This document shows positions 1 through 64,000 of a stretch of 64,000 nt of DNA, one piece after another. The stretch's first letter is position 1. Every line of letters begins with the position of its first letter. The notes under the pieces were generated by a model that searched no databases, was not told the DNA's origin, and worked only from the letters and a program-made list of their open reading frames with translations. The stretch comes from Lonicera japonica (Eukaryota > Streptophyta > Magnoliopsida > Dipsacales > Caprifoliaceae): positions 29,113,234 to 29,177,233 of the forward strand of contig CM038471.1 in NCBI GenBank assembly GCA_021464415.1. Direction: 5' to 3'. The translations under genes and the position numbers were made by a program.

Positions 1-388
1 CCAAAAAATAGAAGGGTCTTATACTCTCTATTTTCATACTCCAAAAAATACCAACAACCTTTATACACTATCTCTCCTACACAGTTTATTATTTATTCTG
101 TTGAAATATTTGTAATCCTAATTCTATACTTATAAATAGAATTAAGGAAATTATAGAGAGAGAGAAGTTGGTAGCTTGTATTTTCTTCCAAATTGATCGC
201 CTTTGAGCTAATACAAAACAAGCACACACAAAAGGAGGACGTACCACTGGAATAGCATAAGTGCTACCGGGGGAACCTACCTTAAAAAAAAAAATCATGT
301 GTTCATCATTGCGCCGCATTTATTTTCTATTCACCGATATTCTCTTATTGATTGGTTAATTATCTATCTCTAGATTTTGACACCATCA
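1..388 (+). repeat. 5' LTR (right part only) of a non-coding LTR retrotransposon
   Basis: This matches the end of the LTR at 2350-3638 almost base for base, starting at about 3195 of that copy, so the window begins inside the 5' LTR. It ends in CACCATCA, immediately followed by a primer-binding site. It lacks a 56-bp tandem duplication that the 3' LTR carries at 3302-3416, so the two LTRs have diverged by at least one duplication as well as point changes. The left target-site duplication lies outside the window. Confidence 0.85.
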
Positions 389-2349
389 GTTGGCGCCGTC
401 TGTGGGAACGACAAGCTCTCTAAAGCTCTCGTTCTTTAGAAATTACAAGTGAATTTTCGGTGAAAAGCTCAAAATCCCGCGGGTCTACGTAGCTCAATAT
501 TCTTGGGGGCATAACTTTGTGCTCAGAACTCCAAATCATACGATTCTGGAGTCCATTTTGAAGAAAATTAGAAGAGCTACAACTTTTCAGTTCAAGCCAT
601 TTTCAAATTCGGCCATCTAGGGGTTCAAAACTTCGATTCAAACTTTATGGAACAAAATTCCGCGGGTCTATGGTGATTCAATATTATCAGTTCAATCCGT
701 TTTCAAATTTGGCCATCTCGGGGTCCAAAACCGGGATACAAAGGTGCTGCGATAAAAAATGCAAAAATCCGACAAGCTTATGCTAGCTCAATATTTACGG
801 GCGCATAATCATTCAAAAAATCCGGTTACCCAAGGAGATAAAATCCAAAAAAGAGATAAGTTATTTTTTAATAACTCATATATGATTTTTCTATTTATTT
901 TAATATATCTAAAGTTGTATCATTTTCTTACGATCAATAATATTTATTGTAGGAAAAATTGGTGAGCTTCAAAAAAAAAAATTACAATTGAATGTAATTT
1001 TTATCAAGTTCATCCGACAAACCACAAGAAAGAAATTAAAGAAATTTTCAGCGGATATCAAACTTCTACAAAGTTGAATGCAATTTTGAAGTCTATCAGA
1101 CAACCGCAGGACTACTCCAACCCAAAGAGGCCTGGCTGAGAATGATCATCTACTGCTGCACCACTGATCAGATACCAAGATTTTGACGTTCCCTGGTAAT
1201 AAAAGAGAAAATTGTAAAAATTTGACTAAGTCAGAAGGGAGCATTACTTTACTCAAGACTTAGCAAAAAGAACAAATTTTCCTTTTAAGAAACCCTGGTA
1301 ATAAATGAGAAAATTGTCAAAATTTGCATAAGTTAGAAGGGAGCAAGACTCTACTCAAAACTTAGCAATTTGCCTAAAGTTAGAAGGGAGCAAGACTCTA
1401 GGGAGCAAGACTCTACTCAAAACTTAGCAAATGTGCCTAAGTTAAAAGGGAGCAAGACTCTACTCAAAACTTAGCAAAAAAAACAAATTTTCCTTTTAAG
1501 AAACCAAGGACTTAAATGAGAAAATTGTCAGAATTTGCCTAAGTCAGAAGTGGGCATGACTCTATTCAAGACTTAGCCAAAAAGAACAAATTTTCCTTTT
1601 AAGAAACTAAGGATTTCGAAAAAATTTCTATCACCATATAGATTGGGGAGAATGGAAGAAAGGCCTGTAACACAGATTTCAAAGTCGAACGTTTTTGCAA
1701 AGCTGTCTCCAAAAAAAAAAAAAAAAAAAAAAAGCTGAAAAAAAAAAAGGCTGAAAAAAAAAAGAGAAAAAAAGAAAAGAAAAGACGGGCAAAAAAAAAA
1801 TATATATATATATATATGTTGAAAAAAAAAAAAAAAAGCCCGAGTAGAATCAAATTATTTATGATCAAAAGTATAGTGAGCTTTACATATTAATGTTCCG
1901 AGCTCTACGACTTGCATCTAATGTCTAACGAGTTCTACACATTGATGTTTCGAGCTCAACGACTAGCATCCGAGATCTAGCATCATTGGACTACGACTCG
2001 AGATCAACGTCTAGCCAGCCTTACACAATGATGTTCTGAAGCTCTAAAAGCTCTACACATTGATGTTTTGAGCTCAACGACTAGCATCCGAGATTTAACG
2101 TCATTGAACTAAGACTCGAGATCAACGTCTAGCCAGCCTTACACAATGATGTTCTGAAACTCTAAGACTAATGATGAAAGTCTAGCTAGCTTTACACATT
2201 AATGTTCCAAGGTCCACAAACTTACGGTCAAGGATTCAGGCCTAAAGACATCTCAAGCATCAAAGCTCAGAGCTACTACTAGCTCCCGGATTGAAGGATA
2301 TCCTCACCAATCAGCTCATCCGAGCTAAATGATAAGGATAGGGAGCAAT
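389..2349 (+). mobile_element. Internal region of a non-autonomous (LARD-like) LTR retrotransposon
   Basis: About 1.96 kb lies between the LTRs with no gag or pol domain in any frame. It holds three kinds of repeat. At 1200-1610 there are several degenerate copies of a unit containing GGGAGCAAGACTCTACTCAA. At 1700-1840 there are poly-A and (TA)n tracts. At 1890-2220 there are repeats of GAGCTCAACGACTAGCATCC-type sequence. A purine-rich stretch (AAGGATAGGGAGCAAT, ending at 2349) is a plausible polypurine tract. The element would need proteins from an autonomous relative, which I do not see in this window. Confidence 0.75.
391..409 (+). other. Primer-binding site of the non-coding LTR element
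   Basis: TGGCGCCGTCTGTGGGAAC begins two bases after the LTR end. It has the TGGCGCCGT start common in plant Ty3/gypsy primer-binding sites. I think of it as tRNA-Asp-like, but the tRNA identity is recalled, not checked. Confidence 0.7.
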
Positions 2350-3638
2350 TGATGGGGTAAATATTAATTTACCATTGGCCTACAAAAGTAAAAAATAATT
2401 TTACCATTGGCCTACAAAAATAATATTCCCCACTCCATTTTTATTCTCCACTTTTCTTTAAATAAATATCCCACTCCATTCAATAATTATCCCACTCCAT
2501 TATATTCCACAATTTCCTTTAGATAATTATTTAATTTTCTTTAAATAATTATCTCACCTAACTATATTCCACACTTTCCTTTAGATAATTATTTAATTTC
2601 CTTTAAATAATTATCTCACCTAACTATATTCCACACTTTCCTTTAGATAATTATTTAATTTCCTTTAAATAATTATCTCACCTAACTATATTCCACACTT
2701 TCCTTTAGATAATTATTTAATTTTCTTTAAATAATTATCTCACCTAACTATATTCCACACTTTCCTTTAGATAATTATTTAATTTTCTTTAAATAATTAT
2801 CTCACCTAACTATATTCCACACTTTCCTTTAGATAATTATTTAATTTCCTTTAAATAATTATCTCACCTAACTATATTCCACACTTTCCTTTAGATAATT
2901 ATTTAATTTCCTTTAAATAATTATCTCACCTAACTCCATTTACCTATAAATACCTCCCACCATTCATTCATTCAACACAAAAAAAAAAAAAAAACACAAC
3001 AAACACACAACAAAAACACACAATTCTCCTCACCAAAAATATATACTTTCTCTCCTATATATTTTGTTAAAAAATAGAAGAGTCATATACTCTCTATTTT
3101 TCATACCCCAAAAAATAGAAGGGTCTTATACTCTCTATTTTCATACTCCAAAAAATATCAAATAGAAGGGTCATATACTCTCTATTTTCATACCCCAAAA
3201 AATAGAAGGGTCTTATACTCTCTATTTTCATACTCCAAATAATACCAACAACCTTTATACACTATCTCTCCTACACAGTTTATTATTTATTCTGTTGAAA
3301 TATTTGTAATCCTAATTCTATACTTATAAATAGAATTAAGGAAATTATAGAGAGAGAGATTTGTAATCCTAATTCTATACTTATAAATAGAATTAAGGAA
3401 ATTATAGAGAGAGAGATTGGTAGCTTGTATTATCATCCAAATTGATTGCCTTTGAGCTAATACAAAGCAAGCACACACGAAAGGAGGACGTACTGCCGGA
3501 ATAGCATAAGCGCTACCGGAGGAACCTACCTTAAAAAAAAAATGTCATGTGTTCATCTCTGCGCCGTATTTATTTTTTATGCACCGATATTCGCTTATTG
3601 ATTGGTTAATTATTTATCTCTAAATTTTGACACCATCA
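2350..3638 (+). repeat. 3' LTR of the non-coding LTR element
   Basis: It starts TGATGG and ends CCATCA, the inverted-repeat termini expected of an LTR, and its last part repeats 1-388. The promoter-like part has TATAAATA at 2945-2952. Upstream of that box is a tandem array at about 2511-2938 with a 62-bp period and roughly seven copies. Downstream come poly-A, then CTCTCTATTTT repeats, then a 56-bp tandem duplication at 3302-3416. Confidence 0.85.
2511..2938 (+). repeat. 62-bp tandem repeat upstream of the LTR TATA box
   Basis: About seven head-to-tail copies of a unit containing CACTTTCCTTTAGATAATTA, with TTAGATAATT recurring at about 2519, 2581, 2643, 2705 and 2767. The array ends just before TATAAATA at 2945, the usual place for enhancer-like repeats in plant LTRs. 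Confidence 0.85.
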
Positions 3639-4330
3639 AATTATAAATAGGATATGCTCAAGTATATAATATATTTTTTAGATTTATAAACAGATTTTAA
3701 AACTATTAAAATATTAAAAGAGGTTAAGTGAATTCTACGCTAAAATTGAGATACTTAATTTGGGACATCCAAAAAAATTAGACTTTTACACTCAACCATG
3801 TGACATATGTTAAATTAGACTTTTTCATTAGCAATTTAAAACATGATATGCTCAAGTACATAATATATATATATATATATATATTATAAGAGGATTTAAA
3901 ACTATTAAACTATTAAAAAAAGCTAATTGATTTGCTAAAACTATAACTTGTTTTCTTGTAAAATTTGGTGCAATTGTTTTTTACCAAAAAAAAATAAAAT
4001 TGAAAAAACACACACACTAAAGCACCTATAATTTCAGACACTAAAAAAAAAATTATATTCTTAATTTAAGATATATCTTTTAAAAATACCCGATCAATAT
4101 ATTATGTTTTATTTTAATTTATTTGGTCAAAATTGCTAATTTAGTTAATTAATGAAAGAATAAAATATAATTACTTAAAATATATGAAATTTATTATTTT
4201 TCATAGATTAAAATGTTATTAATAATAAAGATTAGTTGAATTTTGTAATATTTTGCCTTAATTAAATAATTGGCTAAAACTTGACGGTAAATTTTAATAA
4301 AATTAATTGTTTATTAGATAATCATTTTCC
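3639..4330. other. AT-rich intergenic stretch, no gene seen
   Basis: Non-coding, with (AT)n at about 3866-3884. Two similar blocks containing ATGCTCAAGTA.ATAATATAT occur near 3652 and 3848. I see no transposon ends. Confidence 0.6.
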
Positions 4331-4339
4331 TAATAATTT

Positions 4340-4490
4340 TCCGCTCCCACCACAACCGAAACACTCCTGAACTGTATCGCTATTGTACTGCAGTGGCTCA
4401 TTCCATCTCCGATTCATCTGGCTACCGGGCTTGGAAATTGGGGTTTGTTGATGCTCGATTCTTCATTCTGAGCTAGGGTTCGTCAATTCG
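4340..4490 (+). other. Probable non-coding first exon of the FAR1-related gene
   Basis: This stretch is less AT-rich than its surroundings and ends CGTCAATTCG|GTAAGC, a strong donor at 4491. The next good acceptor before the coding ATG is TTTTTCAG at 7147, giving a 2657-bp 5'UTR intron. A long leader intron is common in this gene family. The transcription start is not visible and the left border is a guess. Confidence 0.5.
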
Positions 4491-7147
4491 GTAAGCTTCT
4501 CACTGTCCATGCATTTCTCTTGTTTTGGAATTCTAGGGCTTGAATACACACTTGCATACATACATTCATAACATTCACAAATCAAAGAGTTAATTACTCA
4601 CTGTGTTTGCTTTTTGGTTTGTAATTAATTCTAGGGCACTTTTTACACACTTCTTTCGTCAAATTAAACTTAAAATCAAATAGAAATAATCCAATCGGCT
4701 TCAACCAGATAGTCTATTAACCTTTCTAATTAAGTTCGGGTACGTAATCTTCATTGTCATCTAATGTTAGCTCTTTTGGCTGCGTTTGACGCGTAGGATA
4801 AGAGAGTCTATCCCATGATTGATGTTCATTGGGATTAGATATTCGGGTGAATTATTTATCCCACTAAAGCTTCTTATCCCATCCGAAAAAGATTAATGAA
4901 TCCCACCTGAGAAGTAGGATTATTTTATCCTGTCCGGATGGGATTGAATAATCGTATCCGGCTCTCTATGACTTTCCAATTTATTAATAAATAGGTGCAG
5001 GCGGGTGCAATTTCAGGAATTTGCGGATCTAGGATTTCATGGAAGGGTGGGTTAAGTTTAAGAAAAATTCCTAGTGTTAGATGGTAGTGGTAACTTTTTG
5101 TTACTTGTTCGAAAGAATAAGGGTTAAGTTACAAAGGGCTGGGCTGTAACATGGGGTCGGGCCTGCAGTTTTACTACTAGATCACCTCTGTATGAATTAT
5201 ATTATTTCCCTTGATTGATAGGATAATGTTAATTCCTACTCTTTAACCAACTACTACTGCTAATTGGCCTTCAATCTCTTCTTGAAAAGGAAGTGGTAGG
5301 TACTGTCTTCACTTGCACCAGACCATTCGATATTTCCCATTTTACACTTACCGAATAGGTTGGAATTGCTTCCACTTTTGAAAAGGGGGATAAGATTGTT
5401 AGCTTCAATGGTCTACTCAAGTACAAATGGGATGTATAACTAGGTCAAAACGTATGGTGGTTAAATGGAAAGCTGAACTGAAATTCTTACCCCCAGATGA
5501 GTTGAACACTTTTTGGTGGGATAATTAAGTTTAGACCTCTAAACTACAAAGTAAACTCATTTTAGAAGTTAGAAATAAGGATGAAAGGAGGAGTAGAGTT
5601 CTTGCAGTTCCAGCCTTGGCCCTGGTCTTGAATGACTAAATACATTCTTACATTAATACATTCTGATAGTGTTCTAAAAATCGGGATTTTTTGCCGATAA
5701 ATCGGCCAAAAATCGGAAATCGGGAGTTACCTGATTCGATTTTCATGAATCGGTTGGGAAAATCGGCTGGGTCCAAAATCGGACCAAAATCGGAAAAAAA
5801 TGGGAAACGGAGAAGAAAAAGAAGCAGCAACAGCTCGTTGAAGAAGTTGAAGAAAAAGAAGAAAATGAAGAAGGAGGCTCGTTGAAGAAGAAGAAGAAGA
5901 AGAAGAAGAAAGCTCGTTGAAGAAGAAGAAGAAACCTCGTTGAAGAAGAAGAAGAAGAACGGGTGGTGGGCAGCGGGCTTAGGTTTCAACGAGTGGGAGA
6001 GAATGAGACTCTCAATTCCTTTTATGCTTATTTTTTTATTTTTGTATTCAACCCTAATATTTTAAGTTATTTTATTTTGATCCATTTTAAATTTTATATT
6101 TTATAAAAGCATCCCTTAAATTTTAGGTATGCATATTTTATTACTTGAATGTTAAAAAATTAAAAGCATCCCTTAAATTTTAGGTATGCATATTTTATTA
6201 CTTGATATGTTAAAAAATTAATGTTTATTTGAAAGATATATTATATTTTATTAGTATTATTTTATTTTGAAAACTATTTATGAGTATGGAAATGTTATTA
6301 TATTTATTTAATTCCCGATTTTTCAAATTATGGGTTTGCCGATTAATCCCCGATTTTTTTCCGATTTCTCCAAAAATCCTGAATCCCCTCCTCACCGATC
6401 TAGGTCCGATTTACGATTTTTAGAACATTGCATTCTGACCTATCCCCATTTGAAAAACAACAATATTAATAAGCGGGTCAAAGTACTTTATTGTTAGTAT
6501 CCTAACCCCAATATTCTTATGTACATAAATGACAAAGAGGAGTACAGACCTGGGAATGGTGAGTTATAGCATATGAGCAAATGCTTGGTCCAAAAGGCAG
6601 AAAAATTAGGTAATTTTGGTTATGCTCTGTTAGCTGCTGAATTGTTGCTCAGCCTTTTGGGTTAGTTTATTGCTAGTTTGAGGTGGCATAATTTTTCTAT
6701 TTGCTGCTCCATTTTCACCAACTTGTGCTTTGTTTTGCTGAGCATTTGAGGACTGTTTTAGAGTTGTATATGTTGAATTGTTGGGTCCTTGTTTGTTGCT
6801 CTTTTTTACACTGTTTTAGGAATGCCTTTTATTGCTCTGTTTGTCGGATATTAGCTGCACATTGGGTACTTGTTGGGGAGAGACTTCGTCTTTGTGAAGA
6901 AGGTTAAAAAGAGTTGTTTGCCTTTTATTGTAGAAAAAATGTTTATCGGGTCTATAATTAGAGAGTGCATTGATAGAGAAAGCTTTGTTTGAAGTCCTAC
7001 TGTTCTAACAAACTGTTCTTGCTTTCATCTTCTTCGAAGTGCTCCACTTGGAGGAAAAAGTGGAGAATATGTAGAAGAACAACTCTTTTCTCGTGGAGAA
7101 GAAAGTGTATTGATAGGTGAAACATTTTTTTTCCCCAACTTTTTCAG
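4491..7147 (+). other. Leader intron of the FAR1-related gene
   Basis: GT at 4491 and AG at 7146-7147 bound a T-rich region without coding potential. The acceptor is preceded by a long pyrimidine tract and leaves nine bases of leader before the ATG at 7157. A hAT-type element sits inside at 5667-6430, so part of the intron length comes from transposition. Confidence 0.5.
5667..6430. mobile_element. Non-autonomous hAT element in the FAR1-related gene's intron
   Basis: The element is 764 bp and flanked by the perfect 8-bp duplication CATTCTGA (5659-5666 and 6431-6438). Its 17-bp ends are TAGTGTTCTAAAAATCG on the left and, read inward, CAATGTTCTAAAAATCG on the right. An 8-bp duplication and C/TA.TG ends are hAT signatures. 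Repeated CGATTTTT and CCGATTT words near both ends look like the subterminal binding sites of hAT transposases. The interior has GAA-rich microsatellites (5810-5960) and a roughly 60-bp tandem duplication (about 6105-6222). It encodes no transposase. Confidence 0.9.
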
Positions 7148-7156
7148 GATCTTGGT

Positions 7157-9184
7157 ATGGATATTGATCTTGAACTTCCTTCAGGCCAGGAGGACAGATT
7201 AGATACTCCATTGACTACAGATACTGAACCAAATGTGGGTGGTGAAAACATGACGACGGGAGGGGATGGAGTCAATGTTGATGGTAAGGGTATTATTATA
7301 AACTATGAGCCTAGAAAAGGTTTGGAATTCGAAACGAAGGAAGAAGCATATTCATTTTACCGGGAATATGCTCGGGCTGTCGGATTTGGCATTACAATAA
7401 AGGCTAGCCGCAGATCGAAAAAATCAGGAAGATTCATTGATGTAAAAATTGCATGTTCTAGATTTGGGAGCAAGCGCGAGCCTGGTGGTGGAGCTGTGAA
7501 TTCTCGATCATGTCCGAAAACAGACTGCAAGGCAAGCATGCATATGAAGAGAAGGCAGGAGGATGGAAAATGGTTCATATATTGTTTTGTGAAGGAGCAT
7601 AACCATGAAATTTGCCCCGAGGATGTCTTCTATGCCATCAAGGGAAGGAACAACAAGCAATCTGCCTGCCAAAAGAAAGGACTGCAGCTTGCACTAGATG
7701 AGGGAGATGTAGAGAGTTTGCTCGATAATTTCATGCTTATTCAAGCAGAAAATCCGGGCTTTTTTTATGCAATAGATTTGGACCAAGAAAAACGTATGAG
7801 AAATGTGTTTTGGGTTGACGCGAAAGGTAGACAAGATTATGGTAACTTCTGTGATGTTATCTGCTTTGACACAACTTATCTTAGTAACAAATACAACATT
7901 CCATTTGCTTCAGTTTTTGGGGTGAATCATCACTTTCAGTATATATTGTTGGGATGCGCACTGATTGGGGAGGAGACAGCGTCAAGTTTTGTTTGGTTGT
8001 TACGCACTTGGCTTAGAGCAGTGGGCAGCCAAGCTCCAGGTGTAGTGATTATTACTGATGATGAAGACAAGCCACTGAAAGAAGCAATTTTAGAGGTTTT
8101 TCCCTACGCACGACATTGTTTTAGTTTGTGGCACGTCTTAAGAAAGATTCCACTGAAACTTCCGCGCCTATTGAATAGGCTTGATAGTTTTGAGTCGAAG
8201 TTTAACAAATGTATATATCGATCTTGGACAGAAGAAGAATTTGAAAAGAGATGGTGGAAAATGGTCGACAATTTTGAACTTAGGGAGGATGATTGGGTTC
8301 AATCGTTGTATGAAAATCGTAAAAAGTGGGTTCCTACTTATATGAGGGGTATTTGCTTTTCCGGACTCTGTACAGCAGAGGGAGCTGAAAGTACATCCTC
8401 TTTCTTTGACAAAATCATAAATAGGGAAACTACATTCAAGGAGTTCATTGATAATTACAGAGTATTTTTGCATGACAGGTATGAAGAGGAAGCCAAAGCC
8501 AATTCCAGAACTCAGCTTGAACAACCCACATTAAGATCTGTTTTACCTTTTGAGAAGCAAATGTCCCTAGTTTATACTAGGGCTATATTTGAGAAGTTTC
8601 AAGTTGAGGTTTTGGGAACAATTGCTTGTAATCTTCTGCGGAAAGAGTGGGAAGGTGAGACAACATTAACATTTCGAGTTGATGATCTTGAAAAGCGGGA
8701 GAATTTCATTGTAGCCTGGAATGAAGCACAATCAGATATAAGTTGTTCATGTCGTTTGTTCGAATACAAAGGTTTTCTCTGTAGACATGCGATGGTAGTT
8801 CTACAAATGTCTGGTGTTTCCGATATCCCTTCTCTATATATACTGAAGCGATGGACAAAAGATGCTACTATCAGTCATATAAGTATGATGACAAGTGGGT
8901 CATCAAACAGGCCTCTTCACTATAGGGTCCAACGCTTTAACGATCTGTGCAAACTTGCCATTAGATTAGGTGAAGCAGGGTCTTTGTCTCAGGAAACCTA
9001 TAGTATTGCCTTTTATGCACTTGAAGAAGTCTTGGAACATTGTGTGGGAGTGAGAAGTTCTGAAGCATTGCCAGCTACCCAAGGCATTGAAGAAGAAAAT
9101 CATGGCAGCCATGCGGCCAAAGCAACAAAGAAGAAGAAAGCACAAAAGAAGCAGAAGCTCTGTTCCCGAAACTATGTGCTCTAA
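7157..9184 (+). CDS. FAR1-RELATED SEQUENCE protein (FHY3/FAR1 family)
   Basis: A 675-residue open frame in one exon. The start ATG lies nine bases after a splice acceptor, and the N-terminus MDIDL resembles FHY3. Domains in order: an FAR1-type zinc-finger DNA-binding domain (about 50-155; C100, C119/C124, H148-x-H150); a domesticated MULE transposase core (about 205-420, with FDTTY at D238 and ITD at D301); a SWIM zinc finger (C530-x-C532, C542-x-H544); and a lysine-rich likely nuclear signal at 656-668. The family descends from Mutator-like transposases and acts as nuclear DNA-binding regulators, with FHY3 and FAR1 serving phytochrome A signalling. Which Arabidopsis member is the orthologue cannot be settled here. 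There is no frameshift or internal stop, so the gene looks functional. Confidence 0.93.
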   Translation: MDIDLELPSGQEDRLDTPLTTDTEPNVGGENMTTGGDGVNVDGKGIIINYEPRKGLEFETKEEAYSFYREYARAVGFGITIKASRRSKKSGRFIDVKIACSRFGSKREPGGGAVNSRSCPKTDCKASMHMKRRQEDGKWFIYCFVKEHNHEICPEDVFYAIKGRNNKQSACQKKGLQLALDEGDVESLLDNFMLIQAENPGFFYAIDLDQEKRMRNVFWVDAKGRQDYGNFCDVICFDTTYLSNKYNIPFASVFGVNHHFQYILLGCALIGEETASSFVWLLRTWLRAVGSQAPGVVIITDDEDKPLKEAILEVFPYARHCFSLWHVLRKIPLKLPRLLNRLDSFESKFNKCIYRSWTEEEFEKRWWKMVDNFELREDDWVQSLYENRKKWVPTYMRGICFSGLCTAEGAESTSSFFDKIINRETTFKEFIDNYRVFLHDRYEEEAKANSRTQLEQPTLRSVLPFEKQMSLVYTRAIFEKFQVEVLGTIACNLLRKEWEGETTLTFRVDDLEKRENFIVAWNEAQSDISCSCRLFEYKGFLCRHAMVVLQMSGVSDIPSLYILKRWTKDATISHISMMTSGSSNRPLHYRVQRFNDLCKLAIRLGEAGSLSQETYSIAFYALEEVLEHCVGVRSSEALPATQGIEEENHGSHAAKATKKKKAQKKQKLCSRNYVL

Positions 9185-9735
9185 AAGGTGCTTGGTGGAA
9201 GGCAGCGGCCTGCGTGGGACACGTGCTAGGTGCTAGATTTTTTGAAGACCGTAGTATGGATGGATCGGATATATGGAGCAAAATTAAATTCTCAGCTTCA
9301 TTGTGGGCCTTCTCTTCTGAAAAATTTGGGGACTTATCCCATTCCTGAATCAACAACAACAACAGGGTGGCTGCAATCTGCCAGTATTTGTGATCGTGTT
9401 TAAACTTGTTTGATTGTCTTGGGCATGTAGCTTGTTTGTTGAGCAGTTTTCTGTTTCTTTGTTTATTTTCTTCTATCTTATGGTGAACCTCTGGTCCACC
9501 TTCTTGTACTTAGCTATATAAAGTTCTCAATAAAATGGGTTTCTTTCCGATAAAAAAAAAGGAAAAAAATATTTACTCTATGTTACTCTATGAAAAGGCG
9601 TAAAACTCTCCAATCAGACATTTCTCTTATAATTCAAACACAAAAGCTAATACTTCTAGAAAAGGGGAGTGGAATAACTGTCTAGAAAGTGCAGCCACTC
9701 AACATGCATGGTGCCAAGTTATTTTGAAGTAATCA
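9185..9735 (+). other. 3' UTR and short intergenic stretch
   Basis: Up to about 9555 this is probably the 3' UTR of the FAR1-related gene. From there to 9735 I see only AT-rich sequence. Confidence 0.45.
9529..9534 (+). terminator. Poly(A) signal of the FAR1-related gene
   Basis: AATAAA lies 345 bp after the stop codon, in a T-rich 3' region, and is followed within about 25 bp by an A-rich tract. It is the best match to a plant near-upstream element downstream of this coding region. Confidence 0.5.
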
Positions 9736-9989
9736 AATGATTGACTCATATTTAATTCACATTATTGTAGGTACAAGCGTACAATCTGAGACCGAAGTAT
9801 CCATACGGGATGCAAGAAGGCAGCCAACAGATGGTTTGTCAATCTATATATATATGATATATCTGATTTACGCGGATTACTACCTTCGTTCCAAATTAAG
9901 AGTTGCATATTTCATTATGTGACTTCCTGAACTACGTGTCAAATTTTATTGATCAATTGTACTGTATCTCAACTATTTGTGAGGGGGAG

Positions 9990-11746
9990 ATAAAAAGGGA
10001 GACTGATATGGTAGTACAATTAGACAAGGAGACACCGCCATCTGTAGAGCTGCCCATGTCAACACCATTAACTAAAGAATCGGCCCAGAATGTTCCTCCT
10101 CGGGTAATCTTGAATCCCATAATTCATGAGTTTAATGAAATACTTATGTCTTCATGAAATATAAATCCAGGTTTCTCAGAGTAATATAAATCTAGGTTTC
10201 TGAAAGTACGAATAAGGGAGTCCCAAAGAAACAGTACAAACCTGATCCCAAAGCCAAAGCCAAATATCCAATTAATAACTATGTGTTGTCCTATAGATTG
10301 TCTGAATTGCTTTGCATTTACTGTTAATCAATTATCTACTGTATCTATTCCTAATAATGTGCAAGATGCATTATCAAACCCCGAAAAAAGGATGTGAATA
10401 AGGAGATGGAGGCTTAACAAAAGAATGACTTGTGTGAACTTGTCCCGTTACCCAAAGGGAAGATGGCAATTGGGTGTTGATGGGTTTACATAATGAAGCT
10501 CAAATAGAATGGTATTAATGACAGGCATAAAGCAAGGCTAGTCGGAAAAAGGTGTACGCAAAAATATGTGGTTAACTATGAACAAACTTTAGCACTGTTG
10601 GCTAAAGATCAACACAATACGTATCCTTATATCAATTGCTGCTAATCGAGATTGTCCTCTATAACTATTTGATGTCAAAAATTCTTTCCTCAATGGAGAT
10701 TTTGGAAGAAGCGGTCTATATGGAGGTGCCACTCGGAGTTAAGCACAACCCTTAACGTAGCAGTGAAGTTTGCAAATTGAAAAAATCGCGACATGGGTTG
10801 AAATAACCCCCAAGGGCTTAGTTTGGAAGACTCATTTCTACAATGAAGGCATTTAGTTATAAGCCTCAATTTCCAAGAAGCGCTTAGTTTGGAAGGCTTT
10901 AATTGTGTGATATGGTGTTGACGGGGGATGACCTTGGCGAAATAAAGGCATTAAAGGCATTGCGGGAGTATTTGGCTATTAAGTTTGAAATGAAGGATCT
11001 TGGACAACTGAAATATTTCTTGGGAATTAAGGTTGCAAGGTCGAAAATTGGTGTTTTTCTTTCTGAACGAAAATATGTTTTAGATCTTTTAACCAAAATC
11101 AAAATGCTTGCTTGTAAACCAGCAGAGACACTTATAGAAATGAATCACAAGCTCGGAGTTTTTTAAGATCAAATTCTAACTGACAAGGGTTAAAGGGTAG
11201 GTATCAGCATTTGGTTGGGCAACTGATTTATCCCACACAAGGATTGTTGTTCTCAAAGAATGACGTTTCTGGCACTAAAGGATACATGGACTTGGAGTGG
11301 GCAGGTAATTAAACAAACAGAAGGTTTAGTTCGGGTTATTTTGCCTTTGTAGAAAGGAATTTGGTTACACGGAGGAGCAAGAAGTAGAACGTTATATATG
11401 GTAAGGTCAAGTGTAGAAGTAGAATTCCATGGCATGGCTCATGGTTTATGCGAGTTGCTTTGGATTCGGAGTGTGTAAGAAGGAATTGGGATTTGAATAC
11501 GAAAGATTTATGAGTCTTCATTGCGATAACAAAGTTTTTTCATTCCATGGCATGATCGCACAAAGCACGTTGAGGTTGATTGCCACTTCATCAAAGAAAA
11601 CCTCGATCAGAATATTATACAGTTTCCATTTGTAAAACTGAAGATTAATTAGCTGATGTGCTCACAAAGGCGGTCTCTGGAAGAGTTTTTCATGGCGTAA
11701 TCACCAAGTTGGGCATTATTGATATATATGCTCCAACTTAAGGGGA
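9990..11746 (+). pseudogene. Decayed Ty1/copia polyprotein (reverse transcriptase and RNase H)
   Basis: Fragments in shifting frames read as copia pol in the right order. Around 10230-10290 is a motif like the segment before the reverse transcriptase. At 10400-10560 come LVPLPKGK, then RHKARLV and QKYVVNYEQT. About 10660-10740 reads as the FDVKNAFLNG and EEAVYMEVP region. 10903-11166 carries LREYLAIKFEMKDLGQLKYF and FLSERKYVLDLL. About 11270-11700 is RNase H, ending with the copia hallmark DVLTKAV.GRVF. Many stops and frameshifts mean it is inactive. Gag, integrase and a 5' LTR are not recognisable. Confidence 0.85.
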
Positions 11747-12210
11747 GTGTTGATCAACTAATGGGTTGTGTATCGGTATTGGCTCGTATTTTATCATACC
11801 AGTACAGACATGGCCAAAAGATTTAAGTATGCATACCGGTATTGCCTTTGTTTGTCATACCAATACACATGAAGGCGGGACTTGTTTCCTTGTTAGTAGA
11901 GATTTGTACACGACTGCCATATAATTAGTTGCCTTGTATATATAGAGTTGACTTATATGAAATCTCTAGGCTAGATTATGATTTATTTATTTCCTTCTTT
12001 ATCTTGTATTCTACCAATATATCTAGGGCTTGCCTTATATCTCATTTAATTCAATTCAATATAAAAGAATCATTCACTGAATTCATATTTTTACCTTGTA
12101 TCTCATTAATTCAATTCAGCATAAAAGAATCATGCATTGAATTCATAGTTTTACAATAAGTATATTCATGCTATTGTTGTTATGCTGGATTTTGTTGATA
12201 TTACCCAATT
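11747..12210 (+). repeat. Probable 3' LTR of the copia remnant
   Basis: Immediately after the pol remnant comes the purine tract TTAAGGGGAG, then TGTTGATCAAC, the usual start of a copia LTR. TATATATAG near 11936 is a possible TATA box. A block containing AAAAGAATCAT.CA.TGAATTCAT is duplicated at about 12060 and 12120. No clear CA end or target duplication was found, so the right border is approximate. Confidence 0.5.
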
Positions 12211-12224
12211 GATTAGTTATGTAC

Positions 12225-12760
12225 GGTCCGTTTGGATTGAAGGGGAGGGATGGGATGGAAAGGAAATAGGTCCGTTTGGACTGAAGGGGAGGGATAGGAT
12301 GGAAATGAAATAGTTAATTAGGAGGGGAATGAATGGAATATAATGAAAAGGAATGAGTTTAATTTTATTGTTGTTTGGATAGCTAAGGATGGAAAAGAAT
12401 GGAATGAAAATAAATCTTGTTTGGATAGAAAAAAAAGAAAGAAAGGAAAATATTGTAATTTAATATATTATTAACCAATTAGGGTTAAATTTAGAATAAT
12501 GTAAAAAAATCATTAAATTTTTTTCCTTTCCCTCCCAATCCTCCCAATATTGTAAGGAAACAAAATAAATGAATAGAAAGGATTGGCATTCCCTTCCAAT
12601 CCCTTTATTTCCTCTCCACTCTCTCTTATAAATCTATTCAAATAAGTGAAATGCAATTCTTCCTCATCTTTTCCTTTCCTTCCCATTCCCTCAATCCAAA
12701 CGGATGGTGTCCTCATCTTTTCCTTTCCTTCCCTTCCCATTCCCTCAATCCAAACGAACC
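12225..12760. mobile_element. Tourist/PIF-like MITE with duplicated ends
   Basis: The left end GGTCCGTTTGGATTGA.GGG matches, inverted, the right end CCCTCAATCCAAACGAACC. Both ends are doubled: the left-end sequence recurs about 40 bp inward (12270) and the right-end sequence recurs near 12700. It encodes no protein. The bases just outside (GTA/C on the left, GTTA on the right) fit a degenerate TNA duplication, so assignment to PIF/Harbinger is tentative. Confidence 0.7.
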
Positions 12761-12769
12761 GTTAGTTAT

Positions 12770-13711
12770 CTCCAATATCTTAATGGTGCAAGAGGTTGAT
12801 ATAAATTAAACTATCCGGGGTGCAAGAGGTTGATATAAATTAAACTATACTTTCGGTTGGTAAGCTAAATTACTCCTCGGAGCTTCATGGCGTTTGTCTG
12901 TAAACTATATTTTCACTTTTTTTACATTGTGTATTAACTATTTAGTTTCTTCCAATATTTCAAAGATTATGTAAATGACATATTTCATTTGATTAAACAA
13001 AATAATAATAATGAAAAAACTAATTAACTATATTTTTGTCAATAAACTAAGTAAATATATGTGATATTTAAAATTTATCTTAAATAAACAAAACCTATTA
13101 AAATAAGTTGTAATATTCATTTAAATATAATGTTATATGCAACAGTAAGAGTATGGCTCCAATGATCATGCATATAATATGTTGATTTGATGAATTTGCT
13201 ATATAATTGGTGCACATAACAGAGTAGGGAGGGTTTAATTGCATGAAAACTGGTGTTTGCAAATGTATTTATTGCAACATTAATTTGTGCAAAAGTTTAC
13301 CTCATATATTTTATAATATGAACTATGTAATGTCTTTAATCTCATTAATTTAGGAATTAATTCAAATCCAATGATTTTTATATTAGCTTGTTTTCACGAC
13401 AAACACTAGTAAAATTTTACCCCCTCGTCAAGTTAGGGTCGCACTTTTTCCTTTTACAATGTTTAAATTACAAGTTTCATATTTTTTTTAGGACAAAGTT
13501 AATGACCTGGATATGCCAATCAGACCCGAGTCCGAACCAATATTTAAATGGTGTAGGTCGTGGCCTAGAGCTCAGTCTGGATAAATAAAGTCTGCACCAA
13601 TTGGGCCAAGTACAACTTAGTTGTTTTAACTTTCAGAAAATTTAGTTTTCATAAAGGAAAAAAAAAATTGACTTTTTCATATTTTTCTCATGTTGCGATA
13701 AATATAAAATC
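12770..13711. repeat. Local AT-rich repeat, first copy
   Basis: The block at about 12900-13500 (containing AATATAATGTTATATGCAACAGTAA and GGAGGGTTTAATTGCATGAA-type words) recurs at about 18150-18720 and 44600-45130. The block from about 13605 recurs at about 42290. No coding potential, terminal repeats or target duplications were seen for the unit itself. Confidence 0.6.
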
Positions 13712-15267
13712 GAGTTTTTGGTTAAAGTAGGGTACTTTTTAAACTTATTTAGGAAACTAGGGTACTTTTGAACTTATTTGAGAAAATGGGGTTAACATAA
13801 AAACGTGAGAAGGTTTCACGTTTTTACGGTTAAAAACGTGATATGTTATGCCTATTTTACTAAAAAAAAAAAAAAAAAAAAAATTAAATTTGTAAAAGTG
13901 TGAGAAGGTCTCACGTTTTTATGTGTAAAAACGTGAGACCTTCTCACACTTTTATGTTCACCAAAAATTTTCCATGCCTGCTCTTATATTTTTTCCTTAT
14001 ATCATTTAATTTCTTCTTTATTTCAAATAATTTTTTTTAATTCATTCTCAAATTTTTTTCTTTTTTAATCACATGAGATTGATGAAGTCAAATTTTTATG
14101 CTCTTATTTTTTTTCTATATCATTTGTTTTTGTCTTTATTTAGTGGATAAATTATTTTTGATTCACTTTCACATTTTTTTTCTTTTTTTAATCACATGAG
14201 GTTGATGGAGCCATGTTTTTATGTTTTTTTTTCTATATCATTTGTTTTCGTTTTTATTTCCTGGAAACAATTATTTTTTCTTAATTATTTTTTATTTTGT
14301 ATTTTAATCTTAGGACTTATCTTACTTTGATTGTTCGATTATTATTAAAATATGAATTAAATTTTCCTATCTACTATTACTATTAATTTAATTATTTAGA
14401 CGCAATAAAGATAACTACTAATTTTATTTAACAAAATTATTTAAAAATATACATGAAAAAAAGATACACAATAATTACTAATTTTCCTATTTTTTTTCAT
14501 GTATCTTTTTAAATAATTTTGTTAAATAAAATTAGTAGTTATCTTTATTGTGTCTAAATAATTAAATTAATAGTAATAATAGATAGGAAAATTTAATTCA
14601 TATTTTAATAATAATCGAACAATCAAAGTAAGATAAGTCCTAAGATTAAAATACAAAATAAAAAAATAATTAAGAAAAAATAATTGTTTCCAGGAAATAA
14701 AAACGAAAACAAATGATATAGAAAAAAAAACATAAAAACATGGCTCCATCAACCTCATGTGATTAAAAAAAGAAAAAAAGTGTGAAAATGAATCAAAAAT
14801 AATTTATCCACTAAATAAAGACAAAAACAAATGATATAGAAAAAAAATAAGAGCATAAAAATTTGACTTCATCAATCTCATGTGATTAAAAAAGAAAAAG
14901 TTTGAGAATGAATTAAAAAAAATTATTTGAAATAAAGAAGAAATTAAATGATATAAGGAAAAAATATAAAAGCAGGCATTGAAAAATTTTGGTGAACATA
15001 AAAGTGTGAGAAGGTCTCACGTTTTTACACATAAAAACGTGAGACCAAATCACGTTTTTATGGGTAAAAACGTGAGACCTTCTCACACTTTTACAAATTT
15101 AATTTTTTTTTTTTTTTTTCAAAATAGGCATAACATATCACGTTTTTAACCGTAAAAACGTGAGACCTTCTCACGTTTTTATGTTAACCCCATTTTCTCA
15201 AATAAGTTCAAAAGTACCCTAGTTTCCTAAATAAGTTTAAAAAGTATCCTACTTTAACCAAAAACTC
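13712..15267. mobile_element. Near-palindromic non-autonomous MULE (long terminal inverted repeats)
   Basis: The element is 1556 bp and is flanked by the perfect 9-bp duplication TATAAAATC (13703-13711 and 15268-15276), the Mutator signature. It starts GAGTTTTTGGTTAAAGTAGG and ends with the inverse. The arms (about 13712-14466 and 14490-15267) are almost completely complementary, leaving only about 25 bp of spacer. The arms hold repeated AAAACGTGAGA..TTCTCACGTTTT words. The right arm has an extra block of these near 15030-15080. There is no transposase. A paralogous copy of the flanks at 42350-42400 lacks the element. Confidence 0.93.
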
Positions 15268-15468
15268 TATAAAATCACATAACATATTCAGAATACATTG
15301 AATCAATTAATTCTTACTGAAAATTCATAGTCAATCTAAAACTGGATTTGATTTTAAAAGTTCCAAAACCAAATACTATTTATAATCTCAATTCTGATAC
15401 ATGATCAAACTTGTACATTTTATTTATTTGAATTTGTTTTTGGTTTAGTAGTAACGAACACACACATA

Positions 15469-15795
15469 GGCCTCGTTTGGTTCATGGATTTTAATACTCG
15501 GGAAAGGAAAGTCGTTCCTTTCCTTTGTTTGGTAAGCACAAATTCCGGAAACACTTTCCCGAGAGAGAAGAAAGTAGGGGGGTAAAATTATTCCTCCCAA
15601 TTAAAACACATGGGATTGATTTTTTCATGTGATTTTCAAGCATTTATTACACAAATTTTAGACAATAATACTCTTACCTAAATACTTTTCATGGTTTATC
15701 AAACACAAGAAAGGAAATTTGACAGAAAATTTAGTTTCCCACCTCCATGGGAAAGATAAGGGAATTGATTTTCCTTCCGTGAACCAAACGAAGCC
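15469..15795. mobile_element. Tourist/PIF-like MITE (327 bp)
   Basis: The ends GGCCTCGTTTGGTTCA and, inverted, TGAACCAAACGAAGCC match at 15 of 16 positions. The 3-bp duplication ATA flanks it (15466-15468, 15796-15798). It contains mirrored GGGAAAGGAAA/TTTCCTTTCC stretches and no gene. The paralogous sequence at about 42571-42590 continues without it. Confidence 0.8.
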
Positions 15796-17481
15796 ATAGA
15801 AATAAGTTACTACACTCGTTGCAATCTTGAAGTATCTTCACCTTTGGGTGCATCATAAATAAATTTAACAACTAATTTATCTCGAAATTAGAGATTTGCT
15901 TTTACTTTAGAATCATTCTAAACACTACATAATCAATAACTAATTAAGATTACAAACTCATTAAATTAATTGACTATATCTTCACAAAAAATTGAAATTT
16001 TATGTTCTAAATCTTCCGTAGTTGCAATCACTCTTGCATAATTAAACGGTCAATTCATGCTAGGTTGAAATATACAAAAAGGTGTAGTGAGAAACGCAAA
16101 ACAACCTTAATGCTGTTAAACTTATAAGTTGAATTCACCCCAATATTTCTCTCTAAAAATTTAAATTTGGGGATAAATTATACAAAAACTCATTCGAACC
16201 GGTCACTATTCTTTCCTCATGTTCGAGGAATCCTTACTATAAACCTTCCGATGTTTTAGAGAATGGATAAGGGATCTCCAAAGGGGTTTTTTGTTTATAA
16301 GACAAAAACTGTATTATAAGGACACAACTTTTGGCCCAATTATTTGAAGTACAATATTTTTAAATAATTAATAGATTTTGACTGAAGGACAATAGTACAA
16401 AATACAATTAATAAATTGAAAATTGCATAAAAAAATACTCAGTTCCAGAAATGCCCATTGAACGCAATTAGGTATTGCATTAACTTAAACTCCTAAATAT
16501 AGATAATACCTACGATTTAACTTAAAGTCAAAATGAATGTTAAACATTCCAAATTAAAAAAACATTAAAAAAATTCCAAACTTCTAGAACCTAAATCCAG
16601 GGAAACAATCTCATTTATCATTAAAATAATAGAATCTTCCTGTTCAGTGTCCTCGAGTTGTGTTAGTAGATAATTATTGATAAAATTAATATATTTTAAA
16701 TCCCAAAATAATACAACAGATTTTACACAAAATAATGTCTTTTATCAAAAAGAAAGGAATTAGAACAATAGCTCGAAAATTAATATATCTTATGGTTTTA
16801 TCTTGAAATGACTTGTAAATGTTCAAATTTATCCTCATACTCATATTTGAGAAAAACTATAGTAGGTGAATATTTTTTCCTAAAATTTTCTCTAAAATAT
16901 ATATTTTTTTGTTCAATTTTTTTTTTTAAATATAGGGAATTGGATGGATATGAGCCAAATACTCTCTATACACAATCATTTAAATATATATATATATATA
17001 TATATATATTTTTTAGCAACAATAAACCATCAAATTTAGGGAAAAGGGCGTACAATTATGAATGGAAGCTATTTATGCACAACATATTATAGAAGACTCG
17101 ACTTATCAACCAAACTATGATGCCCCCTCACATGAGTTATTTTATGTTTAAATCCCAAACTCCTCTAAAATTAATTTAAATAATTAATTTTAAATTGATG
17201 GCGGAGGGCAAAGAATTATTTAGTTAACTAGCATTATTTTTAAATTTTTTGTAAATATTGTAATTTCAAATTAAGTAGAAAACACCCCTTTATATCTTTT
17301 TCGATGCGCTGTACTTCTCTGTCTGTCAGATTTTTCACTTGAAAACTCATTAGTTACTGTAAAGATTTTTTCAAGTATAGAATTTTTTATTCTATAAGAA
17401 AATAAAATAATAATATTAACCATTTACTTTCTTCCAATATTTCATTAAATTATGTAAATGATATATTTTATTCGTTGAGAA
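15796..17481. repeat. AT-rich repeat, paralogous to 42590-44340
   Basis: No gene seen. It aligns by eye with about 42590-44340 in the same orientation, with shared words such as ATTAGAGATT.GCTTT and AAACCTTCCG.TGTTTTAGAGAATGGA. A (TA)n tract lies at about 16984-17010. The short open frames here are AT-rich chance frames. Confidence 0.6.
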
Positions 17482-18059
17482 TAGGGGTGACAAAAAAACC
17501 AACCCACCGGTTTACCAAACCGATCCAAACCATTTGGAGCGATTTTGGAGTGGGTTTTTTAAACCAGTTCAGTTTTGGGTTTTAAAAAAAAAACCACCGC
17601 GAGTTCGGTTTCGGTTTTGTTCTTCCAAAAACCGCCCCAATTGGCCCCAAATATATATATAAATAATATATAAAAAGTATTATTTTATATAAAAAAAATA
17701 TATATAAATATTATTTTATATAAAAATATATATATTATTTTTGAAGAATGGGTATTTAATTTGTTTGAAGTTTAATTGTGTGTTTAGATTTAATGTTTAA
17801 AATTTATTTTTAGCTTAAAATAATGGTTATTCGGGGTGGGGTGGGGCGAGCCAACCTGACCAATCCGACCCGTAATCCATATATTCGGGGCGGGGCGGTT
17901 CGGATCTGTTAACCGTAAGTTAATTCGGATCGGTTTCAGTTTCAATAAAAAAAAAAAAACCGTTACAATTTTGGTACGGTTTCAGTTCGGGACAAAATAA
18001 TACAGTTCGGTTTCGGGTTTAAGCAAAACCGCCTCGAAACCGCCCCGTTGCCATTCTTA
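17482..18059. mobile_element. Non-autonomous hAT element (578 bp)
   Basis: The left end TAGGGGTGACAA and the right end TTGCCATTCTTA form an imperfect inverted repeat (8 of 12) of the TAGGGGTGGCAA type found in many plant hAT elements. The perfect 8-bp duplication GTTGAGAA flanks it (17474-17481, 18060-18067). GC-richer AACCG/CGGTT words are repeated inside. It has no coding capacity. The paralogous site near 44330 is empty. Confidence 0.85.
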
Positions 18060-18067
18060 GTTGAGAA

Positions 18068-19000
18068 TGAGACAAAGAATAGAAACAGAGAATAAATGTA
18101 TCCGATGAATTTCCCGCATGTTAACTCTTAAACTCTCGTATAGCATTTCATCTTCTATAAGAAAATAAAATTATAATATTAACTATTTAATTTCTTCTAA
18201 TATTTCATTAAATTATGTAAATAGCATATTTTATTTGATTGAATAAAATAAAAAAAAATGAAAATAAAAATGAACTAGTTAACTCATTTTTTATCTGTAA
18301 ACTATATATATATATATGCGACATTTAAAATTCACCATAAGCAAATAAAACTTGTTAAAATAAGTTGAAAATATTCATTCAAATATAATGTTATATGCAA
18401 CAGTAATAATATGACTCCAATCACCATGCATAATATATTGATTTGATTAATTTACTATACAATTGATGAGCATAAAAGAGTGGAGAGGGTTTAATTGCAT
18501 GAATTGTTTAAAATTGGTGACCGTAAATGTATTTATTTTAACATTAATTTGTGCATAAGTTTTCCTCATAGATTTTATAAATGAACTATGTAAAGTCTTT
18601 TAGTCTCGTTTAATATTTTAAAATTAATTCAAATCCAATGCATATATTAGCTCGTTTGCACTACCAAACACTAATAAAACTTTATGTCAAATTAACCACC
18701 ACTGTCGTTTTAGAATATTTCAAATTACGCGCTTTATGTTTTTTTAGTACAAAATTAATGTACAAAATACTAAAATAGTAGGTAAATTGTTGAATTATAT
18801 TCTTGACCATTGATAGGTGTTGTCCCCATGGATTCAAAATACTAAAAAGTAGGTAAGTTGCTAAATTAATTCCTGACCATTGGTAGGTGTTGTGCTCGCA
18901 GATCCACAATTGTATCGATATTGTCCCCAACTTAACTATCTTTGAGCCACATATGTAGATTTTACGGGATATTAAAAAATAGGGTTTGTGTGAAAAAGTT
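18068..19000. repeat. Local AT-rich repeat, second copy
   Basis: 18150-18720 repeats 12900-13500. 18740-18970, including GGTAGGTGTTGTGCTCGCA, recurs at 63745-63960 just beyond retrotransposon B. No gene is apparent. The long minus-strand frame at 18682-19008 runs through the repeat and has no recognisable domain. Confidence 0.6.
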
Positions 19001-19069
19001 TTTTGCAAAAGAATGAGAGAATAATATATATTTTTTTAAAAAATTAAAGGCCTATATTTGACCAAATTC

Positions 19070-19456
19070 CAAAAGGATTCCAAAGTTAACTTTGCAGTAA
19101 ATTTTTAAATTGTATTTTTTATGGAATTATGCAAAATCAAGTTTGCACTACATGTTTTTTAGCATATTATTATAAATAAGTGTTTAATTGACAGTGCTTT
19201 AAAATAATTTTAATAAATTACATATTCAAAACCTATTTATTAATAAAATGGACATAATAATTTTTCAGAGTTATGCAAAGTTAAGTTTGTACTCTTTATT
19301 TTCTAAAATATTTATATGTATTTTTGTTTATTCGACGCTGTTTTAAAGTTTTATGAATGAAACGTAAGAATATAGTTGTTAAAAAATATAAACATATCAT
19401 ATATGCAAAACAAATTTGCACTTAATTTTTTTGATTGCAAAGTTAAGTTTGCACAA
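19070..19456. repeat. Dispersed short palindromes of the TGCAAA..TTTGCA type
   Basis: Four near-palindromic words of the form TGCAAAgTTAAGTTTGCA start at 19130, 19274, 19404 and 19436. A fifth, related one (AAAGTTAACTTTGCA) lies near 19083. They sit in otherwise featureless AT-rich DNA beside the end of the pararetrovirus remnant. Confidence 0.55.
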
Positions 19457-20660
19457 AACACTGATACCAATAATAGAGATAATTGGTTGGTCATTTGTTG
19501 GCTTCATTTGATGGCTAGAACTTTCAGCAACATTGGCATGCATTGAAGGTGGAGACATCACACCCCAAGGTGCTCGGGGACGAGGCTGTTGAGACTTAAA
19601 GGGGGTCACCATGTGATACTAACGGCCGAGGTTTGTTCCATTGTGGGAGATAGAGTTCATCTTTTTGGAGGGCTTACAGGCCAAAAATCACCTGAAGTGC
19701 GTTTTGGCGATTGTGGAACAATGGGTGGAGAGATCCACGGATTTGAATATAAGTTTGACAGTGAAAGTTTTTGAGGATTAAGGTTTTGTTCCATCGAACG
19801 AAGTTGCACTTCCAAATTATTTTTTTCCCTTTCTTTCTTAGTAATCAATTGATTAGCCAACTTCATATCCTTTACAATGGTAGCAATATGGAGTAACTAA
19901 TCATGAAGAGATTGAATACAACATTTCAAATCATAGATAGCATAATCCATATCTTTGAATGATGTAAGCTTTGATTCAATTTTTCTCTGAGATGAGACAA
20001 TTTCAGTTAACACTTTGTTTTGAACAACTGCGTTTTCGGCTTGCCAATTCAGAGCTGCTTCTGCTGTGGTAACTTTCTTTTCATCACCTTGAGGATCTGT
20101 GGATATAGGGTTTTTGATTTTCCACATATGCTTTGTCCTTTGGGCCAGATCTTCAAACTCATCAGCTTTTGGAAACTGATTCAAGTAATCTGGGGATTCA
20201 GGACTAAACATAAAACAAGGTGAAGCATCAGGGATCACTGGTTTCGGGTTTGGAATAGGCTTTTTATGACTGGATTTTTGGTTATTTGGGGCTAAAGGTT
20301 GTGAATTACGAGATGATGGTTGTGGTTTGGGGATGATGGTTTTTCAGGAGAGAAAGGAGGGGAACATGTGGATATTTCTGGTGAAGGTTTGAATGGGTTG
20401 TTGCTATAGACCACATAGTAATCAAACTTGCCAGATAGTTCTCCTAATAGATCAACTGTGGGGTCTTTTGCTTCATACAACTCACAAAGAAGATCCTGTG
20501 AATTTTTCTTCTTGTTCTTTATTCTCTTTGAGTCTTCCTCCTAAAAATCATCTTCTCTTGCATCTTCACAAGCATCACAGTAGCAAGTATCGTACAAAAT
20601 ATGACCAGATTCATTTTTTCTTTCATAGCATGGAGATCCATTCTTTGTGAAAAGGAGTAT
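19397..20660 (-). pseudogene. Endogenous pararetrovirus, region after the movement protein (coiled-coil/capsid-like)
   Basis: The minus-strand frames are broken by stops and shifts. They carry an acidic cysteine-containing stretch (about 20590), a proline-rich segment (20300-20480), and a charged helical segment at 19897-20100 with NWQAENAVVQN that looks like a coiled coil. A second basic helix follows at 19780-19866. The order after a 30K movement protein matches caulimovirid polyproteins ahead of the capsid region. No protease, reverse transcriptase or zinc knuckle remains, so the copy is a deleted, inactive fragment. Confidence 0.55.
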
Positions 20661-20869
20661 CAGCATCAGTTCTTGCTCAAACCTTGGATCTGAAGGAAGT
20701 GGATACAAAGGTTCTACCATATTAATTTATATCAGGAATTTTGTGTGGTAGAGGCAAATCTGGTAAAACAGACTTCAACTGACTTGTCCATTTTCTTGAT
20801 GAAAGTGGGTTCAGTAGTATAAATAGTAACAAGATGAGCCTGTTCATGGAGAGTTTCATATGAGGTGAT

Positions 20870-21721
20870 TCAAGTTTCAGGTAAAAGCTTGAGAAGTTCT
20901 TCTTTAAGCAATTGCTTTGGGATATAACTGATATGGGGGGCTTGATTGGAATCAACTTTTATTAGCAAAGCATCTTCAGAATCATAATACGGGAGGCAGA
21001 GATCTAGAGCATGATTCTGCACTCTATACACCATCTGATGGTGGATAGTGGCGGCAGACGTGCCTTCAACCATTGGGGCTCCTGTAATTTGGACATGGAT
21101 TTTGAGGGTTTTTAAAAGGAAAGGGTCGGATAAAGGTGGGTTAAAATTTGGATATAAGGTAATAAACACAGTACTGGCATTGAGTGTTGTCTGAACAGTT
21201 CCTAGACAAGCTTGTTGGTAATTCTTGCACCTGCTATCCAACAACGCAATTCGTGAGACCGCCAAGATTCCTTTTTTTCCATGGAATGTAATAGCAAGGC
21301 GTATTGCACCAAAATGAAGGTGAGTATATCCTTGAGTGAGTGCAATTCGCGCAAGATCGTTTGGCAATGGGATCTGAAAAAATTGTTCTTTAGATCTGGC
21401 AGGGACAATGATATCATCGAACTTTGAGGCTTGAACATACTCTCTCACTGAGAGCTTGGATGACTTTGAGCCTATAAGTTGCCTGATATGTTTTTATAAA
21501 AGAAGTTTTGGATGGTTTTGAGAAAACACGATAAGGATTTGCCATAGACAAATCTGCTTCACAAATCTTTTGATCCTCTGGTAAATAAGAAACTTCATAC
21601 AAAGAGCTTAAACGAATTTTTTTTTAAATCTAGAAGAAGCGAAAGATGAAGAAGATATATCTAGCTTACTATTAGCTATAATCTGAGCATTATTAGAGGG
21701 ACGCTTTAAAAACTGAGCCAT
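20870..21721 (-). pseudogene. Endogenous pararetrovirus movement protein (30K superfamily), broken
   Basis: The start codon is at 21721-21719 (MAQFLKRPSNN). There are stops and a frame shift at about 21410-21620. A longer open part then runs from 21448 to 20870. It contains GYTHLHFGAIRLAITF and then RIALLDSR, the LxDxR signature of 30K cell-to-cell movement proteins of plant viruses, followed by LYPNFNPPLSDP and QITGAP. These proteins let viral genomes pass through plasmodesmata. This copy is disrupted near its start and lacks the rest of the viral genome, so it is a fossil. Assignment to Caulimoviridae is from family knowledge; the genus is not determined. Confidence 0.75.
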
Positions 21722-22270
21722 AACAAAAATTTTACAAACCAGAGCTCTTTACCCAAAAGTACTAAACTCCTTGTTACCTGTTCTTTTAAAATTACTTCTC
21801 GAATTCTGCTGGCAAATCTAGACTATATTTTATCCTTGTTTTGCAACCCAGGGCTAAAACATACGGCACACCACAGCCTTTCAACAAGCCAAATGCAAAA
21901 CCTCTGCTAAAATATATCTAGAGGTTATACCCATTTTCTGATCAAACTGAACTCTAAGTTTTTTGATGTGAGAGATCCACATAAACTAATCTCTTAGTGT
22001 TCTGATGTGAAAGATCCAACAAAGTGGCAATCACAAAGCATACTAATCAAAGAGCTTCGTTTGCAAAGTGGCAGACACAGAGCATACTGATCAAAGAGCT
22101 TAGTTGATCATACTAATAAATCGTATAACTACCATCTTACTCATAAGTGATACAGCATGAAGAACAATAGCAACATGGAGTTTGAACCTTGTTTCAAAAC
22201 TCTGTAAGACTACTACTCACTAGAATTCATAACCATCTTTGATACTAATAATAGAGATAGAAATCGCTAC
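21722..22270 (-). other. Probable pararetrovirus leader remnant
   Basis: Non-coding sequence upstream (minus strand) of the movement-protein start. GATCCAC and CAAAGAGCTT words are repeated. Near 22246 the minus strand reads TCTATTATTAGTATCAAAG and near 19470 TCTATTATTGGTATCAG. Both resemble the TGGTATCAGAGC primer site of pararetroviruses, as if the fragment ran from one genome origin to the next. Confidence 0.35.
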
Positions 22271-22919
22271 GGGTGACTGACTACCGAAATAAACTAAACT
22301 AACATAAAACTTATTTAAAAAGTGCAATACAGATTAAAATAGAAATTATAATCATAAAAACTGAGAAGAAGATTCACAAAATAGAGTGAAAACAAAGCAT
22401 CAGACATTTTATTTTACAAACATAGCTTCTTACAGGACAATGCTCACAGCACACTTATAACGCTGAAACTCAAAGTTACAATCCAAACAAGCTCCTCCTT
22501 TAAACGATACAAGGATGGCCTTATACAAGCAAATAAAGATACAACCACTCAATACAATTACAAAACAAATAGTACAACATGAAATAAACAGTACCATATG
22601 AAACAAACAGAGATAATTAATTTTGTGCAACATGAAACAAATAGTACCATATTAAATAAGATCAGTTTTGGTTAATTATTTTTATACTGACTAAATAAAA
22701 CAATATAAAATCTCGTGATTATTATATTTGCATATACTCTTAATCTTGAAATAACTATTAGACATATATATTCAGTATTTATTGTTTTGACTCATTAAAA
22801 GTAAGATTTATTTATGGATCAATAAGTTTTGTGAATTGGATAACGATACTATATGTATGATAAATATTAATTATTGGCGAAATTCAAGTCCCAATGTAAG
22901 GATTGGTGATAACCCCTGG
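22271..22919. other. AT-rich flank of retrotransposon A, no gene seen
   Basis: AT-rich. The last bases (TGATAACCCCTGG) join logically to 41422 (CCTGGAGAGGC) once element A and one target copy are removed. CCTGG at 22915-22919 is the left target-site duplication. Confidence 0.6.
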
Positions 22920-24452
22920 TGTAGACACCCCGATTCGTGACCCCCGCAAGAACCCTAACGACCTTCGAGAACTACTGTTTTTGGGCCCGGGACCCACCCG
23001 AGCACCCGAAACTATCCCGAAAAGGTTTGTTGGACAACAAACTTATTTTTAAGAGAGATTGTCGCACGACATATCACATATGTCGCGCGACAATCACTGA
23101 TATGTCGCGCGACAATCCCACTATGTCGCGCGACAATCCCCCTCTGCACCAGACCATCCACTCTCTGACACATCAGTCATTCAGAAACATCACTTCAGCC
23201 GTTTGTCGTGCGACATATACCCTTTTTGGGGAAGTGTCGCGCGACAATCTTCCCCGAGCAGTATAAATAGGCCAACACCCCCAAGGGTTCAAGCGGCAAC
23301 TGGGGATTGAAGAATTCTAAGTTTTAAATATGATTTTCTAGTCTTTTATTGAGCATTCTCTATTATCGTCTTATTTCGGAAGAATTATCGAATCTATTCT
23401 CGACACTCGACGTGTCCCGTCTCTGGAATCGAATTCTCGAAAATATCTGAAGAAGAAAAAGATTATCATCGCCGAAAATCGCTCCGCCGAATTATATTTT
23501 CTTTCTTATTATCATTCTCGTCGGGAAGGTAAAGAAAGTCTCTTCTAGTATTTAAACATTAAATATCTGTGTACTTGTTTCATTTCTGTTGTTTTGTCCA
23601 CGTTTTATTTGAATAAACTTATTGCCAAGTTACAAATAGTCTATCGTTTTCAAAACAAGAGACCCTGATAAAACCATTTGCAAAACCAGAAGAGTAATTA
23701 CATTACCATCCGGATAAAATCCTGTTTTCAAAATCCGGACCGGTAAAACTTACTTAGGAATTAAAAACCCGATATATCCTATCTGTTTCATAGATTGTGA
23801 TACGTCCGGTAGAACTCCCCTCAAGAGTTCCAATTCCATATTGAATTAGTTTCGATAAAAGATCCGAACTTCTTCCAAAACAAGTCAAAACCCGAAAAAA
23901 TTAGCATTATCCGAGAAATAATACGGGAAACTCCATCTCTAAAGAAAACAACTCTTGTCACTTGTATTTGCATTTCTCAAAACTAAAACTTCGGATCTCG
24001 GAACACAAATGTTTCTATCCCTTTCCCGTTTTTCCAAATTAGGGTTTTCATTTAGAAAGTAGTAGATTGTCAGTAAAAGCATCCAAGTTTTTCAACATAG
24101 AATAAACATATAAAAGACCATTAAAGACCGAAAGGGCGGAATGGGTGCTTAACACCTTCCCAAACCGAAATATAGTTTCCGAACCCTATAGAATCCTGGT
24201 TTCGTAGACAAACGTGTAAAAATAGGCTTAACTGTAGCATTTCCTCTTACACAACCATTTTTGTCCGTTTTCTCATAAAACGTACTGGCGACTCTGAAAG
24301 AACTCCTTCGCATCTAGAAATAGAACATAGGGACACCTGATATGAATCAACAAAGACACTCCAGCAAATGGGATGACGAAATCCGTTCCGACGTCCCAGA
24401 CGCCTAATCGAACGGGGACGAGACCCGGGGGTCGCATTTGCGGATTCTCACA
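22920..24452 (+). repeat. 5' LTR of retrotransposon A
   Basis: It starts TGTAGACACC, ends GATTCTCACA, and is followed by a primer-binding site. The promoter part holds six TGTCGCGCGACA-type palindromes (23060-23246) and TATAAATA at 23262-23269. Confidence 0.95.
23060..23269 (+). promoter_or_regulatory. LTR promoter: palindrome array and TATA box (A, 5' LTR)
   Basis: Palindromes TGTCGCGCGACA (or one-base variants) start at 23060 (variant GCAC), 23081, 23103, 23124, 23204 (variant GTGC) and 23235. The steps within clusters are 21, 22, 21 and 31 bp. The last copy starts 27 bp before TATAAATA at 23262. Every variant is a C-to-T change, on one strand or the other, at the central CpG. Confidence 0.85.
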
Positions 24453-24453
24453 G

Positions 24454-24472
24454 TGGCGACTCTGCTGGGGAC
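24454..24472 (+). other. Primer-binding site of A
   Basis: TGGCGACTCTGCTGGGGAC, one base after the LTR. It is identical in B. From memory this is the tRNA-Arg type used by Ogre elements; the tRNA match was not checked. Confidence 0.75.
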
Positions 24473-25215
24473 TGTTAGAAAACTAGACTCTTATATGTGG
24501 ACTTTTGTTTATCTGTTGAATACTTGCTTTTACTGCTTTCCCTACTTATGTTAATTGATTGAGAAGAAATATTTTTCTAAGAATGGGGGTTTTTCAAAAA
24601 TACGTAATCAAGATAATGATATTTGTAAAACCAGAACTTTCGAACTTTACACGCACTTTCACAAATCATGCATTGGTTCTACGAGTGTGAATTTACCCCA
24701 AACCCTCGGAAGTATTATAAGTGAGTAGGGAGTTGGCTTGCTTGGGCCAACATAAACCGAAAGCATTTACTTCCACTCTCCTTGGCCAAGTACGCCCCCG
24801 AGGTATATCGAGTGACGAGAACACTCACGTACCCGGGAAGTATATCAAAAGGCTCTTGCACGTACCCGCCCCTGGGGTATATCGCAAGGTCTTGCCAAAA
24901 AGGAGGGAGCCTGAAGCCTTAACCGTTCGTACACCTGCGCTGCATATAAGATCGAGTCGAGTTAAAACACTTGTCAAACAGCCGTAGGGGATGTACCACC
25001 TTACGGCTTACTTTCCAACACCTTTTAAAAAAAATCTGAGGCTCTTCTCGACAATTTTTAGTGGTTATTTTGGCAAAAATCGAGTCGCATCACAGTCTCC
25101 CTTCATCTTCGCCACGTGATTTCGTCTACAGTCGTGAAGCAACGACAGACTAGAAGGTTGGGCCGGTCGAGATTATACCAAAAGACTAGTAAGGCCAAGC
25201 ACACCTGAAATGACC
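24473..25215 (+). other. Untranslated leader of A
   Basis: Conserved between A and B. At 24780-24890 it has three copies of a motif like TACCC..GGGGTATATC, which may fold. The open frame at 24721-24987 begins with GTG, not ATG, so I do not call it a gene. Confidence 0.5.
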
Positions 25216-28043
25216 GATGAACGAGAGAACCGAAGACAGATCAGAGCCTAGCCGAGGCGTCTGCACCTCAGCCGACTTTAGCCAAGATGCATCGTTTATT
25301 AATGACCGTTAGCACGAATCTAGCGAGCCTCACAAACGAGCAACAGAATACCCGAGTTCGAGTAGAAGAGTTGTTAGTCGTACGAACCGCACCACCGGGG
25401 TTTGAACGACTACCACCGAATCGAGATCAAGGGCAGTCATCGCAAGTGCTCCCCCTGGTTCCAGGAACCAATCCCCCCCAAACGGGCCCCGTCATGGCCG
25501 GTCCCATTCAAACCGATCCCAACAATCAGAACCAATGGACCCCGAATTCAGGCCCCACTTACCAACAACAAGAGCCACCCATCATCTGGCCACAACCTCA
25601 GCAAGGCCTCGATCCCCAATACCAACCATGGCCACAAGTCCCCGCAAGACCTATTCCACTACCGGCCCCAGTAGCCCCTCCCAATGAATACCCAGACGTC
25701 AACCAACTCCGAGCAGTGTATGCAGAATCGGTTATAGCTCGGGAACAGCCCAACGAGGTGTCAAGAGAGAGCGAAGAGATGAAGAAACTGAAAGAGCAGA
25801 TGAAGGTTCTGCAAAGAGGGATTTCTCTGATAAAAGGGGCAGACGAGATTACAGATATGAATGCTTTCTCCATCTACCCAGAAGCAAGACTGCCTCAGGG
25901 ATTCAAGCTCCCTTCCATCACCAAATTCACAGGGACCACACCCCCCAAAACCCATCTTCAATCCTACATCAGATCCATGCAAGTATCTGGCTGTGGAGAG
26001 CCGGAGCTGGCTCAGGCCTTTCACATGACTCTCACGGGGGCTGCCCTGAGATGGTTTTTTGATTTGGAGAGACACCACACGAAAACTTGGGGGGATATCG
26101 TCAAGGAGTTCATGACCAAGTACGGGTCCAACGAGAATTTAAAAATTACCCGTAAACACCTAGAAATGGCCAAGCAAGGCGAGAAAGAGAGCTTCAGCGA
26201 CTTTGTCACCCGCTGGAGAGAAATGGCCTCCCAAATGTCCAAGCGGCCCGATAAAGAAGAACAGTTGGAGATCATACAGAAGAATTTTACTCCAGCTGTA
26301 TTGAACTGCATGGGAAAGCATGTATTCCCACACTTCAGAGCCCTGTTGAGTATGGGGTCACAAGTAGAGAAAGAATTGGCCAAGAAGGCAGAAACGGATA
26401 CCAAGAAAGCCTCTTACACCGGGAGAAAGACGGCCATTCCAGCCGTAAACCAACTGAGCTCATACCCGTATCAACAAAACTCATTTCAACAGTCACAACA
26501 AGTCCCTCCAATGAGTTGGCCTGCACAAGGAGACTCTTCGAGCACCGAGGCCAAGAAAAGGGGAAATTTTTGCACCCTTTCCACTACCCTGGTCAAAAGC
26601 CTGAAACTACTCCGAAAGGCCGGACTGATCACTCCACTCATCCCGCGCCCCCCACCAAACCCTATTCCCAGCACCTGGAGAATGAATGAGAACTGTGCAT
26701 ACCATCAAGCAGCGGGCTATGACACGGAATGCTGCTTGGCTCTTCGCCATCGTATCCAGGACCTTATTGAAGCCGGAACCATCCCCGCACCCGGCGGGCC
26801 CAATGTTACCAACAACCCCCTTCCCAATCATGCTCCACCTGCGGGAATTAATGCCTTAACCACTGATGAAGAAGGCTTTGACCCCGTAGGACTCATTTGG
26901 GATGACCCAGCTTATAAGGCACCCGTTATGCTACCAGCAAAGGCCCAAGTTGCCCCAGGCCTCAATCCAATAATCGACCAATGGATGGCTAAGATGAACT
27001 TCCTACCTGGGCAGGGCTTAGGAAAGACAAATCAGGGGATCTCGCAACCACTCATAATTAAAACCAATCCCGGAAAATCTGGGATAGGATGGACCCAAGA
27101 GAAGAAGGGACAGCCGTGGAAACCACGAGGCCCCCTTAAGGAGACAATATGTATGACAGAAACCTCCCCCGGGACTTTCGGTTGGTCGAAAGAGCCAGAG
27201 ACATCAAAAATCTCAGAGGGATCAGACCCAGCATCCCTTTGGATACAACAGATTACCCGCTCAGGAAGGGTATACCAGCCACCACCGATGGATGCCGAGA
27301 AATCACCACTTCCTAAGGAAATAGGAGAAGACCGGGTACTGGAACAGTTGAAGAAAACTCAGGCACACATCACTATTTGGGGCCTCTTGGTTGCCTCCAA
27401 ACCTCACAGGACCGCCTTCATCAAACTCCTAGACGAGGCCGTCATATCACTTGATTCCACACCAGAACAACTGCCAAACATGATTGGGTCATTCACAATC
27501 CAAAGAAGTCTGTCATTCTCAGATGAAGACTTATCTCCATTGGGAAGGAAACACAGCTTGGCCCTCCATATCACTGTCCGGACCCGAGGGAAAATATTGT
27601 CGCAAGTCCTCATCGACAATGGGTCAACCATAAACGTCTGTCCCTTGAAGACCGCCAGATGCTTGGGTATCTTGGATTCAGAGCTTTCCCCATCCGCCGT
27701 AACTGTCAGGGCCTATGATAACACCAGGAGAGCCGTTTTGGGTTCTCTAAAACTTGATCTCATGGTCGGTCCTGGAAACTTTCCAGCCGACTTTCAAATC
27801 ATAGACATTCCCTCCAGTTTTAACCTACTGTTGGGAAGGGCATGGCTACACGACGTAGGAGCACTCCCCTCCTCCTTACACCAAAAGATCAAGATACCAT
27901 TTGAAGGGAACATAATCACCGTCCAAGGGGATCCTGAAAGGACCTTGGCAGATCTAGAGTTACCTGTTTTGGGCATCGGGAGCCAGAGCATACAGTTGGG
28001 AGGCTTTTCTTACGAGCCTCAAGTACAAACTCTCAGCACCTAG
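25216..28043 (+). pseudogene. Gag and protease part of the polyprotein, copy A
   Basis: The start matching copy B is ATG at 25216, but a one-base loss soon after shifts the frame. The main open part runs from ATG 25287 (918 residues). In that frame the gag core (PF03732-like: AFHMTLTGAALRWF) is at about 240-345. A CxxH...C knuckle-like motif (C470, H473, C483) follows, then a G-patch-like segment at 563-602 (PGQGLGKTNQG). The aspartic protease has the DNGS active-site loop at 777-780. The frame ends at a TAG (28041-28043) where B has CAG, so C-to-T decay is likely. Gag would package the RNA and the protease would cut the polyprotein. Confidence 0.9.
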
Positions 28044-29721
28044 ATAATCAAGTATCTTCCCCCTGACAATATCCCCAGTCTCAACATCAAGATCACAAAC
28101 ATGTTGAGAATGATGAAATACTTACATGGAGCCAGTCTGGGAATGGGACAGCCAGGACTACTTCAAGCCTTGGAACCAGTAACGAGGTACGAAAGGGAAG
28201 GTTTGGGGTACCAACACACTGAAGAAGACAATCAAGAAAAAAAGGGGTCGAGGGCATCAATATCCGAGTTTCAGCTCTCTGAACGGTTTTTTTGTCAAAG
28301 AAGGAGAGGATTTCCCCTTTTGCGGCTTTCAGGAGCCTTGGAGAAACAGCAACGGAGAGAACCTTTCGGGATGGAAAATCTTCTATGAAGAGGACCTATA
28401 TATCAAGAAAAACATCGTACACAGTTTCTCTACCAAGTTGACAATCGGGCCGAAGGAAGAAAATGAAGACAAGAAAGATGAGGAGGAACAAATGATCGGA
28501 GATCTTTTTGACATCATGGCTTTGGGGGATAACGAGCCAAGAGGCGACCCTGTACACTTGATATACGCTGACCCGGACTACCAAGAAAAGGGGGGAAAGA
28601 GTGAATTTGTAAGGGTGAAAGATAAGAGTGAGGGTAAGGTTAGGAAGGAGTCGCTCCTAAATGAACTTTTTAAACTTGTACCTGTAAACACTATTATCAA
28701 TGAAGAAAACTCTATTTTGCGTTATCCTGTTATTTTTAATTCTGTAATTGCTTATATGGAGTTGGAAAGATTGAATGAACACCCTGAACGGGAGGAGCAG
28801 CGTATACAGAGCGAGAAAGGAGACACTCTTGTAATTAACCTCGGGACAGAAGAGGAAAGAAGAGAGGTCCGCATTGGGGCAAGTCTAAGTGAGACAGAAA
28901 GGGAGGAATTCACGCAAACTCTGAAAGAGTACGTGGATGTCTTCGCCTAGTCTTATGCGGATATGCCAGGTTTGAACAGTCAGATAATCATGCACGAGAT
29001 ACACACCAAGCCAGAATTTAGGCCCGTCAAGCAGAAGTTGAGAAAACTTACGCCAGAATGGTCCTTAAAGGTGAAAGAAGAAGTGATGAAACAATTGAGT
29101 GTGGGTTTCTTAAGGGTGATCGAATACCCTTCGTGGTTAGCCAACATTGTGCCCGTTCCAAAGACAAATGGGAAAGTCCGCATGTGTGTGGATTATCGAG
29201 ATCTTAACAAAGCTTGCCCAAAAGATGATTTCCCATTACCCAACATCGATTTGATAGTGGATAATACTGCCAACCACGCCCTAAAGTCATTTGTGGATGG
29301 TTTCGCCGGGTATAACCAGATCAAGATGCACCCGGATCACCAGGAGAAAACAGCATTCATCACACCGTGGGGGACATACTGCTACACCGTTATGCCATTC
29401 GGGCTGAAAAACGCCGGGGCAACGTATCAGAGGGCAGCTTCCGCTATTTTCCACAATGTGATCCACAAAGAAGTAAAGGTGTATGTGGACGACATGATAA
29501 TCAAATCAAAGGAGAGGGAAGGCCACGTACCAGCCCTGCAAGCTTTCTTTGATCGGCTCCGCCAGTATCAAATGAGACTCAATCCGCATAAATGTGTGTT
29601 CGAGGTAAGCAAGGGAAAACTCCTGGGCTATGTTGTCAGTAAAAAGGGAATCGAGGTAGACCCTGCCAAAGTTCGAGCTATCCAAGACATGCCCGAGCCT
29701 CGTACCGAGAAAGAAGTCTGA
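28044..29721 (+). pseudogene. Second G-patch and reverse transcriptase, copy A
   Basis: After the TAG at 28041 the same protein continues. A second G-patch-like segment lies at about 28100-28210 (MMKYL...GLGMGQPG, REGLGYQ). A one-base shift in the A/G run near 28240 is followed by a charged linker. A stop at 28948-28950 stands where B has Trp. Then comes the reverse transcriptase from 28963 with KVRMCVDYRDLNKA, MPFGLKNAGATYQR and the catalytic YVDD at 29482-29493. TGA at 29719 replaces an Arg codon. The domain would copy RNA into DNA in virus-like particles but cannot be made whole from this copy. Confidence 0.92.
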
Positions 29722-30760
29722 GGATTTTTGGGTAATTTGCAGTACATTAGCAGGTTCATTTCTCAGCTTACTCAAACTTGCGAACCCATCTTCCAACTCC
29801 TGAGGAAGTCTTCACCAGGAGAATGGGACGATCAGTGCCAAGAAGCTTTTGATAAGATAAAAGACTACCTCTCCAGCCCCCCAGTATTAGCCCCACCACA
29901 AACCGGACTACCATTAATTTTATACCTAACCGTCACTGATTCAGCCGCGGGAGCCATGCTAGCCCAACACCTGACCGATACCTGGAAAGAGCAGGCCATC
30001 TATTACATCAGCAAGAAGCTGTCCCCGTTTGAGATAAACTACACACCATTGGAGAAATCATGCACCGCTCTCGTCTGGGTAACACAGAAACTACGGCACT
30101 ACATGCTAGTTTTCTCAGTCATCCTGGCATTACGAATTGATCTGTTAAAATACCTCTTCGAGAAACCAGCTCTCTCGAACCGAATGGAAAAATAGTTATT
30201 TCTACTCTCCGAATTCGACATCACCTACATGACCCAGAAAGCAGTCAAAGGCAAGATCATAGCTGATTACCTGGCCCATAATCCGATATTGGGAGACATG
30301 CTAGAAGAAGCCGAGTTCCCAGACGAAACCATCATGAATGTCGAGATCAATGAGGAATGGAAATTGTACTTCGACAGGGCCGCCAACCAGAATGGAAATG
30401 GGATAGGCATCCTGTTAGTCTCTCCAGACCAAACTCACTCACCGGTATCATATCGTCTAAATTTCTTCTGCACCAACAACATGGCCGAATATGAAGCCTG
30501 CATACTCGGGTTAGAGATTGCTCTCCAAAGGGGAATAAAGAGAATACAGGTATACAGAGATTCAGCACTAGTGGTCCACCAAGTTCTGAAGGAATGGAAA
30601 ATCAGAGATGAGAAATTAGTCCCTTACCTTGCCCGACTGAAGGATGTCGCGGGAAAATTCGAGCATGCGGAGTTTTACTATGTCCCCAGGTCTCAGAATA
30701 GTTTTGCTGACGCACTGGCAACCCTGGCATCTATAATTGATATCCCGGAGGGGATGGAAG
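29722..30760 (+). pseudogene. Connection/RNase H and second (archaeal-type) RNase H, copy A
   Basis: The frame from 29728 has GFLGNLQYISRF and the usual Ty3/gypsy RNase H (LILYLTVTDSAAGAMLAQ), interrupted by TAG at 30193-30195 where B has Trp. From 30340 a second RNase H follows: LYFDRAANQNGNGIG, NNMAEYEACILGL, VYRDSALVV and RSQNSFADALA. Such an extra domain marks the Tat lineage. In A both glycines beside the catalytic Asp residues (YFDG, YGDS in B) have become Arg, each a G-to-A change. Confidence 0.9.
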
Positions 30761-32094
30761 AAATAACTCTTACAGTACAAAAGAAAGCAGGACCATCACA
30801 CTGCATGGCCTTGGAGGTAGAGAATGAAGAGGAAGGGGACTCGACCACTTGGTTTTACGAAATCTGGAACCTGTTGAAAAATCACCAATATCCCGAGCAA
30901 ACAGACAAGAAAACACGGGTCACACTCAGGAGATTAGCATCCGGGTTCATACTTTGTACCGGCAGGCTATATAAGAGGAACTACGACGGGACCCATCTCC
31001 AATGCCTCACCGAAGAAGAATCAGTCAGAATGATGGATCAGATACATAGGGGCGATTGCGGACCTCATATGAGCGGACATACACTTGCCCGCAAAATCAT
31101 CAGACAAGGTTATTTCTGGTCTACCCTGCAAACTGACTGCGCTAACCACGTACGCCGTTGTCACAAGTGCCAAATTTATGCTAAATCCCAAAAGCTTCCT
31201 CCAAAAGAGTTGTACAACATGACTGCTCCCTGGCCTTTCGCAACCTGGGAAATCGACGTCATTGGGAAGATCTCGCCCAAAGCCAGCAACGGCCATGAAT
31301 CCATACTAGTGGCCATCGACTACTTCACCAAATGGGTAGAAGCCGAGTTTTTCCAAACCCTTGATGCCAAAAATGTTGCCCGATTTATCAAAAAGAATAT
31401 TGTCTGTCGGTATGGGGTCCCACACGATATCATCTCGGATAACGGCACCCACTTCGAAGGAGAAGCTAATACAGTCATGAAAGAATATGGTATTACCCAA
31501 CACAGGTCTTCGCCATACAGGCCACAAACCAATGGGGCAGTTGAAGCCGCCAACAAGAATATGAAGAATATCCTAAGCAAGATGACCGACACCTTCCGGG
31601 ACTAGCCGAAAAAATTACCATATGCATTGTGGGGATACCGCACCACCGAGAGGGTCTCCACCAGGGCAACCCCGTTTTCTCTTACATACGGGATGGAAGC
31701 AGTCCTCCCTGTTGAGTTAGAAGTCCCCTCCCTCAGAGTAATGCTAGAGAATCAAGTCAATGAACTGGAGTGGGTCCAGGCACGTTATAACGAGCTAGCC
31801 CTACTGGATGAAAAGAGATTGAAGGCCGCGTACCACCATCAAGGGTATCAGAAGAGAATTGCCCAAGCATTTAACCAGAAAATGAGGACTCGGGGTATCA
31901 ATGAGAACGATATCGTATTGAAAGAAATTCGAGAGCCAGCCAGAGATCCGAGGGGTAAGTTTGGGCAGAAGTGGACAGGGCCGTATATCGTCAAAGAAAT
32001 CGATACAGGGGGTGCCGCTATACTCGTTGATTTGGATGGACAGTTACTGCATTCTCCGGTCAACATGGATCGACTGAAGAAGTATTATCAATAG
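30761..32094 (+). pseudogene. Integrase, copy A
   Basis: An HHCC zinc-binding domain (H..GPHMSGH, CHKC) at about 31040-31170 is followed by the DDE catalytic core: ATWEIDVIG, then IISDNGTHFEG, then NGAVEAANKN. A TAG at 31603-31605 replaces Trp. The tail has RGKFGQKWTGPYIV, a GPY/F-like module, and ends at TAG 32092-32094. Integrase inserts the cDNA and makes the 5-bp target duplication seen at both elements. Apart from the one stop the domain is complete, unlike copy B's. Confidence 0.92.
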
Positions 32095-32315
32095 GTGTAA
32101 CATGTAAGACAAGAACTACGTAAACCTGAGCCCCAACAAAAATTATGTTGTTCTGAAAAAATTAAAAAGGGGAACGTAGGCAACCTGAGAAGTGACTTCA
32201 GGCCCGGTTTAAACTTTGTAAAGAAATTTATTTCTCATAAGCAGTCCTTCATATATTATTAAAAGGTGGTTCAGAACACCGGAAGTTACAAAGGAGATAC
32301 AACATACAGAAGAGA
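32095..32315. terminator. Convergent gap between pol and antisense gene 1 (A)
   Basis: The 221 bp separate the 3' ends of pol (plus) and the antisense gene (minus). The AT-rich part at 32219-32275 probably holds poly(A) signals: on the minus strand it has AATAAATTTC and AATAATATATG. No reading frame is conserved here. Confidence 0.4.
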
Positions 32316-33572
32316 CTAATCCTTAGGGGTTGGCCACACTGGGTCCTCGGTGGCCAAATCGATTCGAGCCTCGTCCAAAATCTGGTACGCAAAAACAATG
32401 TTATCATCAGTGGCCTCAGTATCCATGAATCGGAACCACTCCATTTGAAGGGGGTCATCAATCAGTTCTCCTTCCAGAGATTGCCAGCAAGAGCGGATAA
32501 TGTCAGCCCGGAGGGGTCGGGTAATACCGAAACGGCCACAGTTGAATTGATGAGTCAGTCGAGCACGCCACATCATCTCTACCGATAAAGAAACATGTGG
32601 GGTCACAAATTTAGACTCAGAGGAGAAGTTGTTTAGACCAAGGGGAACCTCCTGAGGAACGTTAAACTGCCGAAGAAGACGTCCTGGGAGATAAAAGGAG
32701 GAAAACCAAAGCCCGCGAAGCCGGACATAGTTCTGACCACCTGTACTAAGCACCATCTCCCTCAGCATCCACCAAGGAATGTTCCACCGGATAGCCCGAA
32801 AGTTCTCCGAAAACCACACCGTCCAATCAGAGGAAGACATGGTCAAAGCTCCAAAGAAGGGACGGTGAAAGAAATGCGTCAGATTATTGAGCCGAACCCC
32901 ATTGAAGCCTACCGATTGGAAGCGCTCCAGCAGCCACATGTATAATAAACGTGGACTCCCCCTGAAAAAGGGTGAAGCCCCCCTTTGAACATCATCAAGA
33001 CCATTCAAAGTCTCCGCAAGAATAATCGGCACTATAGACTCCCCATTTCTAGCCTGGTAAATCAAACTCAGAATAGTCGGATCAACACGGGAGGAACTCG
33101 TCACTAGCAACATATCAGAAATAAGGCAGATCAGGGCCGCCGTAGTACGCCCCACGCCGTAAGAAGCTCTCTCTTCGTGACGATTAAAGAACCTCACCAT
33201 TTTGTGGAGATCAAGAAGCCCGTCGTTAATGAAACCATCACAGGCCGCTTGGGGAATAGCTAACAGAGCAATCAGCATATCCCGAGGACCGATTTCTTCT
33301 ATGGGAACTTCCATTTGGAGACGAACGTCCAAACGCAACAGCCAAGAAAACTCCTCATAAGTCGGACAAAGCTCATCTAGTCCAAAGCGAAAAAGATGGT
33401 CCGCAGGACTCCAGAAATACAAAGCACCTAACAGAAAGGAAAAGTCGATCGGACGATGGCACCAGCCCGCTAAAGGGCTAAAAGCACCGAAGTTCAAACC
33501 ATTTTCAGAAGATATCAAAGCATCTCGGGCATTGACATAAGAAAAATTAGATTTTGTGCGATAAGAAGACAT
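32316..33572 (-). CDS. Antisense gene 1: 418-residue plant-mobile-domain/DUF7745-like protein (copy A)
   Basis: The frame is intact from ATG 33572-33570 (MSSYRT) to the stop at 32316, exactly the same length as in B. Recognisable blocks are DELCPTYEEFSWLL near residue 70, LYQARNGESIVPIILAETL-like text near 175 and SPRLLYMWLLERF near 210. These resemble the plant mobile domain/DUF7745 family carried by retrotransposons and some host genes. No catalytic motif is evident. It has its own TATA box (33618-33611, minus strand) and two TGTCGCGCGACA sites upstream. Longer in-frame sequence before this ATG lies in the promoter, so I reject the longer start. The function is unknown; a DNA-binding or regulatory role is inference. 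Confidence 0.85.
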   Translation of the reverse strand: MSSYRTKSNFSYVNARDALISSENGLNFGAFSPLAGWCHRPIDFSFLLGALYFWSPADHLFRFGLDELCPTYEEFSWLLRLDVRLQMEVPIEEIGPRDMLIALLAIPQAACDGFINDGLLDLHKMVRFFNRHEERASYGVGRTTAALICLISDMLLVTSSSRVDPTILSLIYQARNGESIVPIILAETLNGLDDVQRGASPFFRGSPRLLYMWLLERFQSVGFNGVRLNNLTHFFHRPFFGALTMSSSDWTVWFSENFRAIRWNIPWWMLREMVLSTGGQNYVRLRGLWFSSFYLPGRLLRQFNVPQEVPLGLNNFSSESKFVTPHVSLSVEMMWRARLTHQFNCGRFGITRPLRADIIRSCWQSLEGELIDDPLQMEWFRFMDTEATDDNIVFAYQILDEARIDLATEDPVWPTPKD

Positions 33573-33610
33573 TTTGGGAAAGTGTGGGGATAAAGGAAGG
33601 AAGATGGGTG

Positions 33611-33688
33611 TATTTATAGCAAAAAAGAGGGTCATGTGCCTATTTGTCGCGCGACAAACCCCTGTCCAGGAGGGATTGTCGCGCGACA
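33611..33688 (-). promoter_or_regulatory. Promoter of antisense gene 1 (A): two palindromes and TATA
   Basis: TGTCGCGCGACA at 33645-33656 and 33677-33688 (32 bp apart). The TATA box on the minus strand is TATAAATA (33618-33611), starting 38 bp from the start of the nearer palindrome. The ATG follows about 40 bp further on. Confidence 0.8.
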
Positions 33689-33699
33689 AACCCATTTAG

Positions 33700-34033
33700 G
33701 GTCACCTTATTTTTGTTTTCTTTACACATAACAGTTATTTTTGCCAAAAGAATTATTTCTGGATGCTTTCTTGTTTTCACTTTGTTCTTTTGCAGGAAAC
33801 ATAAGTATCACTACGCTAACAAGGTATGGCTTCTAAAATCGCCGACCCATGTATATATATATGTATATATCTTTCACAGACAAAGAATAAAAGTATAATC
33901 AGACACAGATAAAGATATTTTATAAATCCAATAAAAAAACAATTTTTAAGACTAAATATCTGTCTAAACATGTCTAAATAAATACATATCTGTCCAAAAT
34001 AACACTAAATGCAGAAAGGGAAAGCTAATCTAC
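33700..34033. other. Spacer between antisense genes 1 and 2 (A)
   Basis: AT-rich, with a (TA)n stretch at 33850-33870. No reading frame is conserved with B. It is the region just after antisense gene 2 (minus strand) and upstream of the gene 1 promoter. Confidence 0.5.
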
Positions 34034-37000
34034 TCAAGCGCGCTTTGACACGCTCCCACTATCACCCGAGCCCTCCTCGGGAGTAAGATCAACGACTGGG
34101 ACGCTGGGAACAGGAGGAACTGCCGCCTGGGAAGGCCCCGTAGATTGAACCGGTGCCGTCGGGCGGATCACCGAGGATTGGGATCGCCTAGAGGTCCGAC
34201 TGCTACTCCGCCTCGACTCCGTCGGGGCATGAGAGGAAGTCAAGGGGTCGCTGGCCGTAGGGAAACATCAATAGCCCTCTGATAGTCGCGCATGTATGCT
34301 GGAGGGTCTCGACCGACGTACTGGAGCAGGTTCCAGCTATAGAGATACTGGGCGTGCCAAACCCGCAGATCTGCCACCCGTACACTCACCCTCTGTAAAA
34401 GATATAAGATAAGAAAGTCAGCACAGTCAAGAGAATAAATAAGTACAGATAAAATCAAGAGAAGGTAAAGAAGATACCTTGTCACCAGGACGACCACCCA
34501 GATAATCGAAAGTATCCTTAGGAAGAGGGTACTCTCGGACAGGATATCGACGTAAACCGGCGCCGACATAAGAGATATCTCTGGGGAGTGGGGGTAGATC
34601 TACCCACGTAATAGATGACCCCGCCGGAACAGCTGCAGAAGTAGACCCTCCCTCCTCGCGAATTGGGAACAAAAGAGGACGAGAAGATGAGCCACCAAGA
34701 CCTGGAGATCGGGCTGGAGGCCCCATGACAGTCGTCGGGAGAGGAGTCAATGTAGCATAGGTGCGGACCCCTGGAGGATCCACCATGGCCGTTGCTCTCA
34801 AAGGAGGTACCCCACTAGAAGGAGTAGTCGCCGCAGCAGGAGGAGTCCGCCCAAACTGCTCGTAATTTGCCCCAAGGTCCGCAAGCTCCCAGGACCTCTC
34901 AAAAAATCTCGCTCTCCCCTCGACAGCCTCAGCAACAGCAAAGAGGACCTCCGGAGATGCAGAAGGGCCGGTAGGGAACTCAAAACCCTCAGCGCGCCGC
35001 TCCTCCACAGGTGTCGTCTGAGGTGACTGCTCCGGAGCCGCTGTCGTATCACCTCCCTCACCCTCTGACCTACCACCACCCTCGGCAGCAGCAGGAACGT
35101 CCTTCTCTCCCTCGGGGTCCTCATCCTCAGAATTCAGAATGTTGTCCCTCTGGTCGGGGACAGGTGGAAGATGACCCGAAACCACCCTAGCTAAGTGGGT
35201 CTGTCCCCGTATGTAATGGGGATCACCTCTCAACGCCCGATATCTCTCATAGAAGACCCTTCCCCGAGTCCCCTTCGGCTCCCTCATCAGATAACGAGCA
35301 GCAAAAGCAGCATAGTCTTCCTCCTCAGTGAACGTCTAGAAACCGAACCCGTCAACCAAGGCCTGCACCGTCACCGAATCAATCTCGCCCGTCTGCCTCA
35401 TCAGAACCAGTAGAAATAGTGGAACTCGAGGCCACTGGGTGCTGGCGAATAACTTTCTCGACTAAGTAAAAATGAAGGCCGTACTCATCCCTAATCAGCC
35501 GCCTGGTCCTCGAGGCGGTCAGAGCACGGCCATACCCGAAATGAAGGCCTAGATCACCCCAGGGGGCCCACTCAATCTACAAGGAGAACAAAATTTTATT
35601 TCAGTTATTTATATATATGTATATATTCTATTTTACCATTTACTTATTGAAAGGAAAGAGTACTAAAATATTTACCTGCTCCTCCAGCAGGTCATGAACG
35701 GCAGCAGCACCGGTCTCTCGAGTCCAGTGTACATAAGGAGCCCTATAGTTCCCCGCGATGATCGACGAAGAAAGGGAAACTGATCATCGTTCTCGACGAG
35801 AAGATCCACCTGGGCGCGCCCCAGACGGGTATACGCCACAAACCAACTCTGAAGAAGAAACATAAAAAGTATCAGCAATAACCAACAGGTAAAAAGTAAA
35901 AAATTGGAACGAGGTTAAAGGAACAAAAGTATATACCTCCCACAGCAGAGAAAAGCCCTTAAGGTTCAGGGCTAAGTGGCGAGAAACCTGGTCCATAGCG
36001 TCATAGAGGACGGCTAGAATAAAACCGCCCCAATCATAGTCGAACATAATGCTGAAGTCCCGAAGGTAGGGCAGCCACCAGAGATGGGCCGTGTCCCCCC
36101 CACGGGCCTCGAACAGATCGTGGAGCGTCAGTAGAAGAAGGACGCGGGCATACTGGCGCCCCTCCTGACGGGTCATCGGCGCTCCTGAGGCAGCTAATCG
36201 GGCTCTCTCCGTGGCTACCCGGGTAACCAAGACGGCCCGAGGAATCGTATCAACGGAACTCCGCCGCTCCGGAAACCATCCTAATGCACCAACGATGCCC
36301 TCTGCTGTCAGACGCAAGGGGACATCAATCTGTATAGGGATCCCCTGAAGGAATCCCGGTCAAAGCAAACAAGTCGAGGGGGTCATCGTCATCTCCCCCC
36401 AGCTCCAGTGAAAAGTGTGAGTGATGTCCCACCAATGGCAGGCCAGAGCTGACACCAACACAGCTGCCCTAGATACCCGCTCCGGGAGGGCATCGAAGAA
36501 AGAGCCAAAAGGAGTCGTAAAAAGCAACTCCTGGACAGGGGCCGGTGCCTGTCGCCACTCTAAAGAGATGGTGTTGGGAGAACCCCAACCACGGCCAACC
36601 CACTGCAGAAAAAAAGAACGAATACAGGATTAGGAGGGTACTTTGGTGTAATTATGAGAGATATAGGGTTATAAGGGTAAATTATGTAATTTTCCAAACC
36701 TGAGGGTATTTTGGTGTAATTATGAGAGTTATAGGGTTATAAGGGTAAATTATGTAATTTTCCAAACCTGAGGGTACTTTGGTGTAATTATGAGAGTTAT
36801 AGGGTTATAAGGGTAAATTATGTAATTTTCCAAAACCTGAGGGTACTTTGGTGTAATTATGAGAGTTATTGTGTTATAGGGGTAATATGTAATTTTCCAA
36901 ACCTGAGGGTACTTTGGTGTAATTATGAGAGTTATAAGGTTATAAGGGTAAATTATGTAATTTTCCAAAACCTGAGGGTACTTTGGTGTAATTATGAGAG

Positions 37001-37979
37001 TTATAGGGTTATAGGGGTAAATTATGTAATTTTCCAAAAACCTGAGGGTACTTTGGTGTAATTATGAGAGTTATAGGGTTATAAGGGTAAATATGTAATT
37101 TTCCAAAACCTGAGGGTACTTTGGTGTAAATATGAGAGATATAGGGTTATAAGGGTAAATTATGTAATTTTTCAAAACCTGAGGGTACTTTGGTGTAAAT
37201 ATGAGAGGTATAGGGTTATAAGGGTAAATTATGTAATTTTCCAAAATCTGAGGGTACTTTGGTGTAATTATGAGAGTTATAGGGTTATAGGGGTAAATTA
37301 TGTAATTTTCCAAACCTGAGGGTATTTTGGTGTAATTATAAGAGTTATAGGGTTATAGGGGTAAATATGTAATTTTCCAAAAAACCTGAGGGTACTTTGG
37401 TGTAATTATGAGAGTTATAGGGTTATAAGGGTAAATTATGTAATTTTCAAAACCTAAGGGTACTTTGGTGTAATTATGAGAGTTATAGGGTTATAAGGGT
37501 AAATTATGTGATTTTCCAAAACCTGAGAGTACTTTGGTGTAATTATGAGAGTTATAGGGTTATAAGGGTAAATTATGTAATTTTTTCAAACATAAAGGGT
37601 ATCATAAGTAAAAGTATGTGTTCACTAAATCGGACGTTATTTTTAGGCAGACATGCATACTAACATTGTTTAAAATACATGCAGGAAACGACAGAAATAA
37701 AAGAACAGATAAATACACGAAAAGAAGACGTACCAGAGACCGTCGACGGATCTCGTGAGAAACTGGCTCCATCAAGAGCCAAGGAATGTCCGGAACTGGA
37801 GCAGCCCGGGTCACGTCTCGGTAGACCACTGCTCGACCGTGGTCCACCCCATCCTCGCCATACCAATCCAAGTCCTCCCAGTCGTTGTGGTGAGGACTGC
37901 AGCGAAGAACGCCCTGAGCGTCTGTAAAAGTGACCTCCTCCTGGTCACCCTCCAGTCTATCGGGATGTGCAGGATCCAT
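34034..37979 (-). pseudogene. Antisense gene 2: five-exon plant-mobile-domain gene (copy A), broken
   Basis: Exons read from alignment with B and GT/AG sites, minus strand: 37979-37734, 36602-35937, 35848-35676, 35576-34478 and 34392-34034. Exon 2 has ACHWWDITHTFHWSWGEMTM, the core of the plant mobile domain (PF10536-like). Exon 4 ends the folded part and continues into a proline/serine/acidic low-complexity region. The last exon is Arg/Ser-rich, then PVVDLTPEEGSGDSG, a textbook SUMO-interaction-like motif. Defects in A include a one-base loss near the WGEMTM block, TAG at 35338-35336 where B has Gln, and TGA at 34036-34034 where B has Arg. Function unknown. Confidence 0.8.
36640..37590 (+). 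repeat. 68-bp minisatellite inside intron 1 of antisense gene 2 (A)
   Basis: About 14 head-to-tail copies of a 66-70 bp unit containing GAGGGTACTTTGGTGTAATT and AGGGTAAATTATGTAATTTT. It fills intron 1 (36603-37733). The open frame it gives on the minus strand exists only because some units are 69 bp long. Confidence 0.9.
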
Positions 37980-38039
37980 CCGTGTATATGTAATATGTGA
38001 GAAGAGTCGGAAAAGCGGCAGGGCTTCCGCGCTTGGGAG

Positions 38040-38178
38040 AAGAGAGAAAGAGAGAGAAAGAGAGCTAGAGAGAGAAAGAGAAAGGAGAGAATGAGGTGGA
38101 ATGAGCTCAGCAAGGGGCTTATATAGTAGGGCAGTTTGTCGCGCGACAAAGAGCCAGACACCGAAGTGTCGCGCGACA
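38040..38178 (-). promoter_or_regulatory. Promoter of antisense gene 2 (A): two palindromes, TATA, CT-rich leader
   Basis: TGTCGCGCGACA at 38137-38148 and 38167-38178 (30 bp apart). The TATA box is TATATAA on the minus strand near 38125, starting 23 bp from the start of the nearer palindrome. The leader between TATA and ATG is a CT-rich microsatellite (GA-rich on the plus strand, 38040-38098). Confidence 0.8.
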
Positions 38179-38189
38179 AACCCATCCCA

Positions 38190-38990
38190 TCTCCTGATTT
38201 TTTTACCTTTGTCTCATTTTATCTCTTGTAGGAGGATTTCTGAGAAGCAGTTTTCGAAAAAATTGCTAAAAACCGCACACCTAGGATGAAAAATTCCAAG
38301 GAAAGACTTCCAAATCATCTCTCCGAAAAATGCAAAGACGAAATACAACGGTTAAAGTAGTCTCTGATCTACCAGAAAGAACCGAGACCATCAAATGGGA
38401 AAAAGCAGAATAACAAGATAAGACGGGAATAGAAAAAATTGAAAGAGTAGAAAATAGAAGAAACCCGCATGAGCGCCCAAAGCAAGCGAGAGAAACAGAA
38501 ATACAGAGTGACAGGGAGAGCCACACCAAAAGTGACAGCTAGGCCAAAATCGGCTCAGGGCTTCATTTTGGGTGAGTAAGGCTCATGATCACGACAAAGG
38601 GATGAAAAGACTCCTGGTCAAAAACAGAAAAAGCCAGGAAAAGTCTTTCCCAAAAGAGGAAGAAATAAGGGCATCGAAAAACAGAATATGATGTGGGCCC
38701 ACCAAAAGAGAAAACTAAGAAGAGAACAGAGATCAGAGATTGAACTTTCAAACAAATTTTCTTTTCAGCACGATACAGAAGAGATGGTTTGGAAATCCTC
38801 GGACCGTCGCTTTGCGGAGAGCAAAAGAAATCCGAAAATTACCTTCTGAGAGAAGTATCTTTAATCGAGAAAAACATGAGAGTAAAGTTCAGAAAGATAC
38901 AGGGAAGTGAACATCCAGACAAAGACTAGACCCCGAGAAGCTCTTTTCACCTTTGCAAAAATTTCTCTCTCCTTCTAGCAGTCTAAAGAG
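38190..38990. other. Non-coding region upstream of antisense gene 2 (A)
   Basis: It is conserved with 47540-48330 of B at the DNA level, but no frame is shared and open in both. I see no motif of the TGTCGCGCGACA type here. Confidence 0.5.
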
Positions 38991-39800
38991 AGGCGATCAA
39001 AAATCACAACCCTCTCCGAAGGCAAATCACCAACACAAGCCCTCGTCAGAGGCAAATCACCAACATAAGCCCTCTCCGGAGGCAAACCACCAACAAAAGC
39101 CCTCTCCGGAGGCAAATCACCAACACAAGCCCTTGCCAGAGGAAAAATTACTCACAAAAAGCCCTCCCAGAGGCAATTTTGTTTCTTTTCTTAACAGATC
39201 AAAAGCCCTCCCAAAGAGGCACAGTATAGCAACGGTAGTCCTCCCATCTGAGGCGCAATGGTAGTCTTCCCACCTGAGGCGAGAAGATCAAAAGCCCTCC
39301 TAGAGAGGCACAGTGTAGCCACGGTAGTCCTCCTATCTGAGGCGCAATGGTAGTCCTCCCACCTGAGGCGAGAAGATCAAAAGCCCTCCCAGAGAGGCAC
39401 AGTGTAGCAACGGTAGTCCTCTCATTTGAGGCACAATGGTAGTCCTCCCACCTGAGGCGAGAAGATCAAAAGCCCTCCCAGAGAGGCACAGTGTAGCGAC
39501 GGTAGTCCTCCCACCTGAGGCGAAAAGATCAAAAGCCCTCCCAGAGAGGCACAGTGTAGCAACGGTAGTCCTCCCATCTGAGGCGCAATGGTAGTCCTCC
39601 CACCTGAGGCGAGAAGATCAAAAGCCCTCCCAGAGAGGCACAGTGTAGCAACGGTAGTCCTCCTACCTGAGGCGCAATGGTAGTCCTCCCATCTGAGGCA
39701 AGTAGAGCAAATGAAAGCCCTCGAAAGAGGCAATGAGGTAACAAAAAGCCCTCTCCGGAGGCAAAACACAAACACGAGCCCTCTCTAGAGGCACTCACGA
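38991..39800. repeat. Variable tandem repeats before the 3' LTR (A)
   Basis: First, at 39000-39150, come about 30-bp units containing GGCAAATCACCAACA and AGCCCTCTCCGGA. Then, at 39200-39700, come roughly 90-bp units built from AGCCCTCCCAGAGAGGCAC and GGTAGTCCTCCCA.CTGAGGC. Many frames stay open because the units lack stops, not because they code. Such 3' regions of Tat elements are known to be hypervariable. Confidence 0.85.
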
Positions 39801-39894
39801 GCACTTTTTGCATATACACTCCTTTAGAGTTCATGCGGGAGCCATGGATCATGGTCTCTTCTAGTCGCCTCAATCCCTTACAAGCAAGGAGCTT

Positions 39895-39908
39895 GAGTCG
39901 AGAGGGTC
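39895..39908 (+). other. Purine-rich tract before the 3' LTR (A)
   Basis: GAGTCGAGAGGGTC abuts the 3' LTR. The same sequence, inverted, abuts B's 3' LTR at 46706-46719. This is the expected place of the plus-strand primer. Confidence 0.6.
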
Positions 39909-41421
39909 TGTAGACACCCCGATCCGTGACCCCGGCAAGAACCCTAACGACTTTCGAGAACTACTATTTTTGGGCCCGCGACCCACCCGAGCACCCGAAA
40001 CTACCCCGAAAGGGTTTGTTGGCCAACAAACCTATTTTTAAGAGAGATTGTCGCGCGACAATCCCACTATGTCGTGCGACAATCCCCCTCTGCACCAGAC
40101 CATCCACTCTCTGACACATCAGTCTGTCAGAAACATCTCTTCAGTGGTTTGTCGCGCGACATTAGACACATTGTCGTGCGACATATACCCTTTTTGGGGA
40201 AGTGTCGCGCGACAATCTTCCCCGAGCAGTATAAATAGGCCAACACCCCCAAGGGTTCAAGCAGCAACTGGGGATTGAAGAATTCTAAGTTTTAAATCTG
40301 ATTTTCTAGTCTTTTATTGAGCATTCTTTATTATCATCTTATTTCGAAAGAATTATCGAATCTATTCTCGACACTCGACGTGTCCCATCTCTAGAATCGA
40401 ATTCTCGGAAATATCTGAAGAAGAAAAAGATTATCATCGCCGAAAATCGCTCTGCCAGATTATATTTTCTTTCTTATTATCATTCTCGTCGGGAAGGTAA
40501 AGAAAGTCTCTTATAGTATTTAAACATTAAATATCTGTGTACTTGTTTCATTTCTGTTGTTTTGTCCACGTTTCATTTGAATAAACTTATTGCCAAGTTA
40601 CAAATAGTCTATCTTTTTCAAAACAAGAGACCCTGATAAAACCATTTGCAAAACCAGAAGAGTAAGTACATTACCATCCGGATAAAATCCTGTTTTCAAA
40701 ACCCGGACCGGTAAAACTTACTTAGGAATTAAAAACCCGGTATATCCTATCTGTTTTAATAGATTGTGATACGTCCAGTAGAACTCCCCTCAAGAGTTCC
40801 AATTCCATATTGAATTAGTTTCGATAAAAGATCCGAACTTCTTCCAAAACAAGTCAAAACCCGAGAAAACCGGCATTATCCGAGAAATAATACGGGAAAC
40901 TCCATCTCTAAAGAAAACAACTCTTGTCACTTGTATTTGCATTTCTTAAAACTAAAACTTCGGATCTCGGAACACAAATGTTTCTATCCCTTTCCCGTTT
41001 TCCCAAATTAGGGTTTTCATTTAGAAAGTAGTAGACTATCAGTAAAAGCATCCAAGTTTTTCAACATAGAATAAACATATAAAAGACCACTAGAGACCGA
41101 AAGGGCGGAATGGGTGCTTAACACCTTCCCAAACCGTAATATAGTTTCCGAACCCTATAGAATCCTGGTTTCGTAGACAAACGTGTAAAGAAAGGCTTAA
41201 CTGTAGCCTTTCCTCTTACACAACCATTTTTGTCCGTTTTCTCATAAAACGTACTGGCAACTCTGAATGAACCCCTTCGCATATAGAAATAGAACATAGG
41301 GACACCTGATATGAATCAACAAAGACACTCCAGCAAATGGGACGACGGAATCTGTTCCGACGTCCCAGACGCCCAACCGAACGGGGACGAGACCCGGGGG
41401 TCGCATTTGCGGATTCTCACA
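39909..41421 (+). repeat. 3' LTR of retrotransposon A
   Basis: Starts TGTAGACACC and ends GATTCTCACA. Palindromes start at 40049, 40070 (GTGC variant), 40150, 40172 (GTGC variant) and 40203, with TATAAATA at 40230-40237. Compared with the 5' LTR it has lost two distal palindrome units and kept one more proximal unit. Confidence 0.95.
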
Positions 41422-41426
41422 CCTGG

Positions 41427-42285
41427 AGAGGCTTACAAGTTTTGATCATGTCAAACCCTACAGGTGGATTATGTTAATCTGATATGTCAAAAGAGACTAG
41501 TACACATTGTTCGTCTTGAACAGGTCCGGTAGTAAAAGGTGGACCAGTACACATCGTGCTAACGTGGACCAGTCCGATAATAAATTCTGGGCTGAATATT
41601 TTTATCGTAAAATTTCATTTTTAAAGGTACTTTCTTAATCCAAAAAGGTTTCTGACTCAAGCTTTTTCCTATAAATAAAACCCATTACTTTGAGTCAAAA
41701 ACACATATTTTACACATGTTTTAAGAGAGTGTTTTACACCTTAGAGAGAGATTAAAACCTTAAAATATAAAACCACCTTAGGACTTTTTATTCATGCCAA
41801 AGCAAGCGTTCTTTTTATAAAGAACAATCAGATCCCAAAGTACGTGTGATTCGCACACGGAGTTGAAGAATGGTGTGATACCGTGACAAGTGATTCGTTG
41901 TGAACCTATTCGTGCGATTCGGATAGGAAGACTATACGCGCAGAAGGTGGAGACTTCTGCAAACGGCTTGTGCGATTCAAGTTTTGTAAGTCTGTGTGAT
42001 TTGTGATTAATCGAGTTTGTAAATCTCTGTGCATATAGTGGATTGCTGAGGATTAGTCTTGCACTGCAGGAATACCTCGTTAATTCTAGTGTTTGCTTAT
42101 CTGTTTAATTGCTTTATTAATTGTTGTGTTGTACAAAAGATTAAATAGATTTTTTAGAATTAAAATTCATAAAATTCTGGGTTTACTTTTTGATTCGATT
42201 AATTTTTTTTTTCACAATTAAATTATCAAATAACAAACCTAGGGTTAATTTGTTTAATTCGCTTTTGCGTGCCCCAACTTTTTCA
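41427..42285 (+). repeat. Possible remnant of another LTR, split by element A
   Basis: The sequence differs in character from the flanking AT-rich repeat. It has TATAAATA at 41670-41677, a short leader, then repeated GTGATTCG/GTGCGATTC words (41840-42010), as in the R-U5 part of some copia LTRs. Joined across A it would continue into 22860-22919. No coding sequence and no clean ends were found. Confidence 0.3.
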
Positions 42286-45136
42286 AGTACAACTTAGTTA
42301 TTTAACTTGCAAAAAATTTAGTTTTCACAAAGAAAAAAAATTACTTTTTCATATTTTTCTCATGTTACGATAAATATAAAATCGTATAACATATTCACAA
42401 AACTTTGATTCAATTAATTCTTACTGAAAATTCATAGTCACTCTAAAATTGGCCAGATTTCATTTTAAAAGTTACAAAACATAATAATATTTATAATCTT
42501 AATTCTGATACATGATCAAACTTGTACTTTTTATTTATTTGAATGTGTTTTTGGTTTAGTAGTAATGAACACACATATAGATAGGTTACTACAGTCGTTG
42601 CAATCTTGAAGAATAATTTTTACCTTTGGGTGCGTCATAAATAAATTTACCAACTAATTTATCTCGAAATTAGAGATTCACTTTGACTTTAGAATCATTT
42701 TTAAACATGACATAATCAATAACTAATTAAGATTACAAACTCATTAAATTAATCGATTATATCTTCTAAAAAAATTAAAATTTTATGTTCTAAATCTTCC
42801 GTCGTTGCAATCACTCTTGCATATAAATGGTCAATTCATGCTAGGTTGATAAATGAATGAGAAAAAAGAGACAAAAGGGCGCAGTGAGAAACGCGAAACA
42901 ATCTTGATGTTGTTAAGCTTGCAAGTTGAATTCACCCCTATATCTCTCCTTAAAAATTTAAATCTGGGGAGAAATTCTACAAAAACTCACTCGAACCGGT
43001 CACTATTCTTTCCTCTTGTTCGAGGAATCCTTATTATAAACCTTCCGGTGTTTTAGAGAATGGACAGGGCGTCCCAAATGTTTTCTAAAACTTATTTCTT
43101 ATGGTTTTATCTTAAAATGACTTTTATATGTTTAAATTGATCCACATATTTAAGGAAAAACTATAGTTGAATTGGAGAATATTTTTTCCTAAAATTTTCG
43201 CTAGAATATATTTTTGTTGTTTAATTTTTATTGTTAAAAATATGGGGAATTGGATCGAGATGCGCCAAATACTCTATCTAAACTACATCAAATTGAGGGA
43301 GAAGGGCTTAGAATTAATTATGAATAGTGAAGCTATTTATACACAACTTATTATGGAAGACCTTACATATCGCCTAAGGAATGATGCCACATCACGTGTG
43401 TTATTTTATTTTATTTTTAAATCTTAAATCTTTTTAAAATTAATTTAAATAAATAATTTTAAATTGATGGAGTAGGGTATAGAATTATGTGGTCAACTTC
43501 CATTGTTTTTAAAATAATGAAATGTCCCTGTTTAGTGTCCCCGAGTTGTGTTAGCAGATAATTATTGATAAAATTATATATTTTAAATCCAAATATAATA
43601 CAACAGATTTTACACAAAATAATGTTCTGTATCAAAAAGAAAAGAATTAGAACAATAGCTCGAAAATAATTGTCCTTTAGACAATAGTGTCAAGACATAT
43701 AGGACCGGAAACTAATTTTCTAATCCCAAAATGTGTTTTAAAACTTGTTTCTTATGGTTTTATCTTAAAATGACTTATAAATTTTGAAATTTATCCTCAT
43801 ACTCATATTTGAGAAAAACTATAGTAGGATCAAATATATATATTTTTTTGTTCAATTTTTATTTTTAAAAATATAGGGAATTGAGCGTACAATTATGAAT
43901 AGAAGCTATTTATGCACAACTTATTATAGAAAACTTTACATATCGACCAAAATATGATGCCCACCTCACGTGAGTAATTTTATTTTTAAATCCCAAACTC
44001 CTCTAAAATTAATTTAAATAATTAATTTTAAATTGATGGTACAAGGCATAGAATTATTTAGTTAACTGACATTAGTTTTAATTAATTTTTTTTTTTGTAA
44101 ATATTGCAGATTTCAAATTAAGTAAAAAACACCTCTTTATATCTTTCTCCATACTTTGTGCTTCTTGGTGTTTCTCTGTCTCTCAGATTTTTACATGAAA
44201 ATTCATTAGTTACTGAAAAGATTTTTTTAAGTATAGAATTTTCTATTCTAGAAGAAGATAAAATAACAATATTAACCATTTACTTTCTTCCAATATTTCA
44301 TTAAATTATGTAAATAACACATTTTATTCGTTGAAAATGAGATGAAGAATAGAAACATAGCATAAATGTATCCGATATATCCATCTATAACTACGGATAT
44401 CTAATTATTGTAATTTTATAATTATCTAATCGTATCCTTTTTAAATCCCTAACATCCCACAAGTAAAATCCTCTTTACAAACTCTTAAACTCTAGTATTA
44501 TCCCACAAGCAAAATCCTCTTTACAAACTCTTAAACTCTAGTATAGCATTTCATCTTCTATAAGAAAATAAAATTATAATATTAACTATTTAATTTCTTC
44601 CAATATTTCATTAAATTATGTAAATGACATTTTATTTGATTGAGTAAAATAAACAAAATGAAAATAAAAATGAATTAATTAACTCATTTTTTGTTTGTAA
44701 ACTATGTAAATATATATGCGATATTTAAAATTCATCACAAGCAAATACAACTTGTTAAAATAAGTTGAAAATATTCATTCAAATATAATGTTATATGCAA
44801 CAGTAATAATATGACTCCAATGATCATGCATAATATATTGATTTGATTAATTTACTATACGTACAATTGACGTGCATAAAAGAGTGGAGAGGGTTTAATT
44901 GCATGAATTGTTTAAAATTGGTGACCGTAAATGTATTTATTTTAACATTAATTTGTGCATAAGTTTTCCTCATACATTTTATATACGAACAATGTAAAGT
45001 CTTTTAGATTCGTTTAATATTTTAAGAATTATTTCAAATCCAATGCATATATTAGCTCATTTTCACTATCAAACACTAGTAGAACTTATGTCAAATTAAC
45101 AACCACTTTCTTTTTAGAATATTTCAAATTACAAGC
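42286..45136. repeat. Paralogue of 13605-18720, carrying empty transposon sites
   Basis: It aligns by eye with 13605-18720 in the same orientation but lacks the MULE (empty site TATAAAATC at 42375-42383), the MITE (near 42571-42590) and the second hAT element (near 44330). It carries its own internal duplication: the segment with CTTATGGTTTTATCTTAAAATGACTT occurs at 43097 and again at 43751. CAAGC at 45132-45136 is the left target duplication of element B. No gene seen. Confidence 0.75.
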
Positions 45137-46705
45137 TGTGAGAATCCGCAAATGCGACCCCCCGGGTCTCGTCCCCGTTGGTTGTGGGGGTCATGGGACG
45201 TCGGAACTGATTCCGTCGTTCCATTTGCTGGAGCGTTTTCTTTGATTCATATCAAGTGTCCCTACGTTCTATTTCTAGATGCAAGGGGGTTCATTCAGAG
45301 TCGCCAGTACGTTTTACGAGAAAACGGACAAAAAAGGTCGTGTAAGAGGAAAGGCTATAGACAAGCCTTTCTTTACACGTTTGTCTGCGAAACCGGGATT
45401 CTTATAGGGGTTCGGAAACTATATTACGGTTTGGGAAGGTGTTAAGCACCCATTCCGCCCTTTCGGTCTCTAGTGGTCTTATATGTTTATTCTATGTTGA
45501 AAAACTTGGATGCTTTTACCGACAGTCTACTACTTTCTAAAAAAAAACCTAATTTGGGAAAACGGGGAAAGGGATGAAAACCTTTGTGTTCCGAGATCCG
45601 ATGTTTTTATATTTAAAAGATGTGAATGACAAATGACAAAAACCTTTTATTTTTGAAAGAGTATTCCGTATTATTTCCTCAGATAATGACGGTTTTCTCG
45701 AGTTGTGATTATTTTGAAAAAGGTTCGGATCTTTATGTCGGGACTAATTCAATATGGAATTTGAACTCTTTGAGGAGAGTTTATCAGACACGTCGCAGTC
45801 TATGAAAAAGACAAGATATGTGGATTTTAATTCCTAGATAAGTCTTTATCGGTCCGGGGTTTGAAAACAGGGTTTATCCGGACGATAATGTACTTACTCT
45901 TCTGGTTTTGAAAGTAGTTTTATCAGGGTCTTTTGTTTTGAAAACGGTAGACTATTGGTAACTTGACAATAAGTTTATTCAAATAAAACGTGGACAGAAT
46001 AACAGAAGTAAAACAAGTACACAGATATCTAATCTTAAATACTAGAAGGGACTTTCTTTACCTTCCCGACGAGAATAATAATAAGAAAGAAAATATAATA
46101 CGGCAGAGGGATCTCTGGCGATAGTAATCTTCTCTTTCCTCAGATATTTCCGAGAAATCGATTCCAGAAACGGAACACGTCGAGTGTTGAAATAGATTCG
46201 AGAATTCTTCAGAAATAAGATAATAGTAAAAAAAAAAAATGCTTGACAAAAATCAGATCTAAAGCACCAAATTCTCGGATTCTAATTGCCGCCTTTGAAC
46301 CCTTGGGGGTGTTGGTCTATTTATACTGCTCGGGAGAGATTGTCGCGCGACATTTCCTTAAAAAAGGAGAATGTCGCGCGACATTGTGATATGTCGCGCG
46401 ACATACGGGAATGTCGCGCGACAAACGGCTGAAGTGATGGTTCTGACAGTTTGATGTGTCAGAAAGTGGTTGGTCTGGTGCAGAGGGGGAATGTCGTGCG
46501 ACATAGTGGAATTGTCGCGCGACATATCAGGGATTGTCGCGCGACAATGTGATATGTCGTGCGACAATCTCTCTAAAAAACAAGTTTATCGGGCGACAAA
46601 CCCTCCTAGTGTAGTACCGGGTCCTCGGGTGGGTCCCGGACCCAAAATAGTAGTTCTCGGAGGTCGTTAGGGTTCTTGCGGGGGTCACGGATCGGGGTGT
46701 CTACA
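45137..46705 (-). repeat. 3' LTR of retrotransposon B
   Basis: On the plus strand it reads TGTGAGAATC to GTGTCTACA. Palindromes start at 46341, 46372, 46392, 46412, 46492, 46513, 46535 and 46555 (46492 and 46555 have GTGC), plus a decayed one near 46587. The TATA box (minus strand TATAAATA) is at 46325-46318, 27 bp from the start of the nearest palindrome, as in A. Confidence 0.95.
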
Positions 46706-46719
46706 GACCCTCTCGACTC

Positions 46720-47530
46720 AAGCTCCTTGCTTGCAAGGAATTGAGGCGACTGGAAGAGACCTTGATCCATGGCTCCCGCAGGAACTCTAAGAAAGTATAT
46801 GCGTATAGAAGTACTTGTGAGTGCCTCCGGAGAGGGCTTGGCGATTGGTTTGCCTCCGCAGAGGGCTTGTGTTACCTCATTGCCTCTTTCGAGGACTTTC
46901 ATTTGTTCCACTTTGCGCCTCAGATGGGAGGACTACCGTATGCCTCTCTGGGAGGGCTTCGCCTCAGGTGGGAGGACTACCGTTCGTGCCTCTCTGGGAG
47001 GGCTTCGCCTCAGGTGGGAGGACTACCGTTCGTGCCTCTCTGGGAGGGCTTCGCCTCAGGTGGGAGGACTACCGTTGCTACACCGTGCCTCTCTGGGAGG
47101 GTTTTTTAGATCTTCTCGCCTCATGTGGGAGGACTACCATTGTGCCTCTCTGGGAGGGCTTCGCCTCAGGTGGGAGGACTACCGTTCGTGCCTCTCTGGG
47201 AGGGCTTCGCCTCAGGTGGGAGGACTACCGTTCGTGCCTCTCTGGAGGGCTTCGCCTTCAGGTGGGAGGACTACCGTTCGTGCCTCTCTGGGAGGGCTTC
47301 GCCTCAGGTGGGAGGACTACCGTTCGTGCCTCTCTGGAGGGCTTCGCCTTCAGGTGGGAGGACTACCATTGCTACGCCGTGCCTTTCTGGGAGGGCTTTT
47401 AATCTGTAAGAAGAAAGACAATTGCCTCTGGGAGGGCTTCTTGTGAGTACTTTTTGCCTCTGGCGAGGGCTTGTGTTTGTGTTTTGCCTCCGAAGAGGGC
47501 TTGTGTTGTGATAAAACATACTTATTGTCT
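46720..47530. repeat. Variable tandem repeats before the 3' LTR (B)
   Basis: At 46930-47395 are about ten units of roughly 47 bp containing GGTGGGAGGACTACCGTTCG and TGCCTCTCTGGGAGGGCTTC. Flanking units are of the GCCTC.GGCGAGGGCTTGTG type. It is the reverse complement of the same region in A, but in A the period is about 90 bp, so unit structure differs between copies. The long overlapping frames here (three on the plus strand) are by-products of the repeat. Confidence 0.85.
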
Positions 47531-48330
47531 CTCTTAGACCGCTAGAGTAAGAGAGAGAAATCCTCGTGAGGGTGGTAAGAGCTCCTCAAGGTCTAATCTT
47601 ATCCGGATATCCGTTTTCTTGCGCCTTTCTCGAACTTTACTCTCATGTTTTCCTCGAGCGAGGATACCTCTCTTGGAAGGCAGTTTTCAATTTTCTCTTG
47701 TTTCTCGCAGTGCGATGATTCGAGATTTTTTCCAAACCATCTCTCCTTTATCATGCTGAAAAGAAAATTTGTTTGAAAGTTCAACCTTTGATCTCTGTTC
47801 TTTTCTTAGTTTTCTCTTTTGGTGGGCCCACATCGTATTCTGTTTTTTCGATGCCCTTATTTCTTCCTCTTTTGGGAAAGACTTTTCCTGGCCTTCTCTG
47901 TTTTTGACCAGGAGTCTTTTTGTCCCTTTGTCGTGATCAGGAGCCTTACTCACCCAAAACGAAGCCCTGAGCCGGTTTTGGCCTAGCTGTCACTTTTGGT
48001 GTGGCTCTCCCTGTCACTCTGCATTTCTGTTTCTCTCGCTCGCTCTGGGCGCTCATACGGGTTCTTTCTCTTTTCTACTTTTTCAATTTTTTCTATTCCC
48101 GTTTTATCGTGGCATTCTGCCTTTTCTTATTTGATGGTCTCGGTCCTTCTGTGAGATCAGAGACTACTTTTAATCGCGGCATTCTGTTTTCGCATTTTTT
48201 CGGAGAGATGATTTGGAAGTTTTCTCTTTGAACTTTTTATCATGGGTGTGCGGTTTTTAGCAATTTTCCGAAAACTGCTTCTCCGAAGTGCCTCTGCAGA
48301 AGATAAAATGAGACAAAGGTCAAAAAATCA
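47531..48330. other. Non-coding region upstream of antisense gene 2 (B)
   Basis: Counterpart of 38190-38990 in A. T-rich on the plus strand, with no conserved frame. Confidence 0.5.
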
Positions 48331-48345
48331 GGGATGAGGGGGGGT

Positions 48346-48510
48346 TGTCGCGCGACACTTCGGTATCTGGCTCTTTGTCGCGCGACAATGTGGCCATTTG
48401 TCGCGCGACAAACTGACCCACTATATAAACCCCTTGCTGAGCTCATTCCACCTCATTCTCTCCTTTCTCTTTCTCTCTCTAGCTCTCTTTTTCTCTCTTT
48501 TCTTCTCTCC
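48346..48510 (+). promoter_or_regulatory. Promoter of antisense gene 2 (B): three palindromes, TATA, CT-rich leader
   Basis: TGTCGCGCGACA at 48346, 48376 and 48399 (steps of 30 and 23 bp), then TATATAAA at 48422-48429. The distance from last palindrome to TATA is 23 bp, as in A. The leader has a CT-rich microsatellite at 48455-48510. The ATG is at 48577. Confidence 0.8.
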
Positions 48511-48576
48511 CAAGCGCGGAAGCTCTGCCGTGTTTTTGACTTTTCCGACCTTTTCACATATATTCTACCTATATTG

Positions 48577-51500
48577 ATGGACCCTGCTCATCTCGACCGA
48601 TTGGAGGGTGACCAGGAGGAGGTCACCTTTACTGACGCTCAGGGCGTTCTTCGCTGCAGCCCTCATCACGACGACTGGGCGGACTTGGACTGGTATGATG
48701 AGGATGGGATAGACCGCGGTCGGGCGGTGGTCTATCGGGATGCTATCCGAGCTGCTCCGGTCCCGGATGTCCCGTGGCTTTTGATGGAGCCCGTTTCTCA
48801 CGAGATTCGTCGTCGATCTCTGGTATGTTTTCTTTCGTGCATTTATCTGTTCTGCTTCTTGTCGTTTCCTGTATTCGTTTTAGATAATGTTAGTATGCAT
48901 GTCTGACTAGGAATAACGCCCGATTTTTAGCGAACACATACTTTTACCTGTGATACCCCTTAGTTTAGAAAATTACATAATGTACCCCCATAACTCTATA
49001 ACTCTCATAATTACACCAAAGTACCCTCAGGTTTTGAAAATTACATAATTTACCCTTACAACCCCTATAGCTCTCATAATTACACCAAAGTACTCTCAGG
49101 TTTTGGAAATTACATAATTTACCCTTATAACCCTATAACTCTCATAATTACACCAAAGTACCCTCAAGTTTTGGAAATTACATAATTTACCCTTATAACC
49201 CCTATAACTCTCACAATTACACCAAAGTACCCTCAGGTTTTGGAAATTACATAATTTACCCTTATAACCCCTATAACTCTCATAATTACACCAAAGTACC
49301 CTCAGGTTTTGGAAATTACATAATTTACCCTTATAACCCCTATAACTCTCATAATTACACCAAAGTACCCTCAGGTTTTGGAAATTACATAATTTACCCT
49401 TATAACCCCATATCTCTCATAATTACACCAAAGTACCCTCAGGTTTTGGAAATTACATAATTTACCCTTATAACCCCATAACTCTCATAATTACACCAAT
49501 GTACCCTCAGGTTTTAGAAATTTACCCTCATAACCCCATATCTCTCATAATTACACCAAAGTACCCTCAGGTTTTGGAAATTACATAATTTACCCTTATA
49601 ACCCCATAACTCTCATAATTACACCAAAGTACCCTCAGGTTTTGGAAATTACATAATTTACCCTCATAACCCCATAACTCTCATAATTACACCAAAGTAC
49701 CCTCAGGTTTTGGAAATTACATAATTTACCCTTATAACCCCATAACTCTCATAATTACACCAAAGTACCCTCAGGTTTTGGAAATTACATAATTTACCCT
49801 TATAACCCCATAACTCTCATAATTACACCAAAGTACCCTCAGGTTTTGGAAATTACATAATTTACCCTTATAACCCCATAACTCTCATAATTACACCAAA
49901 GTACCCTCAGGTTTTGGAAATTACATAATTTACCCTTATAACCCCATAACTCTCATAATTACACCAAAGTACCCTCAGGTTTTGGAAATTACATAATTTA
50001 CCCTTATAACCCCATACTCGTTCTTTTGTCTGCAGTGGGTTGGCCGAGGTTGGGGTTCCCCCAACACTATATCCTCGGAGTGGCGACGGGCACCGGCCCT
50101 GTCTAGGAGTTGATCTTCGCGACTCCTTTCGGCTCCCTCTTCGACGCCCTCCCAGAGCGAGTATCTAGGGCGACAGTTTTAGTATCGGCAATGGCTTGCC
50201 ACTGGTGGGATACTACTCATACTTTTCACTGGAGCTGGGGTGAGATGACGATGACACCCCTTGATCTTTTTGCTCTGACCGGGATTCCTTCAGGGGGGTC
50301 CCTATTCAGATCGACGTTCCCCTGCGTCTGACAGCCGAGGGCATTGTTAGTTCATTAGGATGGTTCCCGGAGCGGCGGAGTTCTGGTGACACGATTCCTC
50401 GGGGCGTCTTGGTTACGCGTTTAGCCACAGAGAGGGCTCGGCTAGTCGCTTCAGGGGTTCCTATGACCCGTCAGGAGGCGCGTTAGTATGCCCGCGTCCT
50501 TCTTCTACTGACACTCCATGATTTATTCGAGGCTCGTGGTGGGGACACGGCTCATCTTTGGTGGTTGCCCTATCTTCGGGACTTCAGCCTCATATTTGAC
50601 TATGACTGGGGAGGCTTCATTCTTGCAGTCCTTTATGATGCCATGGACCAGGTCTCTCGTCATTTAGCCTTGAACCTCAAGGGCTTTTCTCTGCTGTGGG
50701 AGGTACATTTTTTTAGTCTTTCTGTCTTTGCTTCGGTTCTTTACATTTTACCTGTTGATCATTGATGATTTCTTTTATCTTTCCTTTTCAGAGCTGGTTT
50801 GTAGCTTATACCCGTCTGGGTCGCGCCCAGGTGGATCTCCTCGTTGAGAACGAGGACCAGTTCCCTTTTCTCCGCCGATTCATCGCGGGGAACTACAGGG
50901 CTCCTTATGTATACCGGACTAGGGAGACTGGAGCTGCTGCCGTCCATGACCTGCGGGAGGAGCAGGTAAAAATATTTTTAGTTTTCTTGCTTTTCAATAG
51001 TCAGATAGAATAGAATATATAATTTACTGAAATAAAATCTTATTCTCTTTTCAGATTGAGTGGGCCCCTTGGGGTGATCTGGGTCATCATTATGGGTATG
51101 GCCGTGCTCTGACCGCCTCGAGGACCAGGCGGCTTATCCGGGATGAGTACGGCCTTCTCTTCTACTTGGGCGAGAGGGTCATCCGTCAGCATACGCCGTC
51201 CCAGTGGCCTCGTGTCCCTTTGTTCCCTCCTGTTCTGATGAGGCGGACGGGTGAGATTGATCAGGTGATGGTGCAGGCTTTAGTCGACGGACTCGGTTTC
51301 CAGACGTTCGTCGAGGAGGGAGACTACGCTGTTTTTGCTGCCCGTTACCTGATGAGGGAGCCGAAGGGGACTCGGGGACGGGTCTTCTACGAGAGATACC
51401 AGGCTTTGGGAGGTGATCCCCATTACATACGGGGACAGACTCATTTAGCTAGGGCGGTCCCGGGTCATTTGCCACCTGTCCCTGATCAGAGGGACAACAT

Positions 51501-52622
51501 TCCGGATTCTGAGGATGAGGATCCTGAGGGAGAGAGGGATGTTCCTGCTGCGGCTGAGGGTGGTGATCGGCCAGAGGGCGAGGGAGGCGATGCGACAGCG
51601 GTTCCGGAGCCGCCACCTCAGGCGACACCTGCGGGGGAGCAGCGCGCTGAGGGTTTCGAGTTTCCCACCGGCCCTTCCGTGTCTCCGGGGGGCCTTTTTG
51701 CTGCTGCTGAGGCTGCTGAGGGGAGAGCGGGATTTTCTGAGAGGTCCTGGGAGCCCGCGGACCTTGGGGCAGATTTTGATCAGTTTGGGCGGACTCCTTC
51801 CGCGGCGGTGACTACTCCTTCTAGTGGGGTACCTCCTTTGGGGGCGACGGCCATGGTGGATCCTCCGGGGGTCCGAACATATGCTACGTTGACCCCTCTA
51901 CCGACGACTGTCATGGGGCCTCCCGCCCGATCTCCGGACTTTGGCGGCTCATCCTCTCGTCCACCCTTGTTCCCCATTCGTGAGGAGGGAGGGTCTTCTT
52001 CTGCAGCTGCTCCTGCGGGGTCATCTATTTCGTGGGTAGATCTACCTCCACTCCCCAGAGATATTTCTTATGTCGGCGCGGGCCTATGTCGATATTCTGT
52101 CCCGGAGTATCCCCTTCCCGAGGATACTTTTGATTTCTTGGGTGGTCGCTCTGATGATGAGGTATCTTCTTCAACTTCTCCTGATACTTTCATGTTTATA
52201 TCTATTTATTTTGACTGTGCTGATTCTCCTCTTATTGTATGTCTTTTTTACAGAGAGTGGGTGTACGGGTGGCGGATCTACGGGCCTGGTATGCCCAGTA
52301 TTTCTACAGCTGGAACCTGCTCCAGTACGTCGGTCGAGACCCTCCAGCCTACATGCGCGACTATCAGAGGGCTATCGACGTCTCCTTACGGCCGGACGAC
52401 CCCCTGACCTCTTCCCATGCTCGGTCGGAGTCTAGGCGGAGTAGTAGTCGGACTTCTAGGCGATCCCGATCTTCGGTGATCCGTCCGACGGCGCCGGTTC
52501 AGTCTACGGGTCTTTCCCAGGCGGCAGCTCCTCTTGCTCCCAGTGTCCCAGTTGTTGATCTTACTCCCGAGGAGGGCTCGGGTGATAGCGGGAGCGTGTC
52601 AAAACGCGCCCGAGTAGATTAG
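48577..52622 (+). pseudogene. Antisense gene 2: five-exon plant-mobile-domain gene (copy B)
   Basis: Exons 48577-48822, 50036-50702, 50792-50965, 51055-52161 and 52254-52622, all joined by GT-AG introns in phase 0. Exon 1 starts MDPAHLDRLEGD. Exon 2 has the mobile-domain core (ACHWWDTTHTFHWSWGEMTM, LFALTGIPSGG). Exon 4 (369 codons) is fully open and ends in a proline/acidic region. Exon 5 has SRRSSSRTSRRSRSS, then PVVDLTPEEGSGDSG, then SKRARVD (possible nuclear signal). Exon 2 is damaged: a base lost near 50100, a TAG where A has Gln nearby, a shift near 50297 and another CAG-to-TAG at about 50484. The intact protein would be about 850 residues. Related host proteins (MAIN/MAIL1-type) act in the nucleus; the role here is unknown. 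Confidence 0.8.
48950..50020 (+). repeat. 68-bp minisatellite inside intron 1 of antisense gene 2 (B)
   Basis: About 16 copies of the same unit as at 36640-37590, inverted, filling intron 1 (48823-50035). Most units hold CACCAAAGTACCCTCAGGTT and CATAATTTACCCTTATAACC. One unit near 49510 is shortened. Confidence 0.9.
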
Positions 52623-52935
52623 TTTTCTTTTTCTGCATTTAGTGTTAGTTGGACAGATATGTATTTATTTTAGACGGATATTTAAAAACTGTTCTTTTGT
52701 TGGTTTTATAAAATATCTTTATCTGTGTTTGATTATATTTTTATTCTCTGTCTGTGCAAGATATATACATATATATATAAGAGTTGGTAATTTAAAAGTC
52801 ATACCTTGTAGTGTAGTGATACTTATGTTTCCTGCAAAAAAAGAACAAAGTGAGAACAGAAAAGCATCCAGAAGTGATTCTTTTGGCAAAGATGACCATT
52901 ATGTATAAGGAAAAAAGTAGGGTGTCCCCCCCAGA
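52623..52935. other. Spacer between antisense genes 2 and 1 (B)
   Basis: AT-rich 3' region of antisense gene 2 with a (TA)n tract near 52762-52780. No frame is shared with A. Confidence 0.5.
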
Positions 52936-52941
52936 TGGGTT

Positions 52942-53051
52942 TGTCGCGCAATAATCCCTCCTGGTCATGGGTTTGTCGCGCGACACTTCCCCCTGAAAAT
53001 GGGTTTGTCGCGCGACAAACAGGTACAGGACCCTCTTTTTTGCTATAAATA
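52942..53051 (+). promoter_or_regulatory. Promoter of antisense gene 1 (B): three palindromes and TATA
   Basis: Sites start at 52942 (decayed, TGTCGCGCAATA), 52974 and 53006, exactly 32 bp apart. TATAAATA at 53044-53051 starts 38 bp after the start of the last palindrome, as in A. ATG at 53090. Confidence 0.8.
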
Positions 53052-53089
53052 CACCCATCTTCCTTCCTTCATCCCCACACCTCTCCAAA

Positions 53090-54346
53090 ATGTCTTCCTA
53101 CCGTACCAACTCTGATTTTTCTTATGTTAAAGCTCGAGATGCTCTGATATCTTCTGAAAGTGGTTTGAACTTTGGTGCATTTAGTCCTTTGGCGGGCTGG
53201 TGCCATCGTCCTGTAGATTTCTCGTTTCTGTTAGGTGCCTTGTATTTCTGGAGTCCTGCGGACCATCTCTTCCGTTTTGGACTAGATGAGCTCTGCCCAA
53301 CCTATGAGGAGTTCTCCTGGCTGTTACGTTCTGACGTTCGTCTCCCGATGGCAGTTCCTATAGAAGGAATCGGTCCCCGCGACATGCTAATTGCTCTATT
53401 AGCCATTCCCCAAGCGGCCTGCGATGGTTTCATTGTCGACGGGCTCCTTGACCTCCACAAAATGGTGAGGTTCTTTCATCGTTATGAAGATAGGGCCTCT
53501 TACGGCGTGGGGCGTACTGCAGCGGCCCTGATTTGCCTGGTTTCTGATATGCTGCTGGTGACGGGTTCTTCCCGTGTTGATCCAACTATCTTGAGTCTGA
53601 TTTACCAGGCTAGAAATGGGGAGTCTATAGTGCCGATCATTCTTGCAGAGACCTTGAATGGCCTTGATGATGTTCAACGGGGGGCCTCGCCCTTCTTCCA
53701 GGGGAGCCCGCGTCTGCTATACATGTGGCTGCTAGAGCGCTTTCGATCGGTGGGTTTCAGCGGAGTTCGGCTCGACAATCCGACTCATTTCTTCCATCGG
53801 CCTCTCTTTGGTGCTTTGACCATGTCTTCCTCTGATTGGACGGTGTGGTTTTCGAAGAACTTTCGGGCTATCCGGTGGAACATTCCTTGGTGGAAGCTGA
53901 GGGCGATGGTACTTAGCACCGGGGGTCAGAACTACGTTCGGCTCCGCGGGCTCTGGTTTACTTCCTTTTATCTCCCTGGGCGTCTTCTTCGGCAGTTTAA
54001 CATTCCTCAGGAGGTTCCCCTTGGTCTGAACAACTTCTCTTCTGAGTCTAAATTTGTGACCCCACATGTTTCTTTATCGGTAGAGAGGATGTGGCGTGCT
54101 CGACTGACTCGTCAGTTTAACTATGCTCGTTTCGGTATTTCCAGGCCCCTCCGAGCTGACATTATCCGCTCTTGCTGGCAATCTCTAGAAGGAGAGCTGA
54201 TTGATGACCCCTTTCAAATGGAGTGGTTCCGATTCATGGATTCTGAGCCTACAGAGGATGGCATTGTCTTTGCGTACCAGATTTTGGATGAGGCTCGAAT
54301 TGATTTGGCCGCTGAGGACCCAGTGTGGCCAACCCCTAGGGATTAG
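53090..54346 (+). CDS. Antisense gene 1: 418-residue plant-mobile-domain/DUF7745-like protein (copy B)
   Basis: Intact, intronless, MSSYRTNSDF to VWPTPRD, the same length as in A with roughly 10% residue differences and no indels. Conserved blocks are FSPLAGWCHRPVDFSFLLGA, CPTYEEFSWLL, IVPIILAETL, LLYMWLLERF, ITRPLRADIIRSCW-type text and DDPFQMEWFRFMD. The ATG is 39 bp after the TATA box, so the leader is very short. There is no signal peptide or membrane segment. It is convergent with pol (54574 onward on the minus strand). It is the only protein of the element open in both copies. Function unknown. Confidence 0.87.
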   Translation: MSSYRTNSDFSYVKARDALISSESGLNFGAFSPLAGWCHRPVDFSFLLGALYFWSPADHLFRFGLDELCPTYEEFSWLLRSDVRLPMAVPIEGIGPRDMLIALLAIPQAACDGFIVDGLLDLHKMVRFFHRYEDRASYGVGRTAAALICLVSDMLLVTGSSRVDPTILSLIYQARNGESIVPIILAETLNGLDDVQRGASPFFQGSPRLLYMWLLERFRSVGFSGVRLDNPTHFFHRPLFGALTMSSSDWTVWFSKNFRAIRWNIPWWKLRAMVLSTGGQNYVRLRGLWFTSFYLPGRLLRQFNIPQEVPLGLNNFSSESKFVTPHVSLSVERMWRARLTRQFNYARFGISRPLRADIIRSCWQSLEGELIDDPFQMEWFRFMDSEPTEDGIVFAYQILDEARIDLAAEDPVWPTPRD

Positions 54347-54573
54347 TTTCTTCTTTGTATGCTGTACTTCCTTTGTAACTCTCGGTGTTCTGAACCACCT
54401 CTTTAATAATATATGAAGGGACTTTTATGAGAAATAAATTTCTTTACAAAGCTTTAAACCGGGCCTGAAGTCACTTCTCAGGTTGCCTACGTTCCCCCCT
54501 TTTTGATTTTTTTCCAGAAAATACAATATTCGAGTTGGGGCTCAGGTTTACGTAGTTCTTATACATGTCGTGC
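54347..54573. terminator. Convergent gap between antisense gene 1 and pol (B)
   Basis: Counterpart of 32095-32315. AATAATATATG (54404-54415) and AATAAATTTC (54425-54436) on the plus strand are possible poly(A) signals for the antisense gene. Confidence 0.4.
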
Positions 54574-55720
54574 TTATTGATAATACTTCTTCAGTCGGTC
54601 CATGTTGACTGGTGAATGTAGTAACTGCCCGTCTAGGTCAGTGAGTATAGCGGCGCCTCCTGTATTGATTTCTTTGACGATATACGGCCCTGTCCACTTC
54701 TGCCCGAACTTTCCCCTCGGATCTCTGGCTGGCTCTCGAATTTCTTTCAACACGATGTCATTTTCATTGATACCCCGAGTCCTCACTCTCTGGTTAAATG
54801 CTCGAGCGATTCTCTTCTGATACCCTTGATGGTGGTATGCGGCTTTCAATCTTTTCTCATCTAGTAAGGCTAGCTCGTTATAACGTGCCTGGACCCACTC
54901 CAGTTCATTGACCTGATTCTCTAGCATTACTCTGAGGGAAGGGACCTCTAACTCGACAGGGAGGACTGCTTCCATCCCGTATGTAAGCGAGAACGGGGTT
55001 GCCCCGGTAGAGACCCTTTCGGTGGTGCGGTATCCCCACAATGCATATGGTAATTTCTCCGGCCAGTCCCGGCAGGTGTCGGTCATCTTGCTTAGGATAT
55101 TCTTCAAATTCTTGTTGGCGGCTTCAACTGCCCCATTGGTTTGTGGTCTATATGGCGAAGATTTGTGTCGGGTGATACCGTATTCTTCCATGACTGTATT
55201 AGCTTCTCCTTCGAAGTGGGTGCCGTTATCTGAGATGATCTCGTGTGGGACCCCATATCGGCAGACAATATTCCTTTTGATGAATCGGGCAACTTTCACC
55301 CATTTGGTGAAGTAGTCGATGGCTACTAGTATGAATTCATGGCCGTTGCTGGCTTTGGGTGAGACTTTCCCAATGACGTCAATTCCCCAAGCTGAAAAAG
55401 GCCAGGGAGCAGTCATGTTGTACAACTCTTTTGGAGGAAGCTTCTGGGACTTAGCATAAATTTGGCATTTGTGACAACGGCGTACATGATCAGCGCAGTC
55501 AGTTTGTAGGGTAGACCAGAAATACCCTTGCCTGATGATCTTGCGGGCAAGCGTATGCCCGCTCATATGAGGTCCGCAATCGCCCCCATGTATCTGATCC
55601 ATCATTCTAACCGATTCTTCTTCGGTGAGACATTGAAGATGAGTCTTGTCGTAGTTCCTCTTATACAATCTTCCGGCACAGAGTATGAATCCTGATGCTA
55701 GTCTCCTGAGTGTGACCCGC
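54574..55720 (-). pseudogene. Integrase, copy B
   Basis: Open from about 55668 to the stop at 54574. The HHCC zinc domain, D of AWGIDVIG, D of IISDNGTHFEG and E of NGAVEAANKN are all present. However, an in-frame loss of about 11 residues, just after DYFTKWV between the first two catalytic Asp residues, probably disables it. The C-terminal RGKFGQKWTGPYIV is intact. A deletion at about 55715-55735 breaks the frame against the upstream RNase H region. Confidence 0.9.
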
Positions 55721-57210
55721 GTTCTCGGGATACTGATGGTTCTTCAGCAGGTTCCAGATATCATAAAACCAAACGGTTGAGTCACCGTCTTTTTCAATTT
55801 CCACCTCAAGGGTTATGCAGTGCGCGGGTCCTGATTTCTTTTGTACCGTGAGGGTTATTTCTTCCATCCCCTCCGGAATATCGATCATAGATGCCAGGGT
55901 TGCCAATGCGTCAGCAAAACTGTTTTGGGACCTGGGGATATAGTAAAACTCCACACGCTCGAACCTTCCTGCGACTTCTTCTAGTCGGGCGAGGTAAGGG
56001 ACTAATTTCTCATCTCTGATCTTCCATTCCTTCAGAACTTGATGGACCACTAGTGCTGAATCTCCGTATACCTGTATTCTCTTTATACCCCTTTGAAGAG
56101 CGATCTCTAACCCGAGTATGCAGGCTTCATATTCGGCCATATTGTTGGTGCAGAAAAAGTCCAGACGATATGACACCGGGGAGTGAGTTTGGTCCGGAGA
56201 AACTAACAGGATGCCTATCCCGTTTCCGTTCCGATTGGCGGCCCCGTCAAAGTACAACCTCCAGTCTTCATTGATCTCGACGTTCATGATGGTTTCGTCC
56301 GGGAACTCGGCTTCTTCTATCATGTCTCCCAATATCGGATTGTGGGCCAGGTAATCAGCTATGATCTTGCCTTTGACTGCCTTCTGGGTCATGTAGGTGA
56401 TGTCGAATTCGGAGAGTAGAAATAACCATTTTGCCATTCGATTCGAGAGAGCCGGTTTCTCGAAGAGGTATTTCAACGGATCAATCCGTGATGCCAGGAT
56501 GACTGGAAAAACTAGCATGTAGTGCCGTAGTTTCTGTGTTACCCAGACGAGAGCGGTACACGATTTTTCCAATGGTGTGTAGTTTATCTCAAATGGGGAT
56601 AGCTTTTTGCTGAGGAAATAGATGGCCTGCTCCTTCCGGGTATCGGTGAGGTGTTGGGCTAGCATTGCTCCTGCGGCTGAATCAGTGACGGTTAGGTATA
56701 GAATTAGTGGTAGTCCGGTCTGAGGCGGGGCTAACACTGGGGGCTTGGAGAGGTAATCTTTGATTTTGTCAAAAGCCTCCTGGCATTGATCGTTCCATTC
56801 TCCTGTTGAAGACTTCCTCAGGAGTTTGAAGATGGGTTCGCACTTTTGAGTGAGCTGAGAGATAAACCTACTGATGTACTGCAGATTACCCAAAAAACCC
56901 CGGATTTTTCTCTCGGTACGAGGCTCGGGCATGTCTTGGATAGCTTGAACTTTAGCGGGGTCCACCTCGATTCCTTTCTTACTGACGACATATCCCAGGA
57001 GTTTTCCTTTGGTTACCCCGAACACACATTTCTGCGGATTGAGTCTCATCTGATACTGGCGGAGCCGATCAAAGAAGGCTCGCAAGGCTGGTACGTGGCC
57101 TTCCCTCTCTTTTGACTTGATTATCATGTCGTCTACATACACCTCTACTTCTTTGTGAATCATGTCGTGAAAGATAGCCGTAGCTGCCCTCTGATACGTG
57201 TTGCCCCGGC
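55721..57210 (-). pseudogene. Reverse transcriptase end, RNase H and archaeal-type RNase H, copy B
   Basis: One open frame carries YVDD (57139-57128), FLGNLQYISRF, the Ty3/gypsy RNase H (LILYLTVTDSAAGAMLAQ), then the second RNase H with LYFDGAANRNGNGIG, NNMAEYEACILGL, VYGDSALVV and RSQNSFADALA. All catalytic acidic residues and both flanking glycines are kept, unlike in A. A one-base insertion near 57200 separates it from the first half of the reverse transcriptase. Confidence 0.92.
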
Positions 57211-58870
57211 GTTCTTCAGCCCAAACGGCATAACGGTGTAGCAGTATGTTCCCCACGGTGTGATAAATGCTGTTTTCTCCTGGTGATCCGGGTGCATCTT
57301 GATCTGGTTATATCCGGCAAAACCATCCACAAATGACTTCAGGGCGTGGTTGGCAGTATTATCTACTATCAAATCGATGTTGGGCAATGGAAAATCGTCC
57401 TTTGGACAAGCTTTATTGAGATCCCGGTAATCCACACACATGCGGACTTTCCCATTAGCTTTTGGAACAGGCACGATGTTGGCTAACCACGAGGGGTACT
57501 CGATCACCCGTAAGAATCCCACACTCAGTTGTTTCATTACTTCTTCTTTCACTTTTAAGGACCATTCTGGCGTAAGTTTCCTCAGCTTCTGTTTGACGGG
57601 CCTAAGTTCTGGATTGGTGTGTATTTCGTGCATGACTATCTGACTGTTCAAACCCGGCATATCTGCATAAGACCAGGCGAAGACATCCACATACTCTTTC
57701 AGAGTTTGTGTGAATTCTTCTCTCTCTGTCCCACTTAGGCTTGCCCCAATGCGGACCTCTTTTCTTTCCTCCTCTGTTCCGAGGTTAATCACAAGAGTGT
57801 CTCCTTCCTCGCTTTGTATACGTTGCTCCTCCCGTTCAGGGTGTTCGTTCATTCTTTCCAATTCCATATAAGCAATTACAGAATTAAAAATAACAGGATA
57901 ACGCAAAATAGACTCTTCTTTATTGATACTAGTATTTACAGGTACAAGTTTAAAAAGTTCATTTAGGAGTGACTCCTTCCTATCCTTACCTTCACTCTTA
58001 TCTCTCACCCTTACAATTTCGCTCTTTTCCCTTTCCCCTTGGTAGTCTGGATCAGCGTATATCAAGTGTACAGGGTCGTCTCCTGGCTCATCATCTCCCA
58101 GAGCCATGATGTCGAAGAGATCTCCGATCATTTCTTCCTCTTCGCCTTTCATGTCTTCACTTTCTTCCTTCGGCCCGATTGTCAACCTGGTAGCGAAGCT
58201 GTGTACGGTGTTTTCTTTGATATATAGGTCCTCTTCATAGAAGATTTCCCACCCAGGAAGGTTCTCTCCGTCGCTGTTTCTCCAAGGCTCCTGGAAGCCG
58301 CAAAAGGGGAAGTCCTCTCCTTCTTTGACAAAGAACCCGTTCAGAGAGCTGAAACTCGGATACTGATGCTCTCGACCCCTTTTTTGTTGATCGTCCTCTT
58401 CAGTGTGTTGGTACCCCAAACCTTCCCTCTCGTACCTTGCTACTGGTTCCAATGCTTGAAGTAGTCCTGGTTGTCCCATTCCCAGACCGGCTCCAGGCAA
58501 GTATTTCATCATTCTCAACATATTTGTAATCTTGGTGCTGAGACCGGGGATATTGTCAGGGGGAAGATACCTGATTGTCTGGGTGCTAAGAGTTTGCACT
58601 TGAGGCTCGTAAGAAAAGCCTCCTAACTGCATGCTCTGGCTCCCGATTCCCAAAACTGGTAACTCCATATCCGCCAAGGTCCTTTCAGGATCTCCTTGGA
58701 TGGTAATTATGTTCCCTTCAAACGGTATCTTGATCTTTTGGTGCAAGGAGGAGGGGAATGCTCCTATGTCGTGTAGCCATGCTCTTCCCAACAGTAGGTT
58801 AAAACTGGAAGGAATGTCTATGATTTGAAAGTCGGCCGGGAAGCTTCCGGGACCAATCATGAGATCAAGT
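57200..58870 (-). pseudogene. Protease end, second G-patch and reverse transcriptase start, copy B
   Basis: Open from about 58870 (a one-base loss near 58876 separates it from gag-protease). It has LLLGRAWLHD (end of protease), a G-patch-like segment (MMKYLPGAGLGMGQPG, YEREGLGYQ) at about 58400-58520, an acidic linker, then the reverse transcriptase fingers with VRMCVDYRDLNKA and MPFGLKNAGA. In B the frame runs from protease to reverse transcriptase without a stop, so no intron is needed here, unlike what is described for Ogre of legumes. Confidence 0.9.
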
Positions 58871-58871
58871 T

Positions 58872-61412
58872 TCAGAGACCCAGAACGGCCCTCCTGGTAT
58901 TATCATAGGCCCTGACGGTTACAGCGGATGGTGAGAGCTCTGAATCTGAGATACCCAAGCATCTGGCAGTCTTTAGGGGGCAGACATTTATGGTCGACCC
59001 ATTGTCGATGAGAACTTGTGGCAAGATCTTTCCTCGGGTTCGGACGGTGATATGGAGAGCCAGGCTGTGTTTTCTCCCCAACGGAGACAAGTCTTCATCT
59101 GAAAATGACAGACTTCTTTGGACTGTGAGTGACCCGATCATGTTTGGCAGTTGTTCGGGCGTGGAGTCCGGCGATATGACAGCCTCATCCAGGAGTTTAA
59201 TGAAAGCGGTCCTGTGAGGTTTGGAGGCAACCAAGAGGCCCCAAATGGTGATGTGTGCCTGGGTTTTCTTCAACTGTTCCAGTACTCGGTCTTCTCCTAC
59301 TTCTTTTGGAGGCGGTGATTTTTCGGCATCCATTTGTGGTGGCTGGTATACCTTTCCTGAGCGGGTAATCTGTTGTATCCAAAGGGATGTTGGGTCTGAT
59401 CCCTCTGAAGTTTCTGACGACTCTGGCTCTGCCGACCAACTAAAAGTCCCGGGGGAGGTTTCTGTCATACAGATTGTCTCCTTATGAGGGGGGCGGGGTT
59501 TCCATGGTTGTTTTTTCTTGTCCTGGGTCCATCCTATCCCAGCTTTCCCAGGATTGGTTTTGATGGTGAGTGGTTGCGAGATCCCCTGATTTGTCTTTCC
59601 TAAGCCCTGCCCAGGTAGGAAGTTCATCTTGGCCATCCATTGGTCAATTATTGGGTTGAGGCCTGGGGCAACTTGTGCTTTTGCCGATAGCATAACGGGT
59701 GCCTTATAGGCTGAATCGTCCCGAATGAGTCCCACGGGATCAAAGCCTTCATCAGTGGTTAAGGCGTTAATTCCTGCAGGTGGAGCATGATTGGGGAGGG
59801 GGTTGTTGGTAACATTGGGCCCGCCGGGTGCGGGGATGGTTCCGGCTTCAATGAGGTCCTGGATACGATGGCGGAAAGCTAAACAACGTTCCGTGTCATG
59901 GCCTGCCGCCTGATGGTACGCACAGTTCTCATTCATTCTCCAAGTGTTGGGAATAGGATTTGGTGGAGGGCGTGGGTTGAGTGGGGTGACTAGTCCGGCC
60001 TTTTGGAGTAGTTCCAGGCTTTTGACCAGAGTAGTGGGGAGGGTGCAGAAATTTCTCCTTTTCTTGACCTCGGTGTTTGAAGAGTCTCCCTGCGTAGGCC
60101 AACTCATTGGGGGGACTTGCGGTGACTGCTGAAATGGGTTTTGTTGATATGGGTACGAGCTTAGTTGGTTTACGGCTGGAGTGGCCGTCTTTCTTCCAGT
60201 GTAAGAGGCCTTCTTGGTATCCGTGTCCGCCTTTCTGGCCAATTCTTCCTCTACCTGTGACCCCATACTCAACAGGGCTCTGAAGTGTGGGAATACATGC
60301 TTTCCCATGCAGTTCAATACAGCTGGAGTAAAATTCTTCTGTATGATTTCTAACTGCTCTTCTTCGTCGGGCCGTTTGGACATTTGGGATGCCATTTCCC
60401 TCCAGCGGGTGACAAAGTCACTGAAGCTTTCTTTCTCGCCTTGCTTGGCCATTTCCAGGTGTTTACGGGTAATTTCCAAATTCTCGTTGGACCCGTACTT
60501 GGTCATGAATTCTTTGACGATATCCCCCCAAGTTTTCGTGTGGTGTTTCTCTAGGTCGAAGAACCATCTCAGGGCTGCCCCCGTGAGAGTCATGTGAAAA
60601 GCCTGAGCCAGCTCCGGCTCTCCACAGCCGGACACTTGCATGGATCTGATGTAGGATTGGAGATGGGTTTTGGGGGGTGTAGTACCAGTGAATTTGGTGA
60701 TAGAGGGGAGCTTAAATCCTTGAGGTAGTCTGGCTTCTGGGTAGAGGGAAAAGGCGTTCATGTCTGTGATCTCGTCTGCCCCTTTCATCAGAGAAACACC
60801 TCTTTGTAGAACCTTCATCTGCTCTTTCAATTTCTTCATTTCTTCGCTCTCTCTTGACACCTCATCGGGCTGTTCCCGGGCTATCATTGATTCTGCGTAT
60901 ACTGCCCGGAGTCGGTTGATGTCTGGGTACTCATTGGGAGGGGCTATTGGGGCTGGTGGAATAGGTCTTGCGGGGACTTGTGGCCATGGTTGATATTGGG
61001 GATCGAGGCCTTGCTGAGGTTGTGGCCAGACGATAGGTGGCTCTTGTTGTTGGTATGTGGGGCCTGAATCCGGGGCCCATTGGTTCTGATTGTTGGGGTC
61101 GGTTTGAACGGGACCGGCCATGTTGGGGCCCGTTTGGGGTGGATTGGTTCCTTGGATTGGGGGAAGTACTTGTGAAGATTGCCCTTGATTCGGATCTCGA
61201 TTCGGTGGTAGTTGCTCAAACCCGGGTGGTGCGGTCCGTTCGGCTGACAACTCTTCCATTCGAATCCGGGTGTTCTGTTGCTCACTTGTGAGGCTTGCCA
61301 AATTCATGCTGACGGTCATCAACAAACGGTGCATCTCGGCTAAAGTCGGTTGAACTGCAGACGCCTCGGCTAGGCTCTGATTTGTCTCCTGATTCTCTCG
61401 TCCATCGGCCAT
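58872..61412 (-). pseudogene. Gag and protease, copy B
   Basis: ATG at 61412-61410 (MADGRENQ), a few bases after the leader. Upstream in-frame sequence starts with GTG and is not used. It has a proline/glutamine-rich N-terminus, the gag core (AFHMTLTGAALRWF), a CAYHQAAGHDTERC knuckle, a G-patch-like PGQGLGKTNQG, and a protease with LIDNGSTINV. It ends by frameshift near 58876. Gag itself is complete, so this copy could supply particle protein even though its pol is broken. Confidence 0.92.
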
Positions 61413-62145
61413 TTCAGGTATGCTTGGTCTCACTAGTCTTCCGGTATGATCTCGACCGGCCCAACCTTCCAGACTGACGTCGCTTTATGGCTGTAGGCGA
61501 AACCACGTGGCGAAGATGAAGGGAGACTATGATGCGACTCGATTTTTGCCAAAAGAATCACTAAAAATGGTCGAGAGAAAACCTCGGAAAATAGGTGTGG
61601 TAAAGTAAGCCGCAAGGTGGTACATCCCCTACAGCTGTATGACAAGTGTTTTAACTGACTCAATCTTAGATGCAGCGCAGGTGTTCGAACGGTTAAGGCT
61701 TCAGGCTCCCTCCTTTTTGGCAAGACCTTGCGATATACCCCAAGGGCGGGTACGTGCAAGAATCTTTTGATATACTTCCCGGGTACGTGAGTGTTCTCGT
61801 CACTCGATATACCTCGGGGGCGTACTTGGCCAAGGAGAGTGGAAGTAAATGCTTTCGGTTTATGTTGGCCCAAGCAAGCCAACTCCCTACTCACTTATAA
61901 TACTTCCGAGGGTTTGGGGTAAACTTCACACTCGTAGAACCAATGCATGATTTGTGATAGTGCGTGTAAAGTTCGAAAGGTTGGTTTCACAAATATCATT
62001 ATCTTTATTACGTCTTTTCGAAAAACTCCCATTTTTTAGAAAAAGGTTTCTTCTCAATCAATTAACATGAGTAGGGAAAGCAGTAAAAGCAAGTTTTCAA
62101 CAGATAAACAAAGGTCCACATATAAGAGTCTAGTTTTCTAATGGT
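61413..62145 (-). other. Untranslated leader of B
   Basis: Counterpart of 24473-25215, with the same GGTATATC-type motifs at 61733-61820. Confidence 0.5.
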
Positions 62146-62164
62146 GTCCCCAGCAGAGTCGCCA
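62146..62164 (-). other. Primer-binding site of B
   Basis: The minus strand reads TGGCGACTCTGCTGGGGAC, one base from the LTR, identical to A. Confidence 0.75.
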
Positions 62165-62165
62165 C

Positions 62166-63736
62166 TGTGAGAATCCGCAAATGCGACCCCCCGGGTCTCG
62201 TCCCCGTTGGTTGTGGGGGTCATGGGACGTCGGAACTGATTCCGTCGTTCCATTTGCTGGAGCGTTTTCTTTGATTCATATCAAGTGTCCCTACGTTCTA
62301 TTTCTAGATGCAAGGGGGTTCATTCAGAGTCGCCAGTACGTTTTACGAGAAAACGGACAAAAAAGGTCGTGTAAGAGGAAAGGCTATAGACAAGCCTTTC
62401 TTTACACGTTTGTCTGCGAAACCGGGATTCTTATAGGGGTTCGGAAACTATATTACGGTTTGGGAAGGTGTTAAGCACCCATTCCGCCCTTTCGGTCTCT
62501 AGTGGTCTTATATGTTTATTCTATGTTGAAAAACTTGGATGCTTTTACCGACAGTCTACTACTTTCTAAAAAAAAACCTAATTTGGGAAAACGGGGAAAG
62601 GGATGAAAACCTTTGTGTTCCGAGATCCGATGTTTTTATATTTAAAAGATGTGAATGACAAATGACAAAAACCTTTTATTTTTGAAAGAGTATTCCGTAT
62701 TATTTCCTCAGATAATGACGGTTTTCTCGAGTTGTGATTATTTTGAAAAAGGTTCGGATCTTTATGTCGGGACTAATTCAATATGGAATTTGAACTCTTT
62801 GAGGAGAGTTTATCAGACACGTCGCAGTCTATGAAAAAGACAAGATATGTGGATTTTAATTCCTAGATAAGTCTTTATCGGTCCGGGGTTTGAAAACAGG
62901 GTTTATCCGGACGATAATGTACTTACTCTTCTGGTTTTGAAAGTAGTTTTATCAGGGTCTTTTGTTTTGAAAACGGTAGACTATTGGTAACTTGACAATA
63001 AGTTTATTCAAATAAAACGTGGACAGAATAACAGAAGTAAAACAAGTACACAGATATCTAATCTTAAATACTAGAAGGGACTTTCTTTACCTTCCCGACG
63101 AGAATAATAATAAGAAAGAAAATATAATACGGCAGAGGGATCTCTGGCGATAGTAATCTTCTCTTTCCTTCAGATATTTCCGAGAAATCGATTCCAGAAA
63201 CGGAACACGTCGAGTGTTGAAATAGATTCGAGAATTCTTCAAAAATAAGATAATAGTAAAAAAAAAAAATGCTTGACAAAAATCAGATCTAAAGCACCAA
63301 ATTCTCGGATTCTAATTGCCGCCTTTGAACCCTTGGGGGTGTTGGTCCTATTTATACTGCTCGGGAGAGATTGTCGCGCGACATTTCCTTAAAAAAGGAG
63401 AATGTCGCGCGACATTGTGATATGTCGCGCGACATACGGGAATGTCGCGCGACAAACGGCTGAAGTGATGGTTCTGACAGTTTGATGTGTCAGAAAGTGG
63501 TTGGTCTGGTGCAGAGGGGGAATGTCGTGCGACATAGTGGAATTGTCGCGTGACATATCAGGGATTGTCGCGCGACAATGTGATATGTCGTGCGACAATC
63601 TCTCTAAAAAACAAGTTTATCGGGCGACAAACCCTCCTAGTGTAGTACCGGGTCCTCGGGTGGGTCCCGGACCCAAAATAGTAGTTCTCGGAGGTCGTTA
63701 GGGTTCTTGCGGGGGTCACGGATCGGGGTGTCTACA
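62166..63736 (-). repeat. 5' LTR of retrotransposon B
   Basis: Nearly identical to 45137-46705. The differences I saw are one-base insertions near 63167 and 63345 and substitutions near 63242 and 63550; the last one changes a palindrome (TGTCGCGTGACA). Eight palindromes lie between 63372 and 63597. Confidence 0.95.
63372..63597 (-). promoter_or_regulatory. LTR promoter: eight-palindrome array (B, 5' LTR)
   Basis: Two clusters of four TGTCGCGCGACA-type sites, separated by an 80-bp step conserved in the family (containing GGTCTGGTGCAGAGGGG). The TATA box follows at about 63357-63350 on the minus strand. Confidence 0.85.
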
Positions 63737-63741
63737 CAAGC

Positions 63742-64000
63742 TTTATATTTTTTGAGGGTAAAATTAATGTACAAAATAGTAAAATAGTAGGTATATTGTC
63801 GAATTATATTCTTGACCATTGGTAGGTGCTGTCCCCATGGATTTAAAATATTAAAAAGTAAGTTAGTTGCTAAATTAATTGCTAACCTTGGTAGGTGTTG
63901 TGCTCGCATATCCATAATTGTACCCATACTGTCCTAACTTAACTATCTTTGGGCCATATATGTAGGCTTCAATTTCAAAAGGATTCGTTACAAAGTAATA
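63742..64000. repeat. Right part of the paralogue interrupted by element B
   Basis: Continues the repeat of 42286-45136 after B. 63745-63960 matches 18740-18965, including TAGGTGTTGTGCTCGCA and ACTTAACTATCTTTG. No gene seen. Confidence 0.65.

What the first reader, a model, noticed from the sequence alone, without database searches (positions are those of the whole stretch)
22920..63736. One palindromic operator, TGTCGCGCGACA, sits at all three promoter classes of a retrotransposon
The 12-bp palindrome (three CpGs, intact or with one changed base) occurs about 36 times: 6 and 5 in A's LTRs, 8 and 8 in B's LTRs, 2 and 2-3 before antisense gene 1, and 2 and 3 before antisense gene 2. I noticed none elsewhere in the 64 kb. 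Each array ends just upstream of a TATA box. Three separate transcription units on two strands sharing one operator implies common control, by a host factor or by an element-encoded protein. Two antisense genes of unknown function are the obvious candidates. This recalls VANDAL elements, whose VANC proteins recognise short motifs in their own DNA.
Basis: partly seen in the sequence, partly recalled or inferred. Interest (0 to 1): 0.93.

Follow-up and report, generated by a model that had tools for sequence, protein, structure and literature searches.

The report
Shared operator on a plant retrotransposon
Two related plant retrotransposons carry the same 12-letter palindrome, in arrays, just upstream of all three of their predicted promoters, which likely lets one protein, perhaps made by the element itself, switch all of its genes together.

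Summary
TGTCGCGCGACA occurs 27 times exactly and 36 times with at most one mismatch (40 with at most two; 0.41 expected by chance). Of the 40, 39 form arrays ending 11-26 bp before TATA boxes of three transcription units in two Ogre-like Ty3/gypsy elements: the LTR (6, 5, 9, 9 sites), antisense gene 1 (2, 3) and antisense gene 2 (2, 3). None lies in the 26.9 kb outside the elements. The motif is longer, about RWW-TGTCGCGCGACA-WWY, and symmetric. The three promoter types share nothing else detectable beyond a TATA box, so descent from one promoter does not explain it. Site-to-TATA distances (15, 26, 11 bp) are identical in both elements. Aligned sites differ at 4.2% of positions, against 14.7% outside. 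Both antisense genes weakly resemble the plant mobile domain (PMD). Gene 1 is intact in both copies, with dN/dS 0.09 like gag. A third copy, annotated in Lonicera macranthoides, appears to keep both gene-1 sites. I read this as an operator for a dimeric regulator of the whole element, most likely one of its own PMD-like proteins. The binder is unproven; a host factor remains a serious rival. The searches made listed no report of such a shared operator.

The parts
22920..41421 (+). Element A, Ogre-like Ty3/gypsy LTR retrotransposon; LTRs 22920-24452 and 39909-41421, TSD CCTGG
   Evidence: LTR alignment 92.3% identity; TSD and LTR ends
45137..63736 (-). Element B, same family, young; LTRs 62166-63736 (5') and 45137-46705 (3'), TSD CAAGC
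   Evidence: LTR alignment 99.75%; TSD; a related repeat copy without the insertion near 18.73 kb
23060..23246 (+). Operator array, 5' LTR of A: sites start 23060, 23081, 23103, 23124, 23204, 23235; TATA at 23262
40049..40214 (+). Operator array, 3' LTR of A: 40049, 40070, 40150, 40172, 40203; TATA at 40230
46341..46598 (-). Operator array, 3' LTR of B: 46341, 46372, 46392, 46412, 46492, 46513, 46535, 46555, 46587; TATA begins at 46325 (minus)
63372..63629 (-). Operator array, 5' LTR of B: 63372, 63403, 63423, 63443, 63523, 63544, 63566, 63586, 63618; TATA begins at 63356 (minus)
33645..33688 (-). Operator pair before antisense gene 1 of A: 33645, 33677; TATA begins at 33618 (minus)
52942..53017 (+). 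Operator trio before antisense gene 1 of B: 52942 (two mismatches), 52974, 53006; TATA at 53044
38137..38178 (-). Operator pair before antisense gene 2 of A: 38137, 38167; TATA begins at 38125 (minus)
48346..48410 (+). Operator trio before antisense gene 2 of B: 48346, 48376, 48399; TATA at 48422
32316..33572 (-). Antisense gene 1 of A, 418 aa, intact, PMD/DUF7745-like
53090..54346 (+). Antisense gene 1 of B, 418 aa, intact, PMD/DUF7745-like; 96% identical to Lonicera macranthoides P0001
34037..37979 (-). Antisense gene 2 of A, several exons (inferred), PMD-like pieces at 36363-36629 and 35787-36359; reading frame interrupted
48577..52620 (+). Antisense gene 2 of B; inferred exons 48577-48822, 50036-50702, 50792-50965, 51055-about 52110, about 52254-52620; exon 2 interrupted; last part RS-rich and basic; intron 1 holds a 68-bp minisatellite
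   Evidence: splice-like GT/AG ends and frames; order of the last two exons matches Lonicera P0005
58872..61433 (-). gag ORF of B with G-patch; pol ORFs follow at 57160-58860, 55661-57256 and 54574-55668 (RT, RNase H, second RNase H, integrase)

Best explanation
TGTCGCGCGACA, repeated in arrays just upstream of three predicted promoters of these two elements, is likely an operator for a dimeric DNA-binding protein that would switch the LTR and both antisense genes together, and that protein is probably one of the element's own PMD-like antisense products. Shown by sequence: the arrays, their symmetry out to about 18 bp, their fixed distance to each TATA-like box, their near-exclusive place at these spots within the window, the lack of other detectable similarity among the three promoter types, and dN/dS well below 1 for gene 1 and for the two exons of gene 2 that could be compared. 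Inferred: that a protein binds; that it binds as a dimer (from dyad symmetry), perhaps cooperatively (spacings of 20-23 and 30-32 bp, about 2 and 3 helical turns); that it is element-encoded; and that it activates or keeps the element unsilenced rather than represses it (sites upstream of, not over, the TATA box). Such a loop would let one expressed copy work in trans on every copy that carries the operator, including broken ones such as B.
For: 27 exact and 40 near matches against 0 and 0.41 expected; 39 of 40 at the three promoter types and 0 in 26.9 kb outside the elements. Flanks of 25 non-redundant sites: A/T at -1 in 46 of 50, at -2 in 49 of 50, purine at -3 in 43 of 50. Last site to TATA: 15 bp in 4 of 4 LTRs, 26 in 2 of 2 gene-1 promoters, 11 in 2 of 2 gene-2 promoters. 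Motif-masked promoters of different types align no better than shuffles: the 12 between-type pairs had 12 to 200 of 200 shuffles at least as good; the 3 same-type A-B pairs had 0 of 200. Aligned sites, A against B: 5 of 120 positions changed, 302 of 2059 outside, Fisher p 0.0006. Pairwise dN/dS: gene 1 0.093, gene 2 exon 1 0.063, exon 4 0.246; gag 0.097, second RNase H part of pol 0.122, last part of pol 0.049. P0001 of Lonicera macranthoides reads MGLSRDT...CRATN upstream of gene 1, as the two exact operators of B do when translated. Site number changes in whole units, 5-9 per LTR, while spacing classes persist. Precedents in passages read: VANC21 binds short repeated motifs of its own element (PMC5735166); Arabidopsis PMD proteins MAIN/MAIL1 are needed for expression of genes sharing a promoter motif (PMC7156037, PMC9899485).
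Against: No binding data. PMD similarity of both genes in the window is below Pfam's cut-off and no known DNA-binding domain was matched; no relative of known structure; model unusable. It is not known whether MAIN/MAIL1 touch chromatin (PMC9899485), and their motif differs. Gene 2 is interrupted in both copies. Site conservation is measured only on sites still recognisable in both copies, which favours the motif; against the LTR array spacers alone p is 0.03, and for A's 3' LTR against B p is 0.13. One of only two substitutions between B's LTRs falls in a site. The closest between-type promoter pair (LTR of B and gene 1 of B) is borderline, 12 of 200 shuffles as good. Helical phasing is weak: a 12-bp period fits as well as 10. 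No CpG footprint of protection around the arrays. The motif's abundance elsewhere in the genome is unknown.
Confidence: 0.5

Rival explanations
1. The operator is a binding site for a host transcription factor that the element has captured at all three promoters, for example a C2H2 INDETERMINATE DOMAIN (IDD) factor, whose site TTTGTCGTATT resembles the half-site.
For: IDD proteins bind TTTGTCGTATT and sequences with a GTC(G/C) core (PMC7349898 passages). TTTGTCG stands on at least one side of 11 of 27 exact sites and on both sides of 4; by promoter, in 8 of 9 exact gene-promoter sites (counted from the listing). U3 arrays bound by host factors are known in plant retrotransposons (Tnt1, Tto1, ONSEN; recalled).
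Against: 16 of 27 exact sites lack TTTGTCG on both sides, and only 3 of 18 exact LTR sites have it (counted); the two positions also take A (15 and 22 of 50 non-redundant flanks). A perfect 12-bp dyad with constrained flanks is longer and stricter than usual host sites (inference). Strict VCGCGB (CAMTA, recalled) fits 0 of 27. None in 26.9 kb outside the elements, though that is a small sample.
Confidence: 0.33
2. Same element-encoded binder, opposite sign: a PMD protein represses the LTR and its own genes, a copy-number brake.
For: Operators at the regulator's own promoters are the layout of autorepression; the same anatomy supports either sign.
Against: Sites end 11-26 bp before the TATA box and none overlaps it. 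An array of up to nine sites at the main promoter is more usual for activation (inference).
Confidence: 0.15
3. The palindromes act in RNA: neighbouring copies pair as hairpins in the genomic RNA, for dimerisation, packaging or small-RNA production.
For: The 268-nt B array folds at -123 kcal/mol, shuffles -57, z -14.5. Palindromic GC stems are used in retroviral dimerisation (recalled).
Against: Any array of one palindrome must fold this way, so the score is no independent support. The sites lie upstream of TATA boxes at fixed distances in all three units and, in the LTR, outside the expected 5' leader.
Confidence: 0.05
4. Spread by sequence exchange or array slippage without function: one promoter seeded the others.
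For: Site number changes by whole units between LTRs and elements.
Against: Nothing but the motif and a TATA box is detectably shared among promoter types; flanks differ in sequence but obey the same A/T rule; sites change less than surroundings.
Confidence: 0.04

Closest known systems
Ogre clade of Tat Ty3/gypsy retrotransposons with antisense PMD ORFs
   Same: Second RNase H before integrase, antisense ORFs after pol, PMD similarity, long element with tandem repeats (PMC6317226 sections 9 and 13: PMD in 57% of Ogre elements)
   Different: No shared cis motif for LTR and antisense promoters was mentioned in the parts read
VANDAL DNA transposons and VANC anti-silencing proteins (Arabidopsis)
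   Same: Short motif repeated in non-coding parts of one element family, recognised by an element-encoded protein; arrays change size quickly (PMC5735166, PMC10398659 passages)
   Different: DNA transposon (recalled); motif YAGTATTAY is not a palindrome and arrays run in one orientation; binding is shown there and only inferred here
Spm/En TNPA and its 12-bp subterminal motif (maize CACTA transposon)
   Same: 12-bp repeated motif (length seen in PMC2613891); binding by an element protein, CpG content and effect on the promoter are recalled
   Different: DNA transposon; motif is not a palindrome (recalled)
Retand/Grande elements with antisense TRP28 ORFs
   Same: Antisense ORF after pol, in Grande with its own promoter and a nuclear protein (gene23); proposed regulator (PMC11963269, PMC7264820)
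   Different: Domain is TRP28 (PF04195), not found here; no operator described in the parts read
MAIN/MAIL1/PP7L and the DOWN promoter motif (Arabidopsis)
   Same: PMD proteins tied to genes sharing a promoter motif (PMC7156037, PMC9899485 passages)
   Different: Host proteins; motif CATGCAGTTT at MORC1; contact with chromatin unknown

Membership tests
Ogre (Tat, Ty3/gypsy) | gag-RT-RH-INT order of Ty3/gypsy | tested here: met
   B: gag, RT, RNase H, second RNase H, integrase in order. A: gag, RT, second RNase H, integrase in order; the ORF at 29728-30195 was not scanned. No protease match in either.
Ogre (Tat, Ty3/gypsy) | Second RNase H domain between RH and INT (Ogre and Retand) | tested here: met
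   B: RVT_3 after RT_RNaseH and before integrase; A: RVT_3 before integrase; rule from PMC6317226
Ogre (Tat, Ty3/gypsy) | tRNA-Arg primer binding site | tested here: inconclusive
   TGGCGACTCTGCTGGGGAC follows the 5' LTR in both; that this matches tRNA-Arg is recalled; Ogre use of tRNA-Arg seen in PMC9289625
Ogre (Tat, Ty3/gypsy) | Extra ORF with PMD | tested here: inconclusive
   PF10536 matches at E 1e-3 to 9e-6, below the curated cut-off in the window's copies; P0001 carries PF10536 in precomputed annotation; 7 of 7 aligned gene-1 proteins, two of them the window's own, match PMD and DUF7745 at E<=0.1
Ogre (Tat, Ty3/gypsy) | RT phylogeny | not tested
   No reference RT set was fetched
Retand with TRP28 | Antisense TRP28 (PF04195) domain | tested here: not met
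   No match in gene 1 or in the gene 2 pieces scanned
VANDAL/VANC | Element is a DNA transposon encoding VANC (recalled) | tested here: not met
   Both are LTR retrotransposons with gag and pol and 5-bp TSDs
VANDAL/VANC | Element-encoded protein binds the repeated motif | not testable with these tools
   Needs EMSA or ChIP
CAMTA-controlled promoter | CGCG box VCGCGB (recalled) | tested here: not met
   0 of 27 exact sites with one flanking base each side
IDD-controlled promoter | TTTGTCG half-site | tested here: inconclusive
   At least one side in 11 of 27 exact sites

The most novel reading that the evidence does not exclude
An LTR retrotransposon with its own regulon: a PMD-family dimer encoded on the antisense strand binds one palindromic operator at the LTR and at its own two promoters, switching on or un-silencing every copy of the family in trans. 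It would be a VANC-like system evolved independently in a retrotransposon and would give the orphan PMD family a molecular job.
Probability: 0.38. Interest if true: 0.92.

Novelty: new variant of a known kind. Interest (0 to 1): 0.72.

Why it matters
PMD genes sit in more than half of surveyed Ogre elements (PMC6317226), and the domain's function is given as unknown (PMC9289625). A single compact operator shared by the LTR and by those genes' own promoters turns the question into one binding assay and one reporter assay. If the PMD protein binds, it explains why these genes are kept, gives a sequence-specific handle on a large class of plant repeats, and offers a lead on how the host PMD proteins MAIN and MAIL1 find their targets.

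Tried and rejected
Structure: AlphaFold of gene 1 with 7 sequences gave pLDDT 46, so no fold search was run and no structural claim is made. PDB sequence searches found only chance-level rows (E 1.7 and 0.55). Relatives' DNA: no locus in viral contigs by gene-1 protein, gene-1 alignment or gene-2 alignment, nor in genome contigs by the gene-1 alignment; extended operator GWWTGTCGCGCGACAWWC: 0 stretches in viral contigs. These collections are viral and prokaryotic, so this says little about plants. Protein relatives: 3, 5 and 4 proteins in three searches, each scoring only the roughly 8,000 candidates that share most words.

Considered and dropped: CAMTA and ARF as binders; methylation protection as a claim, since motif-masked CpG ratios show no peak at the arrays and in-site CpG changes (1 of 11 for A's 5' against 3' LTR, 3 of 17 for A's 5' LTR against B) are not clearly fewer than outside (15 of 68, 28 of 76; difference not tested); strict helical phasing, because 10 and 12 bp fit alike. 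Direct homology of gene 1 with a gene 2 piece was not found (probability 0.2).

Rows dropped: the match at 30645 (two mismatches, pol region); columns that are site in one copy only; redundant LTR copies from the non-redundant flank count (25 of 39 sites kept). In A the ORF 29728-30195 was not given to the Pfam scan.
Full report
What is there. The window is plant DNA: the antisense gene 1 product is 96% identical to a protein of Lonicera macranthoides. It holds two related Ty3/gypsy elements. A lies on the plus strand at 22920-41421 (LTRs 92.3% identical, TSD CCTGG); B lies on the minus strand at 45137-63736 (LTRs 99.75% identical, TSD CAAGC). B matches gag with a G-patch, reverse transcriptase, RNase H, a second RNase H and integrase; A matches gag with a G-patch, reverse transcriptase, the second RNase H and integrase, one ORF not having been scanned. 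Between pol and the 3' LTR each has two genes on the opposite strand: gene 1 (418 aa, one exon, intact in both) and gene 2 (several exons, inferred from GT/AG ends and frames; interrupted in both). Second RNase H before integrase is the mark of Ogre and Retand among angiosperm elements, and PMD extra ORFs were found in 57% of Ogre elements (PMC6317226, section 13); no TRP28 domain, the Retand mark, was found here. I call the family Ogre-like; RT phylogeny was not tested.

The motif. TGTCGCGCGACA occurs 27 times exactly (0 in 100 shuffles) and 40 times with up to two mismatches (0.41 expected). One of the 40 (30645) is in the pol region and looks like chance. The other 39 sit in eight arrays: LTRs of A (6, 5), LTRs of B (9, 9), gene 1 (A 2, B 3), gene 2 (A 2, B 3). 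The 26.9 kb outside the elements has none. It is the most frequent palindromic 12-mer of the window, above AT runs (27 against 20).

It is longer than 12 bp. In 50 flanks of 25 non-redundant sites the two bases next to the core are A/T in 46 and 49, the third is a purine in 43. So the unit is about RWW-TGTCGCGCGACA-WWY. The 9 one-mismatch variants are all C-to-T or G-to-A changes in a CpG, 8 of them in the central CpG, so TGTCG and CGACA look like the strict halves; no other spacing between the halves is used (35 with 2 bp between, 0 for the other gaps of 0-10 bp).

Place and spacing. From the end of the last site to the TATA box is 15 bp in all four LTRs, 26 bp before gene 1 in both elements and 11 bp before gene 2 in both. 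Neighbouring sites are 20-23, 30-32 or 80 bp apart. This suggests two or three helical turns, but a 12-bp period fits as well as 10, so I treat it as a hint. Arrays change by whole units: B has an extra unit of 23 bp before gene 2 and of 32 bp before gene 1 compared with A, and A's two LTRs differ by units as well.

Not inherited from one promoter. With the motif masked, promoters of different types align no better than shuffled sequence: the 12 between-type pairs had 12, 22, 23, 99, 104, 117, 177, 200, 99, 68, 69 and 43 of 200 shuffles at least as good (the lowest, LTR against gene 1 of B, is borderline); the three same-type A-B pairs had 0 of 200. Three otherwise unrelated promoters carrying one 18-bp dyad is the strongest single argument for a common binder.

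Constraint. A and B differ at 302 of 2059 aligned positions outside sites and 5 of 120 inside (p 0.0006). The test is conditioned, since a site must be recognisable in both. Against LTR array spacers alone the figures are 19 of 134 and 3 of 72 (p 0.03); with A's 3' LTR in place of its 5' LTR, 204 of 1422 and 4 of 60 (p 0.13). One of the two substitutions between B's LTRs falls in a site. Pairwise dN/dS is 0.093 for gene 1, 0.063 for gene 2 exon 1 and 0.246 for exon 4, against 0.097 for gag, 0.122 for the second RNase H part of pol and 0.049 for the last part of pol: the antisense genes look kept like the core genes, exon 4 less strictly. A third copy, P0001, was annotated from an upstream start, and its extra residues (MGLSRDT...CRATN) match what the two exact operators of B encode, so both sites appear kept there; this is peptide-level evidence only.

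Who binds. Both antisense genes resemble the plant mobile domain, gene 1 at E 1e-3 (B) and 3e-5 (A), gene 2 pieces of A at 5e-5 and 9e-6, all below the curated cut-off; 7 of 7 aligned gene-1 proteins, two of them the window's own, match PMD and DUF7745 at E<=0.1. Gene 2's inferred last part is RS-rich and basic. Arabidopsis PMD proteins MAIN and MAIL1 are required for expression of genes that share a promoter motif, but contact with chromatin is unknown (PMC7156037, PMC9899485 passages). VANC21 of VANDAL21 binds a short motif repeated in its own element and causes loss of methylation there (PMC5735166 passages). In Grande the antisense gene has its own promoter and a nuclear product (PMC7264820). 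These make an element-encoded PMD binder the most likely reading, at about one half. No binding domain was recognised and the structure model failed. The best host rival is an IDD factor (PMC7349898 passages), whose half-site occurs on at least one side of 11 of 27 exact sites: 8 of 9 in the gene promoters but 3 of 18 in the LTRs (counted).

Mechanism proposed. A PMD dimer recognises the dyad; arrays gather several dimers beside each TATA box; transcription of genomic RNA and of both antisense genes rises together, or silencing is blocked. B is young yet its gene 2 and RT frames are interrupted, so it was probably mobilised in trans, as the model allows. The sign and the binder are inferred. 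No CpG pattern of protection was seen at the arrays.

What is known. A search of the open paper library for the exact string gave one unrelated chicken gene paper. Searches for antisense ORFs, PMD, Ogre, palindromes and promoters (for the listing shows 12 of 280 papers) listed no report of one operator shared by LTR and antisense promoters. Papers seen: PMC11963269 parts 1-3 of 5; PMC7264820 parts 1-2 of 3; PMC6317226 passages and sections 9, 13; PMC9289625 passages and section 12; PMC7156037, PMC9899485, PMC5735166, PMC10398659, PMC7349898, PMC2613891 passages; others as listings only. Papers outside this library, including the original Grande, Retand and extra-ORF reports cited in these, were not seen.

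Noticed in passing
48953-50019 (B) and 36634-37602 (A): A 68-69-bp minisatellite fills much of intron 1 of antisense gene 2 in both elements, with very little CpG (o/e 0.0-0.4 in the 500-bp windows over it); VANC21 targets also include intronic tandem repeats.
   Followed up: partly
39010-39808 and 46895-47400: Further tandem repeats (30-, 89- and 46-bp units) lie between the gene 2 promoter and the 3' LTR of A and B.
   Followed up: no
45137-63736: Element B is recent (LTRs 99.75% identical) but its gene 2 and RT reading frames are interrupted, so it was probably mobilised by another copy.
   Followed up: partly
7157-9184: Open frame of 675 aa with FAR1, MULE transposase and SWIM domains, a FAR1/MULE-type gene.
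   Followed up: no
13712-15270: A 1.6-kb region that is its own inverted repeat (93%), with short ACGTGAGA-type repeats; looks like a foldback element.
   Followed up: no
15268-18958, 42375-45132, 63740-63965: Another repeat present twice; B is inserted in the second copy, and the first copy lacks the insertion.
   Followed up: partly
1-165, 3195-3359 and 2417-3002: Direct repeat of 165 bp (99%) on either side of a 62-bp minisatellite.
   Followed up: no
46335-46602: As RNA the LTR array folds far better than shuffles (z -14.5), which follows from repeating one palindrome.
   Followed up: partly
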